Origin: an uncultured Geobacteraceae bacterium
Lineage (GTDB): Bacteria > Desulfobacterota > Desulfuromonadia > Geobacterales > Pseudopelobacteraceae
NCBI GenBank assembly: GCA_903901875.1
Contig: CAIUSO010000111.1
Location: 1-62,022 of the forward strand
DNA: 62,022 bases
Reading direction: 5' to 3'
Position 1 is the stretch's first letter. Each line of letters begins with the position of its first letter. Below, piece by piece: positions 1 through 62,022 of the stretch. The notes beneath the pieces were generated by a model. The model did not search any database, was not told where the DNA came from, and saw only the letters and a list, made by a program, of their open reading frames with translations. The translations under genes were made by a program, and so were the position numbers.

Positions 1-219
1 AGTTTTGATTCTGGCATTGAAATCAAGACGATACACCGTCAAGGTGCCGGAACAACCCTCAATACGGCCCTTATCAATAGCGGACGTATATTCCTGGGGG
101 CGGAAAACAAGCTCCTCAATCTCTTCGCCAATTATGGAAGAAATAAGCAGCTTCGCTACTTTTGCATCTTCCATAAGATATTTGAACACAACATCGTAAA
201 TAGGGTTGGCTATCTGCAT
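1..219 (-). CDS. PD-(D/E)XK nuclease family transposase-like (Rpn-like) protein, N-terminal part
   Basis: Runs off the left edge of the window, so only the first 73 residues are visible. The start ATG at 219 is preceded by a GGAG ribosome site. The N-terminus (MQIANPIYDVVFKYLMED, then a KLLISSIIGEEIEEL-type helix) is typical of the large family of PD-(D/E)XK transposase/Rpn-like proteins, which are recombination-associated nucleases often found in many copies per genome. A C-terminal fragment of the same family lies at 41807-42232. Family membership is recognised from sequence pattern only, and the catalytic part lies mostly outside the window. Confidence 0.7.
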   Translation of the reverse strand, partial: MQIANPIYDVVFKYLMEDAKVAKLLISSIIGEEIEELVFRPQEYTSAIDKGRIEGCSGTLTVYRLDFNARIKT

Positions 220-410
220 GGGCAAACTCCTGACGCAAGTCCGATGAAAAATTGGATATAAACAATATGCAGTATGTCAATTAAAATAGTAACCATAAAA
301 ACAACCTTGCTGCCCAATTTTTGAAAATCGTAGATTACCCGTCCGGGCACTAAGGTTCCGGCCGGAAAGGCCGAGCGGACATTAACCGTGTACACCCCCA
401 ACAGGGTGGT

Positions 411-441
411 GCACGGATGGCCATACGCCCGCCTTTTTCTG
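411..441. repeat. Partial copy of a dispersed palindromic repeat
   Basis: Holds ATGGCCATACGCCCGCC followed by a T-run and CTGTTC. The same stretch occurs at 40308-40332 beside a full palindrome, and the palindromic core recurs at 41756-41775. Here the left arm is degraded (GCACGGATGG instead of GGGCGTATGG). The surrounding stretch 220-900 has no gene that I can support: no ribosome site with a convincing frame and no recognisable protein. Confidence 0.7.
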
Positions 442-899
442 TTCGCCCAATCGGTGCATAAGCCAAGATACGTAAAAAACCTTTAAAGACCTTTAGCTTC
501 ACGAAAAGGCCTCGATTTAACGTCAAGATCTTTTGGTTGTAATCCGGATTTTTCGTGAGGGAATCGCGAGGCTGAGAAAAAGATTTAACAATAAGGTCCG
601 AAACTCACTTCCCCGACCCATCACAAAAAAACGCCGCTTCTCCGGTAACGACCTGAAAAGCGGTGTGGCTTACCGTGACAAACTCTTCACATTGAGCCTC
701 CTCCATCCATCATCACGAGACTTGGATCAAGATTACGCATCATAGCTGATATTTTGCACGCATTACTTTTGGACATCAGCGTATGTCAATGACAGCCGTA
801 TTACAAATGAAAATTGAACAGTATAGAAAGGGGGAACACCAAGAACACATTTGACTTGCAACGCAACCTCACCACACAAATTTTTTATTTTTTTACCAG

Positions 900-930
900 T
901 TGACATATTTAATATCATATATGTTATATT
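900..930 (+). promoter_or_regulatory. Possible sigma-70 promoter upstream of gene debris
   Basis: TTGACA at 900-905 is followed 17 bases later by an AT-rich element (GTTATA/TTATAT). The spacer includes TCATATAT, which also occurs in the arsR operator region at 1505-1512. This may be an old promoter of the same regulon that now drives only gene remnants. The -10 match is modest. Confidence 0.3.
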
Positions 931-1126
931 TCGAATTAATAGATAATATGCCCGCTGAAAATTTAAACATCGGTATTCCACTCCATAAAGCAGCGGTGAG
1001 AGGGTTGAAAGCGGGAGGTGTTTTTATTCTGGAAGCGTTCAGCAAAGAGCAACTTGATTATTGCACCGGGTGGTCCCCAATCCCTGGATTTACTCATGGC
1101 ATTGGACGAGTTGAAACAAATGGGCT
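930..1126 (+). pseudogene. Remnant of a class I SAM-dependent methyltransferase (C-terminal part)
   Basis: One frame gives an LKAGGVFILEAFSKEQLDY-like strand/helix, followed after a frame slip near 1070 by GGPQSLDLLMALDELKQ. Together they match the C-terminal core of small class I methyltransferases, where the GGVFILEAF strand is usually followed by a GTGGP loop and a DLLM..DEL helix. The N-terminal SAM-binding half is absent and the frame is broken, so this is a decayed fragment. It runs directly into another fragment at 1127. Confidence 0.5.
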
Positions 1127-1453
1127 TTTGCAGCAAAGGAAAAGGCGGATGCATTTATCAAGGAACATGGCGGAAAGCTGGCTAACTTTGATGAATCCAT
1201 AAAAACTGCGTATGAGGACATGTACAAGGACACCAAAATGATCCGGGACCGTCGTAGGCAGATGAAGATGAAAAAGGATGGGCAGGATAGCCTCAGCGTT
1301 GCAGCACAAGTACTGGAGGCCGGCGGTAGACCACTACTGCTTGGAATAGCACGTGATGACCGGAAAATTACCCGCGATATGCTTACAAAGGGTCTTCAGG
1401 CTGATGACATAGATGCATCACTTTTGGACCGAAACTTCGAAATGCAGGGATAA
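1127..1453 (+). pseudogene. NosL-like C-terminal fragment fused to unknown tail
   Basis: An open frame without its own convincing start encodes FAAKEKADAFIKEHGGKLAN, then a YEDMYKDTKMIRD segment. This resembles the end of NosL-family copper-binding accessory proteins (a KE.A..F..E.GGK helix followed by a charged tail). The N-terminal metal-binding domain is missing. After about residue 50 the frame continues with an unrelated basic/acidic tail (LEAGGRPLLLGIARDD) that I do not recognise. It is best read as gene debris joined by deletions. Confidence 0.45.
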
Positions 1454-1466
1454 AGACAAACGCCCC

Positions 1467-1512
1467 TTGACAATCACCCCTAGTCAGCCTATATGATTAT
1501 ATAGTCATATAT
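1467..1512 (+). promoter_or_regulatory. arsR promoter and operator
   Basis: TTGACA (1467-1472) and an AT-rich -10 region (TATATG/TATGAT, 1490-1497) overlap the inverted repeat ATATGA-N8-TCATAT (1491-1510). The repeat sits at and just after the -10, 17 bases before the arsR start. A dyad overlapping the -10 is the expected place for autorepression by an ArsR/SmtB protein. Confidence 0.65.
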
Positions 1513-1526
1513 CAGAGGAGGTGATT

Positions 1527-1841
1527 ATGAAAGACCTTGTTGAGTACCGCGCAGATATTCTAAAGGCATTGGCTCAGCCAACACGTCTGAAAATAATTGA
1601 TTTCCTCCGTGACGGCGAACGTTGTGTGTGTGAAATATTTCCTGCCATTAACGAAGAGCAGTCCAATACTTCCCGTCATCTCAACATGATGCTGTCTGCT
1701 GGGGTTCTTTCCCGGCGCAAAGATGGACTTAAAATATACTACGCCATTAAGCACCCCGAACTCATTGAGGTACTTGATATAGTCACCAATGTAGTGAAAC
1801 AGGATATTCACGGGCGGCATAGTCTTCTGAAAGCGGCATGA
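1527..1841 (+). CDS. arsR: ArsR/SmtB-family metal(loid)-responsive repressor
   Basis: A 104-residue winged-helix repressor that would release its operator on binding a metal or metalloid. The ATG at 1527 is chosen over the in-frame GTG at 1521 because AGGAGGTG lies directly before it. The recognition region includes ALAQPTRLKIIDFL, the metal-site motif CVCEI (ELCVC-type, helix 3), and NTSRHLNMMLSAGVL as the DNA-binding helix. It heads a cassette with a permease and thioredoxin-like proteins. The metal is unknown, although the CVC motif favours As/Sb/Cd-type thiophilic ions. Confidence 0.85.
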   Translation: MKDLVEYRADILKALAQPTRLKIIDFLRDGERCVCEIFPAINEEQSNTSRHLNMMLSAGVLSRRKDGLKIYYAIKHPELIEVLDIVTNVVKQDIHGRHSLLKAA

Positions 1842-2006
1842 CATGAAAAAGCTACCAACACATCGGTAGATGAAAACCACTGCGTATCGTTTTCATGCCT
1901 TACCGGGGCGGACACCATCTGCCGGACTGTCGAGCATGAAGGCATTATCTATGAAGAAATTCCTGAAGAACTGATACGTAAAGCCATTCTAAAAGTAATT
2001 CCGTAG
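1842..2006 (+). pseudogene. Unknown fragment in frame after arsR stop
   Basis: Directly after the arsR TGA the same reading frame stays open for another 54 codons, encoding a Cys-containing peptide with TICRTVEHEGIIYEEIPEEL near its end. There is no start codon with a ribosome site in this frame, so it is probably the tail of a decayed gene rather than a separate protein. I do not recognise the family. Confidence 0.3.
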
Positions 2007-2035
2007 TAACCAAGAGTATTTATTAATCTAATATG

Positions 2036-2057
2036 TGAGTATCTAGTCAATTACTCA
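2036..2057. promoter_or_regulatory. Inverted repeat before the permease gene
   Basis: TGAGTA-N10-TACTCA forms perfect 6-base arms 11 bases before the permease start. It could be a second operator or an attenuator. Only the dyad itself is visible. Confidence 0.3.
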
Positions 2058-2068
2058 TGGAGTGTGTT

Positions 2069-3016
2069 ATGCTTAAAAGTTTTGCTGACTACATAGTTTT
2101 TAGCACCATTGGCCTTGTTCCGGGTTCTCGTTCGGGCGAGGCTCTTGACTTCTTCATTTACGATACTCTGAAGATTTTTCTCCTCTTAACAACCATCATC
2201 TATGTGGTTGCCATCATCCGCACATCATTCCCCCCTGAAAAGACGAAACGTCTGCTCTCTCACAAACGTGAGTATGTCGGCAACGTACTTGCCGCCCTGT
2301 TGGGAATTGTTACACCTTTCTGCTCCTGTTCAGCAGTTCCGCTCTTTATCGGCTTTGTCGAGTCTGGCGTGCCATTGGGCGTCACCTTCTCATTTCTCAT
2401 TTCTTCTCCGATGGTCAACGAAGTTGCCCTGATAATGCTCTGGGGGCTGTTTGGCTGGAAAATCGCGCTTATTTATATTGGTACCGGCCTGGTTGTAGCA
2501 ATTGTTGCGGGGATCGTTATCGGTAAACTGAAAATGGAAAAATATGTTCAGGATTATGTCTGGGAGATGCAGGTAGGCAACGCTGAAATCGTACAGCTTA
2601 CATTCAGGGAGAAGCTAAGTTATGCCCGTACATACACGCTGGATCTGCTGAGGAAGATTTGGCCCTATGTGGTGGTTGGGGTTGGATTGGGGGCTTTTAT
2701 CCACGGCTATGTACCAGAGGATTTTCTGGTGCGCTGGGCTGGGCCTGACAACCCCTTTGCCGTTCCGCTTGCAGTAGCACTCGGCGTACCTCTTTATTCA
2801 AACGCCGCCGGAGTGATCCCGATTGTTCACGCTCTGATGGAAAAAGGAATGGCGATAGGAACCGTGCTGGCCTTTATGATGGCGGTCACAGCGTTGTCGT
2901 TGCCTGAAGCGATTATTCTGAAGAACGTCTTAAAAAATCGACTGCTCGTGGTATTCTTCAGCATAGTGGCAACGGCCATCATCTGTGTCGGGTATCTATT
3001 CAATGCAATTCTCTGA
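2069..3016 (+). CDS. ArsP/DUF318-type permease
   Basis: A polytopic inner-membrane permease of 315 residues. The start at 2069 is chosen over 2057 because GGAG lies 6-7 bases before it. Features of the two-domain permease family (formerly DUF318; includes ArsP organoarsenical exporters) are visible: a membrane helix ending in TPFCSCSAVPLFIGF with paired cysteines, the repeat-like SFLISSPMVNEVAL, and the second half PLYSNAAGVIPIVHALMEKG. The Cys-Ser-Cys in the substrate path fits thiophilic metalloid export. The ArsR upstream and thioredoxins downstream agree. The exact substrate is not determinable. Confidence 0.8.
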   Translation: MLKSFADYIVFSTIGLVPGSRSGEALDFFIYDTLKIFLLLTTIIYVVAIIRTSFPPEKTKRLLSHKREYVGNVLAALLGIVTPFCSCSAVPLFIGFVESGVPLGVTFSFLISSPMVNEVALIMLWGLFGWKIALIYIGTGLVVAIVAGIVIGKLKMEKYVQDYVWEMQVGNAEIVQLTFREKLSYARTYTLDLLRKIWPYVVVGVGLGAFIHGYVPEDFLVRWAGPDNPFAVPLAVALGVPLYSNAAGVIPIVHALMEKGMAIGTVLAFMMAVTALSLPEAIILKNVLKNRLLVVFFSIVATAIICVGYLFNAIL

Positions 3017-3094
3017 ATTATTACAACGTCACATGCGGGTAGAAAAGTCTGACATACATATGATTTTACAAAAAGCGATAGCACAGGGACTACA

Positions 3095-3577
3095 ATGAAA
3101 ACCGACTTTACCGAAAATATCTTGAACGCGCCTGGTGATGAATCAGTCTGCTGGTGCAGCAACGTCAATAAATTCACAATTGTTGCTGCGATATCTGAGG
3201 GTGCCCACAACATGGAGGAGATCCGGCTCATGACCGGCGCGTGTACGCTCGGGCGCTGCAAGGAACTTTCACCACGTGGAAGATGCTGTTCAAAAGAGAT
3301 CAAAATGTTGCGTGGAGCAACTACTACAGAAAACAGGGAGACATGCATTATGAAGATTGAAGTTTTGGGGACCGGTTGCGCCAAATGTAAAACACTTTAC
3401 GAAAACACGATAAAGGCTCTTGAAGAGAGTGGCAAAAGTGCGGAAATAATCAAGGTTGAAGAGATACCAAAGATAATGGCGTATGGAGTCATGAGTACTC
3501 CGACTCTGGTGATCGACGGTAAAGTTATGTTCTCCGGCAAGGTAGGATCAATCGGTGAGATAATGGCACTGCTATGA
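3095..3577 (+). CDS. BFD-like [2Fe-2S] domain fused to redox-active thioredoxin-like domain
   Basis: A 160-residue protein in two parts. Residues 1-70 have a BFD-like [2Fe-2S] pattern (VCWCSN ... GACTLGRCKE). From residue 86 (an internal Met with a GGGAG site 8 bases upstream, position 3350) comes a small thioredoxin-like domain of the MTH895/TM0996 type, with GTGCAKCKTL as its CxxC active site and MSTPTLVIDGK. These are usually separate small genes. Here no stop intervenes, so either the protein is a fusion or the second domain is also made alone from 3350. It probably supplies reducing equivalents in the ArsR-controlled cassette. Confidence 0.75.
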   Translation: MKTDFTENILNAPGDESVCWCSNVNKFTIVAAISEGAHNMEEIRLMTGACTLGRCKELSPRGRCCSKEIKMLRGATTTENRETCIMKIEVLGTGCAKCKTLYENTIKALEESGKSAEIIKVEEIPKIMAYGVMSTPTLVIDGKVMFSGKVGSIGEIMALL

Positions 3578-3622
3578 CGATGGGCGCAGTTTCCCATCAT
3601 AGTACAATTGAAAGGTTTCCCA

Positions 3623-4006
3623 ATGAAATTAGGTATTTTGTTTTCTATTGTCGCACTGTTGACTGTTTCTACGACGTGGGCTGAGCTTCCAGGAGCAACT
3701 ACAGCTGCCGTCAGGCAAGCTCTATCATCAGGAAAGCCAACTGTTATCGACCTGGGTGCCCGTACCTGTATCCCATGTAAAAAAATGGCCCCCATTCTTG
3801 AATCGTTGTCCGGAGAATATCGTGGCAAGGCAAGCATTCTCTTTATTGACGTACACGAAGATCAAGCTGCTGCTCAAAAGTTTCGTGTTCAGATGATCCC
3901 GACCCAGATATTTTTCAATACTCAGGGTAAAGAAGTCAAACGTCATATTGGTTATATGGACAAATCTGAAATATTGAAAGAACTTAAGGTTGCAGGCCTT
4001 AAATGA
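3623..4006 (+). CDS. Exported thioredoxin-family protein
   Basis: About 127 residues with an N-terminal signal peptide (MKLGILFSIVALLTVSTTWA), then a thioredoxin fold with the active site RTCIPCKKM (CIPC) and the cis-proline region MIPTQIFF. It is likely a periplasmic disulfide reductase or carrier. It overlaps the next gene (CcdA-like) by 4 bases, the usual arrangement in which the membrane protein passes electrons from cytosolic thioredoxin to the periplasmic partner. Confidence 0.85.
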   Translation: MKLGILFSIVALLTVSTTWAELPGATTAAVRQALSSGKPTVIDLGARTCIPCKKMAPILESLSGEYRGKASILFIDVHEDQAAAQKFRVQMIPTQIFFNTQGKEVKRHIGYMDKSEILKELKVAGLK

Positions 4007-4689
4007 CCATTCAGGATAACATCGAACAGATCATCGCGCTCTATCCGTTGATTGCCTTTGGTGCAGTCTTTTTGGCGGGAGTACTTTCCTCCGCGTCTCC
4101 ATGCGTACTGGCAACCATTCCGCTTGTAGTCGGTTTTGTCGGTGGCTACAGTGACGGCGACAAAGGTAAGGCTTTCCGATATTCGCTGTTTTTTGTCTTC
4201 GGACTGTCACTGACCTTCACTGCCTTCGGCGCTGCTGCCGGTTTGCTGGGAACCATGTTCGGAACCCTTGGAGGACCGTGGCACCTTATAGCCGGAGCCA
4301 TCGCGCTGATCATGGGAGGCCAATTGATGGGGCTGTACGAAATACATCTGCCGTTCAGGCGAGACTATAGGCCCAAACAGGGGGGTATTGTTGGAGCATT
4401 CATTCTGGGATTGTTCTTTGGTGTGGTTTCTTCTCCCTGTGCTACACCGGTACTCGTAGTTCTATTGACACTGGTCGCCGGGAAAGGACAGGTACTTTAT
4501 GGAATTACACTGTTGTTCTTCTACGCCATTGGCCATTGTGTTCTGATGCTTTTTGCCGGAGCATTTACCGGTTTTGTTGAAGGATTTGTTAAAGCGCGTG
4601 GAGTAGTAAATTTTTCACTATGGGCTAAACGTGCCGGTGGGGTGGTTGTTGCGTTGGTTGGCGGCTGGTTTGTCTGGCAGGGATTTTAA
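4003..4689 (+). CDS. ccdA: CcdA/DsbD-type thiol-disulfide membrane transporter
   Basis: An inner-membrane protein of 228 residues with about six helices. The two family half-motifs are visible: SSASPCVLATIPL and VSSPCATPVLVVLL. Each carries one of the membrane cysteines that shuttle electrons from the cytosol to periplasmic thioredoxin-like proteins. It starts inside the stop of the upstream exported thioredoxin and probably reduces it. It could also support cytochrome c maturation. Confidence 0.85.
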   Translation: MTIQDNIEQIIALYPLIAFGAVFLAGVLSSASPCVLATIPLVVGFVGGYSDGDKGKAFRYSLFFVFGLSLTFTAFGAAAGLLGTMFGTLGGPWHLIAGAIALIMGGQLMGLYEIHLPFRRDYRPKQGGIVGAFILGLFFGVVSSPCATPVLVVLLTLVAGKGQVLYGITLLFFYAIGHCVLMLFAGAFTGFVEGFVKARGVVNFSLWAKRAGGVVVALVGGWFVWQGF

Positions 4690-4888
4690 GTGTAACTCCA
4701 GTAAGAGTTGAAATCAAGGTGCAAAAACTTTCCTGTAGATGCAATAATTGCACTCTATTTTCCGTACATAGTTTTATGCGCTAAATATAAACATCTAAAT
4801 AACTGAAGGTTATAATGCTTTTAGTAGTTGGCACGTCTCGTGGAGTAACCATACGTAAGAAGGACACAGCCCACGAGGAGGTAACAAC

Positions 4889-5287
4889 ATGAAAACGAAT
4901 CAGATGATGGTTATGGGATTGGCAGCACTCTGTGCAATCGCTCTTGCAGGTGAAGCATCGGCACGCGGCTGCAATGGCAATGGTGGCTCAAAGGGGCAGG
5001 GTATGAGAAGTGGAACATGCACACAAACCGGCTCAGCTGGCGCAACAACCCGTCCCGCCGGATCACAGCGCCGCGATGGTACTTTTCTGACGACAGGAAC
5101 CACTGCCAACGGCTCAACAACTCGCCCCAGTAACGGTAGAGGTTTACAGGATGGAAGTCACATGACTGCCACGCCGGCAGCTCCGGCAGCAGCAACCGTT
5201 ACACCCGAGGAGTCTGTCGGACCTAGGAAATCGTCGCGAAAATACGGCTGGGCGAGAGCAGATTTCGACGATTTTGAAGGTCAATAG
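4889..5287 (+). CDS. Small exported low-complexity protein
   Basis: 132 residues with a strong AGGAGGT ribosome site and a clear signal peptide (MKTNQMMVMGLAALCAIALAGEASA). The mature part is rich in Gly, Ser, Thr and Ala, with two cysteines near the start (GCNGNGG ... GTCTQTG), and ends in an acidic DFDDFEG. No known domain was recognised. It opens a run of three exported proteins (4.9-6.8 kb). The 200 bases before it (4690-4888) show no gene. Confidence 0.6.
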   Translation: MKTNQMMVMGLAALCAIALAGEASARGCNGNGGSKGQGMRSGTCTQTGSAGATTRPAGSQRRDGTFLTTGTTANGSTTRPSNGRGLQDGSHMTATPAAPAAATVTPEESVGPRKSSRKYGWARADFDDFEGQ

Positions 5288-5437
5288 TCGTTCTATTGAC
5301 CGAAAAGGCGGTGAAATATGATCCGTTCAGACAGATTTGCAGCAGATTTCTCCTCAGTCCGACAGGCACCTCGTACTCAAAATTGATTAACTCCTGCGGG
5401 GGGCGGACGCGTCACCCCTTCTCAGTGGAGAATTACA

Positions 5438-5953
5438 ATGCGAACGACAAAAATCATCATATATTTAATAGCAGTATTTTTCTCAACTTCTCCGGTCGTT
5501 ACGCACGCATTTTGGAGGATGGACGACGATAGGCACAGCGGGCTAAATCTGGAAACCGGCTATGACACCAACACAGTTACTACGATATCCGGACGAATTG
5601 TTTCGGTACAAGTCGGAGATGATCGTCGTAATTCCCAATTTGAGCTCGATAGCAACGGTTCACGTGTAATTGTTGTGCTGGGGCCACAGCGCTACTGGGC
5701 TGAAAATGGTATTGCACTCAAAGCCGGAGACAGCATTACCGTCACTGGCTCCAAAGCGCAGGGTAAGGACGGCAATGTGTATGTCATGGCGCAAAAAGTA
5801 ACAGACATAACTTTAAACGCCTCAGTCTCGTTACGCAACGAATCAGGTCGCCCGGCCTGGGCTGGCAGTGGTATGGGAAATGGACAAGGCAGGATGAACA
5901 GCCGACCCTCACAGTCTCCCGGAAGAATGGGCGGCGGTAGAATGGGGCGTTAG
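5438..5953 (+). CDS. Exported OB-fold-like protein with Gly/Arg/Met-rich tail
   Basis: 171 residues with a GGAGAA ribosome site and a signal peptide ending THAFW. The central 50-130 region alternates strands (ISGRIVSVQVGD ... VIVVLGPQRYWAENG ... GDSITVTGSKAQ), in the manner of small periplasmic OB-fold proteins. The tail is repetitive (GSGMGNGQGRM, GRMGGGRMGR). It is followed 23 bases later by an outer-membrane protein gene. The function is unknown. A metal or nucleic-acid/ligand-binding OB role is only a guess. Confidence 0.6.
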   Translation: MRTTKIIIYLIAVFFSTSPVVTHAFWRMDDDRHSGLNLETGYDTNTVTTISGRIVSVQVGDDRRNSQFELDSNGSRVIVVLGPQRYWAENGIALKAGDSITVTGSKAQGKDGNVYVMAQKVTDITLNASVSLRNESGRPAWAGSGMGNGQGRMNSRPSQSPGRMGGGRMGR

Positions 5954-5976
5954 TTTTCTCACACAAAGGATAACAA

Positions 5977-6825
5977 ATGCGCACTCTGCTTCTTACGTTA
6001 TTTACGTTTGGAATTCTGTTTCTAAACGCTCTATCTTCTTTCGCTGAATCAGCTCCACCTAAGTTCGCACTCGGTATTGGACTGGAGCTGTCAAGTGGCT
6101 CTTTTGGCACCGGATCGACCAGCACCTATGCCACTGCACCGGTTATTTTTGACTGGTTTCCAACAGATCGAATTGACTTGGAGCTGACAGTACCGTTCCT
6201 CTATCAACGTACTTCAAACACCGGACATGCCGTGCTTGGAGCAAGTGTACAGAGCCCAGCAACCAGTGTTGCAAAAAGTGTGGATCGCGGTCCCATGAAT
6301 GGAACAGGCGGTGGTGGTAGCGGAAGCATGTTTGGTGGTGACTATGGCCTTGGAGATATAACGGTGATTAGCGGTTATACGCTCCTCTCAGATAGTGACA
6401 CTTCACCGAATTTGCGCCCGTCTCTCTCTGTAAAATTTCCTACTGCTGATGAAAACAAGGGATTTGGTACCGGAAAATTCGATTTCGGCGCCGGGATTGC
6501 TGTTTCCAAGTGGCTCGGTAATTGGCAGCCGTTTGCAGAAGGTCGCTATGTCGTACAGGGGGCATCACACGATGAGACCGGTGCGGAGAATTTTGTGACG
6601 GCGGATACTGGAATCGCCTACAGCTGGAGTGATCGCCTTACCACCTCAGGATTTGCCCGCTATGGGTCCAAGCTTTTTGACAACATGGCTGCTCCTCTTG
6701 AAGCACGTGTCAAGGTTGTATGGCGCTTTAGTGAACGTGCGTATACCGATGTTTATGCTCTAAAGGGATTTAGTGACGGAAGTCCGGATTGCGGTGGTGG
6801 TGCCTCGGTTTTCGTTGAGTTTTGA
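5977..6825 (+). CDS. Outer-membrane beta-barrel (MetA/phenol-degradation-type) protein
   Basis: 282 residues with a signal peptide (cleavage near SSFAES) and amphipathic beta strands throughout, ending in an aromatic VFVEF, the typical C-terminal signature for the outer-membrane insertion machinery. Internal features (APVIFDWFPTDRIDLELTVP, LRPSLSVKFPTADENKGFGTG) resemble the MetA-pathway outer-membrane family often found with Geobacter metal and redox genes. It may form a pore or scaffold for the exported proteins encoded before it. Confidence 0.7.
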   Translation: MRTLLLTLFTFGILFLNALSSFAESAPPKFALGIGLELSSGSFGTGSTSTYATAPVIFDWFPTDRIDLELTVPFLYQRTSNTGHAVLGASVQSPATSVAKSVDRGPMNGTGGGGSGSMFGGDYGLGDITVISGYTLLSDSDTSPNLRPSLSVKFPTADENKGFGTGKFDFGAGIAVSKWLGNWQPFAEGRYVVQGASHDETGAENFVTADTGIAYSWSDRLTTSGFARYGSKLFDNMAAPLEARVKVVWRFSERAYTDVYALKGFSDGSPDCGGGASVFVEF

Positions 6826-6832
6826 TAGGCAC

Positions 6833-6943
6833 TTAGTCTCGTACCGTTGTAAAGCCAAGAGCCTCCCAGTCAAGCATTCCTCCTCGGCAACAGTAAATTC
6901 TATCGCGCGGGAAGCCATTACGAACCATCTGGCCTATAGCCAT
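6833..6943 (-). pseudogene. Rhodanese-like C-terminal fragment
   Basis: A 36-codon frame encodes VRNGFPRDRIYCCRGGMLDW and then EALGFTTV, which fits the end of a single-domain rhodanese (the helix after the active site and the GGMLDW strand). The active-site loop is missing. It sits just after another fragment on the same strand, so this gap is gene debris. Confidence 0.4.
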
Positions 6944-7170
6944 TGGGCTTTGAGGGTAGACAGGCCAATTAACAGCGCGTTGAATCCAGCAGTCGGCTCA
7001 ACACTAAGTGAATAAACCCTCTGAGTGGTTGAACGGTTCTCAATGAAAGCTGTAAAAAAATCAATAATCGCTCCATCGGGCATCTGTCGTACCTCACCAT
7101 TTGACGCCCTCTGGATCTTCAGGGTTGCCTCTTTCCGGTTAGTAACTTCACTGAGGTTAGTCTGCGCATT
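6934..7170 (-). pseudogene. CcoG/FixG-like C-terminal fragment
   Basis: An open frame of 78 codons directly continues the frame of the membrane gene at 7171 after its TGA. It contains EVRQMPDGAIIDFFTAFIEN and a RVYSLSVEP strand, reminiscent of the Ig-like C-terminal domain of CcoG/FixG cytochrome-oxidase accessory proteins (DG.i.n.y...i.N pattern). No start codon with a ribosome site is seen and the ferredoxin part is absent. It is probably a decayed remnant. Confidence 0.35.
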
Positions 7171-7566
7171 TCACTCCATAAGATGACCAATCATAAGCAG
7201 CAGTATCCATACGACAAACACCATTTGCTGAGTATGAATGAGTCGCATCTGCTTCTTGGTATCGTTGGAGAACTTTTTAGAGCGCATCAGCAACCCGGCC
7301 AAAGTGAGCCAGACGGTCACAAGTAGGCTCCCGTAGAGGAACAGATTACGGTCATCGGTATAATGGGCATGAATGGTCATGAGAATAAAGGCAACAACAT
7401 TCATCCACATATGGAGATCAAGGTATTTTTTAAAGAAAAGCGCAATGTTTCTTGGCCAAGGACGAAATTGATTTGCAATTAATCGAGCCGGATAGTAGAC
7501 ATTGGCCACTACGAACAGTAGCAGTGATATAAACCCGGTAATTTCCCCAATCCACTCGTTTTCCAA
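7171..7566 (-). CDS. Four-helix membrane protein (possible b-haem protein), paralogue of 14524-14916
   Basis: 131 residues with four predicted membrane helices. His residues sit in helices 2 and 4 (DLHMWMNVVAFILMTIHAHY; RLIHTQQMVF; GH near the end), a layout that could hold haem b. It is clearly paralogous to 14524-14916: both begin MEN/MES..WI..ITG..SLLLFVVAN.YYP and contain NLFLY.SLLVTVWLT.AG. It is the last gene of the mamM-mamB unit, 23 bases after mamB. No named family was recognised. Haem binding is inferred from His placement. Confidence 0.7.
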   Translation of the reverse strand: MENEWIGEITGFISLLLFVVANVYYPARLIANQFRPWPRNIALFFKKYLDLHMWMNVVAFILMTIHAHYTDDRNLFLYGSLLVTVWLTLAGLLMRSKKFSNDTKKQMRLIHTQQMVFVVWILLLMIGHLME

Positions 7567-7589
7567 TTAGGACAGCCTCTCGGATTCTG

Positions 7590-8459
7590 TCATACCGGGT
7601 AGGTGGTAACTGATAGCCCACTGATTCCATCAACCATACCAAGAACTAACGCCCGTACTTCTTGTGTAATTTCATGCACTTCCAACATTGATTTACTTCT
7701 CGAAACCTCAATTTCGAGATCAACCCATTTTTTCTGTCCCATCTGTCGTGATTTAATCGACTTGACTCCAGTAACACCTTCAACAGTGACAGTTGCGGAG
7801 GCAATCTCGGCAACCGTCTCCGGGTCAGCGGCCATATCTATCAGGCCGTTGATCCCCTGCAAAAACATTTCAACGCTCATGTTAAAAATAAAGAGTGAAA
7901 CGATAACCGCTGCCACGGTATCAGCATCGGGATATCCGAGCTTGGCACCAATCAGACCGAGTAATACCGCCACGGAGGTAATGCTGTCGGCCTTGCTTTC
8001 ATTGGCATCAGCAAGCATTGCCGGACTCGATAGCTGGGTACCAGCACATTTGTTTGAATCGTACATCAGATAACTAAAGCAAAGAGATATTACGGTAGCA
8101 AGCAACGCAGCATTGCCGGGCATGTCATGGGTGCTGGACTTGAAGGATCTTAGTGCATCAATCAATATGCTCCCGGCACCCACAAAGAGGAACGAACTGG
8201 CACACAGGGTACTGATATATTCTATTTTACCGTAGCCATAGGGGTGTTTTTCATCATGGGGCTTGTCTGCTACCTTGAGAGCTACCAGAATAAACAGTGA
8301 CGACATGGCATCAGCAGCAGAGTGGACGCCATCGGCTACCAGTCCCTTACTTCCGGTAAGGTTTCCAATCAGCACTTTGAAGATTGCCGCAAGGGTATTA
8401 CCGAAAAAACTCCACCGCGGTGAGGTCTGTCCACATTTTAAACATTCTTCATATTTCAT
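7590..8459 (-). CDS. mamB: MamB-like cation diffusion facilitator
   Basis: 289 residues: six membrane helices, then a cytoplasmic dimerisation domain. The N-terminus MKYEECLKCG with paired cysteines is characteristic of magnetosome MamB rather than ordinary CDF exporters. The transport site shows H46-x3-D50 in helix 2 and E154-x3-D158 in helix 5, where most CDFs have His-x3-Asp. KPHDEKHPYGYGKIEY follows helix 2 as in the family. In magnetotactic bacteria MamB builds the magnetosome membrane and moves iron with MamM. It lies 16 bases after the mamM-like gene, as expected for a stoichiometric pair. An ordinary Fe/Zn exporter is the alternative, but the context argues against it. Confidence 0.85.
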   Translation of the reverse strand: MKYEECLKCGQTSPRWSFFGNTLAAIFKVLIGNLTGSKGLVADGVHSAADAMSSLFILVALKVADKPHDEKHPYGYGKIEYISTLCASSFLFVGAGSILIDALRSFKSSTHDMPGNAALLATVISLCFSYLMYDSNKCAGTQLSSPAMLADANESKADSITSVAVLLGLIGAKLGYPDADTVAAVIVSLFIFNMSVEMFLQGINGLIDMAADPETVAEIASATVTVEGVTGVKSIKSRQMGQKKWVDLEIEVSRSKSMLEVHEITQEVRALVLGMVDGISGLSVTTYPV

Positions 8460-8475
8460 GACGACCTACTCTGAC

Positions 8476-9396
8476 TCATGGCAGATACGGCTCAAAAAGG
8501 ACATTAATGGTGGTATGGTTGCCAAGTAATGCCTGAATACTCTCCTTGACATGCTGACCAATCAGATACCCCTGTTGATGGTTCAGGGTCGAATCAACCT
8601 TTATGGTCATATCCACCCAGATTCCCTGCCCCAGGTTTCTGGCGACGACCCGCGTAACCTTGCGTACGCCCGGAACCAATCGGGCCACCATTTCAATCCG
8701 CTCCACACTTTCAACCGGAACTGCGCTATCGAACAGGCCACCGAGGGAATCTCCCAACATTTCGATCCCCATCCTGACAAGAAGGATCGCTTCAATGAAT
8801 GCAACCAGCGGATCGCGGACGGTAAAATCGAGATAGTGGGCACCAAGAACCGCGACGCCTACCATAACCGACAGTATAATATTGGAACGGTTATGGCGGG
8901 CGTTGGCAAGGAGTGCCGGACTCTGCATTCGCTCACCGGCACACCCCAGATAACGGGAGAGCGGGTAGTTTGCCACGACCGAAATGAGTGCGCCCCAAAA
9001 AGCAATAACTCCGGGAATCGAGCCGGTACCGTCGTAACAAGACCAAAGCCCTTTCGCAGAGTAGACGAGAAGAAACAGGGTCGAAATAAGCAACCCCACA
9101 CTGATCAGAAACAGGGCAACATACTCAATTTTACCATGCCCATATGGATGCTGTTCATCAGCAGGTTTTCCGGATACCCTGACACCAATCACCACAACAA
9201 GCGACGCAATACAATCCTTGAATGAGAAAAGTCCATCGCCAATAAGAGCCTTACTACCGCTCAAGAGTCCGATAGCACCCTTAAAAAGAGCAAGGGCCAG
9301 GTTTGCGTAAACCCCAGCCCAACTCGCTGTTTTCTCGCATGCAGCACACTCATGAGAAGTATCACTACTTGAGTGGTGCATCACAGATGTCATCAA
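8476..9396 (-). CDS. mamM: MamM-like cation diffusion facilitator
   Basis: Up to 306 residues; internal Met codons at 9393 and 9381 are alternative starts, and the 5' end overlaps the 50-codon gene before it. CDF fold with HECAACEK at the N-terminus and KPADEQHPYGHGKIEY. The ion site is altered: helix 2 has F57-x3-D61 (as the magnetosome MamM family replaces the usual His with an aromatic) and helix 5 has H168-x3-N172, where an Asp is usual. The C-terminal domain ends with NVLFEPYLP. It probably pairs with MamB in iron transport into a membrane compartment. Confidence 0.82.
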   Translation of the reverse strand: MMTSVMHHSSSDTSHECAACEKTASWAGVYANLALALFKGAIGLLSGSKALIGDGLFSFKDCIASLVVVIGVRVSGKPADEQHPYGHGKIEYVALFLISVGLLISTLFLLVYSAKGLWSCYDGTGSIPGVIAFWGALISVVANYPLSRYLGCAGERMQSPALLANARHNRSNIILSVMVGVAVLGAHYLDFTVRDPLVAFIEAILLVRMGIEMLGDSLGGLFDSAVPVESVERIEMVARLVPGVRKVTRVVARNLGQGIWVDMTIKVDSTLNHQQGYLIGQHVKESIQALLGNHTTINVLFEPYLP

Positions 9397-9517
9397 TTTT
9401 TCTGGCTACCAGTCTCTCAACCTTACCAACAAACTCAGGGTTAGTTCGATTCAGAAGTTCATAGATCACGGCACCTATAAAAACCCCTGAGAACACACCA
9501 ATAAATAATTTGCTCAT
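9365..9517 (-). CDS. 50-residue membrane microprotein in the mam operon
   Basis: ATG at 9517 lies 6 bases after the mamL-like stop with an AAGGAA site. It encodes one hydrophobic helix with small-residue spacing (LFIGVFSGVFIGAVIYELL) and then an amphipathic acidic/basic tail ending DICDAPLK. The end overlaps the mamM start by about 30 bases, suggesting translational coupling. No named homologue was recognised. Glycine-zipper packing of the helix is visible, but the function is unknown. Confidence 0.6.
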   Translation of the reverse strand: MSKLFIGVFSGVFIGAVIYELLNRTNPEFVGKVERLVARKIDDICDAPLK

Positions 9518-9523
9518 GTTTAA

Positions 9524-9814
9524 TCACCATTCCTTGTGCCGATCAAATCCTACAGATATTTCTGCTCCGGATTCACCACGAATACTTACCCGGTCCCTCT
9601 TATTTTTAATTCGTCGAGCAAGGGCGACGGCCACACTCCCCGACAATGCCAGCACCAGTCCGGTAAGTACGCTGACCACCATTATCGTGCTCAGCCCGAT
9701 AGGCACCGGGTTCCCCAGAATAAACTTGACCGGCACGGGCGAACTGTTCTGGTCGAGAAAGATAATGACCATCAACAGCACGATCGATACAATAATTAAA
9801 ACAAGCCTCACCAT
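9524..9814 (-). CDS. mamL: MamL-like membrane protein (LapA/DUF1049 fold)
   Basis: 96 residues with two membrane helices (MVRLVLIIVSIVLLMVIIFL; STIMVVSVLTGLVLALSG) joined by a short loop (DQNSSPVPVKFILGNPVPIG), then a basic tail (ARRIKNKRDRVS). Size, topology and the basic C-terminus match MamL, a LapA-like protein needed to form the magnetosome membrane in alphaproteobacteria. LapA itself is a general envelope protein, so the assignment rests mainly on lying two genes upstream of mamM and mamB in one operon. Confidence 0.7.
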   Translation of the reverse strand: MVRLVLIIVSIVLLMVIIFLDQNSSPVPVKFILGNPVPIGLSTIMVVSVLTGLVLALSGSVAVALARRIKNKRDRVSIRGESGAEISVGFDRHKEW

Positions 9815-9836
9815 GGGAGCAGGATGAATCTTACAA

Positions 9837-10085
9837 TCAAACTGCGGTAGCTGCGCTCGCGGTATTTTCTTTTTTGGAAATCACGTACACTTTATATCCC
9901 AGAAATCCAACCGCAGCGACCATTGCGAGCGGAAAAAGGCCGACTCCCAACACCGAACCACAGCAACCGGCCATAGAGTGCATACCCATGCCACAACCGG
10001 CACCATATCCCATTCCTGCTCCCGCACCATTTCCAAATGCAACCGTCTTAACGCCTGCAACCATATTCGGACAATACGCAACCAT
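9837..10085 (-). CDS. Glycine-rich single-helix protein, Mms6-like layout
   Basis: 82 residues. The start at 10085 is chosen over 10109 because AAGGAGATTGTC lies directly before it. The first part is Gly/Met/Cys-rich (GNGAGAGMGYGAGCGMGMHS), followed by one membrane helix (LFPLAMVAAVGFLGYKVYVI) and a short charged tail (SKKENTASA). The order Gly-rich stretch, helix, hydrophilic tail matches the layout of the magnetosome crystal proteins Mms6/MamD, but the acidic iron-binding tail of Mms6 is weak here and sequence identity is limited. Four cysteines may bind metal. It is the first gene of the mamL-mamB unit. I infer a mineral-associated or scaffold role with low certainty. Confidence 0.55.
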   Translation of the reverse strand: MVAYCPNMVAGVKTVAFGNGAGAGMGYGAGCGMGMHSMAGCCGSVLGVGLFPLAMVAAVGFLGYKVYVISKKENTASAATAV

Positions 10086-10207
10086 GACAATCTCCTTTTT
10101 GTGTGACAAATTTAAATGTGTATTTCATACAAACAACTCTGACAATGCAACGAATCAGAGCATACCCTAACTATTTCGTTGATATTGAACCATATATTTA
10201 AATAATA

Positions 10208-10215
10208 CAATAGTG
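10208..10215 (-). promoter_or_regulatory. CACTATTG element upstream of the mamL-M-B operon
   Basis: On the minus strand this reads TTAACCACTATTGTA, 122 bases before the start at 10085. The same CACTATTG lies 122 bases before the first gene of the 14916 operon and 143 bases before the MCP that heads the mamI-mamE operon. The stretch 10086-10256 is AT-rich and otherwise holds no gene. An 8-base match is expected about twice by chance in this window, so only the placement is suggestive. Confidence 0.35.
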
Positions 10216-10256
10216 GTTAATTAATGAATTAGTAATGATTATTTATCATCATTTTA

Positions 10257-11174
10257 CTACAAGGCGAATACCGTCGTTGTGTCATTCATAAACCGATCAA
10301 ATTCGGGGAATGAGCTAAAGGGAAGTCCCGCTCCCAATGCGGCGCATAGAACTTCAAGCTGCTCGACATAGCAGACAGGATCCTGCTCTTCAAATGCCCG
10401 ATCCATGACGGTAAATACAGATTGAAACAGAGCCGCCCGTTCATGGCAATTTTCCTCAACCAGGCGTTGCAACTCGTCCCTATGCAGTTGAATAAGCGGC
10501 AGTGCATGGAGGCACATTTCTTCAATACGGTGCCTTCGTTCCTCGGCATACCTGAATTCGACAGGTGCCCCCAGGCTCAAGAGACCTGACTGATAAAGCA
10601 TGGTTCCAACAAAATAGCCGACCGTTGAACCGACAAGAGCACCTGCAATCGGCAAAGCAATCACCGTCTGCGCCACCGCACCATAATAAAATGAAGCCGT
10701 CCCATGCACGACGGTCTGATTGATTTCATCAAGCATCTGCCCGGCATCAATGCGATTGTCAAGATAGGCGATCAGGGATTTACTGCTCTGAACAATACCG
10801 GCTGCTATGGCCAGGTGACTGTTGTAGCGGGTGACAGTTTCCCATCCCGCCTTTTCAGCTGCAATCTGGACACCGCTGCCGATGAAACTGGTCACGTAGC
10901 CGGTTGCAATGCTTTTTGCCGAATCACTCAGTACTTCAGCAAAAATGGATCCGTGCTGTTCCTCACCATGGAGCATGCGCCACGTCTTTGCCGTGCCAAC
11001 TTTGCCTATGCTTTCGAGTATCTGGAAGGTGGTGCCCTGATAGGTATCCAGTGATATATCAGGCCACTTTTCTGCCCTGTTCCTGAGTAGGTCACCCTCG
11101 GCCAACATACTCCGTGTCGCCGCAATGACGCTTTCTACCCGGTCATTTTCAACCGCACCCCGCCTGTTCATCAT
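10257..11174 (-). CDS. Uncharacterised protein with two hydrophobic segments
   Basis: 305 residues from the ATG at 11174, which has AGGAGAGG before it. A long helical N-terminus is followed by Ser/Gly-rich weakly hydrophobic stretches (TGYVTSFIGSGVQIAAEKAG; ALPIAGALVGSTVGYFVGTM) and an acidic helical C-terminus (LHALPLIQLHRDELQRLVEE). The two Gly-zipper-like hairpins suggest membrane insertion or oligomer packing. The gene starts 35 bases after the glycine-rich protein gene and ends the operon that also holds MamP and the Rieske protein. I do not recognise a family with confidence. Confidence 0.65.
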   Translation of the reverse strand: MMNRRGAVENDRVESVIAATRSMLAEGDLLRNRAEKWPDISLDTYQGTTFQILESIGKVGTAKTWRMLHGEEQHGSIFAEVLSDSAKSIATGYVTSFIGSGVQIAAEKAGWETVTRYNSHLAIAAGIVQSSKSLIAYLDNRIDAGQMLDEINQTVVHGTASFYYGAVAQTVIALPIAGALVGSTVGYFVGTMLYQSGLLSLGAPVEFRYAEERRHRIEEMCLHALPLIQLHRDELQRLVEENCHERAALFQSVFTVMDRAFEEQDPVCYVEQLEVLCAALGAGLPFSSFPEFDRFMNDTTTVFAL

Positions 11175-11209
11175 GACGTACCTCTCCTGTCCCTCCCCGC
11201 CTGGCCTGT

Positions 11210-12511
11210 TCACACCGTAATGGCCTGCAACAGACGACGGGATTCTTCTACAATCTGACCGGACACCGTCAATAAAGTACCCTCTTCATCAAGTACGGGC
11301 GTTTCCATTATATGTTTAATGGTCTTAGCCATAAGAGCGGACATCATGACGAGCTTTTTTTCCTGGTCAGTGAAGGTGGTGTAGTCAGCAGAATTACTAC
11401 TAAGTTGTTCCGTTTCATGCAGATAGTGGGCAAAACGTTCTTCAAAGCGACAGAGAAGATAGAGAATTTCGTACACGCGAAAGCTGACCGCCTCCGTTGC
11501 TATTTGCAGGTTTTTCATATGATCGACAGCCGCAGCAGCCCTGTTGTAATTTGTCCGGGCATTCGCTTTAGCTTTTTTGGCCCTTGCAGCCATAAACAGA
11601 CCACCCAGTGCCAGAAAAGGGCCAGCTACTATTCCGCCAAGGGTCGCTGCCCCAATGGCCGTGCCGCCGGTCGCTCCCCCGGAGACCGCCGCAACCGTTC
11701 CGCCAGCCACCCCTCCGGTAACTCCGCTGACAACCCCACCGGCTGCTCCACCGGAACCGGCACAACCGGCTCCCGCCATCGCTCCGCCCCCCCATCCCAT
11801 GCCCATACCACCAGCACCGGCACCGGCCATGGCTCCGGCTCCACTCCCCATGGCCATGCCCCCGGTACCAGCCATACCCGCTCCCGTACCGGCACCAAGA
11901 CCGGCCATACCAGCCCCGGCCCCCATGCCACCTGCCATCCCCGCCACACCAGCGGCTCCGGCACACGCACCAGCGGCGGCCATACTTCCCGCTCCCATTC
12001 CGGCAATGGCACCATTAGCAGCCGCTGCTCCTGAGGCACAGCCAACTACGGTTCCGACGGTGGTCGTCCCAGACAGTGCGGCACCACCATACAGAGCCAG
12101 CGCAGTCAACCCTCCCCCCCCGACTGTTCCAATACCGGCGGTAAGGATGTCATTCATTTTTACACTTATATCGATAAGTTCAAAAAAATCAGCTTCGGTA
12201 ACGGCGAATGAGACTCCATCGCAGACGATTCCATCCTGGAAATCAACGTTTTTAAGCTTTGAAAACGCTGTAACAAATGGGATAAGACATGTTTTGTACA
12301 CATCCACTTTTTTACTACCCAGCGTATCAAAGAATATCTGAGCGGTGTTTTTGGCTTTATCCAACTCCTGAATGGCCACATCGTAACGGTTTTGCGCCTG
12401 AAGAGTATCGTTCTGTGCACGTTTATACAACGATGTGGCATCAAAGCCTTTTTTGACTCCAAAACCTCCCACCACAGTTGACATACCCAATAGAATAAAT
12501 GGTAACGGCAT
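11210..12511 (-). CDS. Glycine/methionine-rich membrane protein with coiled-coil flanks
   Basis: 433 residues with a GGGGAGG ribosome site. The N-terminus (MPLPFILLGMSTVVGGFGVK) and the following coiled coil (about 30-65) match a widespread uncharacterised bacterial family. The middle (about 125-300) is a very long Gly-Ala-Met-rich tract built of units such as GAGAGMAGLGAGTGAG and GGMAMGSGAGAM, then a basic KAKANARTNYNRAAAAVDH segment and a helical C-terminus. The tract is far longer than in the usual family and echoes the LG/GA-rich stretches of MamD, Mms6 and silk-like proteins. A scaffold or surface-templating role in the mam operon is an inference from composition and context only. Confidence 0.7.
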   Translation of the reverse strand: MPLPFILLGMSTVVGGFGVKKGFDATSLYKRAQNDTLQAQNRYDVAIQELDKAKNTAQIFFDTLGSKKVDVYKTCLIPFVTAFSKLKNVDFQDGIVCDGVSFAVTEADFFELIDISVKMNDILTAGIGTVGGGGLTALALYGGAALSGTTTVGTVVGCASGAAAANGAIAGMGAGSMAAAGACAGAAGVAGMAGGMGAGAGMAGLGAGTGAGMAGTGGMAMGSGAGAMAGAGAGGMGMGWGGGAMAGAGCAGSGGAAGGVVSGVTGGVAGGTVAAVSGGATGGTAIGAATLGGIVAGPFLALGGLFMAARAKKAKANARTNYNRAAAAVDHMKNLQIATEAVSFRVYEILYLLCRFEERFAHYLHETEQLSSNSADYTTFTDQEKKLVMMSALMAKTIKHIMETPVLDEEGTLLTVSGQIVEESRRLLQAITV

Positions 12512-12587
12512 AATTCCTCCCCTGCTTACTCAACTTTTCCACCGGCATTGCGCACCAGCCATACAGATATTTTCGACATACAGAATC

Positions 12588-13112
12588 TCATTCCTGAATG
12601 TACGTCTTTGCAAAATCCTTTTTTAAAAGATCCAGAGACACCCTGGCGACATCAAGCCTGCTGCTCCGCTCACCAATTACCGATTTGAGCGTCTGCCACG
12701 GATGATTGATCATATTTCTGAGGCTGGCGGGTGCCACTTCCTGAGACTCCTGATATTTCTGTAATATTTTAAATTCAAGCATTGTCAAAATATATAATAT
12801 ATCCTTGCTGGTCTTCAGGGCCTCACGAAAATCACTTTCGGCTTGAGCTGCCTTTTGTGAATTAAATTTTGGCCCGTTATGCCACTCAACGACACTATCA
12901 GCCGCAATATGAAAAATCTTGTGGCTCTTTTCCAATTGGGTAATCTCAGGAATCTCCCGATAGGTCCGAAGGCCTTCCCCGTACAACCAGACACCTAATT
13001 CGCAATCATGATAAGAGGGAAGTGATACCGTCGTGCTGCCTGCCCTCAAAACCATTTCAAGTTGATGAACCCATTCTACGTGAGTAATCCTGGCTACTGT
13101 AATATCGATCAT
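12588..13112 (-). CDS. Stand-alone CZB (chemoreceptor zinc-binding) domain protein
   Basis: 174 residues with an AGAGGTG ribosome site. The first 105 residues fit the CZB four-helix domain: a His in helix 1 (AVARITHVEWVHQLEM-type region), SYHDCELGVWLYGEG with the conserved Cys of the [H]xWxxxC-x-GxW type, and LEKSHKIFH with the paired His. CZB domains hold zinc through Cys/His and sense hypochlorous acid or zinc state, usually at the end of chemoreceptors. Here the domain is alone, between the MamP-like and Gly-rich genes. A second CZB closes the MCP at 37592-39691. A redox or metal sensor for the compartment is an inference. Confidence 0.75.
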   Translation of the reverse strand: MIDITVARITHVEWVHQLEMVLRAGSTTVSLPSYHDCELGVWLYGEGLRTYREIPEITQLEKSHKIFHIAADSVVEWHNGPKFNSQKAAQAESDFREALKTSKDILYILTMLEFKILQKYQESQEVAPASLRNMINHPWQTLKSVIGERSSRLDVARVSLDLLKKDFAKTYIQE

Positions 13113-13180
13113 TTTGACGTCACCTCTCTAATATATATGCCGTGTGAGATACTTTGAACAAGTTGAGTAAATTGTGTCCT

Positions 13181-13981
13181 TTACAGTAATACGTGACAAT
13201 GGGTGCAGGTACCGCGGTCACGGTGTGGTGGCGGTGTTCCCATTTTGATGTTAGGGGCTGTTCGGGAAAGAACGTCACCCATATCTTTTGCCATCTGATT
13301 AAGATTGGTACCGCCGGGAGCGATTGAATGGCATTTGTCACAGGGGCCGTAATAGCCGTGGGGGGGGCGATCAGTAGCAAGAATCATCGGTGCTCCCTCC
13401 ACCTGTGCAAGACCAAGCACATCGGTAGCTGTGATACGAATAGTTTTGTTGGCCCCGTTCCGGTAAATACTTACATCGGCCTGGCTTGCCTGAGCAACCT
13501 GTCGAGTCGCCTCCTTAAATGACGTGAGGTCACTCAGCGGAGTCCCGTTAATAGCGGTAATTATGTCGCCGGCAAGCAGCCCGGCATCAGCTGAAACCAA
13601 CGTTACCTCGTCAACAAGTACCCCCGTAATAGTTGACGGGATATTATTGGCTTTTGCCACTGCAGCAGAAAGTGGACCAACTTCTAACCCGATCCAGTGC
13701 GCCTCAATCCAGGTTTTACCCAACGCACCACCTGCCACCGGTACGACAGCGCGACCGGCGTAGCCATAGGAAATCTCCTCTTTCATGACCATACCCGCCA
13801 CTGGTATCGTAGTGGTGTTGGCTACGCGGGAACCAGGCGGCTGAGTCAATTCTGTTTCTGGTTCCGCCATCTCTCCCCCTCCCCTTTGGACGTCCGCCAA
13901 GTAAAAAAAGTAGACGTACACAAACGAACCAATCAGGACTAAAAGGAACAGTGGATTTGCAAAAAGACCAAGTTGTTTCAT
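13181..13981 (-). CDS. mamP: MamP-like PDZ/magnetochrome protein
   Basis: 266 residues from the ATG at 13981, which gives one N-terminal membrane helix (FLLVLIGSFVYVYFFYL); an upstream GTG at 14026 is possible. A PDZ domain spans about 95-185 (IGLEVGPLSAAVA ... AGLLAGDIITAING). Then come two magnetochrome motifs of the type PPHxxxGxCxxCH, with haem-attachment CDKCH at 214-218 and CTHCH at 259-263, the last ending four residues from the C-terminus. This order (helix, PDZ, two MCR) is that of MamP, the magnetosome iron oxidase that sets the Fe(III)/Fe(II) ratio. The acidic Fe pocket cannot be judged by eye. Confidence 0.88.
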   Translation of the reverse strand: MKQLGLFANPLFLLVLIGSFVYVYFFYLADVQRGGGEMAEPETELTQPPGSRVANTTTIPVAGMVMKEEISYGYAGRAVVPVAGGALGKTWIEAHWIGLEVGPLSAAVAKANNIPSTITGVLVDEVTLVSADAGLLAGDIITAINGTPLSDLTSFKEATRQVAQASQADVSIYRNGANKTIRITATDVLGLAQVEGAPMILATDRPPHGYYGPCDKCHSIAPGGTNLNQMAKDMGDVLSRTAPNIKMGTPPPHRDRGTCTHCHVLL

Positions 13982-14071
13982 TCCGGTATGCAACCACATG
14001 CAAACACTACAGCAATCAAAATGCACCCCTCGTTCTCTTAGTTACGTAATGCGGCATAGTGAAAAGGGAAT

Positions 14072-14509
14072 CTAACCGACCGTGATCATACCGTTGGATA
14101 CCGTAAAGGGGAGCTTTTCCAGGGCCCGGGGTGGTGGGCCGGAAATCACAACACCATCCGGAGTAAAATACCCGGCGTGACATGGGCAGAGAAAATCCTG
14201 CCGCTCTTTTTCCCACTGAACAATACAACCAAGATGGGGACAGACAGCGGAAAGAGCCACAATAGCTCCATCCTGCTTTTTGAGCACCACTGCTGCGGTC
14301 CCGTTATAATCAAAGAACTTAGCATCACCGACGGCGATTTCATTAACCCCAATGGAAGTTTTTCCGCCACTCCCACTTGATGGTTTCGGCACCAGATAAT
14401 ACCGAAACAGCGGATACGTAACCGCCGCAATTCCAACAGCAGCGAGTGTGGCAACGCCACCAAGGCAGACGCGAATGAACATGCGTTTCGCGGGATCTAT
14501 TTCAGACAT
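14072..14509 (-). CDS. Rieske iron-sulfur protein (bc-type complex)
   Basis: 145 residues from the ATG at 14509, chosen over 14557 because GAGGAGAAT lies directly before it. One N-terminal helix (about 11-38, with a Tat-less FIRVCLGGVATLAAVG start) anchors a soluble domain with both cluster boxes complete: C90-P-H92-L-G-C95 and C108-P-C-H111. The ligands are C90, H92, C108 and H111; C95 and C110 form the disulfide. It lies 90 bases upstream of mamP in the same operon. Its natural partner, a cytochrome b, is encoded at 30425-31531 beside mamE rather than here. Confidence 0.88.
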   Translation of the reverse strand: MSEIDPAKRMFIRVCLGGVATLAAVGIAAVTYPLFRYYLVPKPSSGSGGKTSIGVNEIAVGDAKFFDYNGTAAVVLKKQDGAIVALSAVCPHLGCIVQWEKERQDFLCPCHAGYFTPDGVVISGPPPRALEKLPFTVSNGMITVG

Positions 14510-14523
14510 ATTCTCCTCACAGC

Positions 14524-14916
14524 TTATAATTTTCCGCACGCACGAAGCACCAACCATCCGACCAGTACGGTTTGCTGTGAGTAAAGAAGACGCACTCTTT
14601 TTCTGTAATTGGCGGAAAACAGGTTAACGCGTAACAAAAATCCGGCAATGGTCAACCAGACGGTAACCAGTAGGCTCATATACAAAAACAGATTTCGATT
14701 ACCGCTCACAGAGGCGTTGAGTGATATCAGCAAAAAAGCAAGTGCGTTCAACCACATATGAATATCTCTATATTTGTTTAAAAAGAGTTCAACAGTTAAT
14801 GGCAAGAGACGATTAGGGCTAAAAATCCATCGAACCGGGTAATAAGCATTGGCGACTATAAACAGTAGCAACGAGACCATCCCGGTTATTTTCTCAATCC
14901 ACTCTACCGATTCCAT
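14524..14916 (-). CDS. Four-helix membrane protein, paralogue of 7171-7566
   Basis: 130 residues with a GGAGG ribosome site. It has the same four-helix plan as 7171-7566 (SLLLFVVANAYYPVRWIF; DIHMWLNALAFLLISLNAS; NLFLYMSLLVTVWLTIAG). It keeps the helix-2 His in IHMW but lacks the second His of that helix and has SQQ where the paralogue has HTQQ, so any haem site would differ. It heads the operon with the Rieske gene 15 bases downstream, suggesting a partner or assembly factor for the redox complex. Confidence 0.7.
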   Translation of the reverse strand: MESVEWIEKITGMVSLLLFIVANAYYPVRWIFSPNRLLPLTVELFLNKYRDIHMWLNALAFLLISLNASVSGNRNLFLYMSLLVTVWLTIAGFLLRVNLFSANYRKRVRLLYSQQTVLVGWLVLRACGKL

Positions 14917-15038
14917 TACGAATTAACCTCCAGATCTCTTGATTCAGCTAAACAAGCCAACCTCTGCCTACAACAAACAGTTCAAAGATTTATTACTAAG
15001 AAAACTTCAACTACAATGTACGGAATGAACAAAAAGTT

Positions 15039-15046
15039 CAATAGTG
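15039..15046 (-). promoter_or_regulatory. CACTATTG element in the divergent intergenic region
   Basis: Minus-strand TTTAATCACTATTGAAC, 122 bases before the start at 14916. The region 14917-15232 separates the mamP operon from the divergent tetR gene, is strongly AT-rich and holds no further gene. Promoters for both directions must lie here, but no single -35/-10 pair stands out. Confidence 0.35.
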
Positions 15047-15232
15047 ATTAAACCACCAAAATATGACTACTAATTATAGCTATATTTGCAAAACATCCTA
15101 TTGTATTATGTACTTGTATTGTTTACATATTGTTCGTCAGCCACCAACAGAACACTTCTACCCATAAATATACTTGCATATATATTCATTTATTAATACT
15201 ATGTGAATTAATAATCGCATGAGGTAATACTA

Positions 15233-15820
15233 TTGGAAAAGAAAAGTACACGTATTCGTAAAGAAGAAATCGTTCAGGCAGCACTTAAGGTTGTAGGAAG
15301 CAGAGGTATTCGAGCCCTTACTATTGCCGCTATTGCGGATGTGGCCGGAATGAGTGAGGCGAATATCTATCGACATTTCAGTGGTAAGGACGAGATTTTT
15401 TCTGCTCTTGCAGAGTTCATTGGCAGTTCGGTTATGGGTAATGCAGCAACGATAGCTGCCGGCAGTCGCAGCCCACTGGAAAAATTGGAAATAATTTTTA
15501 ATTCACACATCGGAATTATTGCCGAGCACCCCGGTGTACCACGTTTTGTTTTCTCGGAAGATGTCTTGCTTGGACATCCTGATGTGGCAAAAACACTAAC
15601 CTTACGCATCGGTAATTACGTAGAAACCATTTCGGGTGTTATTGCCGCCGGTATACAGGAGGGGCAACTCAAACAGGGAATCGCGCCACGGGAAACAGCC
15701 TTGACCATGCTTGGGATGATCCAGTTCACGGCATTACGACAAATCATTGGTGGACTAAGCAATGACATAACGGTAGAGAGCAGGAATCTTTGGACAAATT
15801 TCCTGAAACTGATCAGCTGA
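15233..15820 (+). CDS. TetR-family transcriptional regulator
   Basis: 195 residues. It starts with TTG at 15233, with GAGG eight bases before. The N-terminal helix-turn-helix is clear (ALTIAAIADVAGMSEANIYR, then HFSGKDEIF), with the ligand-binding helical domain after it. It probably represses the TolC-HlyD-ABC exporter encoded directly downstream in the same direction, as TetR proteins next to efflux genes usually do. Its position divergent from the mamP operon leaves open a wider role. Confidence 0.85.
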   Translation: MEKKSTRIRKEEIVQAALKVVGSRGIRALTIAAIADVAGMSEANIYRHFSGKDEIFSALAEFIGSSVMGNAATIAAGSRSPLEKLEIIFNSHIGIIAEHPGVPRFVFSEDVLLGHPDVAKTLTLRIGNYVETISGVIAAGIQEGQLKQGIAPRETALTMLGMIQFTALRQIIGGLSNDITVESRNLWTNFLKLIS

Positions 15821-15884
15821 TTTTTTTGCTTAGCATGTGAATAAAAAATCACATAAAACAATTTTACATTTAGTGGTGCCTAAC

Positions 15885-17177
15885 ATGAAATTGTCTCTGT
15901 TTTTTTTATTATTTTTAATTGTGTGTGTGCAACCGCTGCCTGCGTCACCACTGTTGTCCCTTGACGATGCACTTGACATGGCTTTAAGAAATCACCCGCA
16001 GATTGCAGAGGTTGAGGCCACGCTCTTCGGCACTGAAGCACGGAACCGGCTGGCACAGGCAGGTTATTATCCCCAAGTCACCGCTGCTGCGGATTGGAAT
16101 AAAGGGCGCACCTATATTACTGCTCTGGAAAACATCAAAGCGACAGAAGTAAGTACTGTGACCTTCTCTGTAAGACAGACAATTTACGATTTCGGTCGAA
16201 CCTCCGGAGCAGCTGGGGTGGCCCGTTGCAATCAGGATGCCGCCGAAAAATCTCTTCGTATCACCAGACAGGACCTGTCATTACGGGTCAAAAGTGCCTT
16301 CTATCTCCTGTTAGCCGCCGAGAAACAGGTTACAGCTGTTGCAGAAACAGTCACATCCCGTTCCGCGGTATTGCATCAGGCTCAGGAATTTTTTAACCAG
16401 GGAATCCGCTCAAAGGTCGACGTTTCACGGGCCGAGTCAAACGTATATGGTGCTAAGACATCATTGATCCGGGCTGAAAACAGCCGCGAGCTTGCCCGGC
16501 TTGAGCTTGCAAATGCGATGGGGATTCCATCACTGGGAGAGCTGCAGCCGGTTGAGCCACCCGCCCTGACAGCACCAGTACCCGAGAGGTCCGTTGTGCA
16601 GCAAGCCGCACTGCGTAATCGAGGAGAACTTCAGCAGCTTGCCGATCTAAAAGCTGCTGCTGTTGCAAATCTTAAAAGTGCCAAGGGGAGTTACCTGCCA
16701 CTGTTTTCCGGAACTGCAAACATCGGCTATGCCGATCGGGACATCCCGCCCACCGGCGGCGTGTGGAGCGTCGGCTTGAACCTGACGGTGCCGCTCTTTT
16801 CAGGTTTTTCATCGGTTGAGCAGGTGAAGGAGGCCATTGCAGCAATTAATGCCATCGAAGCCAGGCAGAACAGCCTCAGATTACAGATCGGTACCGAGGC
16901 CGAGTCGGCCTGGTTAGCCGTCAATGAAGCATCTGCACGCATGGCATCCACTGAAAAAGAGGTTGTGGCCGCCACTGAAAGTAAAACGTTGGCCGAGGAA
17001 CGCTATAATGAGAATGTTGGAAACATCATTGAGGTAACCGACGCCCACTCCCAGGTTCTCGAAGCCCAGTCGGCCAGCATACAGGCACGATATGATTATT
17101 ACATTGCTCAGGCCCGTCTGAATCATGCGGTCGGTAGTGACATAGACCGTTCAGGAGTTATCTATGGATTTAAGTAA
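15885..17177 (+). CDS. TolC-family outer-membrane efflux channel
   Basis: 430 residues from the ATG at 15885, which gives a clean signal peptide (MKLSLFFLLFLIVCVQPLPA); a GTG at 15837 would add 16 residues. Two outer-membrane-factor repeats are visible: LSLDDALDMALRNHP near the start, and the long coiled coils with the second-repeat GVWSVGLNLTVPLFSGFSS. It forms the outer-membrane duct for the adaptor and ABC transporter encoded next (14-base overlap). Confidence 0.88.
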   Translation: MKLSLFFLLFLIVCVQPLPASPLLSLDDALDMALRNHPQIAEVEATLFGTEARNRLAQAGYYPQVTAAADWNKGRTYITALENIKATEVSTVTFSVRQTIYDFGRTSGAAGVARCNQDAAEKSLRITRQDLSLRVKSAFYLLLAAEKQVTAVAETVTSRSAVLHQAQEFFNQGIRSKVDVSRAESNVYGAKTSLIRAENSRELARLELANAMGIPSLGELQPVEPPALTAPVPERSVVQQAALRNRGELQQLADLKAAAVANLKSAKGSYLPLFSGTANIGYADRDIPPTGGVWSVGLNLTVPLFSGFSSVEQVKEAIAAINAIEARQNSLRLQIGTEAESAWLAVNEASARMASTEKEVVAATESKTLAEERYNENVGNIIEVTDAHSQVLEAQSASIQARYDYYIAQARLNHAVGSDIDRSGVIYGFK

Positions 17178-18336
17178 CCGGTTCGCACGAAGTAAAAAAT
17201 ACCTGATCTGGCCAGTGGTTCTTATTGCCATCGGCTTTACTCTGAAGATGACGCTCTTTGCAGCACCCTACGTCACGGTTGTTGCCATTGAAAACAGGGA
17301 CCTGACATCCCAGGTTTACGGCAACGGCACCGTTGAGGCAAAAGTTATGGTTGGAGTTTCCAGCAAAATCACCGGGAGAATCGTGGAATTGCACGCAGAC
17401 CAGGGAGATCGGGTAACACGTGGTCAACTTATTGCCACGCTTGAAAACGATGATTTTATTCAGCAGGAGCGGCAATCGGAGGCTGGTCTGAATAAATCGG
17501 AAGCGAGCCTCAATGTTGAGCAGGCCACACTCCAGAAAGCCAGAGCCAATCTGGTGCTGGCTGAAAAAAATGCCCGACGCTACAAGGCACTCGCAGCGAA
17601 AAATCTGATTTCAAAGATGGAGGCGGAACAGTACGAGACGACGTTCCAGGTTGCTGCCGAAGAGGTCGTGCGGAGCCAGGCTGCGGTAAACGCTGTCCGG
17701 ATGGAACAGCAGGCCAACCGGGCCGGTCTCGGTTTTACCAAAAGCAGGTCAAAAGACACAATGATCTATGCCCCGCAAGACGGTATCATAATCAGTCGGG
17801 ATCTGGAAATCGGTGCCACGGTTACGCCAGGGATGCCGGTAGTTACTCTGGCCGATCCTCGCACCGTCTGGGTAAAAGCCAATGTGGATGAATCACAACT
17901 CAAGGGGGTTGGAGTCGGCAAAAAAGCCGTGATATCCCTTCGCTCTTCGGGAAGTGAACAGTTTGCCGGACATGTTGCCCGCATGGGACGGCAGAGTGAC
18001 CGGGTAACTGAAGAGCTGGAAGTCGACGTGGCCTTCAGCAAACCGCTTGTAAACTTCCGCCTTGGAGAACAATCCGATGTGTACATCGTCACCGGTGAAA
18101 AAAAAGCGGTACCATCCGTGCCGTCGGCTGCAATTGTGGTAAAGAACAATTTTCGAGGGGTATGGGTAGTAAACCATGGAAAGCTGGCATTTAAGCCGGT
18201 GACCCTTGGTATTGCGGACCGACGGAACTTTACCGAAATAGTTTCGGGGCTCACCGGAACGGAACGTGTTGTGCTGACACCCGGGATGGCAAAGAAACCG
18301 TTTACTGACGGAATGAAGGTACGTGTTTCACCATGA
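17164..18336 (+). CDS. HlyD/MacA-type membrane fusion protein
   Basis: 390 residues: one N-terminal membrane helix (about 14-34), a split lipoyl domain (VSSKITGRIVELHADQGDRV ... SKDTMIYAPQDGIIISRDLE), a central coiled-coil hairpin (about 100-190, LNKSEASLNVEQATLQKARA) and a beta-barrel/MP domain. It links the inner-membrane ABC transporter to the TolC-like channel. It overlaps both neighbours (14 bases upstream, 4 downstream). Confidence 0.88.
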   Translation: MDLSNRFARSKKYLIWPVVLIAIGFTLKMTLFAAPYVTVVAIENRDLTSQVYGNGTVEAKVMVGVSSKITGRIVELHADQGDRVTRGQLIATLENDDFIQQERQSEAGLNKSEASLNVEQATLQKARANLVLAEKNARRYKALAAKNLISKMEAEQYETTFQVAAEEVVRSQAAVNAVRMEQQANRAGLGFTKSRSKDTMIYAPQDGIIISRDLEIGATVTPGMPVVTLADPRTVWVKANVDESQLKGVGVGKKAVISLRSSGSEQFAGHVARMGRQSDRVTEELEVDVAFSKPLVNFRLGEQSDVYIVTGEKKAVPSVPSAAIVVKNNFRGVWVVNHGKLAFKPVTLGIADRRNFTEIVSGLTGTERVVLTPGMAKKPFTDGMKVRVSP

Positions 18337-19535
18337 ATCTCGCTATTCGTGACATTCGCTATCATCGGGGGAGGTTTATCCTTACCTCAATCGGTTTGGG
18401 GCTGCTTCTGGGGGTGGTCATCAGTATGGGGGGCATTTACCGGGGGCTGTTTGCCGATGCACTGGCAATACTCAACAGCACGAAGGCCGATATCTGGGTG
18501 GTACAGCAGAACACCAACGGTCCATTTGCAGAAAGTTCACGTATTCCCGAAGACATTACCTATCGGATCAGGTCTGTACCGGGAGTTTCCGAAGCATCTC
18601 CGCTCTCTTTTCAGACCATCCAGATCGATAAAGGGGCAAAGCCCTTCCGGTTTTTTCTCATCGGCTATGACCTTAACGGTTTTGGAGGCCCGCCTGAAAT
18701 TATTTCCGGTCGGGGTATTGGCCAAAAACATTACGAAATGGTTGTTGCCGCATCCATGGGAATGGCAATCGGCGAGAAAATCCATCTGGGGCTCCATGAC
18801 TATACTGTGGTGGGAATTACCGGGAAGGTGGTTTCATCCGGCGGTGATCCGGTCGCCTATGTGACCCTTGCCGACGCTCAGGATATTCAGTTCAAGAAGG
18901 ACAATGATGCCATCAGAAATGACCGGGAGCGGATTGGAGCGAATCTGGACGCCCTGCAATCACTATCACCCGGACAGGCAAAATATCTGAAACAGAATAT
19001 GAGTGCCATCACCGAGTCAACCCATACGGTGAATACGATTGTAGCCCGCCTGGCCCCGGGAGCCAATTTGCCGGAAGTCCAGGCACGAATCAACCGCTGG
19101 AACCATTTCCGCCCTCTTTCCGTGGAAGAACAGACAAAGATTCTCACCAAGGGGATGATTGAAAAGGCGCGCATGCAGCTTGGGCTGTTCCGGGCCATTC
19201 TGCTGGTTATATCGGCTGTCATCATTGCACTGATTATCTACACATCAACATTGGATAAGATCAAGGTCATTGCCACGCTCAAGCTTATCGGGTCACAAAA
19301 CCGGGTCATCGTGGGCATGATCCTTCAGCAGTCGCTGTTGATGGGCATTATCGCCTATGGTATCGGCTATGGATTAATTCTGCTCACCTATGAGAAATTT
19401 CCGCGCCGCATTGTCCTGGAGGACGTTGACCTGCAAGTATTGTTCATCATAGTCATTATTATTTGTACCATATCAAGTTTTGTAGGCATACGGAAGGCGC
19501 TCAAGGTTGAGCCTGCGGAGGCTCTCGGTGGATGA
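18333..19535 (+). CDS. FtsX/DevC-type ABC transporter permease
   Basis: 400 residues: an N-terminal helix, a large periplasmic MacB-PCD-like domain (about 45-270), then three C-terminal helices carrying the FtsX core (AILLVISAVIIALIIYTSTL; GMILQQSLLMGIIAYGIGYG) and ending KALKVEPAEALGG. The pattern with HlyD and a LolD-like ATPase resembles DevBCA/MacAB exporters of glycolipids, peptides or drugs. The substrate is unknown. Confidence 0.87.
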   Translation: MNLAIRDIRYHRGRFILTSIGLGLLLGVVISMGGIYRGLFADALAILNSTKADIWVVQQNTNGPFAESSRIPEDITYRIRSVPGVSEASPLSFQTIQIDKGAKPFRFFLIGYDLNGFGGPPEIISGRGIGQKHYEMVVAASMGMAIGEKIHLGLHDYTVVGITGKVVSSGGDPVAYVTLADAQDIQFKKDNDAIRNDRERIGANLDALQSLSPGQAKYLKQNMSAITESTHTVNTIVARLAPGANLPEVQARINRWNHFRPLSVEEQTKILTKGMIEKARMQLGLFRAILLVISAVIIALIIYTSTLDKIKVIATLKLIGSQNRVIVGMILQQSLLMGIIAYGIGYGLILLTYEKFPRRIVLEDVDLQVLFIIVIIICTISSFVGIRKALKVEPAEALGG

Positions 19536-20226
19536 CTGCAGGTACGCTATTGAGGTTGAAAATCTGACGAAGATATACGGTAAGGGGGGAAGTACCGTCA
19601 TTGCTCTGTCAGGAGCCAGTATCCAGGTGAAGCCCGGAGAATTGGTGGCCATTCTCGGCCCTTCGGGTTCGGGGAAAACGACACTCCTGACCTCCATCGG
19701 CCTGATTAATGAGCCGACACATGGCAGAGTAGTCATTGATGGTACCGTAGTTGCCGATGAAGGCTGGTTGCCCGGTATCGATTTAAAACGCCTCCGGAGA
19801 GAAAAGCTGGGGTTCATCTTTCAAGCCCACAATCTCATCCCCTTTTTGACCGCCCGGGAGAATGTCATGATTGCCCTGGAGATCAACCAGCTATCCCGGG
19901 GCGAGGCAAAAGCGCGGGCGACGGAGCTACTTGGCGTTCTCAATCTCGGACATCGGATGGACAACTACCCCTCGTCTCTTTCAGGTGGTGAGGCCCAACG
20001 GGTGGCCATAGCCAGAGCCTTGGCGAACAAACCGAAAGTAATTCTAGCCGATGAACCGACGGCGGCACTTGACACGGAAAATGGCAAAAACGTCATGATT
20101 CTCCTGAAAAAGCTCGCCCTGGAAAACCACTCCGCTATTTTAGTCGTCACCCACGACCATCGAATGGTGGATGGTTTTGACAGAATTTTTCATGTCAATG
20201 ATGGTCATGTCAACACAGAGAGTTGA
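19528..20226 (+). CDS. LolD/MacB-type ABC transporter ATPase
   Basis: 232 residues from the GTG at 19528, which has CGGAGG seven bases before and overlaps the permease stop. The motifs are complete: Walker A GPSGSGKTT, Q-loop FIFQAHNLIP, signature LSGGEAQRVAIARAL, Walker B VILADEPTAALD and the switch His in VVTHDH. It powers the export complex of this operon. Confidence 0.9.
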   Translation: MDDCRYAIEVENLTKIYGKGGSTVIALSGASIQVKPGELVAILGPSGSGKTTLLTSIGLINEPTHGRVVIDGTVVADEGWLPGIDLKRLRREKLGFIFQAHNLIPFLTARENVMIALEINQLSRGEAKARATELLGVLNLGHRMDNYPSSLSGGEAQRVAIARALANKPKVILADEPTAALDTENGKNVMILLKKLALENHSAILVVTHDHRMVDGFDRIFHVNDGHVNTES

Positions 20227-20312
20227 GAAATCTTTTATGAAACTGACTTTTGACTAAAATCACCAACCAACGGAGCAAACGACTGGGAGAATTTCGAAAT
20301 CAAAGAGCCTGT

Positions 20313-20350
20313 CCATGCCTCCCCACGCTTGATCGTGGAGTGAGGCATGG
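20313..20350. terminator. Hairpin between convergent operons
   Basis: CCATGCCTC (20313-20321) pairs with GAGGCATGG (20342-20350), and inside it CCACG pairs with CGTGG around a 6-base loop. It sits between the convergent exporter operon and the two-component genes. It lacks a long T-run, so termination strength is uncertain. Confidence 0.5.
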
Positions 20351-20359
20351 ATTGACTTC

Positions 20360-21856
20360 TCACAGAGGCAATTCCAGTTCCATGATCAAACCAGTCCCCG
20401 GAGCGTTAATGGCTCGTATACTCCCCCCATGAAGTCGTACGGCTCGATCTGAGATAGCTAATCCGACCCCCGTACCACCACTCTGTCGCTCACGAGCATC
20501 ATTTACACGATAGAAGGGACGAAAGATATCATTAATCTCTGATTCAGGAACTCCGGGGCCGTAATCTCTTACCTCCAGATGAACCCATTTACGACCTCGG
20601 GACTCTCTTTTACGTAAAGCTATCTCTACGGTAGTTTCCGGTGCCGTGTACCGGGTGGCATTTCGGACCAGATTTTCAATTGCCTGTCGAAGTAGTTCTT
20701 TATTTCCGTTCAGTGACAGCGGCTCTGACATCGTTACAACAACCCCACGACCATTATTTTTCGCTTCAAAGTCGGCATCTTGGGCGATTTTTTCAACAAT
20801 GGTTGATATATCGAACAGCTCTCTCTGAAATAAGCCGCTTTCACTTTCCAGTTGGGTGAGCATCAAAAGTTGGCCAATCAGTTCATTAAGGCGATCTGAT
20901 TCCCGCTCGATCCTGTCAAAAGGTGCCATATGAGTTAAACCGGATGATTGTCTGGCTAATTCTAGAGCAACATTGAGTCGTGCCAGCGGAGAGCGTAATT
21001 CATGTGACACATCACGAATAAGCCGTTGGTGAGCACCCACCAGTTTTTCAATACGATCAGCCATCTGATCAACATCGCGCCCCAGATCGGCAACTTCATC
21101 CTTTCGCCTAACCAACCCCTCCCCGACACGCGATGAAAGGTTTCCGTTGGCAAGTTGCCGAGTAACCTCTCGCAATCGGCGCAGCGGCAGGGTGTTATAC
21201 CTGAAAAAAATATACCACGTCAGCCCGGCTGTTATGATAGCAACAACAAGGTAAGAACCAGAACCGCCATTATTGAACCAGGATTTTTCTGTTGATACAG
21301 CGGATGTGGGCAATGGCATGGGTTTTTCAGCTTTAGCCGTCAAAACGGGAGGGGGCAAGGATTCGGCAGTTTTTTTCTCCGGTAACGTGACAGGAGAAAC
21401 CACAGGCTTTCTGGAGAGGCTTTCCGGTTCTTTGCTCGGGAGAGGCTGTGGATCCAAACGTTTCTCTGGAACAACGCTCTGTTGACCGTGCTGAGGAGGT
21501 ACTCCCCGGAAGGGGCGACAGGCAAATATGTCTTCAGCCCCGGTTCGGCAGTCACCATGGAGCACTCCGTCCGCCGAATTAAACGTACATGAACTCCCCT
21601 CCTCTTTTCCTGTGCAGGCATCAATCGCCATTTGCGGAGGCTTTCGCCGGATACGTTGATCTGGAGGACTCACCGACACCGCTTGGCTACCATCGCCACC
21701 CCCTGGTCCCTGTGCCAGTCCTTTCTCCTCAGCCACCGCTCCGACCGGAACAGTGGCAACGAAAGCCAATACCGAGATAAAACACACTGTCTTCAAGACA
21801 AATCGGCCGGTAAAAGGGTACATTCTGATCTTATTCGTAATCATGATTTTTTCCAT
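20360..21856 (-). CDS. Sensor histidine kinase with Cys-rich periplasmic domain
   Basis: 498 residues from the ATG at 21856, five bases after the regulator stop. A signal/first helix (residues about 12-36) is followed by a periplasmic part of about 160 residues with a four-Cys module (MAIDACTGKEEGSSCTF ... GDCRT ... FACRP) and a Pro-rich linker. Then come helix 2 (SYLVVAIITAGLTWYIFF), HAMP, HisKA with the phospho-His in SHELRSPLARLNVAL, and an HATPase domain (NLVRNATRY, DYGPGVP, GTGVGLAIS). The Cys module occurs in secreted Geobacter-type proteins and may sense metal or redox state. The cognate regulator is upstream. Confidence 0.88.
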   Translation of the reverse strand: MEKIMITNKIRMYPFTGRFVLKTVCFISVLAFVATVPVGAVAEEKGLAQGPGGGDGSQAVSVSPPDQRIRRKPPQMAIDACTGKEEGSSCTFNSADGVLHGDCRTGAEDIFACRPFRGVPPQHGQQSVVPEKRLDPQPLPSKEPESLSRKPVVSPVTLPEKKTAESLPPPVLTAKAEKPMPLPTSAVSTEKSWFNNGGSGSYLVVAIITAGLTWYIFFRYNTLPLRRLREVTRQLANGNLSSRVGEGLVRRKDEVADLGRDVDQMADRIEKLVGAHQRLIRDVSHELRSPLARLNVALELARQSSGLTHMAPFDRIERESDRLNELIGQLLMLTQLESESGLFQRELFDISTIVEKIAQDADFEAKNNGRGVVVTMSEPLSLNGNKELLRQAIENLVRNATRYTAPETTVEIALRKRESRGRKWVHLEVRDYGPGVPESEINDIFRPFYRVNDARERQSGGTGVGLAISDRAVRLHGGSIRAINAPGTGLIMELELPL

Positions 21857-21860
21857 TTCA

Positions 21861-22553
21861 TTATTCTGTCGAGTACAAATAACCCAGATTTCTGACGGTC
21901 TTGATGCGCTCGGTATTATCAGGGTTGGGGCCAAGTTTCCGACGTAAGCTGCTGACATGGACATCTATGCTGCGATCATACACCGAATTGCCCCTGCCTA
22001 ACGCCTTTTTGGCAAGTTCATCCCGGGTAAGAACCAGTCCGGCCATGCTTAAAAGCACTTCAAGTAGAGAAAACTCAATTGATGATATATCCACCAAAAC
22101 ACCACATCGAGAGAGAGAACGCTTGCCCGGATCAAGGACCAGATCTCCGACAGAAATGCACCCGGCTACTTTCTTACCTTTCACTGCGTCAGGCTCAGTC
22201 CGTCGCAGCACAGCCTTGATACGAGCAACAAGCTCCCGTGTATTGAACGGCTTGGGGAGATAGTCGTCGGCACCAATTTCGAGTCCAACAATTCGATCTA
22301 TGTCACTGCCACGTGCGGTCAACATCAGAACCGGGATTTTTGATGTTGTCCTGATATTCCGCAAGACATCAAAACCGTTCATGCCGGGCATCATCACATC
22401 AAGTACCACCAGATCATGCTCTCCGGAAAGGGCCTTTTCAATTCCCGCAAGGGGATCGTTAACAGAATCCACGGTAAAGCCTTCACTCCCAAGGTAGTCA
22501 TCGAGCAGTTCGCACAATTCCTTGTCGTCATCTATTATCAGTAGTCTATTCAT
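21861..22553 (-). CDS. OmpR-family response regulator
   Basis: 230 residues from the ATG at 22553 (AAGGGGCC before it); the upstream frame to 22637 has no ribosome site. The receiver domain shows the acidic pair in LLIIDDDKELCE, the phospho-Asp in LVVLDVMMPGMNG, and the KPF switch. The C-terminal winged helix ends VRNLGYLYS. It is co-transcribed with the kinase at 20360-21856. Its position divergent from the lipoprotein cluster at 22755 makes that cluster a plausible target. Confidence 0.9.
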   Translation of the reverse strand: MNRLLIIDDDKELCELLDDYLGSEGFTVDSVNDPLAGIEKALSGEHDLVVLDVMMPGMNGFDVLRNIRTTSKIPVLMLTARGSDIDRIVGLEIGADDYLPKPFNTRELVARIKAVLRRTEPDAVKGKKVAGCISVGDLVLDPGKRSLSRCGVLVDISSIEFSLLEVLLSMAGLVLTRDELAKKALGRGNSVYDRSIDVHVSSLRRKLGPNPDNTERIKTVRNLGYLYSTE

Positions 22554-22754
22554 GGCACGGCCCCTTGATTCGAGAAAAACGTATGATCCCATGCTACCTG
22601 AAATACAGTCATTTGTTTGTAAAAAAATGTAAAACACTGGAGTCGAATTTTACAAAACTTTACAAATATCCCTCATAACTTAACACAAAAGATTCTTAAT
22701 TTTGAGTAAGCTTGAATTATCCGGATAGTAGTTTCAAGAGTGTGGGGGTACCAG

Positions 22755-23813
22755 ATGAAAAAAACAATGATATTTGTGGCGTTATGCTTGTATCTGTTTG
22801 GCTGTGGCGGTGGTGGCGGCAGTTCCGGTGGTGCCGTAGCCTCGACTCTGAAGGGAACCGTCACCTTCCCCGGCACAACGGTTGCCAAAACCGCTTCAAA
22901 AGATGTCGCCGCAATAACACCGCCGATCTCCGTGCAGATTGTGGACCTTCATGGCAATCAGATTGCCTCGGCAGACGTCACACTTGGCGGTTCATCAGAT
23001 ACCTACAACTATTCAACAACGGTGGCAATACGTAAGGACGCCGTCATTAAAGCGGTTCGCGGCAACCAGGTTATGCGAGCGGCCCTTGACTCATCAACTG
23101 TAACCACGAGTTCTTCAACCAGAGATTTGAACGTAATTACAACCGCTGCTGTTCTGGTACTGGAGCAGAACCTCGATATTACTGCAGGTACACTCGGAAC
23201 TTCGGCCGCTCCTGTATCTCCACCTGCGCTCAAAACCTTGGCCCCAGTCGCAGTTGAAGCCACTCTTTCACAAGCAGTTGCTGCGTCAACATCTGGTACC
23301 GCTACCAATTTCACGAGAACTACCGCCGCTTTTGCCAATCTGGTGGCCATCGTCACAGCGGTTACCAGAAACAATGTCGACGCGGCTCAATATATCTCTG
23401 GGGCTGTTACCGTCGCGTTCACGTCGCCGATTACCACGTACAGCGTTTCCCCTTCCGGGACCCCTGTTGCCGTTACCGTATCGTCTGACCAGGTGGCAAC
23501 GACATTATCTGCAATTATTTCGACTATCAAAAACGGAACAGCTCCAACAGGCTCAATTACCGGAAGTATAACCTTACATGGTTCCGGCTTATCGGAAGTA
23601 TCCGTAACGCTCTCCAGTGGTACGACATCACTCACCAGCTCAAGTGGTTTTTATTCCTTCAGTAACGTCCCGGATGGCAGTTACACCATTACCCCGGCAC
23701 TCAACGGGTATGTGTTCAATCCGTCAACTATTTCCACCACAGTAACCAGTAGTGCCGCAACCGGCAAAAACTTCACTTCAACCAACACCGGCTCAATCAA
23801 AGTTGACTGGTAA
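22755..23813 (+). CDS. Lipoprotein with carboxypeptidase-regulatory-like C-terminal domain
   Basis: 352 residues from the ATG at 22755. Signal with lipobox (MKKTMIFVALCLYLFGC) followed by a Gly stretch. The middle is Ala/Thr/Ser-rich with no recognised domain. The last 80 residues form a beta-sandwich of the CarboxypepD_reg type (GSGLSEVSVTLSSGTTSLTS ... FYSFSNVPDGSYTITP). The same C-terminal module ends the next protein. It is a likely surface or periplasmic adhesion or structural protein, and the first of four related exported genes. Confidence 0.75.
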   Translation: MKKTMIFVALCLYLFGCGGGGGSSGGAVASTLKGTVTFPGTTVAKTASKDVAAITPPISVQIVDLHGNQIASADVTLGGSSDTYNYSTTVAIRKDAVIKAVRGNQVMRAALDSSTVTTSSSTRDLNVITTAAVLVLEQNLDITAGTLGTSAAPVSPPALKTLAPVAVEATLSQAVAASTSGTATNFTRTTAAFANLVAIVTAVTRNNVDAAQYISGAVTVAFTSPITTYSVSPSGTPVAVTVSSDQVATTLSAIISTIKNGTAPTGSITGSITLHGSGLSEVSVTLSSGTTSLTSSSGFYSFSNVPDGSYTITPALNGYVFNPSTISTTVTSSAATGKNFTSTNTGSIKVDW

Positions 23814-23826
23814 AGGAGACTCTATC

Positions 23827-24762
23827 ATGAAAAAGATACTCACCATCACTACGTTATTGGCTGTAATTACACTCTGCACCTTGCTTTCAGGATGCGGTTC
23901 AGACGGCACAGGCAGTGCCGTCTCCGGAAACCAGGAAACAGGCAAAATTGCCCTGCAGCTCGTTTGGGACACTGGGTCAAAATCAACAGCCAAAGAGGTG
24001 TTGTCGGCCCCCACCGGTGTCGGTACGGTCCGAGTCAAAGTAACCGCTATAGATATTACTTCGACAATCCAATATGACTTTGCCGCGGGAACCGGTAGCG
24101 GCACAATTGACGGAATTCTGGCCGGAACCGGGCGGACAGTGACGGCGCAGGGGCTTGATTTATACGGCAACGTAACTTATCAGGGAGTAGTATCTGACAT
24201 TACCGTACAGGCGGGGCAAACTACGACTGTCGGCCCGGTAACGATGATTCCTGCCCCCACTTCGGCCTTTACTTTTACCCCCCTATCTCCGACGATCGGT
24301 CAGACGGTGACTTTTACCGACACCTCTGCCGGCACTCCAACCTCCTGGGCATGGTCTTTCGGCGACGGCACTACCAGCACGTCCCAAAATCCAACCCACA
24401 CATATGCAACCGCAGGAACATTCACGGTTAGCCTTGCAGCCACTAACGGAATTGGAACGAACAGTTCCAGCCAGACGGTAACCGTTGTCCCGAACAGCTA
24501 CTCGATTGCCGGTAAAGTAACTCTCAACGGCACGGGACTTGCTGGTGTCACCATCGCTCTTACCGGTGGGAAAACCACAACCACCGACAGCAGCGGAAAT
24601 TACACCTTTACCGGAATCAGCACCGGCAACTATACCCTGACACCGTCGTCAAGCGGCTACAGCTTCACACCATCCACTCTTGCTGTTATAGTAAGTAACG
24701 CCAACCTGACCGGTAAAAACTTGACGGCAACGAACAACGGCTCGATTATTATTACCTGGTAA
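23827..24762 (+). CDS. PKD-domain lipoprotein
   Basis: 311 residues from the ATG at 23827 (AAAGGAGA before it, 13 bases after the previous stop). Lipobox LLSGC at about residue 23. Residues 38-140 form a module shared with the next two proteins (IALQLVW ... GSGTIDGILAGTGRTVTAQG ... ITVQAGQTT). A PKD domain follows at about 145-221 (PTSWAWSFGDGTTSTSQNPT is diagnostic), then a CarboxypepD_reg-like domain. It is probably displayed at the cell surface; the binding partner is unknown. Confidence 0.8.
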   Translation: MKKILTITTLLAVITLCTLLSGCGSDGTGSAVSGNQETGKIALQLVWDTGSKSTAKEVLSAPTGVGTVRVKVTAIDITSTIQYDFAAGTGSGTIDGILAGTGRTVTAQGLDLYGNVTYQGVVSDITVQAGQTTTVGPVTMIPAPTSAFTFTPLSPTIGQTVTFTDTSAGTPTSWAWSFGDGTTSTSQNPTHTYATAGTFTVSLAATNGIGTNSSSQTVTVVPNSYSIAGKVTLNGTGLAGVTIALTGGKTTTTDSSGNYTFTGISTGNYTLTPSSSGYSFTPSTLAVIVSNANLTGKNLTATNNGSIIITW

Positions 24763-24773
24763 GGAGAATACGT

Positions 24774-26489
24774 ATGAAATCGCATCTCAACACGGCCATG
24801 AAACTAATATGTACCGTCTGCCTGTTTACTCTCGTTACCGGTTGCGCTTCCAGCAGTTCCGACAGCAGGATTGCCGATACAACCGCAAATATTCAGCCAA
24901 CCGGAAATATTGCGGTTAAACTGGAATGGGGAGGTGCGGCAAAGGCCACCGCCAAATCGGTCGCGGTGGCCCCTGCCGGTGTTACAAAGATACGTTTTAC
25001 CATAACTGCCGCAGATATGGTTTCACCTGTCCAGAGATCATTCTCTTCAGCGCGGGGGAGCGGAACGATCGATAAAATTCCGGCCGGCACTGGGCGGACC
25101 ATTACGGCAGAGGCCTTCAATTCAACGGGGGCGATTACCCATAAAGGGGCGACCAACAACGTTGCCGTAGTGGCCGGGCTTACCACCGATGCTGGTGCAA
25201 TAACCATGAACACGGTTGGTGTTTCCATGAATATGGAGCAGACACTGTCCGACCAGGCCCAGAACACAACCCTGGCATTTTCTGCCTTTGCCATGGTGAC
25301 CGGTAATCTGGGAGCCCAGTCATTCTTCCCTCCGGGCAAGATTGCCGACTATACCGGCTTTCAGTACCTGCGTGATAACGATCCGGACAACTATGGGCAC
25401 AACACCAGCTTCCTTACCCGTATCGCTGAAAACGTCCTTTATATACTGAACGATGCCCAGATGGCACAATTAAGCGCATTGGCAAAAAGCCAGAATACCG
25501 GCTTCTCACTCTACGGTGCCAAGAGATTTCCGTTGATGCAAGCCTTCCGGCGCCTCATGACTGGTGATATCCCACAGGGGACAACCGGCTTGAGCCTGAC
25601 CGCCGTCAAGGCTGCCTCAAAGGAGCTGTACCTCATTGACGGACAGGTCAGCTACGATCGAGCCGTACTCTATGCATCGGTTCTTAATTCTCTGACAACC
25701 GATCAAGCGGCATACCTGGCCAACATGAAAGGAAAGGGATGGACGTCTTGGCCGGATACCAGCATCAATCCGATCAAATCTGCCGTCGATGCCAAGAAAG
25801 CCGCACTCGGGCGTGATGTTGACATGGTGGCCATCTACTCCTACGCCAGTGATCTCTACAGTTGGTATAACGGTTCCCTTGAGGCGGATGTCTATTTCTG
25901 CCCGGAACGTCACGGCACCTATTTCGGCTCATTTTTTATGAAGGATGCCCCGGCAATTGGTCACGAAGGATACAGCATCGACGAACAACTTACTGCCACA
26001 GCAGGCAGGGCACTGAGCGACAGTACCTACGGATACGTGGATGCAGCCCAGGCCACCCTGATGTCGAGTCTTGTCAATACCCAACGGAATAACCTGTACA
26101 CCAATACGCAGCTCCTCCCCAGCGGAGTAAAAAATAATATTGTCGACATCAGAACCGCAATTGCCACAAAACTGCGTACGCTCCTGACAACACCGGACAT
26201 GGGCAAAACCATACTGGCTGAGGTCCTTGCCCTGTCCGGGACGTACGGAGAGCTTGACGGTGAAAACAACTACCATTATGCGACAGTCATTGCAAACGTC
26301 TACAATACGTTATCGACGGTACAAAAAGCCAAGCTCATGGCACTGCGAGCGTCAATCATGGCGGGCACCTATGCAGATGGCACCACCTTTGACTTCACAT
26401 ACACGGCTACACCATACCTGTATTCAGCAGTTATTTCAGATGTAACGGCCCAAGGGTATGCAGGGAGTACTGACAGTTTGTTCCAGTAA
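24774..26489 (+). CDS. Large lipoprotein sharing the N-terminal module
   Basis: 571 residues with AAGGAGA before the start. Lipobox LVTGC at about residue 24. Residues about 40-145 repeat the module of its neighbours (NIAVKLEW ... GSGTIDKIPAGTGRTITAEA). The remaining 420 residues are mostly helical, with LTRIAENVLYILNDAQMAQL and two similar DQAAYLANMKGKGW / VQKAKLMALRASIM helices, of no family that I recognise. A perfect hairpin terminator follows. Confidence 0.75.
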   Translation: MKSHLNTAMKLICTVCLFTLVTGCASSSSDSRIADTTANIQPTGNIAVKLEWGGAAKATAKSVAVAPAGVTKIRFTITAADMVSPVQRSFSSARGSGTIDKIPAGTGRTITAEAFNSTGAITHKGATNNVAVVAGLTTDAGAITMNTVGVSMNMEQTLSDQAQNTTLAFSAFAMVTGNLGAQSFFPPGKIADYTGFQYLRDNDPDNYGHNTSFLTRIAENVLYILNDAQMAQLSALAKSQNTGFSLYGAKRFPLMQAFRRLMTGDIPQGTTGLSLTAVKAASKELYLIDGQVSYDRAVLYASVLNSLTTDQAAYLANMKGKGWTSWPDTSINPIKSAVDAKKAALGRDVDMVAIYSYASDLYSWYNGSLEADVYFCPERHGTYFGSFFMKDAPAIGHEGYSIDEQLTATAGRALSDSTYGYVDAAQATLMSSLVNTQRNNLYTNTQLLPSGVKNNIVDIRTAIATKLRTLLTTPDMGKTILAEVLALSGTYGELDGENNYHYATVIANVYNTLSTVQKAKLMALRASIMAGTYADGTTFDFTYTATPYLYSAVISDVTAQGYAGSTDSLFQ

Positions 26490-26502
26490 TCAGGTAGTTG
26501 TT

Positions 26503-26536
26503 TGCTGCCATACTATGAGAAAATAGTATGGCAGCA
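26503..26536 (+). terminator. Perfect 14-bp stem hairpin
   Basis: TGCTGCCATACTAT and ATAGTATGGCAGCA pair perfectly around a 6-base loop (GAGAAA), 13 bases after the lipoprotein stop. No T-run follows directly, so it could be a terminator or an mRNA-stabilising hairpin that lowers read-through into the phosphoesterase gene. Confidence 0.6.
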
Positions 26537-26601
26537 CCAATAATGGAAATAACATACTGAATATGTACATTTGAATCTGCAGAGAAGTAATGGAGGGGAA
26601 A

Positions 26602-29600
26602 ATGGCACCGCACAATTTCACCGGTAACCTGCCTGGGAAGTTTCTGGAAAGCGAAGTAACCCGGCGAGAGTTTTTGAAAAAAACGGCCGCCGGTGCCGGA
26701 GCCGTTGCCGCCACCATAATTACCGGTGGCTGCGGTACAAGCAGCATCCAGGGGCGCGGTATGATTGCGGCCTCTTTGGATTGGAGGCTTACACCTAAAA
26801 CCGCTGCCAAAACTGTTTTTTCTGCTCCCACCGGTGTTGAGACGATACGACTCATCGTATCCGCCCCCGATGTTTATCCCGCCATCCTGAAGGATTTTGC
26901 CGTAGCCGCCGGGTCTGGCATGGTTGATGGTGTACCAGCGGGCACGGGGAGAATATTGACGGCTCAAGGGCTGGACAGTTCAGGAACGGTCACCTATCAA
27001 GGAAGCATCACCAATATTACGGTTCAAGCAGGACAGACCACCAACGCCGGAACGCTTATCATGATCCCCGTCGCCCTGGGTTCATTCAGCGGTTCAATCG
27101 TACTCGGTTCACCGACAACCACGTCTATCAGAGCAAATATATTCGCTGCAGACCAGAGCGGCACCATCACCCTCACCTATGGTATTTCCTCCGGTAATTA
27201 CGAGAAACAACTCCCCGACGCACCGCTTGTTGCCGGGCAACCACTGCTGTTAACCGTCAACGGTCTTTCTCCCGATACCCGTTACTATTATAAACTTATG
27301 TTTCAGAGCAGTGACGGTGTTGGCTCCGGTCCGACAAAAGAGTATCTCTTTCATACGGCGAGAGCAATTGGCAGTGCTTACTCCTTTACCATCCAGGCAG
27401 ATTCACACCTCGACGAGAACTCAGACCTGGACACCTATTATAGAACACTGTCCAATATCGGCGCGGATGCACCTGATTTTCACATCGACCTAGGTGATAC
27501 ATTCATGTGCGAGAAGCACTCTGAACCTCTCTCCGCTACGGTGCACATGGCACCGGATCAGGCTACCGTCGACAGCCGGTATCGTTATGATCTGAACAAA
27601 TTTGCCACTATTACCCATTCGGTACCGCTCTTTCTGGTAAATGGCAACCATGAGGGAGAAGCCGGCTGGCTACACGATGGAACCGCCCAAAACGTTGCCG
27701 TCTGGGCGACACAGGCCCGTCAGCGCTATTTTCTTAATCCGGTTCCGGATAATTTCTATAGTGGCGACTCCACCGAAGAACCATTTGTCGACAAACGAGC
27801 TTCCTGGTACTCGTGGCAATGGGGCAATGCCCGCTTCATTGTTCTTGATCCTTTCTGGAAGAGCATGACCCAAAGCAGCAGGGACCCCTGGGCTATTACT
27901 CTCGGAACAACGCAATACCAATGGCTTCAGTCCACACTTGCTTCAAATCAGGCAACCTTTACCTTTGTATTCATCCATAATCTGACCGGTGGGCTTGACG
28001 GGCAGATGCGCGGCGGCATTGAGGCGGCACCTTTTTTTGAATGGGGGGGTAAAAATCTCGACGGGACAGAAGCTTTCAGCCAAAAACGTCCCGGGTGGGG
28101 TAAAACGATTCATCAGCTGCTGGTCCAGTACAAAGTAACGGCAGTATTTCACGGGCACGATCATCTCTACGACAAACAGGTTCTTGATGGCGTTCCGTAT
28201 GTAGAAGTACCCCAGCCAAGTGCCCAAAATGCTCTGAGTGGGCCGGGTCTGGCGTCAGAATATCACTATTCGGCCGGCACTATTCTCAGTAGTTCCGGGC
28301 ATATTCGCGTACATGTCACCCCGAACGAGGTAACCGTCCAGTACATACGATCATGGCTGCCGACACAAGAAAACTCCCAGCAAAAAAATGCTCAGGTCAG
28401 TGACCTCTGGAAATGCACGGCTAATGGAATTGTAACCGGTTCATTCGCCGGATCAATTATCCTCGGTTCTCCGACAGGCACATCAATCAGGGTAAATATC
28501 CATTCTGCAAGCCAAAGCGGTTCGGTCTATCTTGAGTACGGTACGTTGCCCGGAAATTATACCAGGAGAACAGAGACGACTGCGCTGGTCGCCGATACTC
28601 CGCTGGAAATTGCCCTGAATGGACTTGACCGGGACACTCTCTACTACTATCGTCTTTATTATCAGGCAGCGAATGAAGCAGGCCCCGGCCCTACGGAGGA
28701 ATATTCATTTCATACGGCGCGATCCGCTGGAAATACGTTTACCTTTTGTATTCAAGGGGATTCCCATCCGGAGCGGCTCAACAGCCAATTCAACGCTGAG
28801 CTCTACTCCCGTACACTCTCGACGGCAGCGGCAGACAAGCCCGATTTCTATCTTGCAATCGGAGATGACTTCAGTATAGATCAACTCAATCCGGCAACAA
28901 TAACCGCGACCCAGGTGAGAGAACGCTACACGATCCAGCGTCCATATCTCGGACTGGTAGGTTCAAATGCACCATTATTTCTTATCAACGGCAACCACGA
29001 ACAGGCGGCCCGCTATCTGCTGGATGGAACACCCAATAATGTGGCCGTCTGGGCCCAGAACGCACGTAATACCCTCTATTCTCAGCCGGCACCTGATAGC
29101 TTTTACAGTGGCAACACAGAGCAGGTACCGTACATCGGACTGCTCAGGAACTATTTCGCCTGGAACTGGGGTGATGCCCTGTTTGTGGTTATTGACCCTT
29201 ACTGGGGATCACCGGTCTGCGCCGACAACCCCTTTGACGGCAGCAGCAAACGGAGCAATCTCTGGGATGTCACCCATGGCAATGAGCAGTATCAATGGTT
29301 TAAGACAACTCTTGAGCAGAGTTCAGCAAAATATAAATTTGTCTTTGCACACCACGTAATGGGTACGGGGCGTGGCGGCATTGAGTTGGCAGGAAGCTAC
29401 GAGTGGGGCGGGAAAAGCGGCAACGGCACGTGGGGTTTTACGGCAAATCGGCCATCATGGCCCACTCCGATACATCAGTTGATGTCTGCAAATAAAGTCA
29501 CTATTTTCTTTCAGGGGCATGATCACATCTGGGTCAGGCAGCAACTTGACGGCGTTACCTACCAGACGCTGCCGGAGCCGGCAGACCCGTTTTACACGCT

Positions 29601-29781
29601 TTATAATGACAGTGTTTTTCTGAGCGGTGATAAATTTTCCAATACCGGTTACACGAGGGTCACCGTCACACCTTCATCCGTCGGGGTTGAATATGTGCGC
29701 ACCTATCTCCCTAAAGATGAGGGGCCTGGCAAAATAAGCGGCACTACAGCTTTCAGCTATTCGATAGCGTCAACTTCATAA
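26602..29781 (+). CDS. Tat-exported lipoprotein with tandem purple-acid-phosphatase-like phosphoesterases
   Basis: 1059 residues. The ATG at 26602 is preferred to 26590 because GGAGGGG sits four bases before it. TRREFLKKTAAGAGAV is a Tat motif and ITGGC a lipobox. Residues about 45-150 repeat the module of the two previous lipoproteins. Then two copies of an Fn3-like plus calcineurin-type phosphoesterase unit follow (about 155-610 and 615-1055). Each has a full metal set: ADSH/GDSH, LGDT/IGDD, GNHE, FIHN/FAHH and GHDH. Exported folded through Tat, it probably hydrolyses phosphomonoesters or phosphodiesters outside the cell. The end overlaps a convergent pseudogene. Confidence 0.88.
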   Translation: MAPHNFTGNLPGKFLESEVTRREFLKKTAAGAGAVAATIITGGCGTSSIQGRGMIAASLDWRLTPKTAAKTVFSAPTGVETIRLIVSAPDVYPAILKDFAVAAGSGMVDGVPAGTGRILTAQGLDSSGTVTYQGSITNITVQAGQTTNAGTLIMIPVALGSFSGSIVLGSPTTTSIRANIFAADQSGTITLTYGISSGNYEKQLPDAPLVAGQPLLLTVNGLSPDTRYYYKLMFQSSDGVGSGPTKEYLFHTARAIGSAYSFTIQADSHLDENSDLDTYYRTLSNIGADAPDFHIDLGDTFMCEKHSEPLSATVHMAPDQATVDSRYRYDLNKFATITHSVPLFLVNGNHEGEAGWLHDGTAQNVAVWATQARQRYFLNPVPDNFYSGDSTEEPFVDKRASWYSWQWGNARFIVLDPFWKSMTQSSRDPWAITLGTTQYQWLQSTLASNQATFTFVFIHNLTGGLDGQMRGGIEAAPFFEWGGKNLDGTEAFSQKRPGWGKTIHQLLVQYKVTAVFHGHDHLYDKQVLDGVPYVEVPQPSAQNALSGPGLASEYHYSAGTILSSSGHIRVHVTPNEVTVQYIRSWLPTQENSQQKNAQVSDLWKCTANGIVTGSFAGSIILGSPTGTSIRVNIHSASQSGSVYLEYGTLPGNYTRRTETTALVADTPLEIALNGLDRDTLYYYRLYYQAANEAGPGPTEEYSFHTARSAGNTFTFCIQGDSHPERLNSQFNAELYSRTLSTAAADKPDFYLAIGDDFSIDQLNPATITATQVRERYTIQRPYLGLVGSNAPLFLINGNHEQAARYLLDGTPNNVAVWAQNARNTLYSQPAPDSFYSGNTEQVPYIGLLRNYFAWNWGDALFVVIDPYWGSPVCADNPFDGSSKRSNLWDVTHGNEQYQWFKTTLEQSSAKYKFVFAHHVMGTGRGGIELAGSYEWGGKSGNGTWGFTANRPSWPTPIHQLMSANKVTIFFQGHDHIWVRQQLDGVTYQTLPEPADPFYTLYNDSVFLSGDKFSNTGYTRVTVTPSSVGVEYVRTYLPKDEGPGKISGTTAFSYSIASTS

Positions 29782-30321
29782 TGGGACTCCCAGCAGCTTC
29801 ATCTTACGGTACATCGTCGTCTTGTGAATACCCAGCTCTCGTGCTGCCGCAACACGACTGAAGCTGTTTCTTTGCAGTGCACGCAGAATGGATTGTTCTT
29901 CGGCAAATTTTGCTGCTGTCTGTTGAATCTCCCCACGAAATGATCCACGAGCAAGGGAATATCCTCCTTACGCCTTCGCAGTGGCGGCAGTTCCAAAGAG
30001 ATACTATTTATCCGACAATAAAGATCCTGGCGAAATTCACCATTTTTAACCATGGCTGCCAGGTCCCGGTTTGTCGCAACGAGGATTCGTGCATTTGACT
30101 TCTCTGAGTGTGTTGAACCCAACGGTTCGAAAGTGATTTGAACACTTCAGAGCAAAGCCGCCCCAATGCATCATCACGAGTTATTCCGGTAATATTCTCG
30201 GCAGCTCTGTTAAAAAAGTCACACGCCAGTTCATATCAATGGTAAACACCCCGTCAGATATGCTCTCCAAAATGGCGTTGGCCGGAGCTAACAATTCGTG
30301 TTCAGTATTTTTGGTAACCAT
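29776..30321 (-). pseudogene. Broken PAS-AAA+-Fis sigma-54 activator
   Basis: Three parts of an NtrC-type activator remain. The start (30321) encodes a PAS-like ANAILESISDGVFTIDMNW; a frame slip near 30210 leads to NRAAENITGITRDDALGRLC. The frame then jumps straight to ARILVATNRDLAAMVKNGEF and LPPLRRRKEDIPLLVDHF, the late AAA+ region. A further slip near 29890 leads to the Fis-type helix-turn-helix ARELGIHKTTMYRKMKLLG. Walker A, GAFTGA and Walker B are gone, so it cannot remodel sigma-54. The final codons overlap the phosphoesterase stop. Confidence 0.8.
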
Positions 30322-30424
30322 GTAAGTCCGCTCGCTTCTACACAAAGTTTACCATGATAACGACCAATGGCTTACAGAGGCATCACAAAATAACATCTTC
30401 CGGGCCATTGGCAGATTATGAAGA

Positions 30425-31531
30425 TCACGAATAGTGCCCCCACACCGTCAACCCGATCCAAAGTACAATGCCCGCTATGGAAGAGAACGTAAACAACTGG
30501 CGTTTAAGCGGATGTTTTTCTCTCCCCCGGTCCATGAAAGGAAGCAGGGCCAGAAAGATTACGGCAATTACCTGAACTGAAAGACCGATGATCTCACTGG
30601 GAAAAAGTTTCAGGGTCTGATAATTCGCCAGAAAGAACCATTCCGGCTTTATGTGGGCCGGTGTCACCAACGGGTTGGCTGGCAGATATGATGAGGAGGG
30701 AATGAATAGATTCGGTGCAAAGAAAACCAGTGCGATGAGACAGGCAACATAGAGGGAGATGGAGACCAGATCCTGGAGCAGAAAATTGGGGAAGAAGGGT
30801 TTTCCTTCCGGAAGCTGAGCCGGGGCATCGTCCTCCCCGCGCCCCCATTGATTACGCGTATCATCAAGCCCAAAAGGTGGGGTAGACACACCGGTGCATT
30901 TAACAAGAAAGAGATGGATACAAATCATCACCGCAATGGATGCCGGCAACAGCCCCACATGGAACATGTAGAAGCGGCCAATGGTCTGGGGCCCCACCTG
31001 CGTGCCTCCCCGCAGCAACGTGACCAGGTAATTGCCGAACACAGGAACAGAGCCGGCACAATCGGTTGCAATGGTGGTTGCCCAATAGGAAAGTTGATTC
31101 CAGGGAAGCAGATAGCCGGTAAGTGATATTCCCATGGCAAGTAGCAGGAGCGTAAATCCGCTCAGCCAGTGAAGCTCCCGTGGGCTTTTGTACCCACCCA
31201 TGAAGAGCACTGAAAGCAGATGGAGTAACAGTACGGTGATCATCATACTGGAGCCAACAGCGTGAAAAAGGCGGACTAACCGGCCAAGGGGGATGCCTTC
31301 CATGATAAAGGAAACCGTATCAAAAGCCTTGTCAGCATCCGGCACATAATAGATCATCAGGAGCAGGCCGGTGACAATCTGCAGAGCAAAGATAACCAGC
31401 AACACGCTGCCCAGTGAGTACCAGGCGTTGATATTGTGAGGAAGAAGCGTGCTCTTCTGTTCTCCCTTATCCGGGGATAAACCCAACCGCACATCAAGCC
31501 AACGGTATATATGAGTAAATAGTTCTAACAT
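30425..31531 (-). CDS. Cytochrome b (b6 plus subunit IV) of a bc-type quinol oxidising complex
   Basis: 368 residues with 7-8 helices. The haem ligands are H90/H104 (14 apart) and H191/H206 (15 apart). The 15-residue second spacing is the b6-type value, yet the subunit-IV half with the Qo-site motif P296EWF is fused on. Only the quinol-oxidising b subunit is here; no cytochrome c1 gene is adjacent. It lies 35 bases after mamE, and the only Rieske protein in the window is in the mamP operon. I infer that the two form one complex feeding magnetochromes. Confidence 0.88.
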   Translation of the reverse strand: MLELFTHIYRWLDVRLGLSPDKGEQKSTLLPHNINAWYSLGSVLLVIFALQIVTGLLLMIYYVPDADKAFDTVSFIMEGIPLGRLVRLFHAVGSSMMITVLLLHLLSVLFMGGYKSPRELHWLSGFTLLLLAMGISLTGYLLPWNQLSYWATTIATDCAGSVPVFGNYLVTLLRGGTQVGPQTIGRFYMFHVGLLPASIAVMICIHLFLVKCTGVSTPPFGLDDTRNQWGRGEDDAPAQLPEGKPFFPNFLLQDLVSISLYVACLIALVFFAPNLFIPSSSYLPANPLVTPAHIKPEWFFLANYQTLKLFPSEIIGLSVQVIAVIFLALLPFMDRGREKHPLKRQLFTFSSIAGIVLWIGLTVWGHYS

Positions 31532-31566
31532 AAACCCCTCATCAGCGGTTCCATTTTAGCCAGTAA

Positions 31567-33234
31567 CTATCGTACCACTTTAATTCTTGCCGTCTGGCGG
31601 GAACCATTCCGTAAATAGACCAGCTCAAACCTGCTGCCTGTTTTTTGCGAAGCGAGCAGGGTAACGAGGCTACGGTAGTCACGTATTTTTCTTCCGGTTA
31701 TCCTGAGCAGAATATCCCCCGGCTGAATACCGGCAGTGGCCCCGGGGCCGCCCGCCATGACATTCGTGACATACACCCCCTCCGGATGGAGCATCTGCGC
31801 CTGACGGCAGATGATGTCATCAACATCAATAAGTGCGACCCCCAATGTCGGTTCGTTCAAAGCCATCCCCTGAACAGCACCCCGGTAGGGTGTATTCTGC
31901 ATCAAGCCACGTCCACCCCCCCTGCCGCCACCTGGCCCACCGAACGCCCAGGCGGCCGGCACTGCGGCCTGGGTTTTGGCCATTTGCTCAAGAAAGGAGA
32001 GCTGGTGGCAATTGGTGCAGAGACCTCGCAATGTATGGGGCGGTTTCACCGTCATACCGTTTGGTAAAAGATAGCTGTTACCGACCAGGCGCCCCTCACC
32101 TCCACGGGCAACCTGCTGTCCGGTTGTTCCCCCCTGCTGTTCGAACAGTTGGGGATGACAATCAACACAGGCACCAAGGGGGCCATGGGGAGCAACCACG
32201 GTCTGACCATTGGGGAGACGATAATTATTACCGACCTGCCGCCCCTGACTGGCCCAGGCTACCAGTTGCCCCGCTGTGGTACCGGGTGCCGTATTGTTGA
32301 AATCGATGACCCCCGCAACCAGACCGGCTGCCCGATTAATCGGTGTGGCAAAACCAACGCCGTTGAAGACACCGGTCGGAGCAAAGATGGCGGTATTGAT
32401 CCCGATGACTTCACCTTTAATATTGAGCATTGGTCCACCGCTACTCCCACTATTGATGGCAGAATCGGTCTGGAACAGATTTTCGTATACCACATCTCCC
32501 ATCTGGAGTGTCCGGTTACGACTACTGATCATACCGGAGGTTACTGTCTGCTCAAGACCGAAGGGACTGCCAATGGTCAGCACCATATCTCCGGTGCGGA
32601 CGGCATCAGAGTTGCCAAGCGGTGCAGAGGGAAACGGCCCGCTCCCCTGTATCCGTAAAAGTGCCAGATCGCTGCGCAGATCCCCCTTTACCAGTTTCAG
32701 CGGGAACTCCATCGATCCACCGGAACCGTACACGGTAGCTTTTACGGCTTCAGCACCGACAATCACATGATAACTGCTCAAGACATATCCTCGGGAATCA
32801 ATGATAATTCCCGAACCGATTCTGTTGAATGCAATATCGGCAGGGAATGGGCCAGTACCGGCCTGACCGGGTACATTCTGGGCAGACGGAACCGCAGCTT
32901 CGATGCTCACTACCGCCGGCCTGACAGCATCGATGAGTTGATGATAGGACAGCTGTACATTGCCGACGACTGCCGTCACCTGAGCCGCCGGAACCAAAGA
33001 GGTGCCTGCAGCAAGTTGTGCAGATTGCGGAGTCGTCTTAGCCACTGCTCCCTTTCTTGAAAGAAAGGCATTGATGTACTCGTCATGCTGCGAACCTTCA
33101 TAGAGTGCCCACACAATAGTCAATAGTGACATTACCACCAACGCCATAATCCACGGTTTATAGTTCCGTGTGCAGACCGCTCCCGACTGCACAACATCAC
33201 CAGCATCACGTTTGATTTTTCTATCCGAAGACAT
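31567..33234 (-). CDS. mamE: MamE-like trypsin/magnetochrome/PDZ protein
   Basis: 555 residues: membrane helix (about 29-45), trypsin-like protease (about 95-310) with an intact triad H156, D189 and S265 (in GSSGGP), two magnetochrome motifs (CVDCH at 356-360 and CTNCH at 406-410, each preceded by PHxxxG), a Gly/Arg-rich linker (430-455) and one PDZ domain (about 465-553). This protease-MCR-PDZ order is diagnostic of MamE, which matures other magnetosome proteins and starts crystal growth. Classical MamE has two PDZ domains; only the C-terminal one is seen here. An ordinary DegP protease would lack the c-haem motifs. Confidence 0.92.
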   Translation of the reverse strand: MSSDRKIKRDAGDVVQSGAVCTRNYKPWIMALVVMSLLTIVWALYEGSQHDEYINAFLSRKGAVAKTTPQSAQLAAGTSLVPAAQVTAVVGNVQLSYHQLIDAVRPAVVSIEAAVPSAQNVPGQAGTGPFPADIAFNRIGSGIIIDSRGYVLSSYHVIVGAEAVKATVYGSGGSMEFPLKLVKGDLRSDLALLRIQGSGPFPSAPLGNSDAVRTGDMVLTIGSPFGLEQTVTSGMISSRNRTLQMGDVVYENLFQTDSAINSGSSGGPMLNIKGEVIGINTAIFAPTGVFNGVGFATPINRAAGLVAGVIDFNNTAPGTTAGQLVAWASQGRQVGNNYRLPNGQTVVAPHGPLGACVDCHPQLFEQQGGTTGQQVARGGEGRLVGNSYLLPNGMTVKPPHTLRGLCTNCHQLSFLEQMAKTQAAVPAAWAFGGPGGGRGGGRGLMQNTPYRGAVQGMALNEPTLGVALIDVDDIICRQAQMLHPEGVYVTNVMAGGPGATAGIQPGDILLRITGRKIRDYRSLVTLLASQKTGSRFELVYLRNGSRQTARIKVVR

Positions 33235-33243
33235 CAGCAGCTC

Positions 33244-33477
33244 CTATTCGTCCTTTTTCCGTCGCGACACGTCCGGTTCAGGGGAGGTCTGTTTTCTGGT
33301 GTTGAGAGCATTACGCATGCCGGTATTTCTGACTCCGGCCATCAGGGCAATTACCCCACCAGAGAGGAGCAGCAGCGGGAGAAGGGCAATCATTACGTCA
33401 ACAACGTACCACCAGTATTTCACCATGCTCCAGAACCCGAGACTCATTGCAATCAAACCGAATACGATACTTAGCAC
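33244..33477 (-). CDS. mamI: MamI-like magnetosome membrane protein
   Basis: 77 residues with two helices, the first IVFGLIAMSLGFWSM, then KYWWYVVDVM and LLPLLLLSGGVIALMAGVRN. The hydrophobic pattern with the central WW between helices and the GGVIALMAGV end closely follows alphaproteobacterial MamI, which is needed to form the magnetosome membrane. The tail is hydrophilic (SPEPDVSRRKKDE). mamE starts nine bases downstream, consistent with co-translation. MamI has no common non-magnetosome relatives, which makes this one of the more specific calls. Confidence 0.82.
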   Translation of the reverse strand: MLSIVFGLIAMSLGFWSMVKYWWYVVDVMIALLPLLLLSGGVIALMAGVRNTGMRNALNTRKQTSPEPDVSRRKKDE

Positions 33478-33506
33478 AATAGACTCCTCTCACTTCAACA
33501 TATTAA

Positions 33507-35783
33507 TTATTGCAAACTAATTTTAGCCAGCCACCGATCAAGAGCTTCTGCCAAGAGCTTTTTCTTGACCGGTTTGGCCAGGTAATCATTCATTCCGGCG
33601 GCAAGACACTTTTCCCGATCGCCTTTCATACAATTTGCCGTCATCGCAACGACGGTGATATCGTGATCAAGCACTGAAGAATGTACGCTTCTAATCTCGG
33701 CGGTGGCTTCATAGCCGTCCATTTCCGGCATCTGGCAATCCATAAGAACCAGATCAAACCTTGTATGCTCAAGCAGACGAAGCGCTTCACGCCCATTCAT
33801 TGCGTCGGCGGCATGGTAGCCAAGACTGTTCAGCATGTTGTGGGCAACCATCCGGTTGATATGATTATCCTCAACCAGTAGTATTCTGGCGGACCGTTGT
33901 GCAGCAGTGAACTCCGAAGGTGGATGACCACTATCAGGTAGCAGTTGCCGGCTACGCTTCTCTTCTTCCGACTGTTTTTCAAAACGGGCGGTAAACCAGA
34001 CAACGGTCCCTGTACCTTCTTCACTCCGGATACCAATATCCCCTCCGTGGAGTTCTGCCAACTGTTTACAGATGGCAAGCCCCAGACCGGTTCCGCCGTA
34101 TTTACGGGTGGTGGTACCATCTGCCTGTACAAATGGCTCGAATACCATGGCAAGCTGCCGTTCCGGAATACCAACACCGGAATCCTGGACTTCAAAGCGG
34201 ATTACGGTACTACGTTCTTCATCAGTAACCGTTGTGGCACTGACGACGATTTCCCCCTCTTCGGTAAATTTGATCGCGTTACCGATCAGGTTATTGAAGA
34301 GCTGGCGCAATCTGGTGGCATCACCTTTCAGACCCAACGGCAAATTAAAATCAAACCGGCTCACCAGTAGAAGTCCCGCATTGGCGGCACGGATACCCAT
34401 CATGTACACAACATCTTCCATCAATATTTTAAGATCAAAACAGGTATGCTCAAGATGGATTTTTCCCGACTCAATGACAGAAAAATCAAGGAGATCGTCC
34501 AGCAACATCAGGAGATCTTCGCCGCTTCTGCTGATTATTTCGGCACAATGACGCTGTTCTTCGTTCAGTTGAGTATCCTGCAACATGGTCGCCATACCGA
34601 TGACACCGTTGAGCGGAGTACGTATTTCATGGCTCATGGTTGCCACAAAAACACTTTTGGCTTCGGTCGCGCGCTGTGCAGCTTCCAACGCCAGTGCCAA
34701 CTCCCGATTGTTCTGTTCCAAACGGGACGCAACGGCAATGTGCTCCTGCTCTGCCAGGACACGCGCGGTTATATCGGCAAAGAACCAGACCTGCCCCCCG
34801 ACGGAATCAGCACTACTGTGCGGATGGCAGCAGATACTGATAATACGCCCATCCTTGCAATGGAGATTTTTACTCCTGCCATCACCGGCACCGCTCTTAA
34901 GCTCAACGATGCTCCCATGAAAGCCCTCCCGGTCTGAAGGCTCCAACTGCAAAGCAAGGTAGTGCGTAACCGATGCCTCGTCCAATTGCCCCAGCATCCC
35001 CGCAGAAATATTCCAGAGCTCCACAAATTTTCTGTTCCACTTACTGATGGTGCCGTTTGCTCCAACCACCAGCAGGCCATCAGCTGTTGCATCCAGTGTG
35101 GCGTTAAGCAACGATATGACCGGCTGGAGCAGCTGTTCCGCCTCCTTTCGCTTGGTTACATTGATATTGCTGACCCGGCGCCCCATGGAGTTACCATTTC
35201 CGTCGAAGACCTCCTGACAGACATGTACGATCCAGCACTCCTCACCATACCGGGTGATGATGCGAAAATCCGGCGTTTCGCAATACGCCCGCTCCCCCTG
35301 TTTCACAAGATCATGGTGGTGCAGGTATATATCAAGTTCGTCGGGATGAACTATGCGGGTCAATAATTCAGGATCCTGCATAAACTCTTCCACGGTATAG
35401 CCGGTAAGACTTTCACATGAAGGAGATATATAGACAAGAGAACCATCCGTTGCCAGCCAGTACTCCCACGTAAGGGTATAATCTGAAATGGTACGACTTC
35501 TTAAATCACTTTCATAAAGCCGGTGACACTCAGAATTCAACCGGGTAATGATGCGGAGAATCCTGGCAGTACCAGAGGCGACCGCCCCTCCCACGAGGAG
35601 CCACACGCAGAAATACTCCAAAGTTGCCCCCACTGCTCGCCCCTGGATAGCCATGGGAATCAGGGCAGTGGAATACACTCCACACACTATCAGCGTCCAA
35701 AACAATAAAAAGAGCAATAGATAACGGCGAATAGCCCTCTCGATGCCGTCAGACGGCACTTCCTTCCTGACCTCTGCTTCCAT
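33507..35783 (-). CDS. Hybrid PAS sensor kinase-receiver
   Basis: 758 residues. Two N-terminal helices (YLLLFLLFWTLIVCGVYSTA; YFCVWLLVGGAVASG), two PAS domains (YISPSCESLTGYTVEEFMQD; a second after the AEQLLQPV helix), HisKA with SHEIRTPLNGVIGMATML, HATPase (NLIGNAIKFTEEGE, GTGLGLAICKQL) and a C-terminal receiver ([33 protein letters not shown]). No separate output is visible, so it works in a phosphorelay or by protein contact. It ends 29 bases before mamI and is probably in the same transcript. Confidence 0.88.
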   Translation of the reverse strand: MEAEVRKEVPSDGIERAIRRYLLLFLLFWTLIVCGVYSTALIPMAIQGRAVGATLEYFCVWLLVGGAVASGTARILRIITRLNSECHRLYESDLRSRTISDYTLTWEYWLATDGSLVYISPSCESLTGYTVEEFMQDPELLTRIVHPDELDIYLHHHDLVKQGERAYCETPDFRIITRYGEECWIVHVCQEVFDGNGNSMGRRVSNINVTKRKEAEQLLQPVISLLNATLDATADGLLVVGANGTISKWNRKFVELWNISAGMLGQLDEASVTHYLALQLEPSDREGFHGSIVELKSGAGDGRSKNLHCKDGRIISICCHPHSSADSVGGQVWFFADITARVLAEQEHIAVASRLEQNNRELALALEAAQRATEAKSVFVATMSHEIRTPLNGVIGMATMLQDTQLNEEQRHCAEIISRSGEDLLMLLDDLLDFSVIESGKIHLEHTCFDLKILMEDVVYMMGIRAANAGLLLVSRFDFNLPLGLKGDATRLRQLFNNLIGNAIKFTEEGEIVVSATTVTDEERSTVIRFEVQDSGVGIPERQLAMVFEPFVQADGTTTRKYGGTGLGLAICKQLAELHGGDIGIRSEEGTGTVVWFTARFEKQSEEEKRSRQLLPDSGHPPSEFTAAQRSARILLVEDNHINRMVAHNMLNSLGYHAADAMNGREALRLLEHTRFDLVLMDCQMPEMDGYEATAEIRSVHSSVLDHDITVVAMTANCMKGDREKCLAAGMNDYLAKPVKKKLLAEALDRWLAKISLQ

Positions 35784-35848
35784 TGGTATCCTTAACCTTC
35801 AGAGTCACTTTGAGCAGACGGTTTCCTGTCCGGTGGTGAATCAAGTTT

Positions 35849-37528
35849 TCATATCGTGTAGGCGGCTCTCAGTCCATAGGGCCAGGCAAGCAACCCTCCA
35901 TCCAGGTATTTCGTGTTGGTAAAACCGGCACCGTCCAGCATTTTTTGGGCTTCGTAACCACGGAGGCTTACCTTGCAGAAGGCAATTATTTCCTTATCAC
36001 GCGGCAGTTCATTGAACCTCTCCCGCAGCATCCCCAGGGGAATCAGCGTTGCCCCCTCAATCCCCGCCTCCAGATGTTCCCCAGGGGAGCGGACATCAAG
36101 GAGGATGATCTCCTCGTTAGCATCAAGCTTACGTTTCACCTCTTCCGGAGAAATCCCCCTCCCCTGGCCGTCACGTTTGTTTTTCATGATATCCGCAGCC
36201 ACAATGAGATTATCCATGGCAGCCGAATAGGGGGGAGCATAGGCAAAATCAATCTGGGACAACTGGTCGACGGTGGCATGAAAGGTTATGGCGACCGCTG
36301 CGGCATCAAGCCGTTTATCGACAACCCCTTCTCCCACCGCCTGCACGCCAAGTACTCTGCCGGTCATCCGCTCAGCAACCAGCTTTATGACAATTGGTTT
36401 GGCACCGGGGAAAAAATGGGCTTTATCATGGGCAGGTGACAACACCGTTTCCACATCAAAACCGTTGGCGCGGGCTTCCGTTTCCGTCAGACCGGTTTTA
36501 CCGGCATTGAGAGAAAATACCCTGAGGATGCTGGTACCTATAACCCCGCAAAAAGAAGCGTCACCACCAGCCACATTAATTCCGGCAACCCGTCCCTGCT
36601 TGTTGGCCGTGCTTCCCAGTGGAATATGCACCTGCCTCCCAGTTATGAGATGGGTAGTTTCACAGCAATCACCACAGGCAAAAATAGAGGGGTCACTGGT
36701 ACGGAGCCGTTCATCAACGGCAATTGCACCGGTCGTACCGAGGGTTATACCGGCCACACGGGCCAATTCCACAGCAGGGGTAACGCCTGTCGCAAGGATA
36801 ACAAGGTTGGCTGGAAACTCATGTTCACCGATATGTACCTTTTCTACGATGGCCTTTCCGCTGAAACCGGTAACCCGGCAGCCGGTCATAACGGTCACCC
36901 CCTGCACTCGCAGCTGTTTTTCCACAAGAAAGGCCATCTCTCTGTCAAGCACACCGGGGAGGAGCTGTTCCTGCATTTCAATGATGGTGACCTTCATCCC
37001 CCTCTGTCGGAGTGCTTCGGCCATTTCCAGCCCGATCAGTCCGCCACCGATGATACAGGCGTTGAAACCGGTAATGGCCGCCTGCTTCAGTAAATGGGCG
37101 TCTTCAATGGACTTTACCGTTACAATGTTGGGCAGAGAGACGTTGTCAATGGCGGGAACCACGGGCGAACTTCCGGTGGCCAGAACCAGGCGATCATATG
37201 CCACCGTTGCCTGCTCCTCGGTGAGGGAGTCCCGTAGATAGAGGAGCTTGGCATGGCGGTCGATCCGGATCACTTCGGTCTGTGGCCTGACGGTAACCCC
37301 CTTGACCTTCTTGAAAAAGTTGGCATCCCGTATCACCCCCACCGGCGTACTCATCAGCTCCCTAATATCGGTTACCGTATCGGACACGTAGTAGGGAATC
37401 CCGCATGCTCCGTAGGAAATAAAGCTCCCCCGGTCAATCAGCATAACATCGACATCGGCATTAACCCGTTTCGCCTTTGAAGCAGCCTTGGCTCCGGCGG
37501 CATTGGCACCTATTACGACTATCTTCAT
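35849..37528 (-). CDS. CoA-disulfide reductase/NADH oxidase-like flavoprotein with rhodanese domain
   Basis: About 559 residues from the ATG at 37528 (the frame opens at 37552). FAD motif IGANAAGAKAASKAKR, redox Cys in SYGACGIPYYVSD, NADH motif CIIGGGLIGLEMAEAL, the second FAD strand IFACGDCCET, and dimer domain. The last 100 residues are a rhodanese with the C-K-V-S-L-R loop in AFCKVSLRGYEA. Such fusions reduce persulfides, polysulfide or CoA-disulfide with NADH. It is in a run of same-strand genes leading to mamI and mamE (65 bases to the kinase). Confidence 0.85.
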   Translation of the reverse strand: MKIVVIGANAAGAKAASKAKRVNADVDVMLIDRGSFISYGACGIPYYVSDTVTDIRELMSTPVGVIRDANFFKKVKGVTVRPQTEVIRIDRHAKLLYLRDSLTEEQATVAYDRLVLATGSSPVVPAIDNVSLPNIVTVKSIEDAHLLKQAAITGFNACIIGGGLIGLEMAEALRQRGMKVTIIEMQEQLLPGVLDREMAFLVEKQLRVQGVTVMTGCRVTGFSGKAIVEKVHIGEHEFPANLVILATGVTPAVELARVAGITLGTTGAIAVDERLRTSDPSIFACGDCCETTHLITGRQVHIPLGSTANKQGRVAGINVAGGDASFCGVIGTSILRVFSLNAGKTGLTETEARANGFDVETVLSPAHDKAHFFPGAKPIVIKLVAERMTGRVLGVQAVGEGVVDKRLDAAAVAITFHATVDQLSQIDFAYAPPYSAAMDNLIVAADIMKNKRDGQGRGISPEEVKRKLDANEEIILLDVRSPGEHLEAGIEGATLIPLGMLRERFNELPRDKEIIAFCKVSLRGYEAQKMLDGAGFTNTKYLDGGLLAWPYGLRAAYTI

Positions 37529-37591
37529 CTGCATATGGCTTCTCCGGTCCATTTTCCAAGTTATTGAGTATCATTACCGCAAATTCGGCAC

Positions 37592-39691
37592 TCATGCCCC
37601 GCACTCACGGGACAATCGTTCCAGAATACTGATCAAAACGTTCGATGTCTCGACCATTTCATTACATAGTTGACCAGCTTTTTCTCTGTTGCCAGCATTG
37701 TATGCAAGAAGAGCTTGTTTCCCCAGTTCATGAACTTTTGCGTGGGGTATTTCTACTTCTCTGAAAGATCGTATCTGACCGCACGAAGCCATTCCTTCCT
37801 CCTGATACCACTTACCGAAAACACACGTTTGATGGGTGGGTAAATCGGTCGCATCAAGCTGATGTGTACCCTGTAGATGTGCCCTTATTTTGCCGGTGAA
37901 AATAATATGGGCACTCTTTGCCTTGCTCAGTATCAGGCCGGTGTCTTCATTTAAGGTGAACTTTGCAAGGGAACCGAGCAGGGTTTCGGCACTTTCGTTC
38001 AGTCGACTTGCTTCAAGGGCGGACGATTGTGCATTATCGGACACGCCGTTCCCTATGTCAGTTATTCGCATCATGTTGCAGCTGATTTCACTTGTCGTTG
38101 CAGTCTGCTCCTCAGCAGCAGTGGCAATCTGATTTATCTGCATCGCCAGATTATTAATCTGATCCAGAATCCGCTCCAGTGCTTCACCGGAATAGGTTGC
38201 CTGCTCAGTACCACGCTCCACTTCATGAACACCATCGTTCATGACTTTAACCGCTTCTCTTGTTTCGCTCTGAATTGCCTTAATCATTTCACCTATTTCA
38301 TGGGTCGCTCTCGTTGTTCTTTCCGCCAATGCCCGCACTTCGTCGGCAACCACGGCAAAACCTCTCCCCTGTTCACCGGCCCTGGCGGCCTCTATGGCGG
38401 CATTTAGAGCCAGCAGGTTCGTCTGATCGGCAATATCTTCGATCGTTCCGACGATTTGTCCTATCTGGTCACTCCGTGATCCAAGGTTCGCAACCGTCTG
38501 GGCGGAGGTTCTCACCTGATCGGCAATTCGCGACATGATGGTGATACTGTTTTTCACCACTTCGGCACCTTTACACGCCTCATCGGTTGCAACTTTTGAA
38601 CTTTCCGCTGCCATATGGCAGTTCCGGGCAATATCACACGATGTCGCGGCCATCTCTTCACCGGCAGTGGCAACCGAACTCGCCTGGGCGGCCACCTCTT
38701 CAGCACCTTGCGCTATTTTTTCCGATGTCCAGTATACCGTGCCCACCGCAGTCGCCACATCACAACTGCATTCAAGAACACCGGTTAGCGTTTTCCGCAT
38801 GTTCTCCACAGCACTATTAACCGACCCTGCTAGTTCACCGATCTCATCTTTACTGTCGATTTCAAGGACGCACCCCAGATCACCTCCGGCGACAAGCCGC
38901 ATCTCATCAACCAAACGCCGGATCGGCTTAATGATTATCACCCTGATCCCCCAGATGAGAATCACCAGGGCGATACTGGAAATTACAAACGTAAGGATAA
39001 AAGATATCAGCAGTTTTCTCTGGATGCCTTTTTCGATGGTATCCAGATCATCCAGAATTTCAAAGGCACCATGTTGCTCACCCACTTTCCACCCCTCAGC
39101 TTTAAAGCCGAGTAAATCCACACCGTCTTTATTGACCGTATCGTCAACAACTCCGTGGCACACCAGACAATCGTGGGTTAATTTGATGGGACGAAGGTAG
39201 CGAATGACATGATTTGCTTTATCCACCATAAAAAGCTCAGACAATTTATCCTTTTCCATTTTCTGTAGCAGCTCAAGTTCAAGGGAGCTCGGTTCATTTT
39301 CTCTGTCACGGGCCTGAACCTTGGGGACACGAAGTTTAAAACCGGATTCCTTCGCATGCTCCCCGGCTATCTTTATGGAAGCAATAATCGGAATGGTCTT
39401 AAAGAACGTGGTATCGCGCGCTGCAGAAAGCTTGTTGGTGGAACCATGCATCTTTTCTTCAAAGGCTTTTCGTAACTCAACTTCATTAAAAGCTCCACCC
39501 GTTCTTAAAGCAGCGAGATAATCACGTGAGCTCTCGGCTTGCAATATTACGGCACGAGCTTTTGATTGAACGGCCTCATAGGCCTCTTTTCTAATGTTGA
39601 TACTGAAATAAAAAATATTTGCAACAAAGGAAACCGCCAGAGCGATGGCAACACAGATGGTAATTTTTGAGCTCAAACCTCTTCCTGGCAT
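37592..39691 (-). CDS. Methyl-accepting chemotaxis protein with c-haem sensor domain and C-terminal CZB
   Basis: 699 residues from the ATG at 39691, placed eight bases after AGGAG; a TTG at 39709 opens the frame. Helix, Tll0287-like (DUF3365) periplasmic domain with a haem motif CLVCH at about 175-179, second helix, HAMP, signalling domain with the hairpin [20 protein letters not shown], then a CZB domain ([20 protein letters not shown] ... [12 protein letters not shown]). Haem plus CZB points to redox or oxidant-guided taxis. It probably heads the transcript containing mamI and mamE. Confidence 0.88.
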
Positions 39692-39834
39692 ACACATTTC
39701 TCCTGACAATCTGTTTTATCATGTGTGAAAATCTTGCACAGAGAGGTACAATACGATCGCAGCACATCACTCTAAATATATAGTTATCAATATATCTAGC
39801 CTGCCGCAAAAGTAAGCCGTATTAACTGAAATAA

Positions 39835-39881
39835 CAATAGTGATAAAATAATTATTTAATAGTGTTATCTAATCACTATTG
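39835..39881. promoter_or_regulatory. Inverted repeat with CACTATTG upstream of the MCP-mamI-mamE run
   Basis: CAATAGTGAT (39835-39844) and ATCACTATTG (39872-39881) are perfect 10-base arms 27 bases apart, in an AT-rich region 143 bases before the MCP start. The half-site CACTATTG also lies upstream of the other two mam operons. The rest of 39692-39992 holds no gene. Confidence 0.45.
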
Positions 39882-39992
39882 AGATTTTACCTCAAAAAGT
39901 TCACTCTCTCTCCGTCACCCGGTCTCGTGCGCTGAGCAGCCATAATCAAAGCGGGATTAGCGTCCACTACACCCATGAAAGGAAAAAAATGA

Positions 39993-40172
39993 ATGACTAA
40001 AAGTTCTGATAAGAAGGACGATTTTGCTCTTGAGTTGAAGCTGTTACACGCGTTTGAAACAAGCACAGAGCAAAGTATTGGCACCGTCGGTTTCGTGGGA
40101 ACGCAACAAAAAAAGATCCTTGAAAGCATGGCAACTCTTGATAAATCTCTACAAACTGAATCTGGTTCGTAA
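39993..40172 (+). CDS. Possible small acidic/helical protein
   Basis: A 59-residue frame with AAAGGAAA upstream encodes a mixed-charge helical peptide (DDFALELKLLHAFETS ... KKILESMATLDKSL). No family is recognised. A longer frame on the same strand (40054-40500) overlaps it but runs through a palindromic repeat and looks non-coding. From 40173 to 40655 I see only that repeat and no convincing gene. Confidence 0.35.
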   Translation: MTKSSDKKDDFALELKLLHAFETSTEQSIGTVGFVGTQQKKILESMATLDKSLQTESGS

Positions 40173-40300
40173 CAAATCAGGGGGTAAGCAGGTCCGTTTT
40201 GAGTGGGCAAAATTACCAAACATGGAGAAATGCCTTTATCGGGGATCGAGGTTTTTCAGACAGTTATTCCCTGTTGCAATCAAGATGACACCACTCGTAG

Positions 40301-40320
40301 GGGCGTATGGCCATACGCCC
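40301..40320. repeat. Dispersed palindromic repeat, full copy
   Basis: GGGCGTATGGCCATACGCCC is a perfect 20-base palindrome, preceded by GTAG and followed by GCC and a T-run. It is identical to the core at 41756-41775, and its right half with extension matches 414-441. It fits a REP-like family of short intergenic palindromes. Confidence 0.85.
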
Positions 40321-40655
40321 GCCTTTTGCTGTTCTGACCATGAAGAGGATTTCCTTATCAACATGCTGCGAGATTATCGGCAGCAACCAGATGCGTTGAT
40401 AACAGAGATCAGTGATTTTCTTGTGACGTACCGCTCGGGGGGAAGGATTGTTTTGGATTCGGAGCGGAGACTAGCTATTCTGAAAATGATCACGCTTTAA
40501 AGCACTGTGCAATTGGTGACGCCTGCACGGGACTAATAGAACCTCCGCTGCGAATTCTTGCCGGTTCCATCAATACGTGCGTATTCCATTCCAGATTCCA
40601 AACGAATGTGAACTACCGCCAGACTATGTAACCAGCCAACAGGACACAGAAAGCC

Positions 40656-40865
40656 ATGAATAGCCTGCTCGACTATAAGCTGATTATCCCTCTCGTGCTG
40701 ATGCTCGGTTTTGCCCCCTTTTTTCCGCAGCCGCACATTGTCGAGAAAATAAAGATGCTTATAGACGGAACGTTGCGAAGACCAATCGATATCTTTGACC
40801 TCTTCTGGCACGCATGGCCATTTGCACTTCTTGCCTACCGTGTACTGCTTGACATGAGGAGATGA
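40656..40865 (+). CDS. Small two-helix membrane protein (Geobacter 'RND transporter' family)
   Basis: 69 residues. DYKLIIPLVLMLGFAPFFPQ and HIVEKIKMLIDGTLRRPIDI, then FDLFWHAWPFALLA, match a small conserved membrane protein common in Geobacteraceae and often labelled RND transporter, although it is far too short to be one. Two helices flank a basic loop. The function is unknown. Confidence 0.65.
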   Translation: MNSLLDYKLIIPLVLMLGFAPFFPQPHIVEKIKMLIDGTLRRPIDIFDLFWHAWPFALLAYRVLLDMRR

Positions 40866-41018
40866 ACTAAATTTATTTGTCAAGACTAATGAATAACCAG
40901 AATTCATGCCCATTAGTCAGCTATTTAATCATTATTGTGTATTTGGGCTACTGAGGGCATTATCACCCATAAGCTGTTACCGTTCAGTTCAATCACCAAA
41001 GAAAGGAGAAATGAAGCT

Positions 41019-41186
41019 ATGGCACACAAGATTTCTGATGCATGTACCAACTGTGGAACATGTGTTGACTTTTGTTCATCTGACGCAATTACTGCTGCTG
41101 ACAGCAAGCACACTATCGATGCAGATCTTTGCATTGACTGTGGTGCATGCCTTGACGCCTGTCCGGTTGCCGCAATCAGTGCCTGA
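41019..41186 (+). CDS. 2[4Fe-4S] ferredoxin
   Basis: 55 residues with AAAGGAG 11 bases before the ATG. Two clusters: CTNCGTCVDFCSSDAI and CIDCGACLDACPVAAI, the classical CxxCxxCxxxC patterns. It is a low-potential electron carrier in the cytosol. Monocistronic, with its own terminator at 41211. Confidence 0.93.
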   Translation: MAHKISDACTNCGTCVDFCSSDAITAADSKHTIDADLCIDCGACLDACPVAAISA

Positions 41187-41210
41187 TAAGGTCGCACGCC
41201 GCGTACGGAG

Positions 41211-41237
41211 AAAAGGCCGATTAATTCGGCCTTTTTT
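41211..41237 (+). terminator. Rho-independent terminator after ferredoxin gene
   Basis: AAAAGGCCGA, five-base loop, TCGGCCTTTTTT: an 8-10 bp stem with a T-run, 24 bases after the ferredoxin stop. Confidence 0.9.
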
Positions 41238-41388
41238 ATTATTCCACCGCCCTAAAACCGGGACACGTATGAAGGAGTAGGAATGTTTTGGAATAAATTA
41301 TGGAACAAACGTACCGGTGGATCACCGGAAGAACGGGAAGTAAGCACACAATGCCAAGAGGAAGCTGAGCAGCTGTTTTTAGGCGGTA

Positions 41389-41523
41389 TATGCACTTCGC
41401 AAGATAACTTCAGAACCGGTATTCGGAGTCGTAAAGGCAGTCATGGGATTCCGAGGGTTCATGCTGCGTGGTAAAGAATCCGTTTCAGGCGAATGGAACC
41501 TCGACTGCATGGCGTATAATTAA
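41389..41523 (+). mobile_element. Insertion-sequence scar: C-terminus of a DDE transposase
   Basis: A 44-codon frame encodes ITSEPVFGVVKAVMGFRGFM and LRGKESVSGEWNLDCMAYN, which matches the end of IS1182/IS5-type transposases (EPVFG..K...GFR.F.LRG...V..EW.L.C.A.N). It lacks a start and the DDE core. A short open frame at 41283-41474 with a ribosome site runs out of frame into it. The rest of 41238-41806 holds only this scar and a palindrome. Confidence 0.7.
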
Positions 41524-41755
41524 AAAAGAATGCATACATTAAAAATATGCTTAACAAATATGGCAAATGCCGTAAATCGCAAAGGAAAACAGGCCAAATA
41601 GGTCTTTAAAGGCTGATCAGGATCTTTCCAGAGAACGAAACAAGAATTATTGTTGCATAAAGCTCGCCCAGGTGGTAATAAATCGGGAAATGGTCGGTTT
41701 GGTCAAAATTTCAAACCTGACAGACTCCTAGTGTATGGTGTGCATATGTAAAAGC

Positions 41756-41775
41756 GGGCGTATGGCCATACGCCC
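41756..41775. repeat. Dispersed palindromic repeat, full copy
   Basis: Identical 20-base palindrome to 40301-40320, here followed by CCTAC, so that the complete unit GTAGGGGCG...CGCCCCTAC is seen across the two copies. It sits 31 bases from the end of a broken nuclease gene. Confidence 0.85.
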
Positions 41776-41806
41776 CTACAAAACCTCTGGTTAACGCCCG
41801 GGATGG

Positions 41807-42232
41807 TTATTCTCTTATACTGTCGATCTCTTCCCGACTAAAACCGGTTGCCTGTATTATAATTTCCAACGCTACGCCGGCTTTTTTCAAGTTTGATGCT
41901 ATGTTATTCTTTTCCTCAACAGCTTTCTGCTTTGCTTCATTGGCCTCCTGCTTTGCTTCATCAGCTTTCAGCTCCGCCTCAAGAGCTTTCTGCTTTGCCT
42001 CACTCGCTTCCAGCTTCGCCACTCTCGTATTTTCACGCTGCTGCATTAACGAACGCTGCATATCTTCAAAATCAAGCAAAACTATATCCTCATCTTTCAT
42101 CTGTTTCCGCATTTCTGGCTCCAGTATCACAGACCGTAACCGACGGATCAGATCGCCATACTTTGCAGGATAGTCGGCCTCGTTTATATTGAGGATGTGA
42201 TGTAAGGAGCCAATTATCAGTAACTTGAGCAT
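41807..42232 (-). pseudogene. PD-(D/E)XK transposase/Rpn-like protein, C-terminal fragment
   Basis: 141 residues beginning inside the family domain (LHHILNINEADYPAKYGDLI, LEPEMRKQMKDEDIVLLDFE), then a long charged coiled coil with repeating EAKQKALEAELKADEAK units and ending ATGFSREEIDSIRE, the usual C-terminus of this family. The N-terminal nuclease half is absent; compare the N-terminal part at 1-219. Confidence 0.7.
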
Positions 42233-42442
42233 TGCAGCAAAACTGGTAATACAACTACGATGAACTCCACAAACAGTTGACCAACCGATCTCGATTTGAG
42301 GAATCAGCTGTTTAGCTGAAACTCAGTCGGTCCTTCACAAATGTTTCAAGAATTTTACATGAATGAAATATGTCCGCAGTAAATATAGTTTATCCTGCAA
42401 TCAGATGTATTCAGGATATGATGTAAAGCGGAGGTCTCAGTT

Positions 42443-42739
42443 ATGAAAATTGATTTTTCTGGTGTTACGGCCATGTTAGTGGGGAACTGGACGGAGTCTG
42501 AGGATGTTAACAGATTCAGGTATTTGTCTGAACTTTCGAGCCGATGCAAGGGTATCGTTGGTGAAATTCGTATTGACTGCAGTGGGATAGAAAAAATAGA
42601 CAGCTCGGGTCTTCATATTCTCTATTCGTGGCTTCAGTGTATCTACTTTCGCGGTAATCAGCCCCGGATTGTCAACGTATCTGCTGCACTACGTAACTCA
42701 CGCATACAGTTAGGTGTTGCACCCGCCTTTGAATATTGA
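42443..42739 (+). CDS. STAS-domain anti-sigma factor antagonist
   Basis: 98 residues, a single STAS domain: strand RIDCSGIEKIDSSGLHILYS holds the phosphorylatable Ser in the SSGL turn, followed by the helix and the NSRIQLGV end. It would act by partner switching with a kinase/anti-sigma protein, not encoded nearby. The adjacent receiver gene is broken, so it may have lost its partner. Confidence 0.75.
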   Translation: MKIDFSGVTAMLVGNWTESEDVNRFRYLSELSSRCKGIVGEIRIDCSGIEKIDSSGLHILYSWLQCIYFRGNQPRIVNVSAALRNSRIQLGVAPAFEY

Positions 42740-42860
42740 CCTGTTTGCCCCACGTTGATGTCGCCGATTATCTGACAACCGAAATATATGGCAGTAATGC
42801 TGTTGGAATAACCAGGTACGTGACGTCTTTTTTGAGCGTTGGTGTAGAGGAACCCTTCCC

Positions 42861-43773
42861 ATGGACTATCGTAAACCAAGAATTTTATGTGTCGATGACG
42901 ACCCCCTGAATACCAATCTTCAGGAAGTTATACTGAATCCGCAAGGGTATGACGTGTTGTCAGCTCATAGTGGGATTGATGCTCTGCACTTATAAGACAT
43001 GAGCGCATAGATCTTTGTTTGATAGATATTGTAATGCCCGGCATTGATGGATTTGAGGTATGCCGTAGGATCAAGTCTGATAAGGTGTTAGAGAACATCC
43101 CCCTACTGATGATTACTGCCGGTGTCGATAAAGAGCTGAGAGTCAGAGGGATTGAGGCTGGTGCAGAAGATGTATTCGTGACCCAACATCAAACGTTGTG
43201 AATCACGATATACCGATCATAGCCATGACCGCCAACGCCATGAAAGAGGATCGCGATAAATGTCTCGGTGTCGGAATGAATGATTACATTTCCAAACCGG
43301 TAAATAAAGGAGAGCGTTCCGTTCTCCTCGAAAAATGGCTATTGCCAACTGAACAAGTACCACATGAACCGGTTGTCGTCCGACATGATATGGGTCACTT
43401 AAAAAAACTGACGGTTCTGTATGTTGAAGATGACGATGACACCCGTGATCAGTACGGTCAGTTTCTCTCGAATATGGTTGGTGCCCTTATTATGGCAAAA
43501 GATGGTGCAGAGGGCCTGGTCGCCTGCCATAAGCACCGACCTGATATCATAATTACTGATATCAGGATGCCGGTTATGGACGGCTTGGCGATGTTGAAAC
43601 ACGTACGTACCCATGACAGATCGCTTCCTGCTATTGCCTTGTCAGCTTTTGACATGCCTGAAGATCAGAGACAATCTGGTGATCTCGGAATGCTCAGGCA
43701 TGAAATTAAGCCTCTGAGCGGTATGAAGCTCAAGCTGGTATTGGAGGAGTGTGCAAAAAGCATTATGTGCTAA
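42861..43773 (+). pseudogene. Chimeric, frameshifted receiver-domain gene
   Basis: Starts as a normal receiver (RILCVDDDPLNTNLQEVILN) but a +1 slip near 42990 stops it after 44 residues. The next frame continues LCLIDIVMPGIDGFEVCRRI to 43200. Near 43180 the sequence joins the tail of a different receiver ([20 protein letters not shown] ... KPV) typical of hybrid kinases, which runs into a second full receiver ([34 protein letters not shown]). It is probably a recombined remnant of hybrid kinase genes. The last part (43198-43773) could still be expressed. Confidence 0.75.
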
Positions 43774-44049
43774 TCGTTTATCACGTGAACAGCATTCCTC
43801 CCCTACCCTGTCAAGTAACGCAACAATTTTACCAGAAAGGTCCTGAGTCTGCGTAAGGTTCTTGTCCTTTACTGAAATACCATTTACCAAAATGGCAGCA
43901 GGTATGATCCGCAAGTTTAGCTGACTGGACAGATTCGGATTCTTTGCCATCAAAACAGTGTTCAATTCGTCCTACAAATGCCAGATGGTGGGTAGGTTAG
44001 AAATCAAGCGGGTGGAAGTTGTTTTGAATGTTGCCACGTGTGCCTTCAA

Positions 44050-45990
44050 TTACCCCGTTTCTGTCTTGTCTACCAAGTAGGTATATCCCAGTAACATTCT
44101 GTCCAGTCGCTCAATAAACTGGCTGCTTTCCTCTATTGAAACCGTTTTTGCAGCCACATCCTTTTCCAGATTACTGCGAACGTTTTTAAGGATTTCTGGC
44201 CCCTTATACTGAACATATTTAAGTGTTTCCCATGTGGCATCGCCATTTATCACTGTATCAATCATGTAGCCGGTTTTGTTGTTGAACGTAATATGTACCG
44301 CGTTGGTATCACCAAACAGGTTATGCAAATCCCCCAGTATTTCCTGGTATGCGCCGATGAGAAAGAAGCCGATGAAATAATCCACTGAGCTATTGATCTT
44401 ATGCATGGGTAAATACTTTGAGCGACCATGTTGCCCGACGAAGCTGGTGATCTCTCCGTCAGAATCACAGGTAATATCGGCTATTGAAGCCATAACATCG
44501 GGCTTCTCATTGAGACGCTGGATCGGCATTATCGGGAAAATCTGGTCTATTGCCCATGAATCGGGGATAGATTGAAAAAGAGAAAAATTGGCAAAATATG
44601 TCTGGCGCAGATGCAGATTGAAGTTTTGCAGCTCTTCGGGGACCGGCTTTATTTTCTCCAGGATGGTACTTATTTTAAGAACAATCTTTGAATAGAGCCA
44701 TTCTGCTGTAGCTCTGTCATTGAGTGTCAAATAACCCAGATTAAAGAGGTTAACGGTTTCAAGCATGAGTTGCTGGGTATCGTGATAATCTTCGCGAAGA
44801 GAATGTCGGTCGATACTCTTATAAATATCAAGGAGCTTCCTTACGGTGGGCACTGGTTTTTCAGCATGAGCCAGTTGCCCTTCAAAATCGGGCATTGCAC
44901 ATTGAGTTTCAGTATTGAGTATGTTTGTTACCAGTACCGAGTAGTGGGCGACGGTGGCCCGCCCCGATTCCGAGATGATGTGGGGACACTCGACACCGGC
45001 TTCGTCGCAGATGTTTTTAATCTGAAATATTACATCGTTAGCATACTCTTCGATTGTATAATTGACGCTGGAGAAATAGCTTGATTTGGAACCGTCATAA
45101 TCGACACCCATGCCACCACCAATGTCCATATATTCTATGCCGATCCCCATCTTTCGTAACTCTGTGTAAATACGTGTTGCTTCGATGAGTGACGTTTTAA
45201 TCTTATCTATCTTTGTTATCTGGCTGCCTATGTGCGAATGCATCAGTTTGACGCACGGCACCATATTGTGCTCTTCAAGCATGCGGATTGCTGCAATAAT
45301 TTCAGACATGCGCAGCCCAAATTTTGCATCTTCACCACCTGATGTTGACCATTTGCCGGTGCCCTTGGAGGATAGCTTAACGCGGATGCCCAGCACCGGC
45401 ATAATCTCCAATTGCCTTGAAAGTGCGATAATTTTTTCAAGTTCAAATAGTTTCTCTACCACCAGTGTGATGTTATAGCCGATCTTTGTGGCATAGAGTA
45501 CCGTCTCGATATATTCGTTGTCTTTATAACCGTTACAGATTATCGGTAAGTCATTGCCGGTAGAAATGGAAATTGCTGCGATAAGTTCCGGTTTTGACCC
45601 TACTTCGAGACCTATGTTGTATCGTTTGCCATAGGAGGCGATGGCTTCGACAACCTGACGTTGCTGATTGACCTTGATCGGATAGAATGTCTGATATTTT
45701 TTGGGATAGTTGTTTTCTATGATGGCGTTTTTGAATACCTGATAAATGAAGGCAATACGCCTTTGAAGGACGTCCATGAAGCGGAGGAGGATAGGAGGTT
45801 TTATCTTACGCTTGATCAAGTCATCCATCAGAATGCGCAAGTCAATGGACTGCTTGGCATTTGATGAGGGATGGATGCACACATTGCCATTTTTGTTGAT
45901 CGTAAATAGATGTGCACCCCAATTGTCAAGACTGTAAATCTTGGCTGAGTCGTTAATTGACCAGCGAGCAGTGTGTGGTTCGGAGTTCAT
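44050..45990 (-). CDS. speA: Biosynthetic arginine decarboxylase
   Basis: 646 residues, the usual SpeA length. Fold III PLP enzyme: active Lys in FYPIKVNQQRQVVEAI, substrate/PLP residues in HSHIGSQITKIDKIKTS and MDIGGGMGVDYDG, SESGRA, and the SpeA-specific N-terminus SLDNWGAHLFTINKNG. It makes agmatine from arginine in the cytosol, the entry to putrescine. Downstream polyamine genes nspC and carboxynorspermidine synthase lie at 59-61 kb. The interval 43774-44049 holds no gene I can support. Confidence 0.93.
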   Translation of the reverse strand: MNSEPHTARWSINDSAKIYSLDNWGAHLFTINKNGNVCIHPSSNAKQSIDLRILMDDLIKRKIKPPILLRFMDVLQRRIAFIYQVFKNAIIENNYPKKYQTFYPIKVNQQRQVVEAIASYGKRYNIGLEVGSKPELIAAISISTGNDLPIICNGYKDNEYIETVLYATKIGYNITLVVEKLFELEKIIALSRQLEIMPVLGIRVKLSSKGTGKWSTSGGEDAKFGLRMSEIIAAIRMLEEHNMVPCVKLMHSHIGSQITKIDKIKTSLIEATRIYTELRKMGIGIEYMDIGGGMGVDYDGSKSSYFSSVNYTIEEYANDVIFQIKNICDEAGVECPHIISESGRATVAHYSVLVTNILNTETQCAMPDFEGQLAHAEKPVPTVRKLLDIYKSIDRHSLREDYHDTQQLMLETVNLFNLGYLTLNDRATAEWLYSKIVLKISTILEKIKPVPEELQNFNLHLRQTYFANFSLFQSIPDSWAIDQIFPIMPIQRLNEKPDVMASIADITCDSDGEITSFVGQHGRSKYLPMHKINSSVDYFIGFFLIGAYQEILGDLHNLFGDTNAVHITFNNKTGYMIDTVINGDATWETLKYVQYKGPEILKNVRSNLEKDVAAKTVSIEESSQFIERLDRMLLGYTYLVDKTETG

Positions 45991-46059
45991 GCAGCCAATC
46001 CTTTGGAGATACGTATGTGTCTTTGTTTACAAAAAATTGAGCGCTACGATCTCGTAGGG

Positions 46060-46539
46060 CTAAAATGCGCATTCATTTTTTTCCATCAGTATTTCATGTT
46101 CCCTCAGCCCAATGGTTCTCAACGATTCATCATTGCTCTTACAGAGCTTGTCGACCAGTTCCACCCATTCATGACTTACGGAGGAGGCGGGAAAACGGGG
46201 AATATCGGTGGAATGAGTTAGCAGATCATGCATAAGATTCTGCTCGTCCGGATGGAAAAAATAGATGCCAATAGCAATAAAGCCATCAGGTTCCTCGGTG
46301 ACATACGTGCACATACCGGTCAAAAAAGCATCTTCATTTGGAATTGCTATCTTAACGACATCTTTTTTATTTGGAATAGTACCGGTGAAAACCTGAGGAA
46401 GTGCTAAAATTTTCACTCCATGGCTACAGCAACTCGCTACAGCAACCTCAATTGTGGCTGCTTCCCAGATCAATATTACCTTACTTAATATGTCTGACGA
46501 CTGCCCAAAAGATTCATTGCTGCTAATCTGTTCCGTCAT
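46060..46539 (-). CDS. Uncharacterised protein, possibly PilZ-like
   Basis: 159 residues. The middle (VVKIAIPNEDAFLTGMCTYV, DGFIAIGIYFFHPDE) has the strand spacing of PilZ-type domains, but the Arg and (D/N)xSxxG c-di-GMP motifs are not seen. The remainder is helical. It follows speA in the opposite flank on the same strand (70 bases). Function unknown. Confidence 0.5.
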   Translation of the reverse strand: MTEQISSNESFGQSSDILSKVILIWEAATIEVAVASCCSHGVKILALPQVFTGTIPNKKDVVKIAIPNEDAFLTGMCTYVTEEPDGFIAIGIYFFHPDEQNLMHDLLTHSTDIPRFPASSVSHEWVELVDKLCKSNDESLRTIGLREHEILMEKNECAF

Positions 46540-46805
46540 AATCCCTCCCAGATCCCGATCTTAATGAAATGAATTGTCAAATTTTAAAATCATAACTTAT
46601 GGCACAAGATCAGTATGAATTCTATCGGTAGCATATAACATGCTTTTATAAATTATAGTGTTACAGTTGTGTTAAACTTTCTCTGCGTTTAGCTAGACCT
46701 TCGGGAAAGGGTTGCAATCTCATATCAACAGACGATAATATTCAGCAGCATGAGAAAAGTGTTGTTGTGGAATGATACTGTCTGACGTTACGGAGGCATG
46801 AATAA

Positions 46806-48929
46806 ATGGAAACAACTACCCATCCTAACCAGACTGAGCCAGTCAGTAGTGGATTGGCAACGTGTTTAGAAAGTATCCTTGAAAATATCAATTCACAATG
46901 TATGTTTATCAAAATAAATCATGTTGCCAAAAAGGTAGAGGATGCCTTTGAAGATAATCCTGATCTGGTAGGCATTATTGTTGTTGACGAAGAGGAGCAC
47001 TTGATGGGTATGATTTCCCGCAGGCGTTTTATGGAAATCTACAGTAAACCATTTCGTAAAGAGTTACACAATAAAAAGCCGCTTAAGCTACTGGTTAAAT
47101 ACGAATTCGATTCTCCACTCAGTTTTGATGCAACGGACAATATTGATTATGTAGTCAGGATGGCATTATCTCGCCCTCACGATCAGATGTATGAGCCCAT
47201 TGTCGTACGCTCGGTGAGTGGTGGATTAAAACTGATAGAAATGCAGTTATTGTTACTCGAACTTGCAAAAATATACGAACATCAATCAATGGCATTGCAG
47301 GAAACATTATCCCGGCTGAATATGGCAAAAGATCGTGCCGAGGCCGCTACACGAGCAAAAAGTACCTTTCTGTCATCGATGAGCCACGAGATTCGCACAC
47401 CTATGAACGGTGTTATTGGCATGACCAGTCTGTTATTTGATACTGAACTCACCCCGGAACAGCACGAATTTGCTAATACAATCCGTAAGAGTGGTGAGAA
47501 TCTTCTGGAACTCATAAATGACATTCTCGATTTTTCAAAAATTGAGGCGGGAAAACTTGAGTTGGAACTGCTCGATCTGGATATCCTTACCATGATGGAA
47601 GATACTGCTGAACTACTTGCCATGCGTGCCGCCGAAAAGGATTTGGAGCTTATCTGTATCGTCGATCCGGCAATTCCGGCCCACGTGCAAGGTGATTCGG
47701 GAAGAATCAGACAAATACTGACCAATCTTGCCGGCAATGCCATAAAGTTCACACGTACCGGTGAAATAGTGCTCAGTGCCACACGTATACGTGACACTGC
47801 TGCTTCGGTCACTGTTCTGTTTGAAGTCAGGGATACCGGCATAGGTATTCCGGCAGATCGACTGGAGGCGGTCTTTGCCCCCTTTACCCAGGCAGAAAGC
47901 TCCACGACCCGCAAGTATGGGGGGACGGGACTCGGACTCAGTATCTGTAAACAGTTAACTGAAATGATGGGAGGGGACATCGGGGTAACCAGTGAATATG
48001 GAGTCGGTTCTGCGTTCCACTTTACCATCTGTCTTGAAAAACCGGGACATGCCCATGATTCCAGTTCCACACGCAGATGGTCTGGTGATGATCTTCGGGG
48101 CATCAGAGTACTTATTGTCGATGATAACGACACATGCCGTTCACAACTGTCGGGCTTGCTTGACAGTTGGCAGTGCTGCACGACAGTGGTTGCAGACTCC
48201 GAAAGTGCGCTGAGTAGTATCCTTCAGGCGGCCAGATCAGGGTTCCACTTTCACACCGCTTTGATCGATATGAAGATGCCTTTCGGAGATGGTTTTGAAT
48301 TGGGTCGTCACATTAGGGCGAGTTCTCTGGTCTCTTCAACAAAGTTGATATTGATGTCAGCTTTTGGCCATTCAGGAGACAAGACGTTATCGGAGGAAAT
48401 TGGTTTTGATGGTTATTTGAGCAAACCCATACGGCAGAGCAAACTACACGATTGCATTACCATTGCACAGGGGAAGTTGCCGGTGGCTACGAAAACCCCA
48501 TATTTTTTATCAGATGATTCACGGGGAAAGAATGATAGATCCACCTTTCGAATTCTCTTGGCCGAGGACAATATAATAAATCAAAAGGTCGCTCAAAAAA
48601 CGCTCAATAACCTCGGTTATAACGTTGATGTTGTGGCAAACGGGCTTGAAGCGGTGCGTGCTTTGGAAATATTCAATTATGATCTGGTACTGATGGATTG
48701 TCAGATGCCCGAAATGGACGGGTATGAAGCGACCGGCATGATCCGGGATGCTGGTTCTAACGTATTAAACCATCGGGTACCTATTGTGGCCATGACCGCC
48801 AACGCGATGAATGAAGATCGTGAAAATTGTTTGCGGGCAGGTATGGATGATTATGTGTCTAAACCGGTGAAAAAAGAGATAATTACGAGCGTATTGGACA
48901 AGTGGTTGCGTACTGGACAGAACAATTAA
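46806..48929 (+). CDS. CBS-domain hybrid histidine kinase with two receivers
   Basis: 707 residues with GGAGG nine bases before the ATG. No membrane helices. Residues about 25-160 form a CBS-type module ([35 protein letters not shown]). HisKA has H194 in [14 protein letters not shown], then HATPase ([26 protein letters not shown]), receiver 1 ([12 protein letters not shown], phospho-Asp in [12 protein letters not shown]) and receiver 2 ([26 protein letters not shown]). CBS domains suggest sensing of a cytosolic adenine nucleotide. Free-standing gene; the 265 bases before it contain no other gene. Confidence 0.88.
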
Positions 48930-49079
48930 CGTTTCGATCTCCTCCTGGTGTCACTGTAACTGCCGATCATCCCGATGTTCCCCCCATCAAATGCATATCT
49001 TTTCACAACTTTTACACGTTCGAAATATGTATGTAACGTGACGATGTTATAGTTCCTCCAAACAATCTCGGGAGGGGCT

Positions 49080-50156
49080 ATGATCAATAAGGCGATGAAA
49101 CTGAAGACCGTAAAGGACAGCCTACCGGTGGTAACGGCGGTGACTACCGCAGTAGGGCTTGTGAGAGGAATCTCGTTCAAACGCTTTAAACCAAAGTCCC
49201 GGAAACGTGAATTTTTTGAGATTGCCGACAATAATGACAGCCATCGTTCCCGCTGCCAGATATTCAGGGAAAAAGGTACGGGAAATGTCCCAACCATAGT
49301 CCTTGGTGGTTTTGTACCGGACGCGACAGAAACGGTGGAGTTCCAGCGGGAATTGCTCCGCCAGCATGGCTCTATCTACTACGTAAATTACTCTCGTAAT
49401 GGCTTTAGTCAAAAAATGTTTAATGCCCAACTTGCCGATTTAATAGAATCCCTTGCCGGCAAGCGACAGAAGCCAATGATCATGGGGGTCAGCTTTGGCT
49501 GCGGCCTTCTCTCGGACTTCTTGGGCCTTGCCTCTGAGCTGATCCACGAATCCATACGGGGCATAATATTGGTGAGCCCGGTTTTGACAACCCACGATCT
49601 GATCAGACCGCCAGAAATGAAGCGGGATGGTGTGCGTATTCTGGAGAGTAATCTCAAAAAAATTGTTGCAGCAGACCCCACCAATGACACCGATATAACC
49701 AAACAGATAGATCGTTCACGCCGCTGTTTTCAGGCACTTTTTAATGCAGGGGCTGAGAATCGTCCCCTGAGCGTCCGTCATCTCGCCATCCGCAAACGAA
49801 TTAATGATGTTATCGAGCTGACCACTGCGAGGGGAGGCTTTGAGCGAGTGACTGCGTTGAGAAACTTCACTCTGCCACCCTTAACCCAAACACACTTTTC
49901 TGGACCAGTACTGGCACTGCTTGCCGAACTGGAAGCGGATATTCTGGTACCTTCCTCGCCTACGCTGGAGCTGTTTAGTAATGAATCTCTCTTCACCCGG
50001 TTATTCCCCGCCGGGAAGGTAAAAACGGTCCGCTCACACCGACCGGGTGACGGGGTTGCCCATGCGTCCCTCATCTTTCACCATGATGCATACAATGGGT
50101 TACTTGAACGCTGGTACGAAAGACTCCTGTACCCACGTCTCCATTTGGCTGTTTAG
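49080..50156 (+). CDS. Alpha/beta-hydrolase-like protein
   Basis: 358 residues with CGGGAGGGG before the ATG. A hydrolase fold with TIVLGGFVPDATE as the strand/oxyanion loop, and GVSFGCG as a nucleophile elbow (G-x-S-x-G); a late His in HRPGDGVAHASLIFHHD is a candidate. It ends on the base before the GH3-like gene starts, so the two are coupled. With the GH3 and MGDG-synthase-like genes it probably acts on an acyl or lipid substrate. Confidence 0.7.
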   Translation: MINKAMKLKTVKDSLPVVTAVTTAVGLVRGISFKRFKPKSRKREFFEIADNNDSHRSRCQIFREKGTGNVPTIVLGGFVPDATETVEFQRELLRQHGSIYYVNYSRNGFSQKMFNAQLADLIESLAGKRQKPMIMGVSFGCGLLSDFLGLASELIHESIRGIILVSPVLTTHDLIRPPEMKRDGVRILESNLKKIVAADPTNDTDITKQIDRSRRCFQALFNAGAENRPLSVRHLAIRKRINDVIELTTARGGFERVTALRNFTLPPLTQTHFSGPVLALLAELEADILVPSSPTLELFSNESLFTRLFPAGKVKTVRSHRPGDGVAHASLIFHHDAYNGLLERWYERLLYPRLHLAV

Positions 50157-51734
50157 ATGGCACTTATCACTCGAATTCAAGAATCCGTGTTACTGCAAGG
50201 TGTCCTTCGCACCTTGGCCAGAAAGCGTGCTGATCGAATAGATCGCATGGATCCGCTTGCATCACAACGGGACATCTTCAAAACCTTGATCAATACCGCT
50301 GCCACAACGCAATTCGGCAGGGATAATCTATTTTCCCGATTGCAGAACATCCCCTTCAATGTAGCGTACAGCTATTTCAGAAGCCAGATACCGATACGCT
50401 CCTACCGGGACTTTATGGTGGACTATTTCAGCGGTCAGCTGACAGTGCCAGCCAACGGCCATTCAGCACCGTTACTTAATAATGTCACCTGGCCGGGTGT
50501 CACCAAACTGTTTTGTGAAACGTCGGGTACGACGGCACCGACCAAGTTTATCCCCTTTTCAGCAGAGATGTTTGCAGAGAATAAACGGGCCGCCCTTGAT
50601 ATGATCGCCTGCTATCTGGCAGCACATCCGCAGTCACAGATAGCCAGGGGGAAAATTCTCTATATGTCCGGTTCCACGAAACTGACGCAGGTCAAACGGG
50701 GAGTGTGGTCCGGCGACATGAGCGCACTGACTCTCCGCTTCCGCCCCTGGTACCTGACCCCCTTTATTGAACCGAACAGTGCTATTTCTTCCCTTCCCTG
50801 GGAAGAAAAACTGCCGGCGATGGCACAGCTGCTGCTCTCGGACAACACTATTCGGGTCATTTCCGGCGTTCCTCCCTGGATAATTCTTCTCTTGAAAAAA
50901 TGCGGGGAGATTGGTGGCAAGCCGCTTCACGAGTTGTTACCAAACCTTGAGCTGATAATACATGGTGGCACCAGCATTCTCCCCTATCGGAATGAATTCG
51001 AATCTCTCTTTGCCGGTGCAGGACCCCAGTTCCTTGAGTTACTTCCTTCATCGGAAGCCTTTATGGCGTTTCAGCGTCCGGGGGAACGGTACATGCGCCT
51101 GACACCCTTTTATGGTGTATTTTTTGAGTTTGTTCGTTTTGAAGACCTTGATGAACAGGGTAAACCGTCTCCCTATGCCGGTACGATCCCGCTGGAGCAG
51201 GTTGAAGTGGGGCAGCGTTATGCCGTTATTCTCAATACCTGCTCCGGTTTGTGGCGCTATCATATTGGGGATACCATCCGCTTTGTCTCCACATCCCCCC
51301 ACTTCATCGAGTTTACCGGTCGTGACCGTTTTCTCGACAAACTTGAGGAAAAGGTGACGCAGGGGGAGGTTGAGCAGGCCATAGCCAACTTGAACAGTAC
51401 CCACTTCTGGAATGTGCGGGAATTTATGGTTGGTGCCAACATTCCCGAACGTCGCCACCAGTGGGTGTTGGCGGTTCATGACACAACCTTGAGTGGTGCG
51501 GATGCCGCACATATTCTCGATTCTACACTGCGGGGGCTGAATGCAGACTATGCGACATTCAGGAGTCAGGGGCGCATTACTGCACCGGAAGTGTTGCTGG
51601 TACCGGAAAATGGTATTTATCGCTGGTCCCAGAGTGAAAGAGGCAAGTTGGGGGGGCAGAGTAAAATACCGCATATCGATCCAACACAGGATTCTTCAAT
51701 GATAGCCAGTCTTCGAGGCTTCCATGGGGCGTAA
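50157..51734 (+). CDS. GH3-family acyl-adenylate ligase-like protein
   Basis: 525 residues. Family marks: ETSGTTAPTKFIPFS (ATP/AMP loop), a SGSTKLT motif, IHGGTSILPYRNEFES, EAFMAFQ, and CSGLWRYHIGDTIRF with ATP/acyl contacts. Plant GH3 enzymes join amino acids to hormone acids. Bacterial members are uncharacterised, but their fold is that of acyl-adenylating ligases. Start directly after the hydrolase stop. I infer that it activates a carboxylate, perhaps a fatty acid, for a lipid product. Confidence 0.85.
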   Translation: MALITRIQESVLLQGVLRTLARKRADRIDRMDPLASQRDIFKTLINTAATTQFGRDNLFSRLQNIPFNVAYSYFRSQIPIRSYRDFMVDYFSGQLTVPANGHSAPLLNNVTWPGVTKLFCETSGTTAPTKFIPFSAEMFAENKRAALDMIACYLAAHPQSQIARGKILYMSGSTKLTQVKRGVWSGDMSALTLRFRPWYLTPFIEPNSAISSLPWEEKLPAMAQLLLSDNTIRVISGVPPWIILLLKKCGEIGGKPLHELLPNLELIIHGGTSILPYRNEFESLFAGAGPQFLELLPSSEAFMAFQRPGERYMRLTPFYGVFFEFVRFEDLDEQGKPSPYAGTIPLEQVEVGQRYAVILNTCSGLWRYHIGDTIRFVSTSPHFIEFTGRDRFLDKLEEKVTQGEVEQAIANLNSTHFWNVREFMVGANIPERRHQWVLAVHDTTLSGADAAHILDSTLRGLNADYATFRSQGRITAPEVLLVPENGIYRWSQSERGKLGGQSKIPHIDPTQDSSMIASLRGFHGA

Positions 51735-51763
51735 CATTTTTTCAGAGCTGCCTGTGATGAGGG

Positions 51764-52933
51764 ATGTGCGTAATGGATAATATGCCAAAGAGAGCCATAC
51801 GAATTGCCGTATTCAGCGTTTCCGCCGGTTCTGGACATGTACGGGCAGCCCAGGCACTTATCGCCTCAGCCGGATTGTGGTTTCCGGAAGTTGAAGTAAT
51901 CCATGTAGATATGATGGATCTGGTTCCCAAGCTCTTTCGTACTATCTATACTGAAACCTATATCAAATTGATTGAGCAGCATCCGGCTGTCTGGAGCTAC
52001 CTGTTTAATCGAACAAACACCGAAAAAAACAACTCCTACCTTTCTCGTATTCGAAGGTCAATTGAAACAATTAGCACCAGAAAGTTAAAATGTGCCTTGA
52101 AAGAAATCGCTCCAGATCACGTCATCTGTACTCATTTCCTACCTGCCCAGTTATTTTCACGTCGGATTGAAAAGGGAAAATACTATAAGCCGGTGTGGGT
52201 TCAGATAACTGATTTCGATGCACACACCCTTTGGATACACAAATGGATGAACGGGTACTTTGTTGCCCATGACGAACTGGCCTGGCGTATCTCGGAGCGT
52301 GGTATCACGTTTGAAAATGTCCATGTAACCGGTATTCCAATTATGCCGTCTTTCAGTGAAATATTATGCCGAAGAGAGTGCTCCGAGGAACTGGGACTTA
52401 ACCCGTCAGTCATGACCATACTTCTGATGTCAGGGGGAGATGGTATCGGTGATAGCCACAAACTTGCTGAAAGGCTTCTTCTTGCCGGTGAGGGAGATTT
52501 CCAAATAATTGCCTTGGCGGGAAAAAATGAAAAACTGCTTAAAAAATTTACTTTGCTGGCTGAACGGCATCCCGGAAAGTTATTCCCGCTTGGTTTTATA
52601 CACACCGTTGAGCGTGTCATGGCAGCGAGCGATTTTGCCATCACCAAACCTGGCGGTTTGACTTCATCAGAGTGCTTGGCCATGGGATTACCCATGGTCG
52701 TTGTCTCCCCGATTCCCGGTCAGGAGGAACGCAATACCGACTTTCTGCTGGAGCACGGAGTTGCAGTCAAGGCGTGTGATGAAAATGCACTGATCTGGCG
52801 AGTGAACATGCTGCTGAGAGAACCACACCGACTGAAAATAATGCGTGACAAAGCACTTATGATAGGGAGACATGATTCTGCCCGCATGGTTCTTGACATC
52901 GTCCTCGGGAAACTGGCAGGTGCTCATCAATGA
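51764..52933 (+). CDS. MGDG-synthase/UgtP-type glycosyltransferase
   Basis: 389 residues; Met at 51776 and 51785 are alternative starts. N-terminal MGDG-synthase domain (SVSAGSGHVRAAQALI, VDMMDLVPKLFRTIYTETYI), GT-B fold with donor-site motifs LLMSGGDGIGD and ITKPGGLTSSECLAMGLPMV (GG-x-T-x-x-E). It transfers a sugar from UDP- or GDP-sugar to diacylglycerol-like acceptors at the membrane. It overlaps the next membrane-protein gene by 4 bases, indicating a four-gene lipid operon. Confidence 0.87.
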   Translation: MCVMDNMPKRAIRIAVFSVSAGSGHVRAAQALIASAGLWFPEVEVIHVDMMDLVPKLFRTIYTETYIKLIEQHPAVWSYLFNRTNTEKNNSYLSRIRRSIETISTRKLKCALKEIAPDHVICTHFLPAQLFSRRIEKGKYYKPVWVQITDFDAHTLWIHKWMNGYFVAHDELAWRISERGITFENVHVTGIPIMPSFSEILCRRECSEELGLNPSVMTILLMSGGDGIGDSHKLAERLLLAGEGDFQIIALAGKNEKLLKKFTLLAERHPGKLFPLGFIHTVERVMAASDFAITKPGGLTSSECLAMGLPMVVVSPIPGQEERNTDFLLEHGVAVKACDENALIWRVNMLLREPHRLKIMRDKALMIGRHDSARMVLDIVLGKLAGAHQ

Positions 52934-53430
52934 AATCAGAATTTTTAAAAAGAGTTATCCACATTAGCATACTACTGATGTGGGTGTTGTTACTCGGCAT
53001 GTTTTTTGCCAAAACAGAAATCCAGATTGAGGGTGCGAACGGTTGGGCCACCTCACTCCCCACCTGGAGAATCGAGAAACATCTGCTTCTCGATATTTTC
53101 TGGGGCGGACGAGCCATGACCGGTTACCACGCATGGGTGTTCTCATTCATGTTTCTGGCTTTTCACCTTCCCCATGTCATTCAAGGACGCTTTTCATGGC
53201 GGATTGAAGCCCGTTGTATCTCCGCACTGATGTTCTTTTGGATCTCAGAAGACTTCCTCTGGTTTGTATTCAATCCAGCCTTTGGATTAGCCCGTTTTTC
53301 AAGCAGTAACGTTCCCTGGCATAAACACTGGTTGCTGGGTGTGCCCTCGGATTATGTGACGTATATGATACTTGGTGCTCTGCTTCTTGCGTGGTCTTTT
53401 TTTGGACTGAAATCAAAAAAACGTACATAA
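52930..53430 (+). CDS. Uncharacterised membrane protein of the lipid operon
   Basis: 166 residues with four predicted helices (HISILLMWVLLLGMFFAK; GYHAWVFSFMFLAFHLPHVI; ALMFFWISEDFLWFVFNPAF; MILGALLLAWSFFGLK). Several aromatic and His residues lie in the helices (HAW, HLPH). No family is recognised. Its start overlaps the glycosyltransferase stop and its end is inside a hairpin terminator. It probably acts with the glycolipid enzymes. Confidence 0.65.
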   Translation: MKSEFLKRVIHISILLMWVLLLGMFFAKTEIQIEGANGWATSLPTWRIEKHLLLDIFWGGRAMTGYHAWVFSFMFLAFHLPHVIQGRFSWRIEARCISALMFFWISEDFLWFVFNPAFGLARFSSSNVPWHKHWLLGVPSDYVTYMILGALLLAWSFFGLKSKKRT

Positions 53431-53450
53431 CCAACTACCGGTTATGTACG
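53422..53450 (+). terminator. Hairpin terminating the lipid operon
   Basis: CGTACATAACC pairs with GGTTATGTACG (11 bp) around a 7-base loop. The left arm includes the stop codon of the membrane-protein gene. The gene on the other strand ends 20 bases beyond, so it may act in both directions. Confidence 0.7.
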
Positions 53451-53470
53451 AACACCCCGAATTTTAGTGC

Positions 53471-53710
53471 TTACCTAATTCTTGAGGCCCGCACAATTTT
53501 ATCAGCACCACCGGTATACAAATCATTTACGCTCTCGTGCCGTTTCCATCCGTACTCAGTATTTTCTTCATAGTATAAAGTCTGTTTCCCAATTAATTCA
53601 GTCCTGATCTTGTGGAGTGGAGTAACAAGTCTGGCCAGTGTTTCAAACTCGGGGTCTCCCGGACGATAGCTTTTACATCCGACTAAATCAACTGTGGTTC
53701 TTTGCTGCAT
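53471..53710 (-). CDS. Small uncharacterised soluble protein
   Basis: 79 residues with a strong AGGAGG site six bases before the ATG. Mixed-charge, no signal or helix in the membrane (VGCKSYRPGDPEFETLARLV; QTLYYEENTEYGWKRHESVN). No domain recognised. It stands alone, convergent with the lipid operon. Confidence 0.6.
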   Translation of the reverse strand: MQQRTTVDLVGCKSYRPGDPEFETLARLVTPLHKIRTELIGKQTLYYEENTEYGWKRHESVNDLYTGGADKIVRASRIR

Positions 53711-53940
53711 TTGAGGCCTCCTCTGTTACTGGAATCAGATTTACTGATCTCCTATAGCACAGCAATATGACAACCATATGACAATCACCTGAAAATATTG
53801 TGAATATTTTTTTGTCATGTTTGGCCCTACGACAAATTCTGCATGTGCCCAAAGTGTTTCATAATCCTTACGTACTCTTCATATGGCTGTAACATTAATG
53901 TGGTACAAACTATTAAACTACGAACTGGTGGAGTTAAACT

Positions 53941-54024
53941 ATGATTTTCTATGTGATGCATCATACTGAGGCGGTCGAACGGGACGAATCATTCAAAAAA
54001 GCATTTGCTATCCTTCCCGGTTGA
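53941..54024 (+). pseudogene. Truncated SixA-like phosphohistidine phosphatase start
   Basis: A 27-codon frame with GGTGGAG seven bases before the ATG encodes MIFYVMHHTEAVERDESF. This resembles the opening strand of SixA (M..Y.MRH.EAVER), but the catalytic Arg of RHG/RHA is His here, and the frame stops after 27 residues. SixA genes are often next to CHAD and Ppx genes, which follow. The flanking region 53711-53940 has no other gene. Confidence 0.45.
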
Positions 54025-54028
54025 TCCA

Positions 54029-54889
54029 ATGACTGCGATACCGATGCGATTGTGGCCCGACTCTCAAACCATTCTTGAACGTTCCAAGAACATTTTTCTC
54101 TTGCATTGGAACGAACTACTCCGTTTAAAACGGGAGGCAATGAACAGCACGAGTCCCTCCGTTGTAAATGACCTTGGCAATGCTCTTTATCGGTTCCGGG
54201 CCGCTCTCGAACTGTTCTATCCGTTAATTTCTCAGGATTCAAAAGCAGAGCTTCGGAAAAGTATTCGGAAGCTGACCCATGCGCTGGGTAGGCTACATCA
54301 TATCGATAAGACACTTGTTTTTTGTGAGAGTCATGAACCCATAATCGGTTCGGTATGCCGAATAATTTCGAAACTACATGATACGGAAAATGAAGCATGT
54401 ACGAAGGTATTAAAGGGGTTCTATCACAATCATTTTAATCGTGAGATTCAGAAGATGATCGGGGGGATCAACGAGGAATCCATCGTTAAGAGGAACAGTA
54501 TTTCTCTTCTCGCCTATTTTTCTGACAGCTCTATCCGCATGTTTCTACCAATACATCAGAACCTTTCCGGTGTATGCCTCCCGGTAAATCGGGCTTCAAG
54601 AGAGACATTGTGCGGTGCAATTAAAAAATGGCGCTATTTTTTCGAAATCGTTGCACTGATTCTCGAACGTGATTACTCGAAAATCATCATCCAGCTCACT
54701 GAATATCAATCTCTATTGGTGCAGCTGAACGATGTTGTCGAGTTTGAACTGCTTATCCGTGGCTTTAAAATACTACCGAATGAACGAGCGTATCATGAAG
54801 TGATGTTTCGTGAAGAAGAACACCGCCTCTTGACACAACTCGCGGAATTAATCGAGCGAAAACCGCTCTCTTATACTTTTTTGATATGA
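54029..54889 (+). CDS. CHAD-domain protein
   Basis: 286 residues from ATG 54029 (ATG 54044 is possible). All-helical domain with conserved Arg/His-rich positions (YRFRAALELFYPLI, RKSIRKLTHALGRLHHIDKT) of the CHAD family, which binds polyphosphate and locates to polyP granules. The exopolyphosphatase gene begins 10 bases downstream, fitting a polyphosphate unit. Confidence 0.75.
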   Translation: MTAIPMRLWPDSQTILERSKNIFLLHWNELLRLKREAMNSTSPSVVNDLGNALYRFRAALELFYPLISQDSKAELRKSIRKLTHALGRLHHIDKTLVFCESHEPIIGSVCRIISKLHDTENEACTKVLKGFYHNHFNREIQKMIGGINEESIVKRNSISLLAYFSDSSIRMFLPIHQNLSGVCLPVNRASRETLCGAIKKWRYFFEIVALILERDYSKIIIQLTEYQSLLVQLNDVVEFELLIRGFKILPNERAYHEVMFREEEHRLLTQLAELIERKPLSYTFLI

Positions 54890-54899
54890 GGTTTATTTT

Positions 54900-56426
54900 A
54901 TGAAAAATCCGCGCATTGCCGCTATTGATATAGGTACCAACTCAATTCGCTGCATAATTGCAGAAGTTACCAAAGAGGGTAAATACAAGATTCTGGATGA
55001 TGAGAAGGTAACCGTACGTCTCGGAGAGCGCCTTGCTGCAACCGGGCTGATATGTGTTGAGGCAGCAAACCGTGCGGTTACTGCAATACAACGGTTCCAG
55101 AAACTTATAACCGGCTTTAACGTTGAAACAGTTGAGGCTGTGGCCACCAGTGCCGTGAGAACGGCAGAAAACGGTCGGGATCTGATTGGGGTTCTTTCCC
55201 ATGAACTTGGCCATGAGATCAAAATTATTTCTGGAGAAGAAGAAGCCGAGCTGGCTTCGGCATCTGCCCTGGCTAATTTCGACATGAATGGCAAACGATA
55301 TGCCATGGTCGATATCGGCGGTGGAAGCGTGGAAATCGTTTCCGCCTGTGGAAACCATGTTGAAGAATTTTACTCCCTCGATCTGGGTGCCGTCGTCATG
55401 ACGGAGCGTTTTTTAACCGGTGATCCGGTCACTGAGCATGAGTTGAGAAAACTTCAGCGTCATATCCGTGAGAGTCTCAAACGTATGTTCTCAGGCAAAA
55501 AGTTTACCGCTGATGCACTTATCGGTTCTGGAGGTACTGTTACCGCCCTTGGTTGCATGGCCATGCAGATACGACAGGAAAACTTCGTGTCAATTCATGG
55601 CTCTGAAATGCTTCATGCTGAGATTGTCCATCTACAAGCAATGCTTATTAATAAGGATTTAAAAGGGCGACGCACTATTCCGGGACTCAATCAGGATCGG
55701 GCCGATATCATCGTGGCAGGCGTAGTTGTGATGGATGAGCTGATGCGTTATTTTGACGCCAACCGGGTACTGGTAAACGAGCGGGGTATTCGGGAAGGTT
55801 TACTCATACGGGCAATTAAAAAGCTGGGATTAACCACCGGAAGCAAGCCTCCAACCTGGAGAGATTCCGTTTTGGAATTTGCTGCATCCTGCCATGTTGA
55901 CGAGCAACACTCGACCCATGTGGCAGCTCTTTCTCTCACTATTTTTGACTCTCTTGCCCCCCTTTTTAAAATGAAGGCTTCAGAGAAAAGGTTGCTTGAA
56001 GCAGCGGCAATTCTTCATGATTGTGGCTATTTTATCAGCTATGGCAGTCATCATAAACATTCATACCATCTCATACGCCATGCTGAGTTGTTCAGTTTTT
56101 CGCCACGGGAAAGGGAGTTGATTGCCCAAATAGCTCGCTACCATCGAAAGTCTCTCCCTAAGAAAAAGCACGAAACCTTTCAGTCACTCAAAGAGAGGGA
56201 CCAGATCACCGTTGCTCGCCTCGGAGGCATTTTGCGGCTTGCCGATGGTCTTGACCGCCGAAGGAGTGCCCTGGTGCAATCCGTTTCCTGTCACTATGAG
56301 GATACGACATTGGCGGTCCGTTTAGACTCAACCCAAGATATATCGGTTGAAGTCTTTGGAGGAAATTCAAAGAAAGATCTGTTCGAGAAGGCCTTCGAGA
56401 GTACCGTTATCTTTGCTACATCATGA
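54900..56426 (+). CDS. ppx: Exopolyphosphatase / pppGpp phosphohydrolase with HD domain
   Basis: 508 residues with TGAGG before the ATG. ASKHA fold: phosphate-1 loop AAIDIGTNSIRCIIAEV, VATSAVRTAEN, SGEEEAELA, phosphate-2 loop MVDIGGGSVEIV and ALIGSGGTVTAL. From about residue 310 an HD-type domain (ILHDCGYFISYGSHHKHSYH). It releases phosphate from polyphosphate chains and may act on pppGpp. Coupled to the CHAD gene. Confidence 0.9.
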   Translation: MKNPRIAAIDIGTNSIRCIIAEVTKEGKYKILDDEKVTVRLGERLAATGLICVEAANRAVTAIQRFQKLITGFNVETVEAVATSAVRTAENGRDLIGVLSHELGHEIKIISGEEEAELASASALANFDMNGKRYAMVDIGGGSVEIVSACGNHVEEFYSLDLGAVVMTERFLTGDPVTEHELRKLQRHIRESLKRMFSGKKFTADALIGSGGTVTALGCMAMQIRQENFVSIHGSEMLHAEIVHLQAMLINKDLKGRRTIPGLNQDRADIIVAGVVVMDELMRYFDANRVLVNERGIREGLLIRAIKKLGLTTGSKPPTWRDSVLEFAASCHVDEQHSTHVAALSLTIFDSLAPLFKMKASEKRLLEAAAILHDCGYFISYGSHHKHSYHLIRHAELFSFSPRERELIAQIARYHRKSLPKKKHETFQSLKERDQITVARLGGILRLADGLDRRRSALVQSVSCHYEDTTLAVRLDSTQDISVEVFGGNSKKDLFEKAFESTVIFATS

Positions 56427-56454
56427 TTTTGATGAGTGAGTGAGACAACCAATT

Positions 56455-59196
56455 ATGCAAGCTGCTATCCGTCGTAGAGATCTTTTCCTGCCGGGTGATA
56501 TCCTCTCGCCGCTGACTATCGTTACGTTGTATGCGATCGTTGGAATACTATGGATACTGACCTCGGATATGGTCGCTTCCTGGTTCGTCACGGATCTTCC
56601 CGCTTTTAAGCATATTGCGATTTGTAAGGGAATATTGTTTGTCATTACGACAGCCGGCTTGCTTCATCTGCTGATTCGTCAGTATTCACGACAAGTTAAC
56701 TCCACCTTGGCTACGTTTAATAAAATAGCCGATGAGGTGAATCAGCGGGCGTATTATGATGACGAGACCGGCTTACCAAACCACAATCTGTTAAATGACC
56801 GATTGAAACAGGTTGTTGCATTCAACAGTCGTAATCGAAAAAATACCGCTGTTATTTATATCAGCCTGATTGGTTACAAGGCTGTTGTTGATGCCCATGG
56901 GCACCAGGGAGGGGGGCAGATTGTATGCCGCATAGCCGAACGTCTTGTTTCCCTGGTTCGTCAGTATGATACGGTTGCCCGTATTCATCGCGAAGATTTT
57001 GTAATTGTATTTGGTGGAACGGTGAACGACGGTGATGTCGCCATGATTTTGGGAAAGTTGCAAGCACTGTTCTCGGAACCAGTCAATTGCGGGACTGAAG
57101 AAACCATCATGTCCGCCTGCTATGGTGTGGCATGCTTTCCGGCCGATGGGGAATCACCGGAACTGTTGCTCCAACATTCACACATGGCCATGAATCAGGC
57201 CCGTTTGAATGGAATACCGTTCCGCTACTATTCGGAGGAATTAAATTTTAAGGCTACCGAGCGACACAGTATGGAATGTGGGCTCCTTAAAGCCATTGAT
57301 GAAAATGAACTCTATCTCTGTTATCAGCCCAAAATGGATATTGGCGGAGTCTCCGTTACCGGCATGGAAGCGTTGGTGCGTTGGTCCCACCCCGACAGGG
57401 GGATTGTCATGCCGGATCGATTCATACCGATAGCCGAAGAGTCTGAGCTGATCATTCGTCTCGGTGCATGGGTACTAAAGGAAGCGTGCAGGCAAAATAA
57501 AGCATGGCAGGATGACGGACTTCCAAAGATCAAGGTATCCGTCAATCTGTCATTCAGGCAATTGCGCGACAACGACTTTGTGGCTCTGGTAAAAAATATT
57601 CTTACTGAAACCGGGCTTGATCCTCACTACCTGGAGCTGGAATTGACTGAAAGTGCCCTCATGAAAGATTCCGGTGATACGGTATGCAAACTTCTTCGCC
57701 TCAAGGAACTGGGAATCGGGATTTCAGTAGATGATTTTGGCACCGGTTATTCGTCTCTTTCTTATTTGAAACTTTTGCCAATTGACACCATAAAAATAGA
57801 TCGTTCCTTTATACAGGATATTGTTCATAACCGTGATGATGCCGCTATAGTTGATGCAATAATTGCCATGGCACACTCTCTTGGGCTGACTGTGATTGCT
57901 GAGGGGGTTGAAACTGAAGAACAACTTGCCTTTTTGCGACGGAGAAAGTGTCACGAAGTTCAGGGGTATCTCTTTGCAAAGCCACTTGAAACCTCACAGC
58001 TTGTATCATTTCTGACCGATGGCCACATAACTGCTAACCAATTGGATCAAGACATATATGTTGTTTCGGTACCGATTAATGAAGGAACTCTTGAGGCAAC
58101 AGAGGTTATGCCACCGGATCGGACACCATCTTCATCTGTTCCTGTCGTTGTCACTGAAAACATCGGGGACATCTCTTTGGAGGTGGTGCCTGCACATCCT
58201 GGTGATAATCTTGCGGCAGTTCTCAAGCGGTTTCAAAACGAACCACAGCTCCAGGTGTTACCGGTGGTGGACAATGGGCATACGGTTGGCATTATCAACA
58301 GATCAACATTCCTTGAAGAGCACATCATCGGTATGAACGGTTACGCATTCCATATTAATCATTCAAAGAAAATGCGTGATCTGATGTCTCCGGTAATCTT
58401 AGAATTGGAAGCAGCCGAGGGTATCCGTAAGGCGGCACAGATTATTCAGTTGCAGAAGGTGGAAACCCGAATTGATAACATTTGCGTCACTCGCAATGGC
58501 ATGTATTACGGGATAGTTGATGTTAACCGCTTCATCAGTGCCATTACCGAAATCAATCTTACCCTCGCCAAGGGGGCAAACCCCCTGACCGGTCTTCCCG
58601 GCAATGAGAGTATTCAACGGGAAATAAACGAGCGCATTGCTTCTGGAGAGGGCTTTGATATTGCGTATATTGATATTGATAATTTCAAGCCATATAACGA
58701 CTATTACGGGTTCCAACTGGGTGATGTGGTCATCAAGACAATCGGAGAAATTATTGCGGAGGTAGCAGAATCGGCCGATGCAGCGTTCAAATGTTTTTGC
58801 GGGCATATCGGCGGAGATGATTACATTATAATCACCGCTGCCCACCACGCTGAGTTCATATCTTTGCAGGTGATACGTGCAGTGGAGAACCAACTGCGCT
58901 TTTTCCACGGAGAAGAGGATTACGCAATGGGACACTATTACGCCATGAATCGCAAAGGTGAGCAGGAAACATTCGGGCTCATCTCTCTCTCCATCGGCAT
59001 TGTCAACACCCGACTGACACCGGTTACCTCTTACCCCCAACTGGCTTCGATCTCAACAGAAGTAAAGAAAGCGGCAAAAAAGATGCCCGGATCATCGGTG
59101 GTAATCAACCGGCGCACAACGGAAACAGGGAGCTTTCTCACGCCGTTAAGTCTTGATTATGAAACTGATCTTTCTGCTCAAACGGTATTGGCATAA
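56455..59196 (+). CDS. c-di-GMP protein: degenerate GGDEF, EAL, CBS pair, second GGDEF-like
   Basis: About 913 residues (a GTG at 56440 is possible). Two N-terminal helices, then a GGDEF domain whose motif is lost (FGGTVNDGD in place of GGDEF), and a full EAL domain (MEALVRWSHPDRGIV, ELTESAL, DDFGTGYSSLSYL, IKIDRSF, EGVETEEQ). Then come two CBS repeats (VLPVVDNGHTVGIINRSTFL; ICVTRNGMYYGIVDVNRFI) and a C-terminal GGDEF-like domain with GGDDY. The residues needed for phosphodiesterase activity appear present, so it probably degrades c-di-GMP, tuned by nucleotides at the CBS pair. It follows ppx by 28 bases. Confidence 0.88.
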   Translation: MQAAIRRRDLFLPGDILSPLTIVTLYAIVGILWILTSDMVASWFVTDLPAFKHIAICKGILFVITTAGLLHLLIRQYSRQVNSTLATFNKIADEVNQRAYYDDETGLPNHNLLNDRLKQVVAFNSRNRKNTAVIYISLIGYKAVVDAHGHQGGGQIVCRIAERLVSLVRQYDTVARIHREDFVIVFGGTVNDGDVAMILGKLQALFSEPVNCGTEETIMSACYGVACFPADGESPELLLQHSHMAMNQARLNGIPFRYYSEELNFKATERHSMECGLLKAIDENELYLCYQPKMDIGGVSVTGMEALVRWSHPDRGIVMPDRFIPIAEESELIIRLGAWVLKEACRQNKAWQDDGLPKIKVSVNLSFRQLRDNDFVALVKNILTETGLDPHYLELELTESALMKDSGDTVCKLLRLKELGIGISVDDFGTGYSSLSYLKLLPIDTIKIDRSFIQDIVHNRDDAAIVDAIIAMAHSLGLTVIAEGVETEEQLAFLRRRKCHEVQGYLFAKPLETSQLVSFLTDGHITANQLDQDIYVVSVPINEGTLEATEVMPPDRTPSSSVPVVVTENIGDISLEVVPAHPGDNLAAVLKRFQNEPQLQVLPVVDNGHTVGIINRSTFLEEHIIGMNGYAFHINHSKKMRDLMSPVILELEAAEGIRKAAQIIQLQKVETRIDNICVTRNGMYYGIVDVNRFISAITEINLTLAKGANPLTGLPGNESIQREINERIASGEGFDIAYIDIDNFKPYNDYYGFQLGDVVIKTIGEIIAEVAESADAAFKCFCGHIGGDDYIIITAAHHAEFISLQVIRAVENQLRFFHGEEDYAMGHYYAMNRKGEQETFGLISLSIGIVNTRLTPVTSYPQLASISTEVKKAAKKMPGSSVVINRRTTETGSFLTPLSLDYETDLSAQTVLA

Positions 59197-59241
59197 AGCA
59201 ACATTATTCCTGACGTAACTAATAATATGAAAGGCACTCTG

Positions 59242-60348
59242 ATGAATAAAATACCCACACCGTACTATCTTATTGATGAAAAGGGGCTACAAAAAAATCT
59301 TGAAGTAATCACCGCCCTGAGGGAACAGAGCGGTGCGAAGTTCGTGCTTGCCCTCAAATGCTTTTCCACCTGGAGCGTGTTTGATCTCATGGCAAAATAC
59401 CTGGACGGCACCACCAGCAGTTCTCTCTTTGAGGCGCGGCTCGGCAACGAGAAGTTCGGCAAAGAGGTACACGCCTACAGTGTGGTCTATTCCCGTGAAG
59501 AGATCACCGGGATAGCCACTTTTGCCGACAAAGTCATCTTTAATTCCGTATCACAGTTACGCCAATTTACCGATGTTGTTCAGGGGATGAACATTGGTCT
59601 CCGCGTTAATCCGGGCATCAGTTTCTCCCATTATGACCTTGCCGATCCGGCACGAAAGTTCTCACGTCTGGGGGTACATGACCGGGATGAGGTAGCTTCC
59701 GTTGCAGATCAGATCCGTGGGTTAATGTTTCATTTTAATTGTGAAAATGATGATCTGGGAAACCTTGCCGCCACCATGGAACGGATCGGTTCTATCTACG
59801 GAGACATTCTGGAAAAGATGGAATGGGTCAGTCTGGGAGGGGGGATTTTCTTCACCAAGCCAGGATATCCGCAGGAAGAATTTTGTCAACTGTTGAAGGA
59901 CTTCAGCGAACGTCATGGGGTGCAGCTCTATCTGGAACCGGGTGAAGCGGCCATTACCGGCAGTGCCGAGCTGGTAACGACGGTGCTTGATATTGTACAT
60001 AACGAGATTGATATCGCCATTGTTGATGCGTCTCTTGAGGCCCACTTACTTGATCACCTGATCTACCGCACTAACCCGGGAGTTTCCGTGCCGGGACCGG
60101 GAGCGAATCGGGTCATGATAGCAGGTCGTTCCTGTCTGGCGGGAGATGTTTTTGGCAGCTACAATCTGCAAACAAAGCTCAACGTTGGTGATGAAGTACG
60201 CTTTGCTGATGCGGCCGGCTATACCATGGTAAAAAAGAACTGGTTTAACGGAGTACCCATGCCGTCAATTGCTGTACGAAGGCTTGATGGCACCATCGAA
60301 ATAGTACGTAGTTTCAGCTATGAAGATTACACAGGCAGTCTATCCTAA
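59242..60348 (+). CDS. nspC: Carboxynorspermidine decarboxylase
   Basis: 368 residues from ATG 59242 (59227 is an alternative). Fold III PLP enzyme: active Lys in FVLALKCFSTWSVFD, LRVNPGISFSHYD, FNCENDD, the PLP-phosphate loop SLGGGIFF, LEPGEA and GRSCLAGDVFG. It removes CO2 from carboxynorspermidine or carboxyspermidine to give the triamine, the last step of the alternative spermidine pathway. The synthase is encoded 12 bases downstream. Confidence 0.9.
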   Translation: MNKIPTPYYLIDEKGLQKNLEVITALREQSGAKFVLALKCFSTWSVFDLMAKYLDGTTSSSLFEARLGNEKFGKEVHAYSVVYSREEITGIATFADKVIFNSVSQLRQFTDVVQGMNIGLRVNPGISFSHYDLADPARKFSRLGVHDRDEVASVADQIRGLMFHFNCENDDLGNLAATMERIGSIYGDILEKMEWVSLGGGIFFTKPGYPQEEFCQLLKDFSERHGVQLYLEPGEAAITGSAELVTTVLDIVHNEIDIAIVDASLEAHLLDHLIYRTNPGVSVPGPGANRVMIAGRSCLAGDVFGSYNLQTKLNVGDEVRFADAAGYTMVKKNWFNGVPMPSIAVRRLDGTIEIVRSFSYEDYTGSLS

Positions 60349-60360
60349 GGAGGGAAGTTC

Positions 60361-61713
60361 ATGAACAAAAAGAATGTAATGATTATTGGTGCAGGGGGAG
60401 TGGCCCATGTTGCGGCCCACAAGGCGGCGATGAACAATGATATTCTCGGTGATATCTGTATTGCGTCTCGCACATTGGGTAAATGCGAGGCAATCATTGA
60501 AAGCGTCAACCGGAAGGGGCATCTTAAAAACCCCGATGGCCGGTTATATTCGGCACAGCTTGACGCGCTGGATGTTCCGGCAACGGTAAAGCTGATAAAA
60601 AAGACCAAAAGCGGCATAGTGATCAACCTTGGAGCCGCTTTCATCAATATGTCGGTACTGGAGGCCTGTATTGAAACCGGTGCCGCCTATATAGATACGG
60701 CCATCCATGAAGATCCTGATAAAGTGTGTGAAGAACCACCCTGGTACGCCAATTACGAGTGGAAGCGTAAGGAGCGATGCGATGAGAAGGGAATTACCGC
60801 AATCCTCGGTGCCGGTTTCGACCCGGGCGTCGTCAACGCCTATTGTGCCCTCGCCGCCAAACGCTATTTTGACAAGATTGATACCATAGATATCCTTGAT
60901 GTTAATGCGGGAAGCCATGGCAAATATTTTTCCACCAACTTTGATCCAGAAATTAATTTCCGTGAGTTCATAAAAGTATGGACATGGATTGACCGGCAAT
61001 GGAAAGAGTACCCGACCCATTCGGTCAAGCGGATGTACGACTTTCCGGTTGTTGGCAAACAACCGATTTACCTGAATGGCCACGACGAATTGCACTCCCT
61101 GTCGAAGAATATTGATGCCAACAGCATCCGCTTCTGGATGGGATTTGGAGATCACTACATCAATGTGTTCACCGTGCTCCGTACCCTCGGTTTCCTTTCC
61201 CATCTGCCGGTAACACTGACTACTGGCCAGGAAGTGGTTCCCCTTAAGGTTGTCAAGGCGTTGCTACCTGACCCGATGACACTGGCTCCCGGATATACCG
61301 GGAATACCTGCATCGGTAACTTCGTAAAGGGAAAGAAGGATGGTAAAAAACGTGAAGTACTGATCTATCAGGTCTCTGATCATAAGAAATGCTACGAAGA
61401 GGTCGAATCACAGGGGATCAGCTACACCGCCGGTGTACCTCCCGTCGCGGCCGCCATGCTGGTTGCTACTGGAGAGTGGGACTCGAAAACCATGGTCAAC
61501 GTAGAAGAGCTTGATCCGGAACCATTCATCGCAATTCTTGACCGAATTGGCCTCCCCACTGAGGTGAAGGAGATTAAACCGGATAGCAAACATTCCTTTG
61601 ACGGCACGGTACGAGCACTTGAAAAGGAGCTGGAAGACTCAACCGCCACCGTGACCGTTTCGGCAGCAAATCCGATGATCGCAGTTGCTGGTAAGAAAAA
61701 GAAAAAAAAATAG
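60361..61713 (+). CDS. Carboxynorspermidine/carboxyspermidine synthase (saccharopine dehydrogenase family)
   Basis: 450 residues with AAGGAGG before the ATG. NADP motif IIGAGGVAHVAAHKAAMN, GAAFINMSVLEACIETGAAY and GFDPGVVNAYCALAA are family marks. It condenses putrescine or diaminopropane with aspartate semialdehyde and reduces the product. The C-terminus ends in a poly-Lys run. It forms an operon with nspC and ends at a strong hairpin. Confidence 0.9.
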   Translation: MNKKNVMIIGAGGVAHVAAHKAAMNNDILGDICIASRTLGKCEAIIESVNRKGHLKNPDGRLYSAQLDALDVPATVKLIKKTKSGIVINLGAAFINMSVLEACIETGAAYIDTAIHEDPDKVCEEPPWYANYEWKRKERCDEKGITAILGAGFDPGVVNAYCALAAKRYFDKIDTIDILDVNAGSHGKYFSTNFDPEINFREFIKVWTWIDRQWKEYPTHSVKRMYDFPVVGKQPIYLNGHDELHSLSKNIDANSIRFWMGFGDHYINVFTVLRTLGFLSHLPVTLTTGQEVVPLKVVKALLPDPMTLAPGYTGNTCIGNFVKGKKDGKKREVLIYQVSDHKKCYEEVESQGISYTAGVPPVAAAMLVATGEWDSKTMVNVEELDPEPFIAILDRIGLPTEVKEIKPDSKHSFDGTVRALEKELEDSTATVTVSAANPMIAVAGKKKKKK

Positions 61714-61757
61714 CAGCTACGGCCAGCTTCCTTTCTAACATCTTTCGTGATACCTGA

Positions 61758-61790
61758 CCTGAGGGGCTGATAGGTCTGCAGCCCCTCAGG
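61758..61790 (+). terminator. Terminator after the polyamine operon
   Basis: CCTGAGGGGCTG and CAGCCCCTCAGG pair perfectly (12 bp) around a 9-base loop, 45 bases after the stop. No long T-run, but the stem is GC-rich. Beyond it, to 62022, only a short open frame ending at 61967 (VPPDYFHRDVTEDEAYKN) without a clear start is seen. Confidence 0.75.
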
Positions 61791-62022
61791 AACTGTTTGC
61801 CATGCACATGATAGTTCTTATATTTAATCGCAGAAAGTGAGGCATTTGTTCCTCCAGACTACTTTCATCGCGACGTAACGGAGGATGAGGCTTACAAAAA
61901 TACCTCCCTTGCAATCCATGGAATTCCGGATCGTGCTTCCCTGAAATATCAGATCGGTGCTCTTTAACAAAAAAGTATCACAACATTTTCAATAACGAAA
62001 TGGCACTGTAACATTGGTCTGA

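Follow-up and report, generated by a model that had tools for sequence, protein, structure and literature searches.

Gene content of the window

The window, by which we mean the whole analysed stretch of 62,022 nucleotides (contig C111 of an uncultured Geobacteraceae bacterium assembled in 169 contigs), carries two blocks of magnetosome-type genes that lie 15,508 bp apart (Table 1). An earlier note on this DNA had claimed both the split and the presence of mam homologues in a Geobacter-type genome, and both hold up: MamB, MamM, MamP, MamE and MamI are intact, true magnetosome homologues, and each of the 14 genes that we name in these blocks has an open reading frame. Searches identified TolC, HlyD, FtsX and the phosphoesterase in the stretch between the blocks; the assignments of TetR, ABC ATPase, kinase, regulator and lipoproteins come from inspection of the translations. 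The hybrid histidine kinase possibly shares one operon with mamI.

Table 1. Features of the two magnetosome-type blocks and their surroundings
Feature	Positions	Strand	Evidence
CcoG-like polyferredoxin remnant, 61/427 residues	6964..7146	-	tblastn 74% to CcoG of C12 islet
Mad2-type small membrane protein, copy b, 131 aa	7171..7566	-	74% to C45 protein between MamB and MamA
MamB	7590..8459	-	NCBIfam, Pfam, tree; 81% to C45 MamB
MamM	8476..9396	-	NCBIfam, Pfam, tree; 64% to C45 MamM
LapA-domain protein, MamL/Mad10-like	9524..9814	-	LapA_dom 28.3 bits, cut-off 28.0
Gly/Met-rich protein, 90 aa, second set	9837..10109	-	55-98% homologues adjoin second-set genes in G103, G107, G110, G111
318-aa protein, second set, unknown fold	10257..11213	-	homologues in G103, G107, G109, G111
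433-aa protein, middle Gly/Ala/Met-rich	11210..12511	-	homologues in G103, G107, G109, G111
CZB (chemoreceptor zinc-binding) domain protein	12588..13112	-	PF13682 41.7 bits; homologues in other genomes
MamP, PDZ + two CXXCH magnetochromes	13181..14026	-	73% over 195 residues to C45 MamP
Rieske [2Fe-2S] protein	14072..14557	-	PF00355 51.1 bits; 72.5% to C45 Rieske
Mad2-type small membrane protein, copy a, 130 aa	14524..14916	-	52% to copy b
Inter-block stretch: TetR, TolC/HlyD/FtsX/ABC exporter, sensor kinase + response regulator, lipoprotein-like genes, double phosphoesterase	14917..30424	.	
Cytochrome b, fused b6 + subunit IV form	30425..31531	-	PF00033 + PF00032 over cut-off; 72% to C45 cytochrome b
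MamE: HtrA protease + two CXXCH + one PDZ	31567..33234	-	NCBIfam, Pfam, motifs
MamI	33244..33477	-	NCBIfam 64.7 bits, cut-off 80; 61% to C45 MamI
Hybrid histidine kinase	33507..35783	-	29 bp upstream of mamI
CoA-disulfide-reductase-like flavoprotein, rhodanese-like tail (tail by eye)	35849..37552	-	gap 65 bp
Chemoreceptor, Tll0287-like sensor + CZB domain	37592..39709	-	gap 39 bp

All five window Mam proteins score under the curated NCBIfam cut-offs (MamB 227 of 350 bits, MamM 326 of 350, MamP 213 of 300, MamE 249 of 800 and MamI 64.7 of 80). Window MamM scores 220 bits with the MamB model, and window MamB is hardly separated from MamM by the models because it reaches 222 bits with that of MamM; the tree separates the two. 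In it, window MamM joins the MamM proteins known from magnetotactic bacteria, with 20 of 20 rows in a single clade (100/98) that excludes seven ordinary cation diffusion facilitators (CDFs); this placement rules out window MamM as an ordinary CDF exporter, one of the refuting outcomes named in the earlier note. The separation of MamB from ordinary CDFs is less clear: 14 MamB rows, the window's included, form a clade (100/99), three alphaproteobacterial rows lie outside it, and the MamB group needs 2 changes; one of these outliers is a long branch (3.21) and perhaps not MamB. The LapA-domain protein, called MamL in the earlier note, does not bear out that name: no NCBIfam model matched, LapA_dom being the sole domain hit, and from its position near mamP the protein may be Mad10.

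The magnetochrome domain (PF18509) passes its cut-off of 30.4 bits in window MamP (48.8 bits), whose linker is shorter than in relatives and whose true start, by alignment, probably lies 15 codons further in. In window MamE the same domain stays under cut-off (23.9 bits), yet both CXXCH motifs are in place, together with H, D and S positions that we take to be those of the HtrA motifs. A general HtrA model outscores the MamE model on this protein (262 vs. 249 bits); its probable identity as MamE is argued from the haem motifs, the place beside mamI and kinship with the copy on contig C45. The MamI model is unspecific on its own: of 395 genomes from the phylum, 124 give a match at E ≤ 1e-3, for the most part scoring 21-54 bits and in no case reaching the cut-off, and such a phylum scan is too unspecific for finding distant clusters.

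Copy b of the Mad2-type protein, which belongs to no Pfam or NCBIfam family, is so named by synteny only, its C45 counterpart between the MamB and MamA homologues occupying the position of mad2 in the cluster of Ca. Magnetomonas plexicatena LBB01. Homologues of the 433-aa protein adjoin the 318-aa gene, mad2, MamA or MamP in the four genomes listed, and the predicted structures of the 318- and 433-aa proteins have mean pLDDT values of 40 and 43, respectively.

Of the nine magnetosome genes A, B, M, K, P, Q, E, O and I listed in the available text of PMC9376291, the window has B, M, P, E and I. As the earlier note had it, MamK, MamA and MamQ are missing: the genome's own copies gave no tblastn match in the window at E ≤ 1e-3, and the whole query set gave 0 matches in five mononucleotide-shuffled windows. 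MamE proteins cross-match the MamO model (115-122 bits, cut-off 800).

Paralogous sets in the genome and its relatives

Genome-wide, A, B, M, K, P, Q, E and I were found. Contig C45 holds a full magnetosome gene cluster, with MamK, A, B, M, P, Q, I and E in the published "man"-type order, and MamK (415 bits) and MamM (374 bits) over their NCBIfam cut-offs; at the place of mamO-Cter in the reference cluster it encodes a TauE protein that stands on its own. The C45 MamP is overlapped by a longer antisense ORF and was located by family search. A third islet, on C12, carries MamI-E-Q plus CcoG. The earlier note is thus right as to the genes missing from the window, but the window set is not simply completed elsewhere, nor is it half of a broken system: it is a second copy, paralogous (58-81% identity) to part of the C45 set, and can be accounted for without an iron compartment of another kind.

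Related uncultured genomes, too, have second mam sets. In the MamE tree eight rows of second-set and C12 type from six genomes form a clade (88/98), seven of the eight at 95/91, with the main copies apart; four second-set rows group in the MamM tree (95/97) and two in the MamB tree (99/97). The MamP and MamI trees recovered no single second-set clade and resolved little, as did those of MamA and MamK. Because synonymous sites between main and window MamB are saturated (pS 0.77) and the second-set MamE copies group across species, a recent duplication is ruled out.

The extent of these sets varies. Contig C236 of G109 carries a second set with MamK and MamA, a MamP of only 156 aa, a MamE that sides with the second set and a MamM that sides with the main cluster. 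In G110 two contigs meet at MamA: C320 and C824 share segments of 119 bp (100% identity) and 153 bp (99%), with 288 bp of C320 between the two segments missing in C824, which suggests a second set that includes MamA and MamQ. In G111 a single contig of 48 kb (C5) holds a main cluster together with genes of second-set type, and G107, which was assembled separately, has the two sets just as the genome studied here does. Between G107 and the genome studied here, dN/dS of the second set is 0.011-0.263 in 12 of 12 comparable genes (MamE and cytochrome b aligned over part of their length), with no internal stops, and these genes are thus under purifying selection; the main cluster shows lower values (0.024-0.081 in seven genes), and the higher ones of the second set fit relaxed constraint. 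At synonymous sites the second set has diverged from its nearest relative, in G107, about one-third to one-half as far as three other contigs have, a pattern suggestive of recent lateral exchange. Gene loss is shown by the CcoG remnant in the window; in addition, G107 has lost its second-set MamB by deletion and has a truncated cytochrome b, and the second-set-type cytochrome b of G111 has an internal stop.

A Rieske-cytochrome b pair and the possible role of the second set

A new feature of these clusters is a Rieske protein with a cytochrome b that goes with the main as well as the second set. The window copies pass the cut-offs of PF00355, PF00033 and PF00032, and the cytochrome b sequence displays paired His and PEWF, presumably the motifs typical of the family. 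Near the main-cluster TauE the pair is found in 7 of 7 genus genomes with that part assembled, and also in MAG_22309, outside the genus; on the second-set contigs of G109 and G110 neither gene was seen. As for a cytochrome c1/f or multihaem c partner, multihaem c proteins are present in C45 and C12, and tblastn with these two found none in the window. The cytochrome b tree leaves the window copy unresolved among cluster-linked copies, with a cluster-associated group that needs 3 changes and a partial row (G103_C284part) provisionally labelled "other". A search of open-licence PMC papers yielded no description of a Rieske protein in a magnetosome cluster; in the available text of PMC7604359 the word "Rieske" occurs in the reference list only, and "cytochrome" is absent from the main text of PMC9376291. 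In 2014 the magnetochrome proteins were described as the sole redox proteins of the magnetosome, and the electron transfer they serve as an open question (PMC3971196, available text). We see the Rieske protein and cytochrome b as candidates for passing electrons between the quinone pool and the magnetochromes. They accompany mamE and mamP in both paralogous sets, and also in a MAG from beyond the genus, and offer a testable magnetochrome partner.

In Magnetospirillum, MamB and MamM load ferrous iron and MamE processes magnetosome proteins. We propose that the second-set products join the magnetosomes specified by C45 as variant parts: their MamB and MamM would load ferrous iron, their MamE would process magnetosome proteins, MamP and the extra haem of MamE would handle iron redox, and the Rieske-cytochrome b pair would tie the c-type haems of MamP and MamE to the quinone pool, with electrons flowing in one direction or the other. 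Most likely, the set would tune iron supply and crystal growth rather than build an organelle alone. It probably derives from a more complete second cluster, as still found in G110 and G109, that would have been exchanged within the genus and here trimmed and split. The organism is known from its assembly alone and the organelle role is one we infer from sequence; taken together, a second, diverged paralogous set beside the full one on C45, with this role and this history, is the reading we consider likely. Bolder, and offered tentatively as possible rather than probable, is the idea that a Geobacteraceae lineage keeps a second, laterally exchanged magnetosome set with its own bc-type quinone-linked complex setting the magnetochrome redox state; if true, the electron partner of MamP and MamE would be encoded within the cluster itself.

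An alternative is that the set is what remains of a second cluster in decay and has itself no function, the main cluster doing all the work. The 15.5-kb split, the missing MamK, MamA and MamQ, the CcoG remnant, the losses of MamB and most of cytochrome b in G107 and the dN/dS above that of the main set would suit such decay, but with every named gene of both blocks open in the window and all 12 genes compared free of internal stops at dN/dS ≤ 0.263 we think it unlikely. Still less likely, in our view, is that the set builds an iron compartment of its own, or magnetosomes of a second kind (with another crystal type, for instance) next to the main ones: the set does have its own MamB, M, P, E and I, its accessory genes (CZB, 318, 433 and 90 aa) lie with second-set genes elsewhere, and some magnetotactic bacteria have two clusters for two minerals (PMC9145555, available text), but MamK, MamA and MamQ are absent from the window and the second-set proteins branch inside the main-set family, which leaves a greigite-type second cluster unsupported in these trees, none of which includes a greigite-type reference.

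That C111 comes from another magnetotactic species and was misbinned is very improbable, although the assembly has 1.9% contamination, C111 carries second copies of speA and nspC, and the second set differs from other contigs in its dS to G107. Positions 40-62 kb of C111 have a composition match of 0.794, just under 11 reference pieces (0.807-0.962), on a measure that fails to distinguish congeners (0.949 and 0.973 for pieces of G107). Against misbinning, the non-mam dS of C111 to G107 falls within the range of other contigs in five of six cases (0.587-1.119; sixth 0.350), G107 has the same two sets in a separate assembly, and the 48-kb contig of G111 physically joins genes of both kinds.

Relation to known magnetosome gene clusters

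The main cluster on C45 shares its gene order with the man-type cluster of LBB01, given in the available text of PMC9376291 as mamK ... mamP-mamM-mad31-mamQ2-mamB-mad2-mamA-mamI-mamE-mamQ ... mamO-Cter, and so do MAG_13126, MAG_21600 and MAG_22309 (loci L132, L131 and L133). For LBB04, also of man type, the magnetosomes are reported to be bullet-shaped (PMC9376291). The available portions of the man-type papers (PMC7449369, PMC9376291) mention no second mam set, and a search of open-licence PMC papers yielded no description of one in Geobacteraceae. The AMB-1 magnetotaxis islet, a second locus as well, lies outside the main island and carries mam homologues, among them a MamE of 53% identity (PMC3971196, available text); the window set has a CDF pair, MamP, a Rieske protein and cytochrome b, some of which the islet may lack. 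Magnetotactic bacteria that form both magnetite and greigite also have two clusters per genome (PMC9145555), whereas here both sets belong to one family in the MamB/MamM and MamE trees. In Alphaproteobacteria, as the accessible text of PMC6819731 reports, a second, partial mam operon is scattered and differentially lost, with nine paralogous proteins >80% identical and most genes >98% in five strains; the window paralogues differ in their 58-81% identity, their own accessory genes and the bc-type pair. Duplication of mam genes is thus already known in Alphaproteobacteria, and the Geobacteraceae case adds a variant in a genus that shows cluster duplication, likely exchange and erosion together, and is therefore a good setting for following the gain and loss of parts in a bacterial organelle.

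Two mam blocks and their flanks

The earlier note held that the window carries a magnetosome-like gene set split over two loci; that set is real, and its support is stronger than could be known at the time. Intergenic gaps within the two blocks run from -34 to 147 bp, with 15,508 bp between block 1 and block 2, and no query matched any of five shuffled windows. Immediately after mad2b comes a CcoG remnant of 61 residues. The window MamE has two CXXCH motifs and one PDZ domain, and carries the H, D and S of an active HtrA protease. Its main-cluster counterpart on contig C45 has a single CXXCH and extends further at the C-terminus, where there is a second PDZ-like part. Three same-strand genes lie 5' of MamI at gaps of 29-65 bp: one for a hybrid histidine kinase, one for a flavoprotein resembling CoA-disulfide reductase, and one for a chemoreceptor that combines Tll0287-like and CZB domains, the last possibly co-transcribed with mamI-mamE-cytochrome b. 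Three of the four genes at 22740-29781 have relatives (55-79%) on contig C320 of genome G110, some 9.6 kb away from its second-set MamE, so this neighbourhood may not be chance.

Features of the window and of related loci
Feature	Position	Content
Block 1	14916-7171, minus	mad2a, Rieske, MamP, CZB, 433 aa, 318 aa, 90 aa, LapA, MamM, MamB, mad2b (transcription order)
Block 2	33477-30425, minus	MamI, MamE, cytochrome b (transcription order)
Chemoreceptor	37592-39709	Tll0287-like sensor bearing CXXCH; CZB domain
Permease region	1521-4689	ArsR-type gene, SaoE-like permease, thioredoxin-like and CcdA-like genes (ArsR, CcdA by eye)
Between blocks	22740-29781	three lipoprotein-like genes, double phosphoesterase
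Polyamine region	44050-61713	second copies of polyamine genes (speA, nspC also on contig C161); carboxynorspermidine synthase and lipid genes adjoin the speA/nspC copies
Main cluster, C45		with MamK: MamP, MamM, EcsC-like, MamQ-like, MamB, mad2, MamA, MamI, MamE, MamQ, 369-aa (WD40-like by eye), 293-aa protein, TauE, Rieske, cytochrome b, multihaem cytochrome c, small LG-rich protein; opposite strand, FeoA/FeoB-like (by eye)
LG-rich protein, 79 aa	L008 5240-5479 (G000:C45:81240-81479)	MamD 36 bits, Mms6 29, MamG 25.5, all below cut-off; similar genes in MAG_22309 and in six further genomes of the genus (partial in G109)
Third islet, C12	L031 12663-17223	MamI, MamE, MamQ, multihaem cytochrome c, CcoG
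CZB protein, MAG_22309 cluster contig	L247 19307-19843	75% identical to window CZB; beside LysR-type gene (by eye)

Main cluster, islet and relatives

The window (contig C111) comes from a genome, G000 (4.30 Mb, 169 contigs, 99.76% complete, 1.9% contamination), that holds its main cluster on C45, where MamK (415 bits) and MamM (374) exceed their cut-offs and MamA (143; cut-off 200), MamQ (84; cut-off 250), MamI and MamE fall below theirs. Identity between window and C45 copies is 81% for MamB, 74% for mad2b, 73% for MamP (over 195 residues), 72.5% for Rieske, 72% for cytochrome b, 64% for MamM, 61% for MamI and 58% for MamE, the window MamE being closer to that of the C12 islet (68%). This islet sits amid housekeeping genes, recurs on G107:C8, and shares its contig with the sole LpxC match of the genome.

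Among 141 genomes of the order, nine gave MamI profile matches, none over the model cut-off: G000 itself, seven congeners and one member of a different genus in the family. MamK exceeded its cut-off in all nine and in none of five controls (genus members without a MamI match). Two MamP genes above 200 bits occur in six of the nine and one in three, the controls giving weak matches only (at most 33.4 bits); two MamM genes above 300 bits are found in six of nine. The relatives include uncultured Geobacteraceae MAGs (G107, E14_bin-2280; G110, MJ-2014_bin-1737; G103, LJ_bin-4045; G109, AlinenLipids_bin-4284; G111, A-4_bin-085) and the Desulfuromonadales MAGs G082 (MAG_21600_9_004) and G081 (MAG_13126_9_058), these two given as Pelobacteraceae by Uzun et al. 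2020 (PMC7449369). Since the available sections of that paper report mam, mad and man genes in three Pelobacteraceae MAGs of genus UBA8499, magnetosome clusters in the genus are already published; no report of a second mam set in Geobacteraceae was found among open-licence PMC papers.

History of the second set

The nearest second-set copy, in G107, lies on two contigs and matches at 87-99% over the 12 genes compared; its cytochrome b is shortened and MamB is gone, window positions 8474 and 7632 being adjacent there. Its MamE and MamP blocks stand about 2 kb apart, and the permease and ArsR parts of the intervening module match window 1.5-3.0 kb. The accessory genes (CZB, 318, 433 and 90 aa; not all four in every genome) also have more distant counterparts next to MamP, MamM, MamB, MamE, MamI or mad2 in G103, G109, G110 and G111. 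Contigs C320 and C824 of G110 overlap at MamA (288 bp of C320 are absent from C824), which suggests the order CZB-90 aa-LapA-MamP-MamM-MamB-mad2-MamA-MamI-MamE-MamQ-multihaem c. The G109:C236 set has MamK, MamA and a short (156-aa) MamP, and on G111:C5 multihaem c-MamQ-mad2-90 aa-CZB lies about 12 kb from the main cluster. We infer an ancestor with a more complete second cluster, trimmed in the window's genome. A LysR-type gene adjoins CZB on G111:C5, as it does on the cluster contig of MAG_22309.

In the MamM tree all 20 MamM rows form one clade against seven CDFs (100/98), within which four second-set rows group (95/97); the MamB of the window pairs with that of G110:C824 (99/97), and eight second-set or C12-type MamE rows from six genomes form one group (88/98; seven at 95/91) separate from main-cluster rows. 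The MamM of G109:C236 groups with the main copy of G081 (96/86), which counts against a simple history. The MamP and MamI trees were mostly unresolved, and those of MamA and MamK added little.

Against G107, second-set genes give dN/dS of 0.011-0.263 and dS of 0.208-0.402 in 12 of 12 compared (without MamB and MamI; MamE and cytochrome b in part). Elsewhere dS is 0.501-1.089 in the main cluster (16 genes), 0.789-1.321 on C12 (13), 0.488-0.972 on C161 (12) and 0.350-1.119 for six non-mam genes of the window's contig, at least 0.587 in five. The mam blocks are thus younger between the two species than most of the surrounding contig, the simplest reading being that they were laterally exchanged or recombined, as judged by Nei-Gojobori counting in a single pair of species. 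In composition, when set against 11 reference pieces of G000 (0.807 to 0.962 among themselves), pieces of the window's contig correlate at 0.886, 0.958 and 0.794, a measure that does not separate congeners, since G107 pieces score 0.949 and 0.973.

The Rieske/cytochrome b pair and known systems

Rieske and cytochrome b follow the main-cluster TauE in 7 of 7 genomes where the assembly reaches (G000, G107, G103, G109, G110, G111, G081), with one extra gene before Rieske in G109 and G081. The G082 contig ends before this position, and that genome yielded no full-length copy; nothing matched in G069, which belongs to another genus. The cluster contig of MAG_22309 keeps the order TauE, one extra gene, Rieske, cytochrome b, multihaem c and LG-rich gene; the available part of PMC9376291 places this MAG in a different class from MAG_13126 and MAG_21600, with class names seemingly swapped relative to PMC7449369. 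Second-set-type Rieske or cytochrome b was seen in G000, in G107, where cytochrome b is truncated, and in G111, where Rieske adjoins MamE on C96 and the cytochrome b on C25 has an internal stop; the contigs that carry the second sets of G109 and G110 showed neither. A different cytochrome b (60-62% to the window copy) is present in G075, G076 and G077, genus members without MamI, and in G109 and G081 besides their cluster copy, and forms a clade of its own (five rows, 100/100); G085 and G092 have distant cytochrome b only. Hence the pair seems to be a component dedicated to the magnetosome cluster, and could serve as electron partner of the magnetochromes in either direction of flow.

The C45 gene order agrees with the Ca. 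Magnetomonas LBB01 cluster as printed in PMC9376291. Duplication of mam genes is already known, as the consulted portion of PMC6819731 records; the present case is set apart by its lineage, degree of divergence, accessory genes and bc-type pair.
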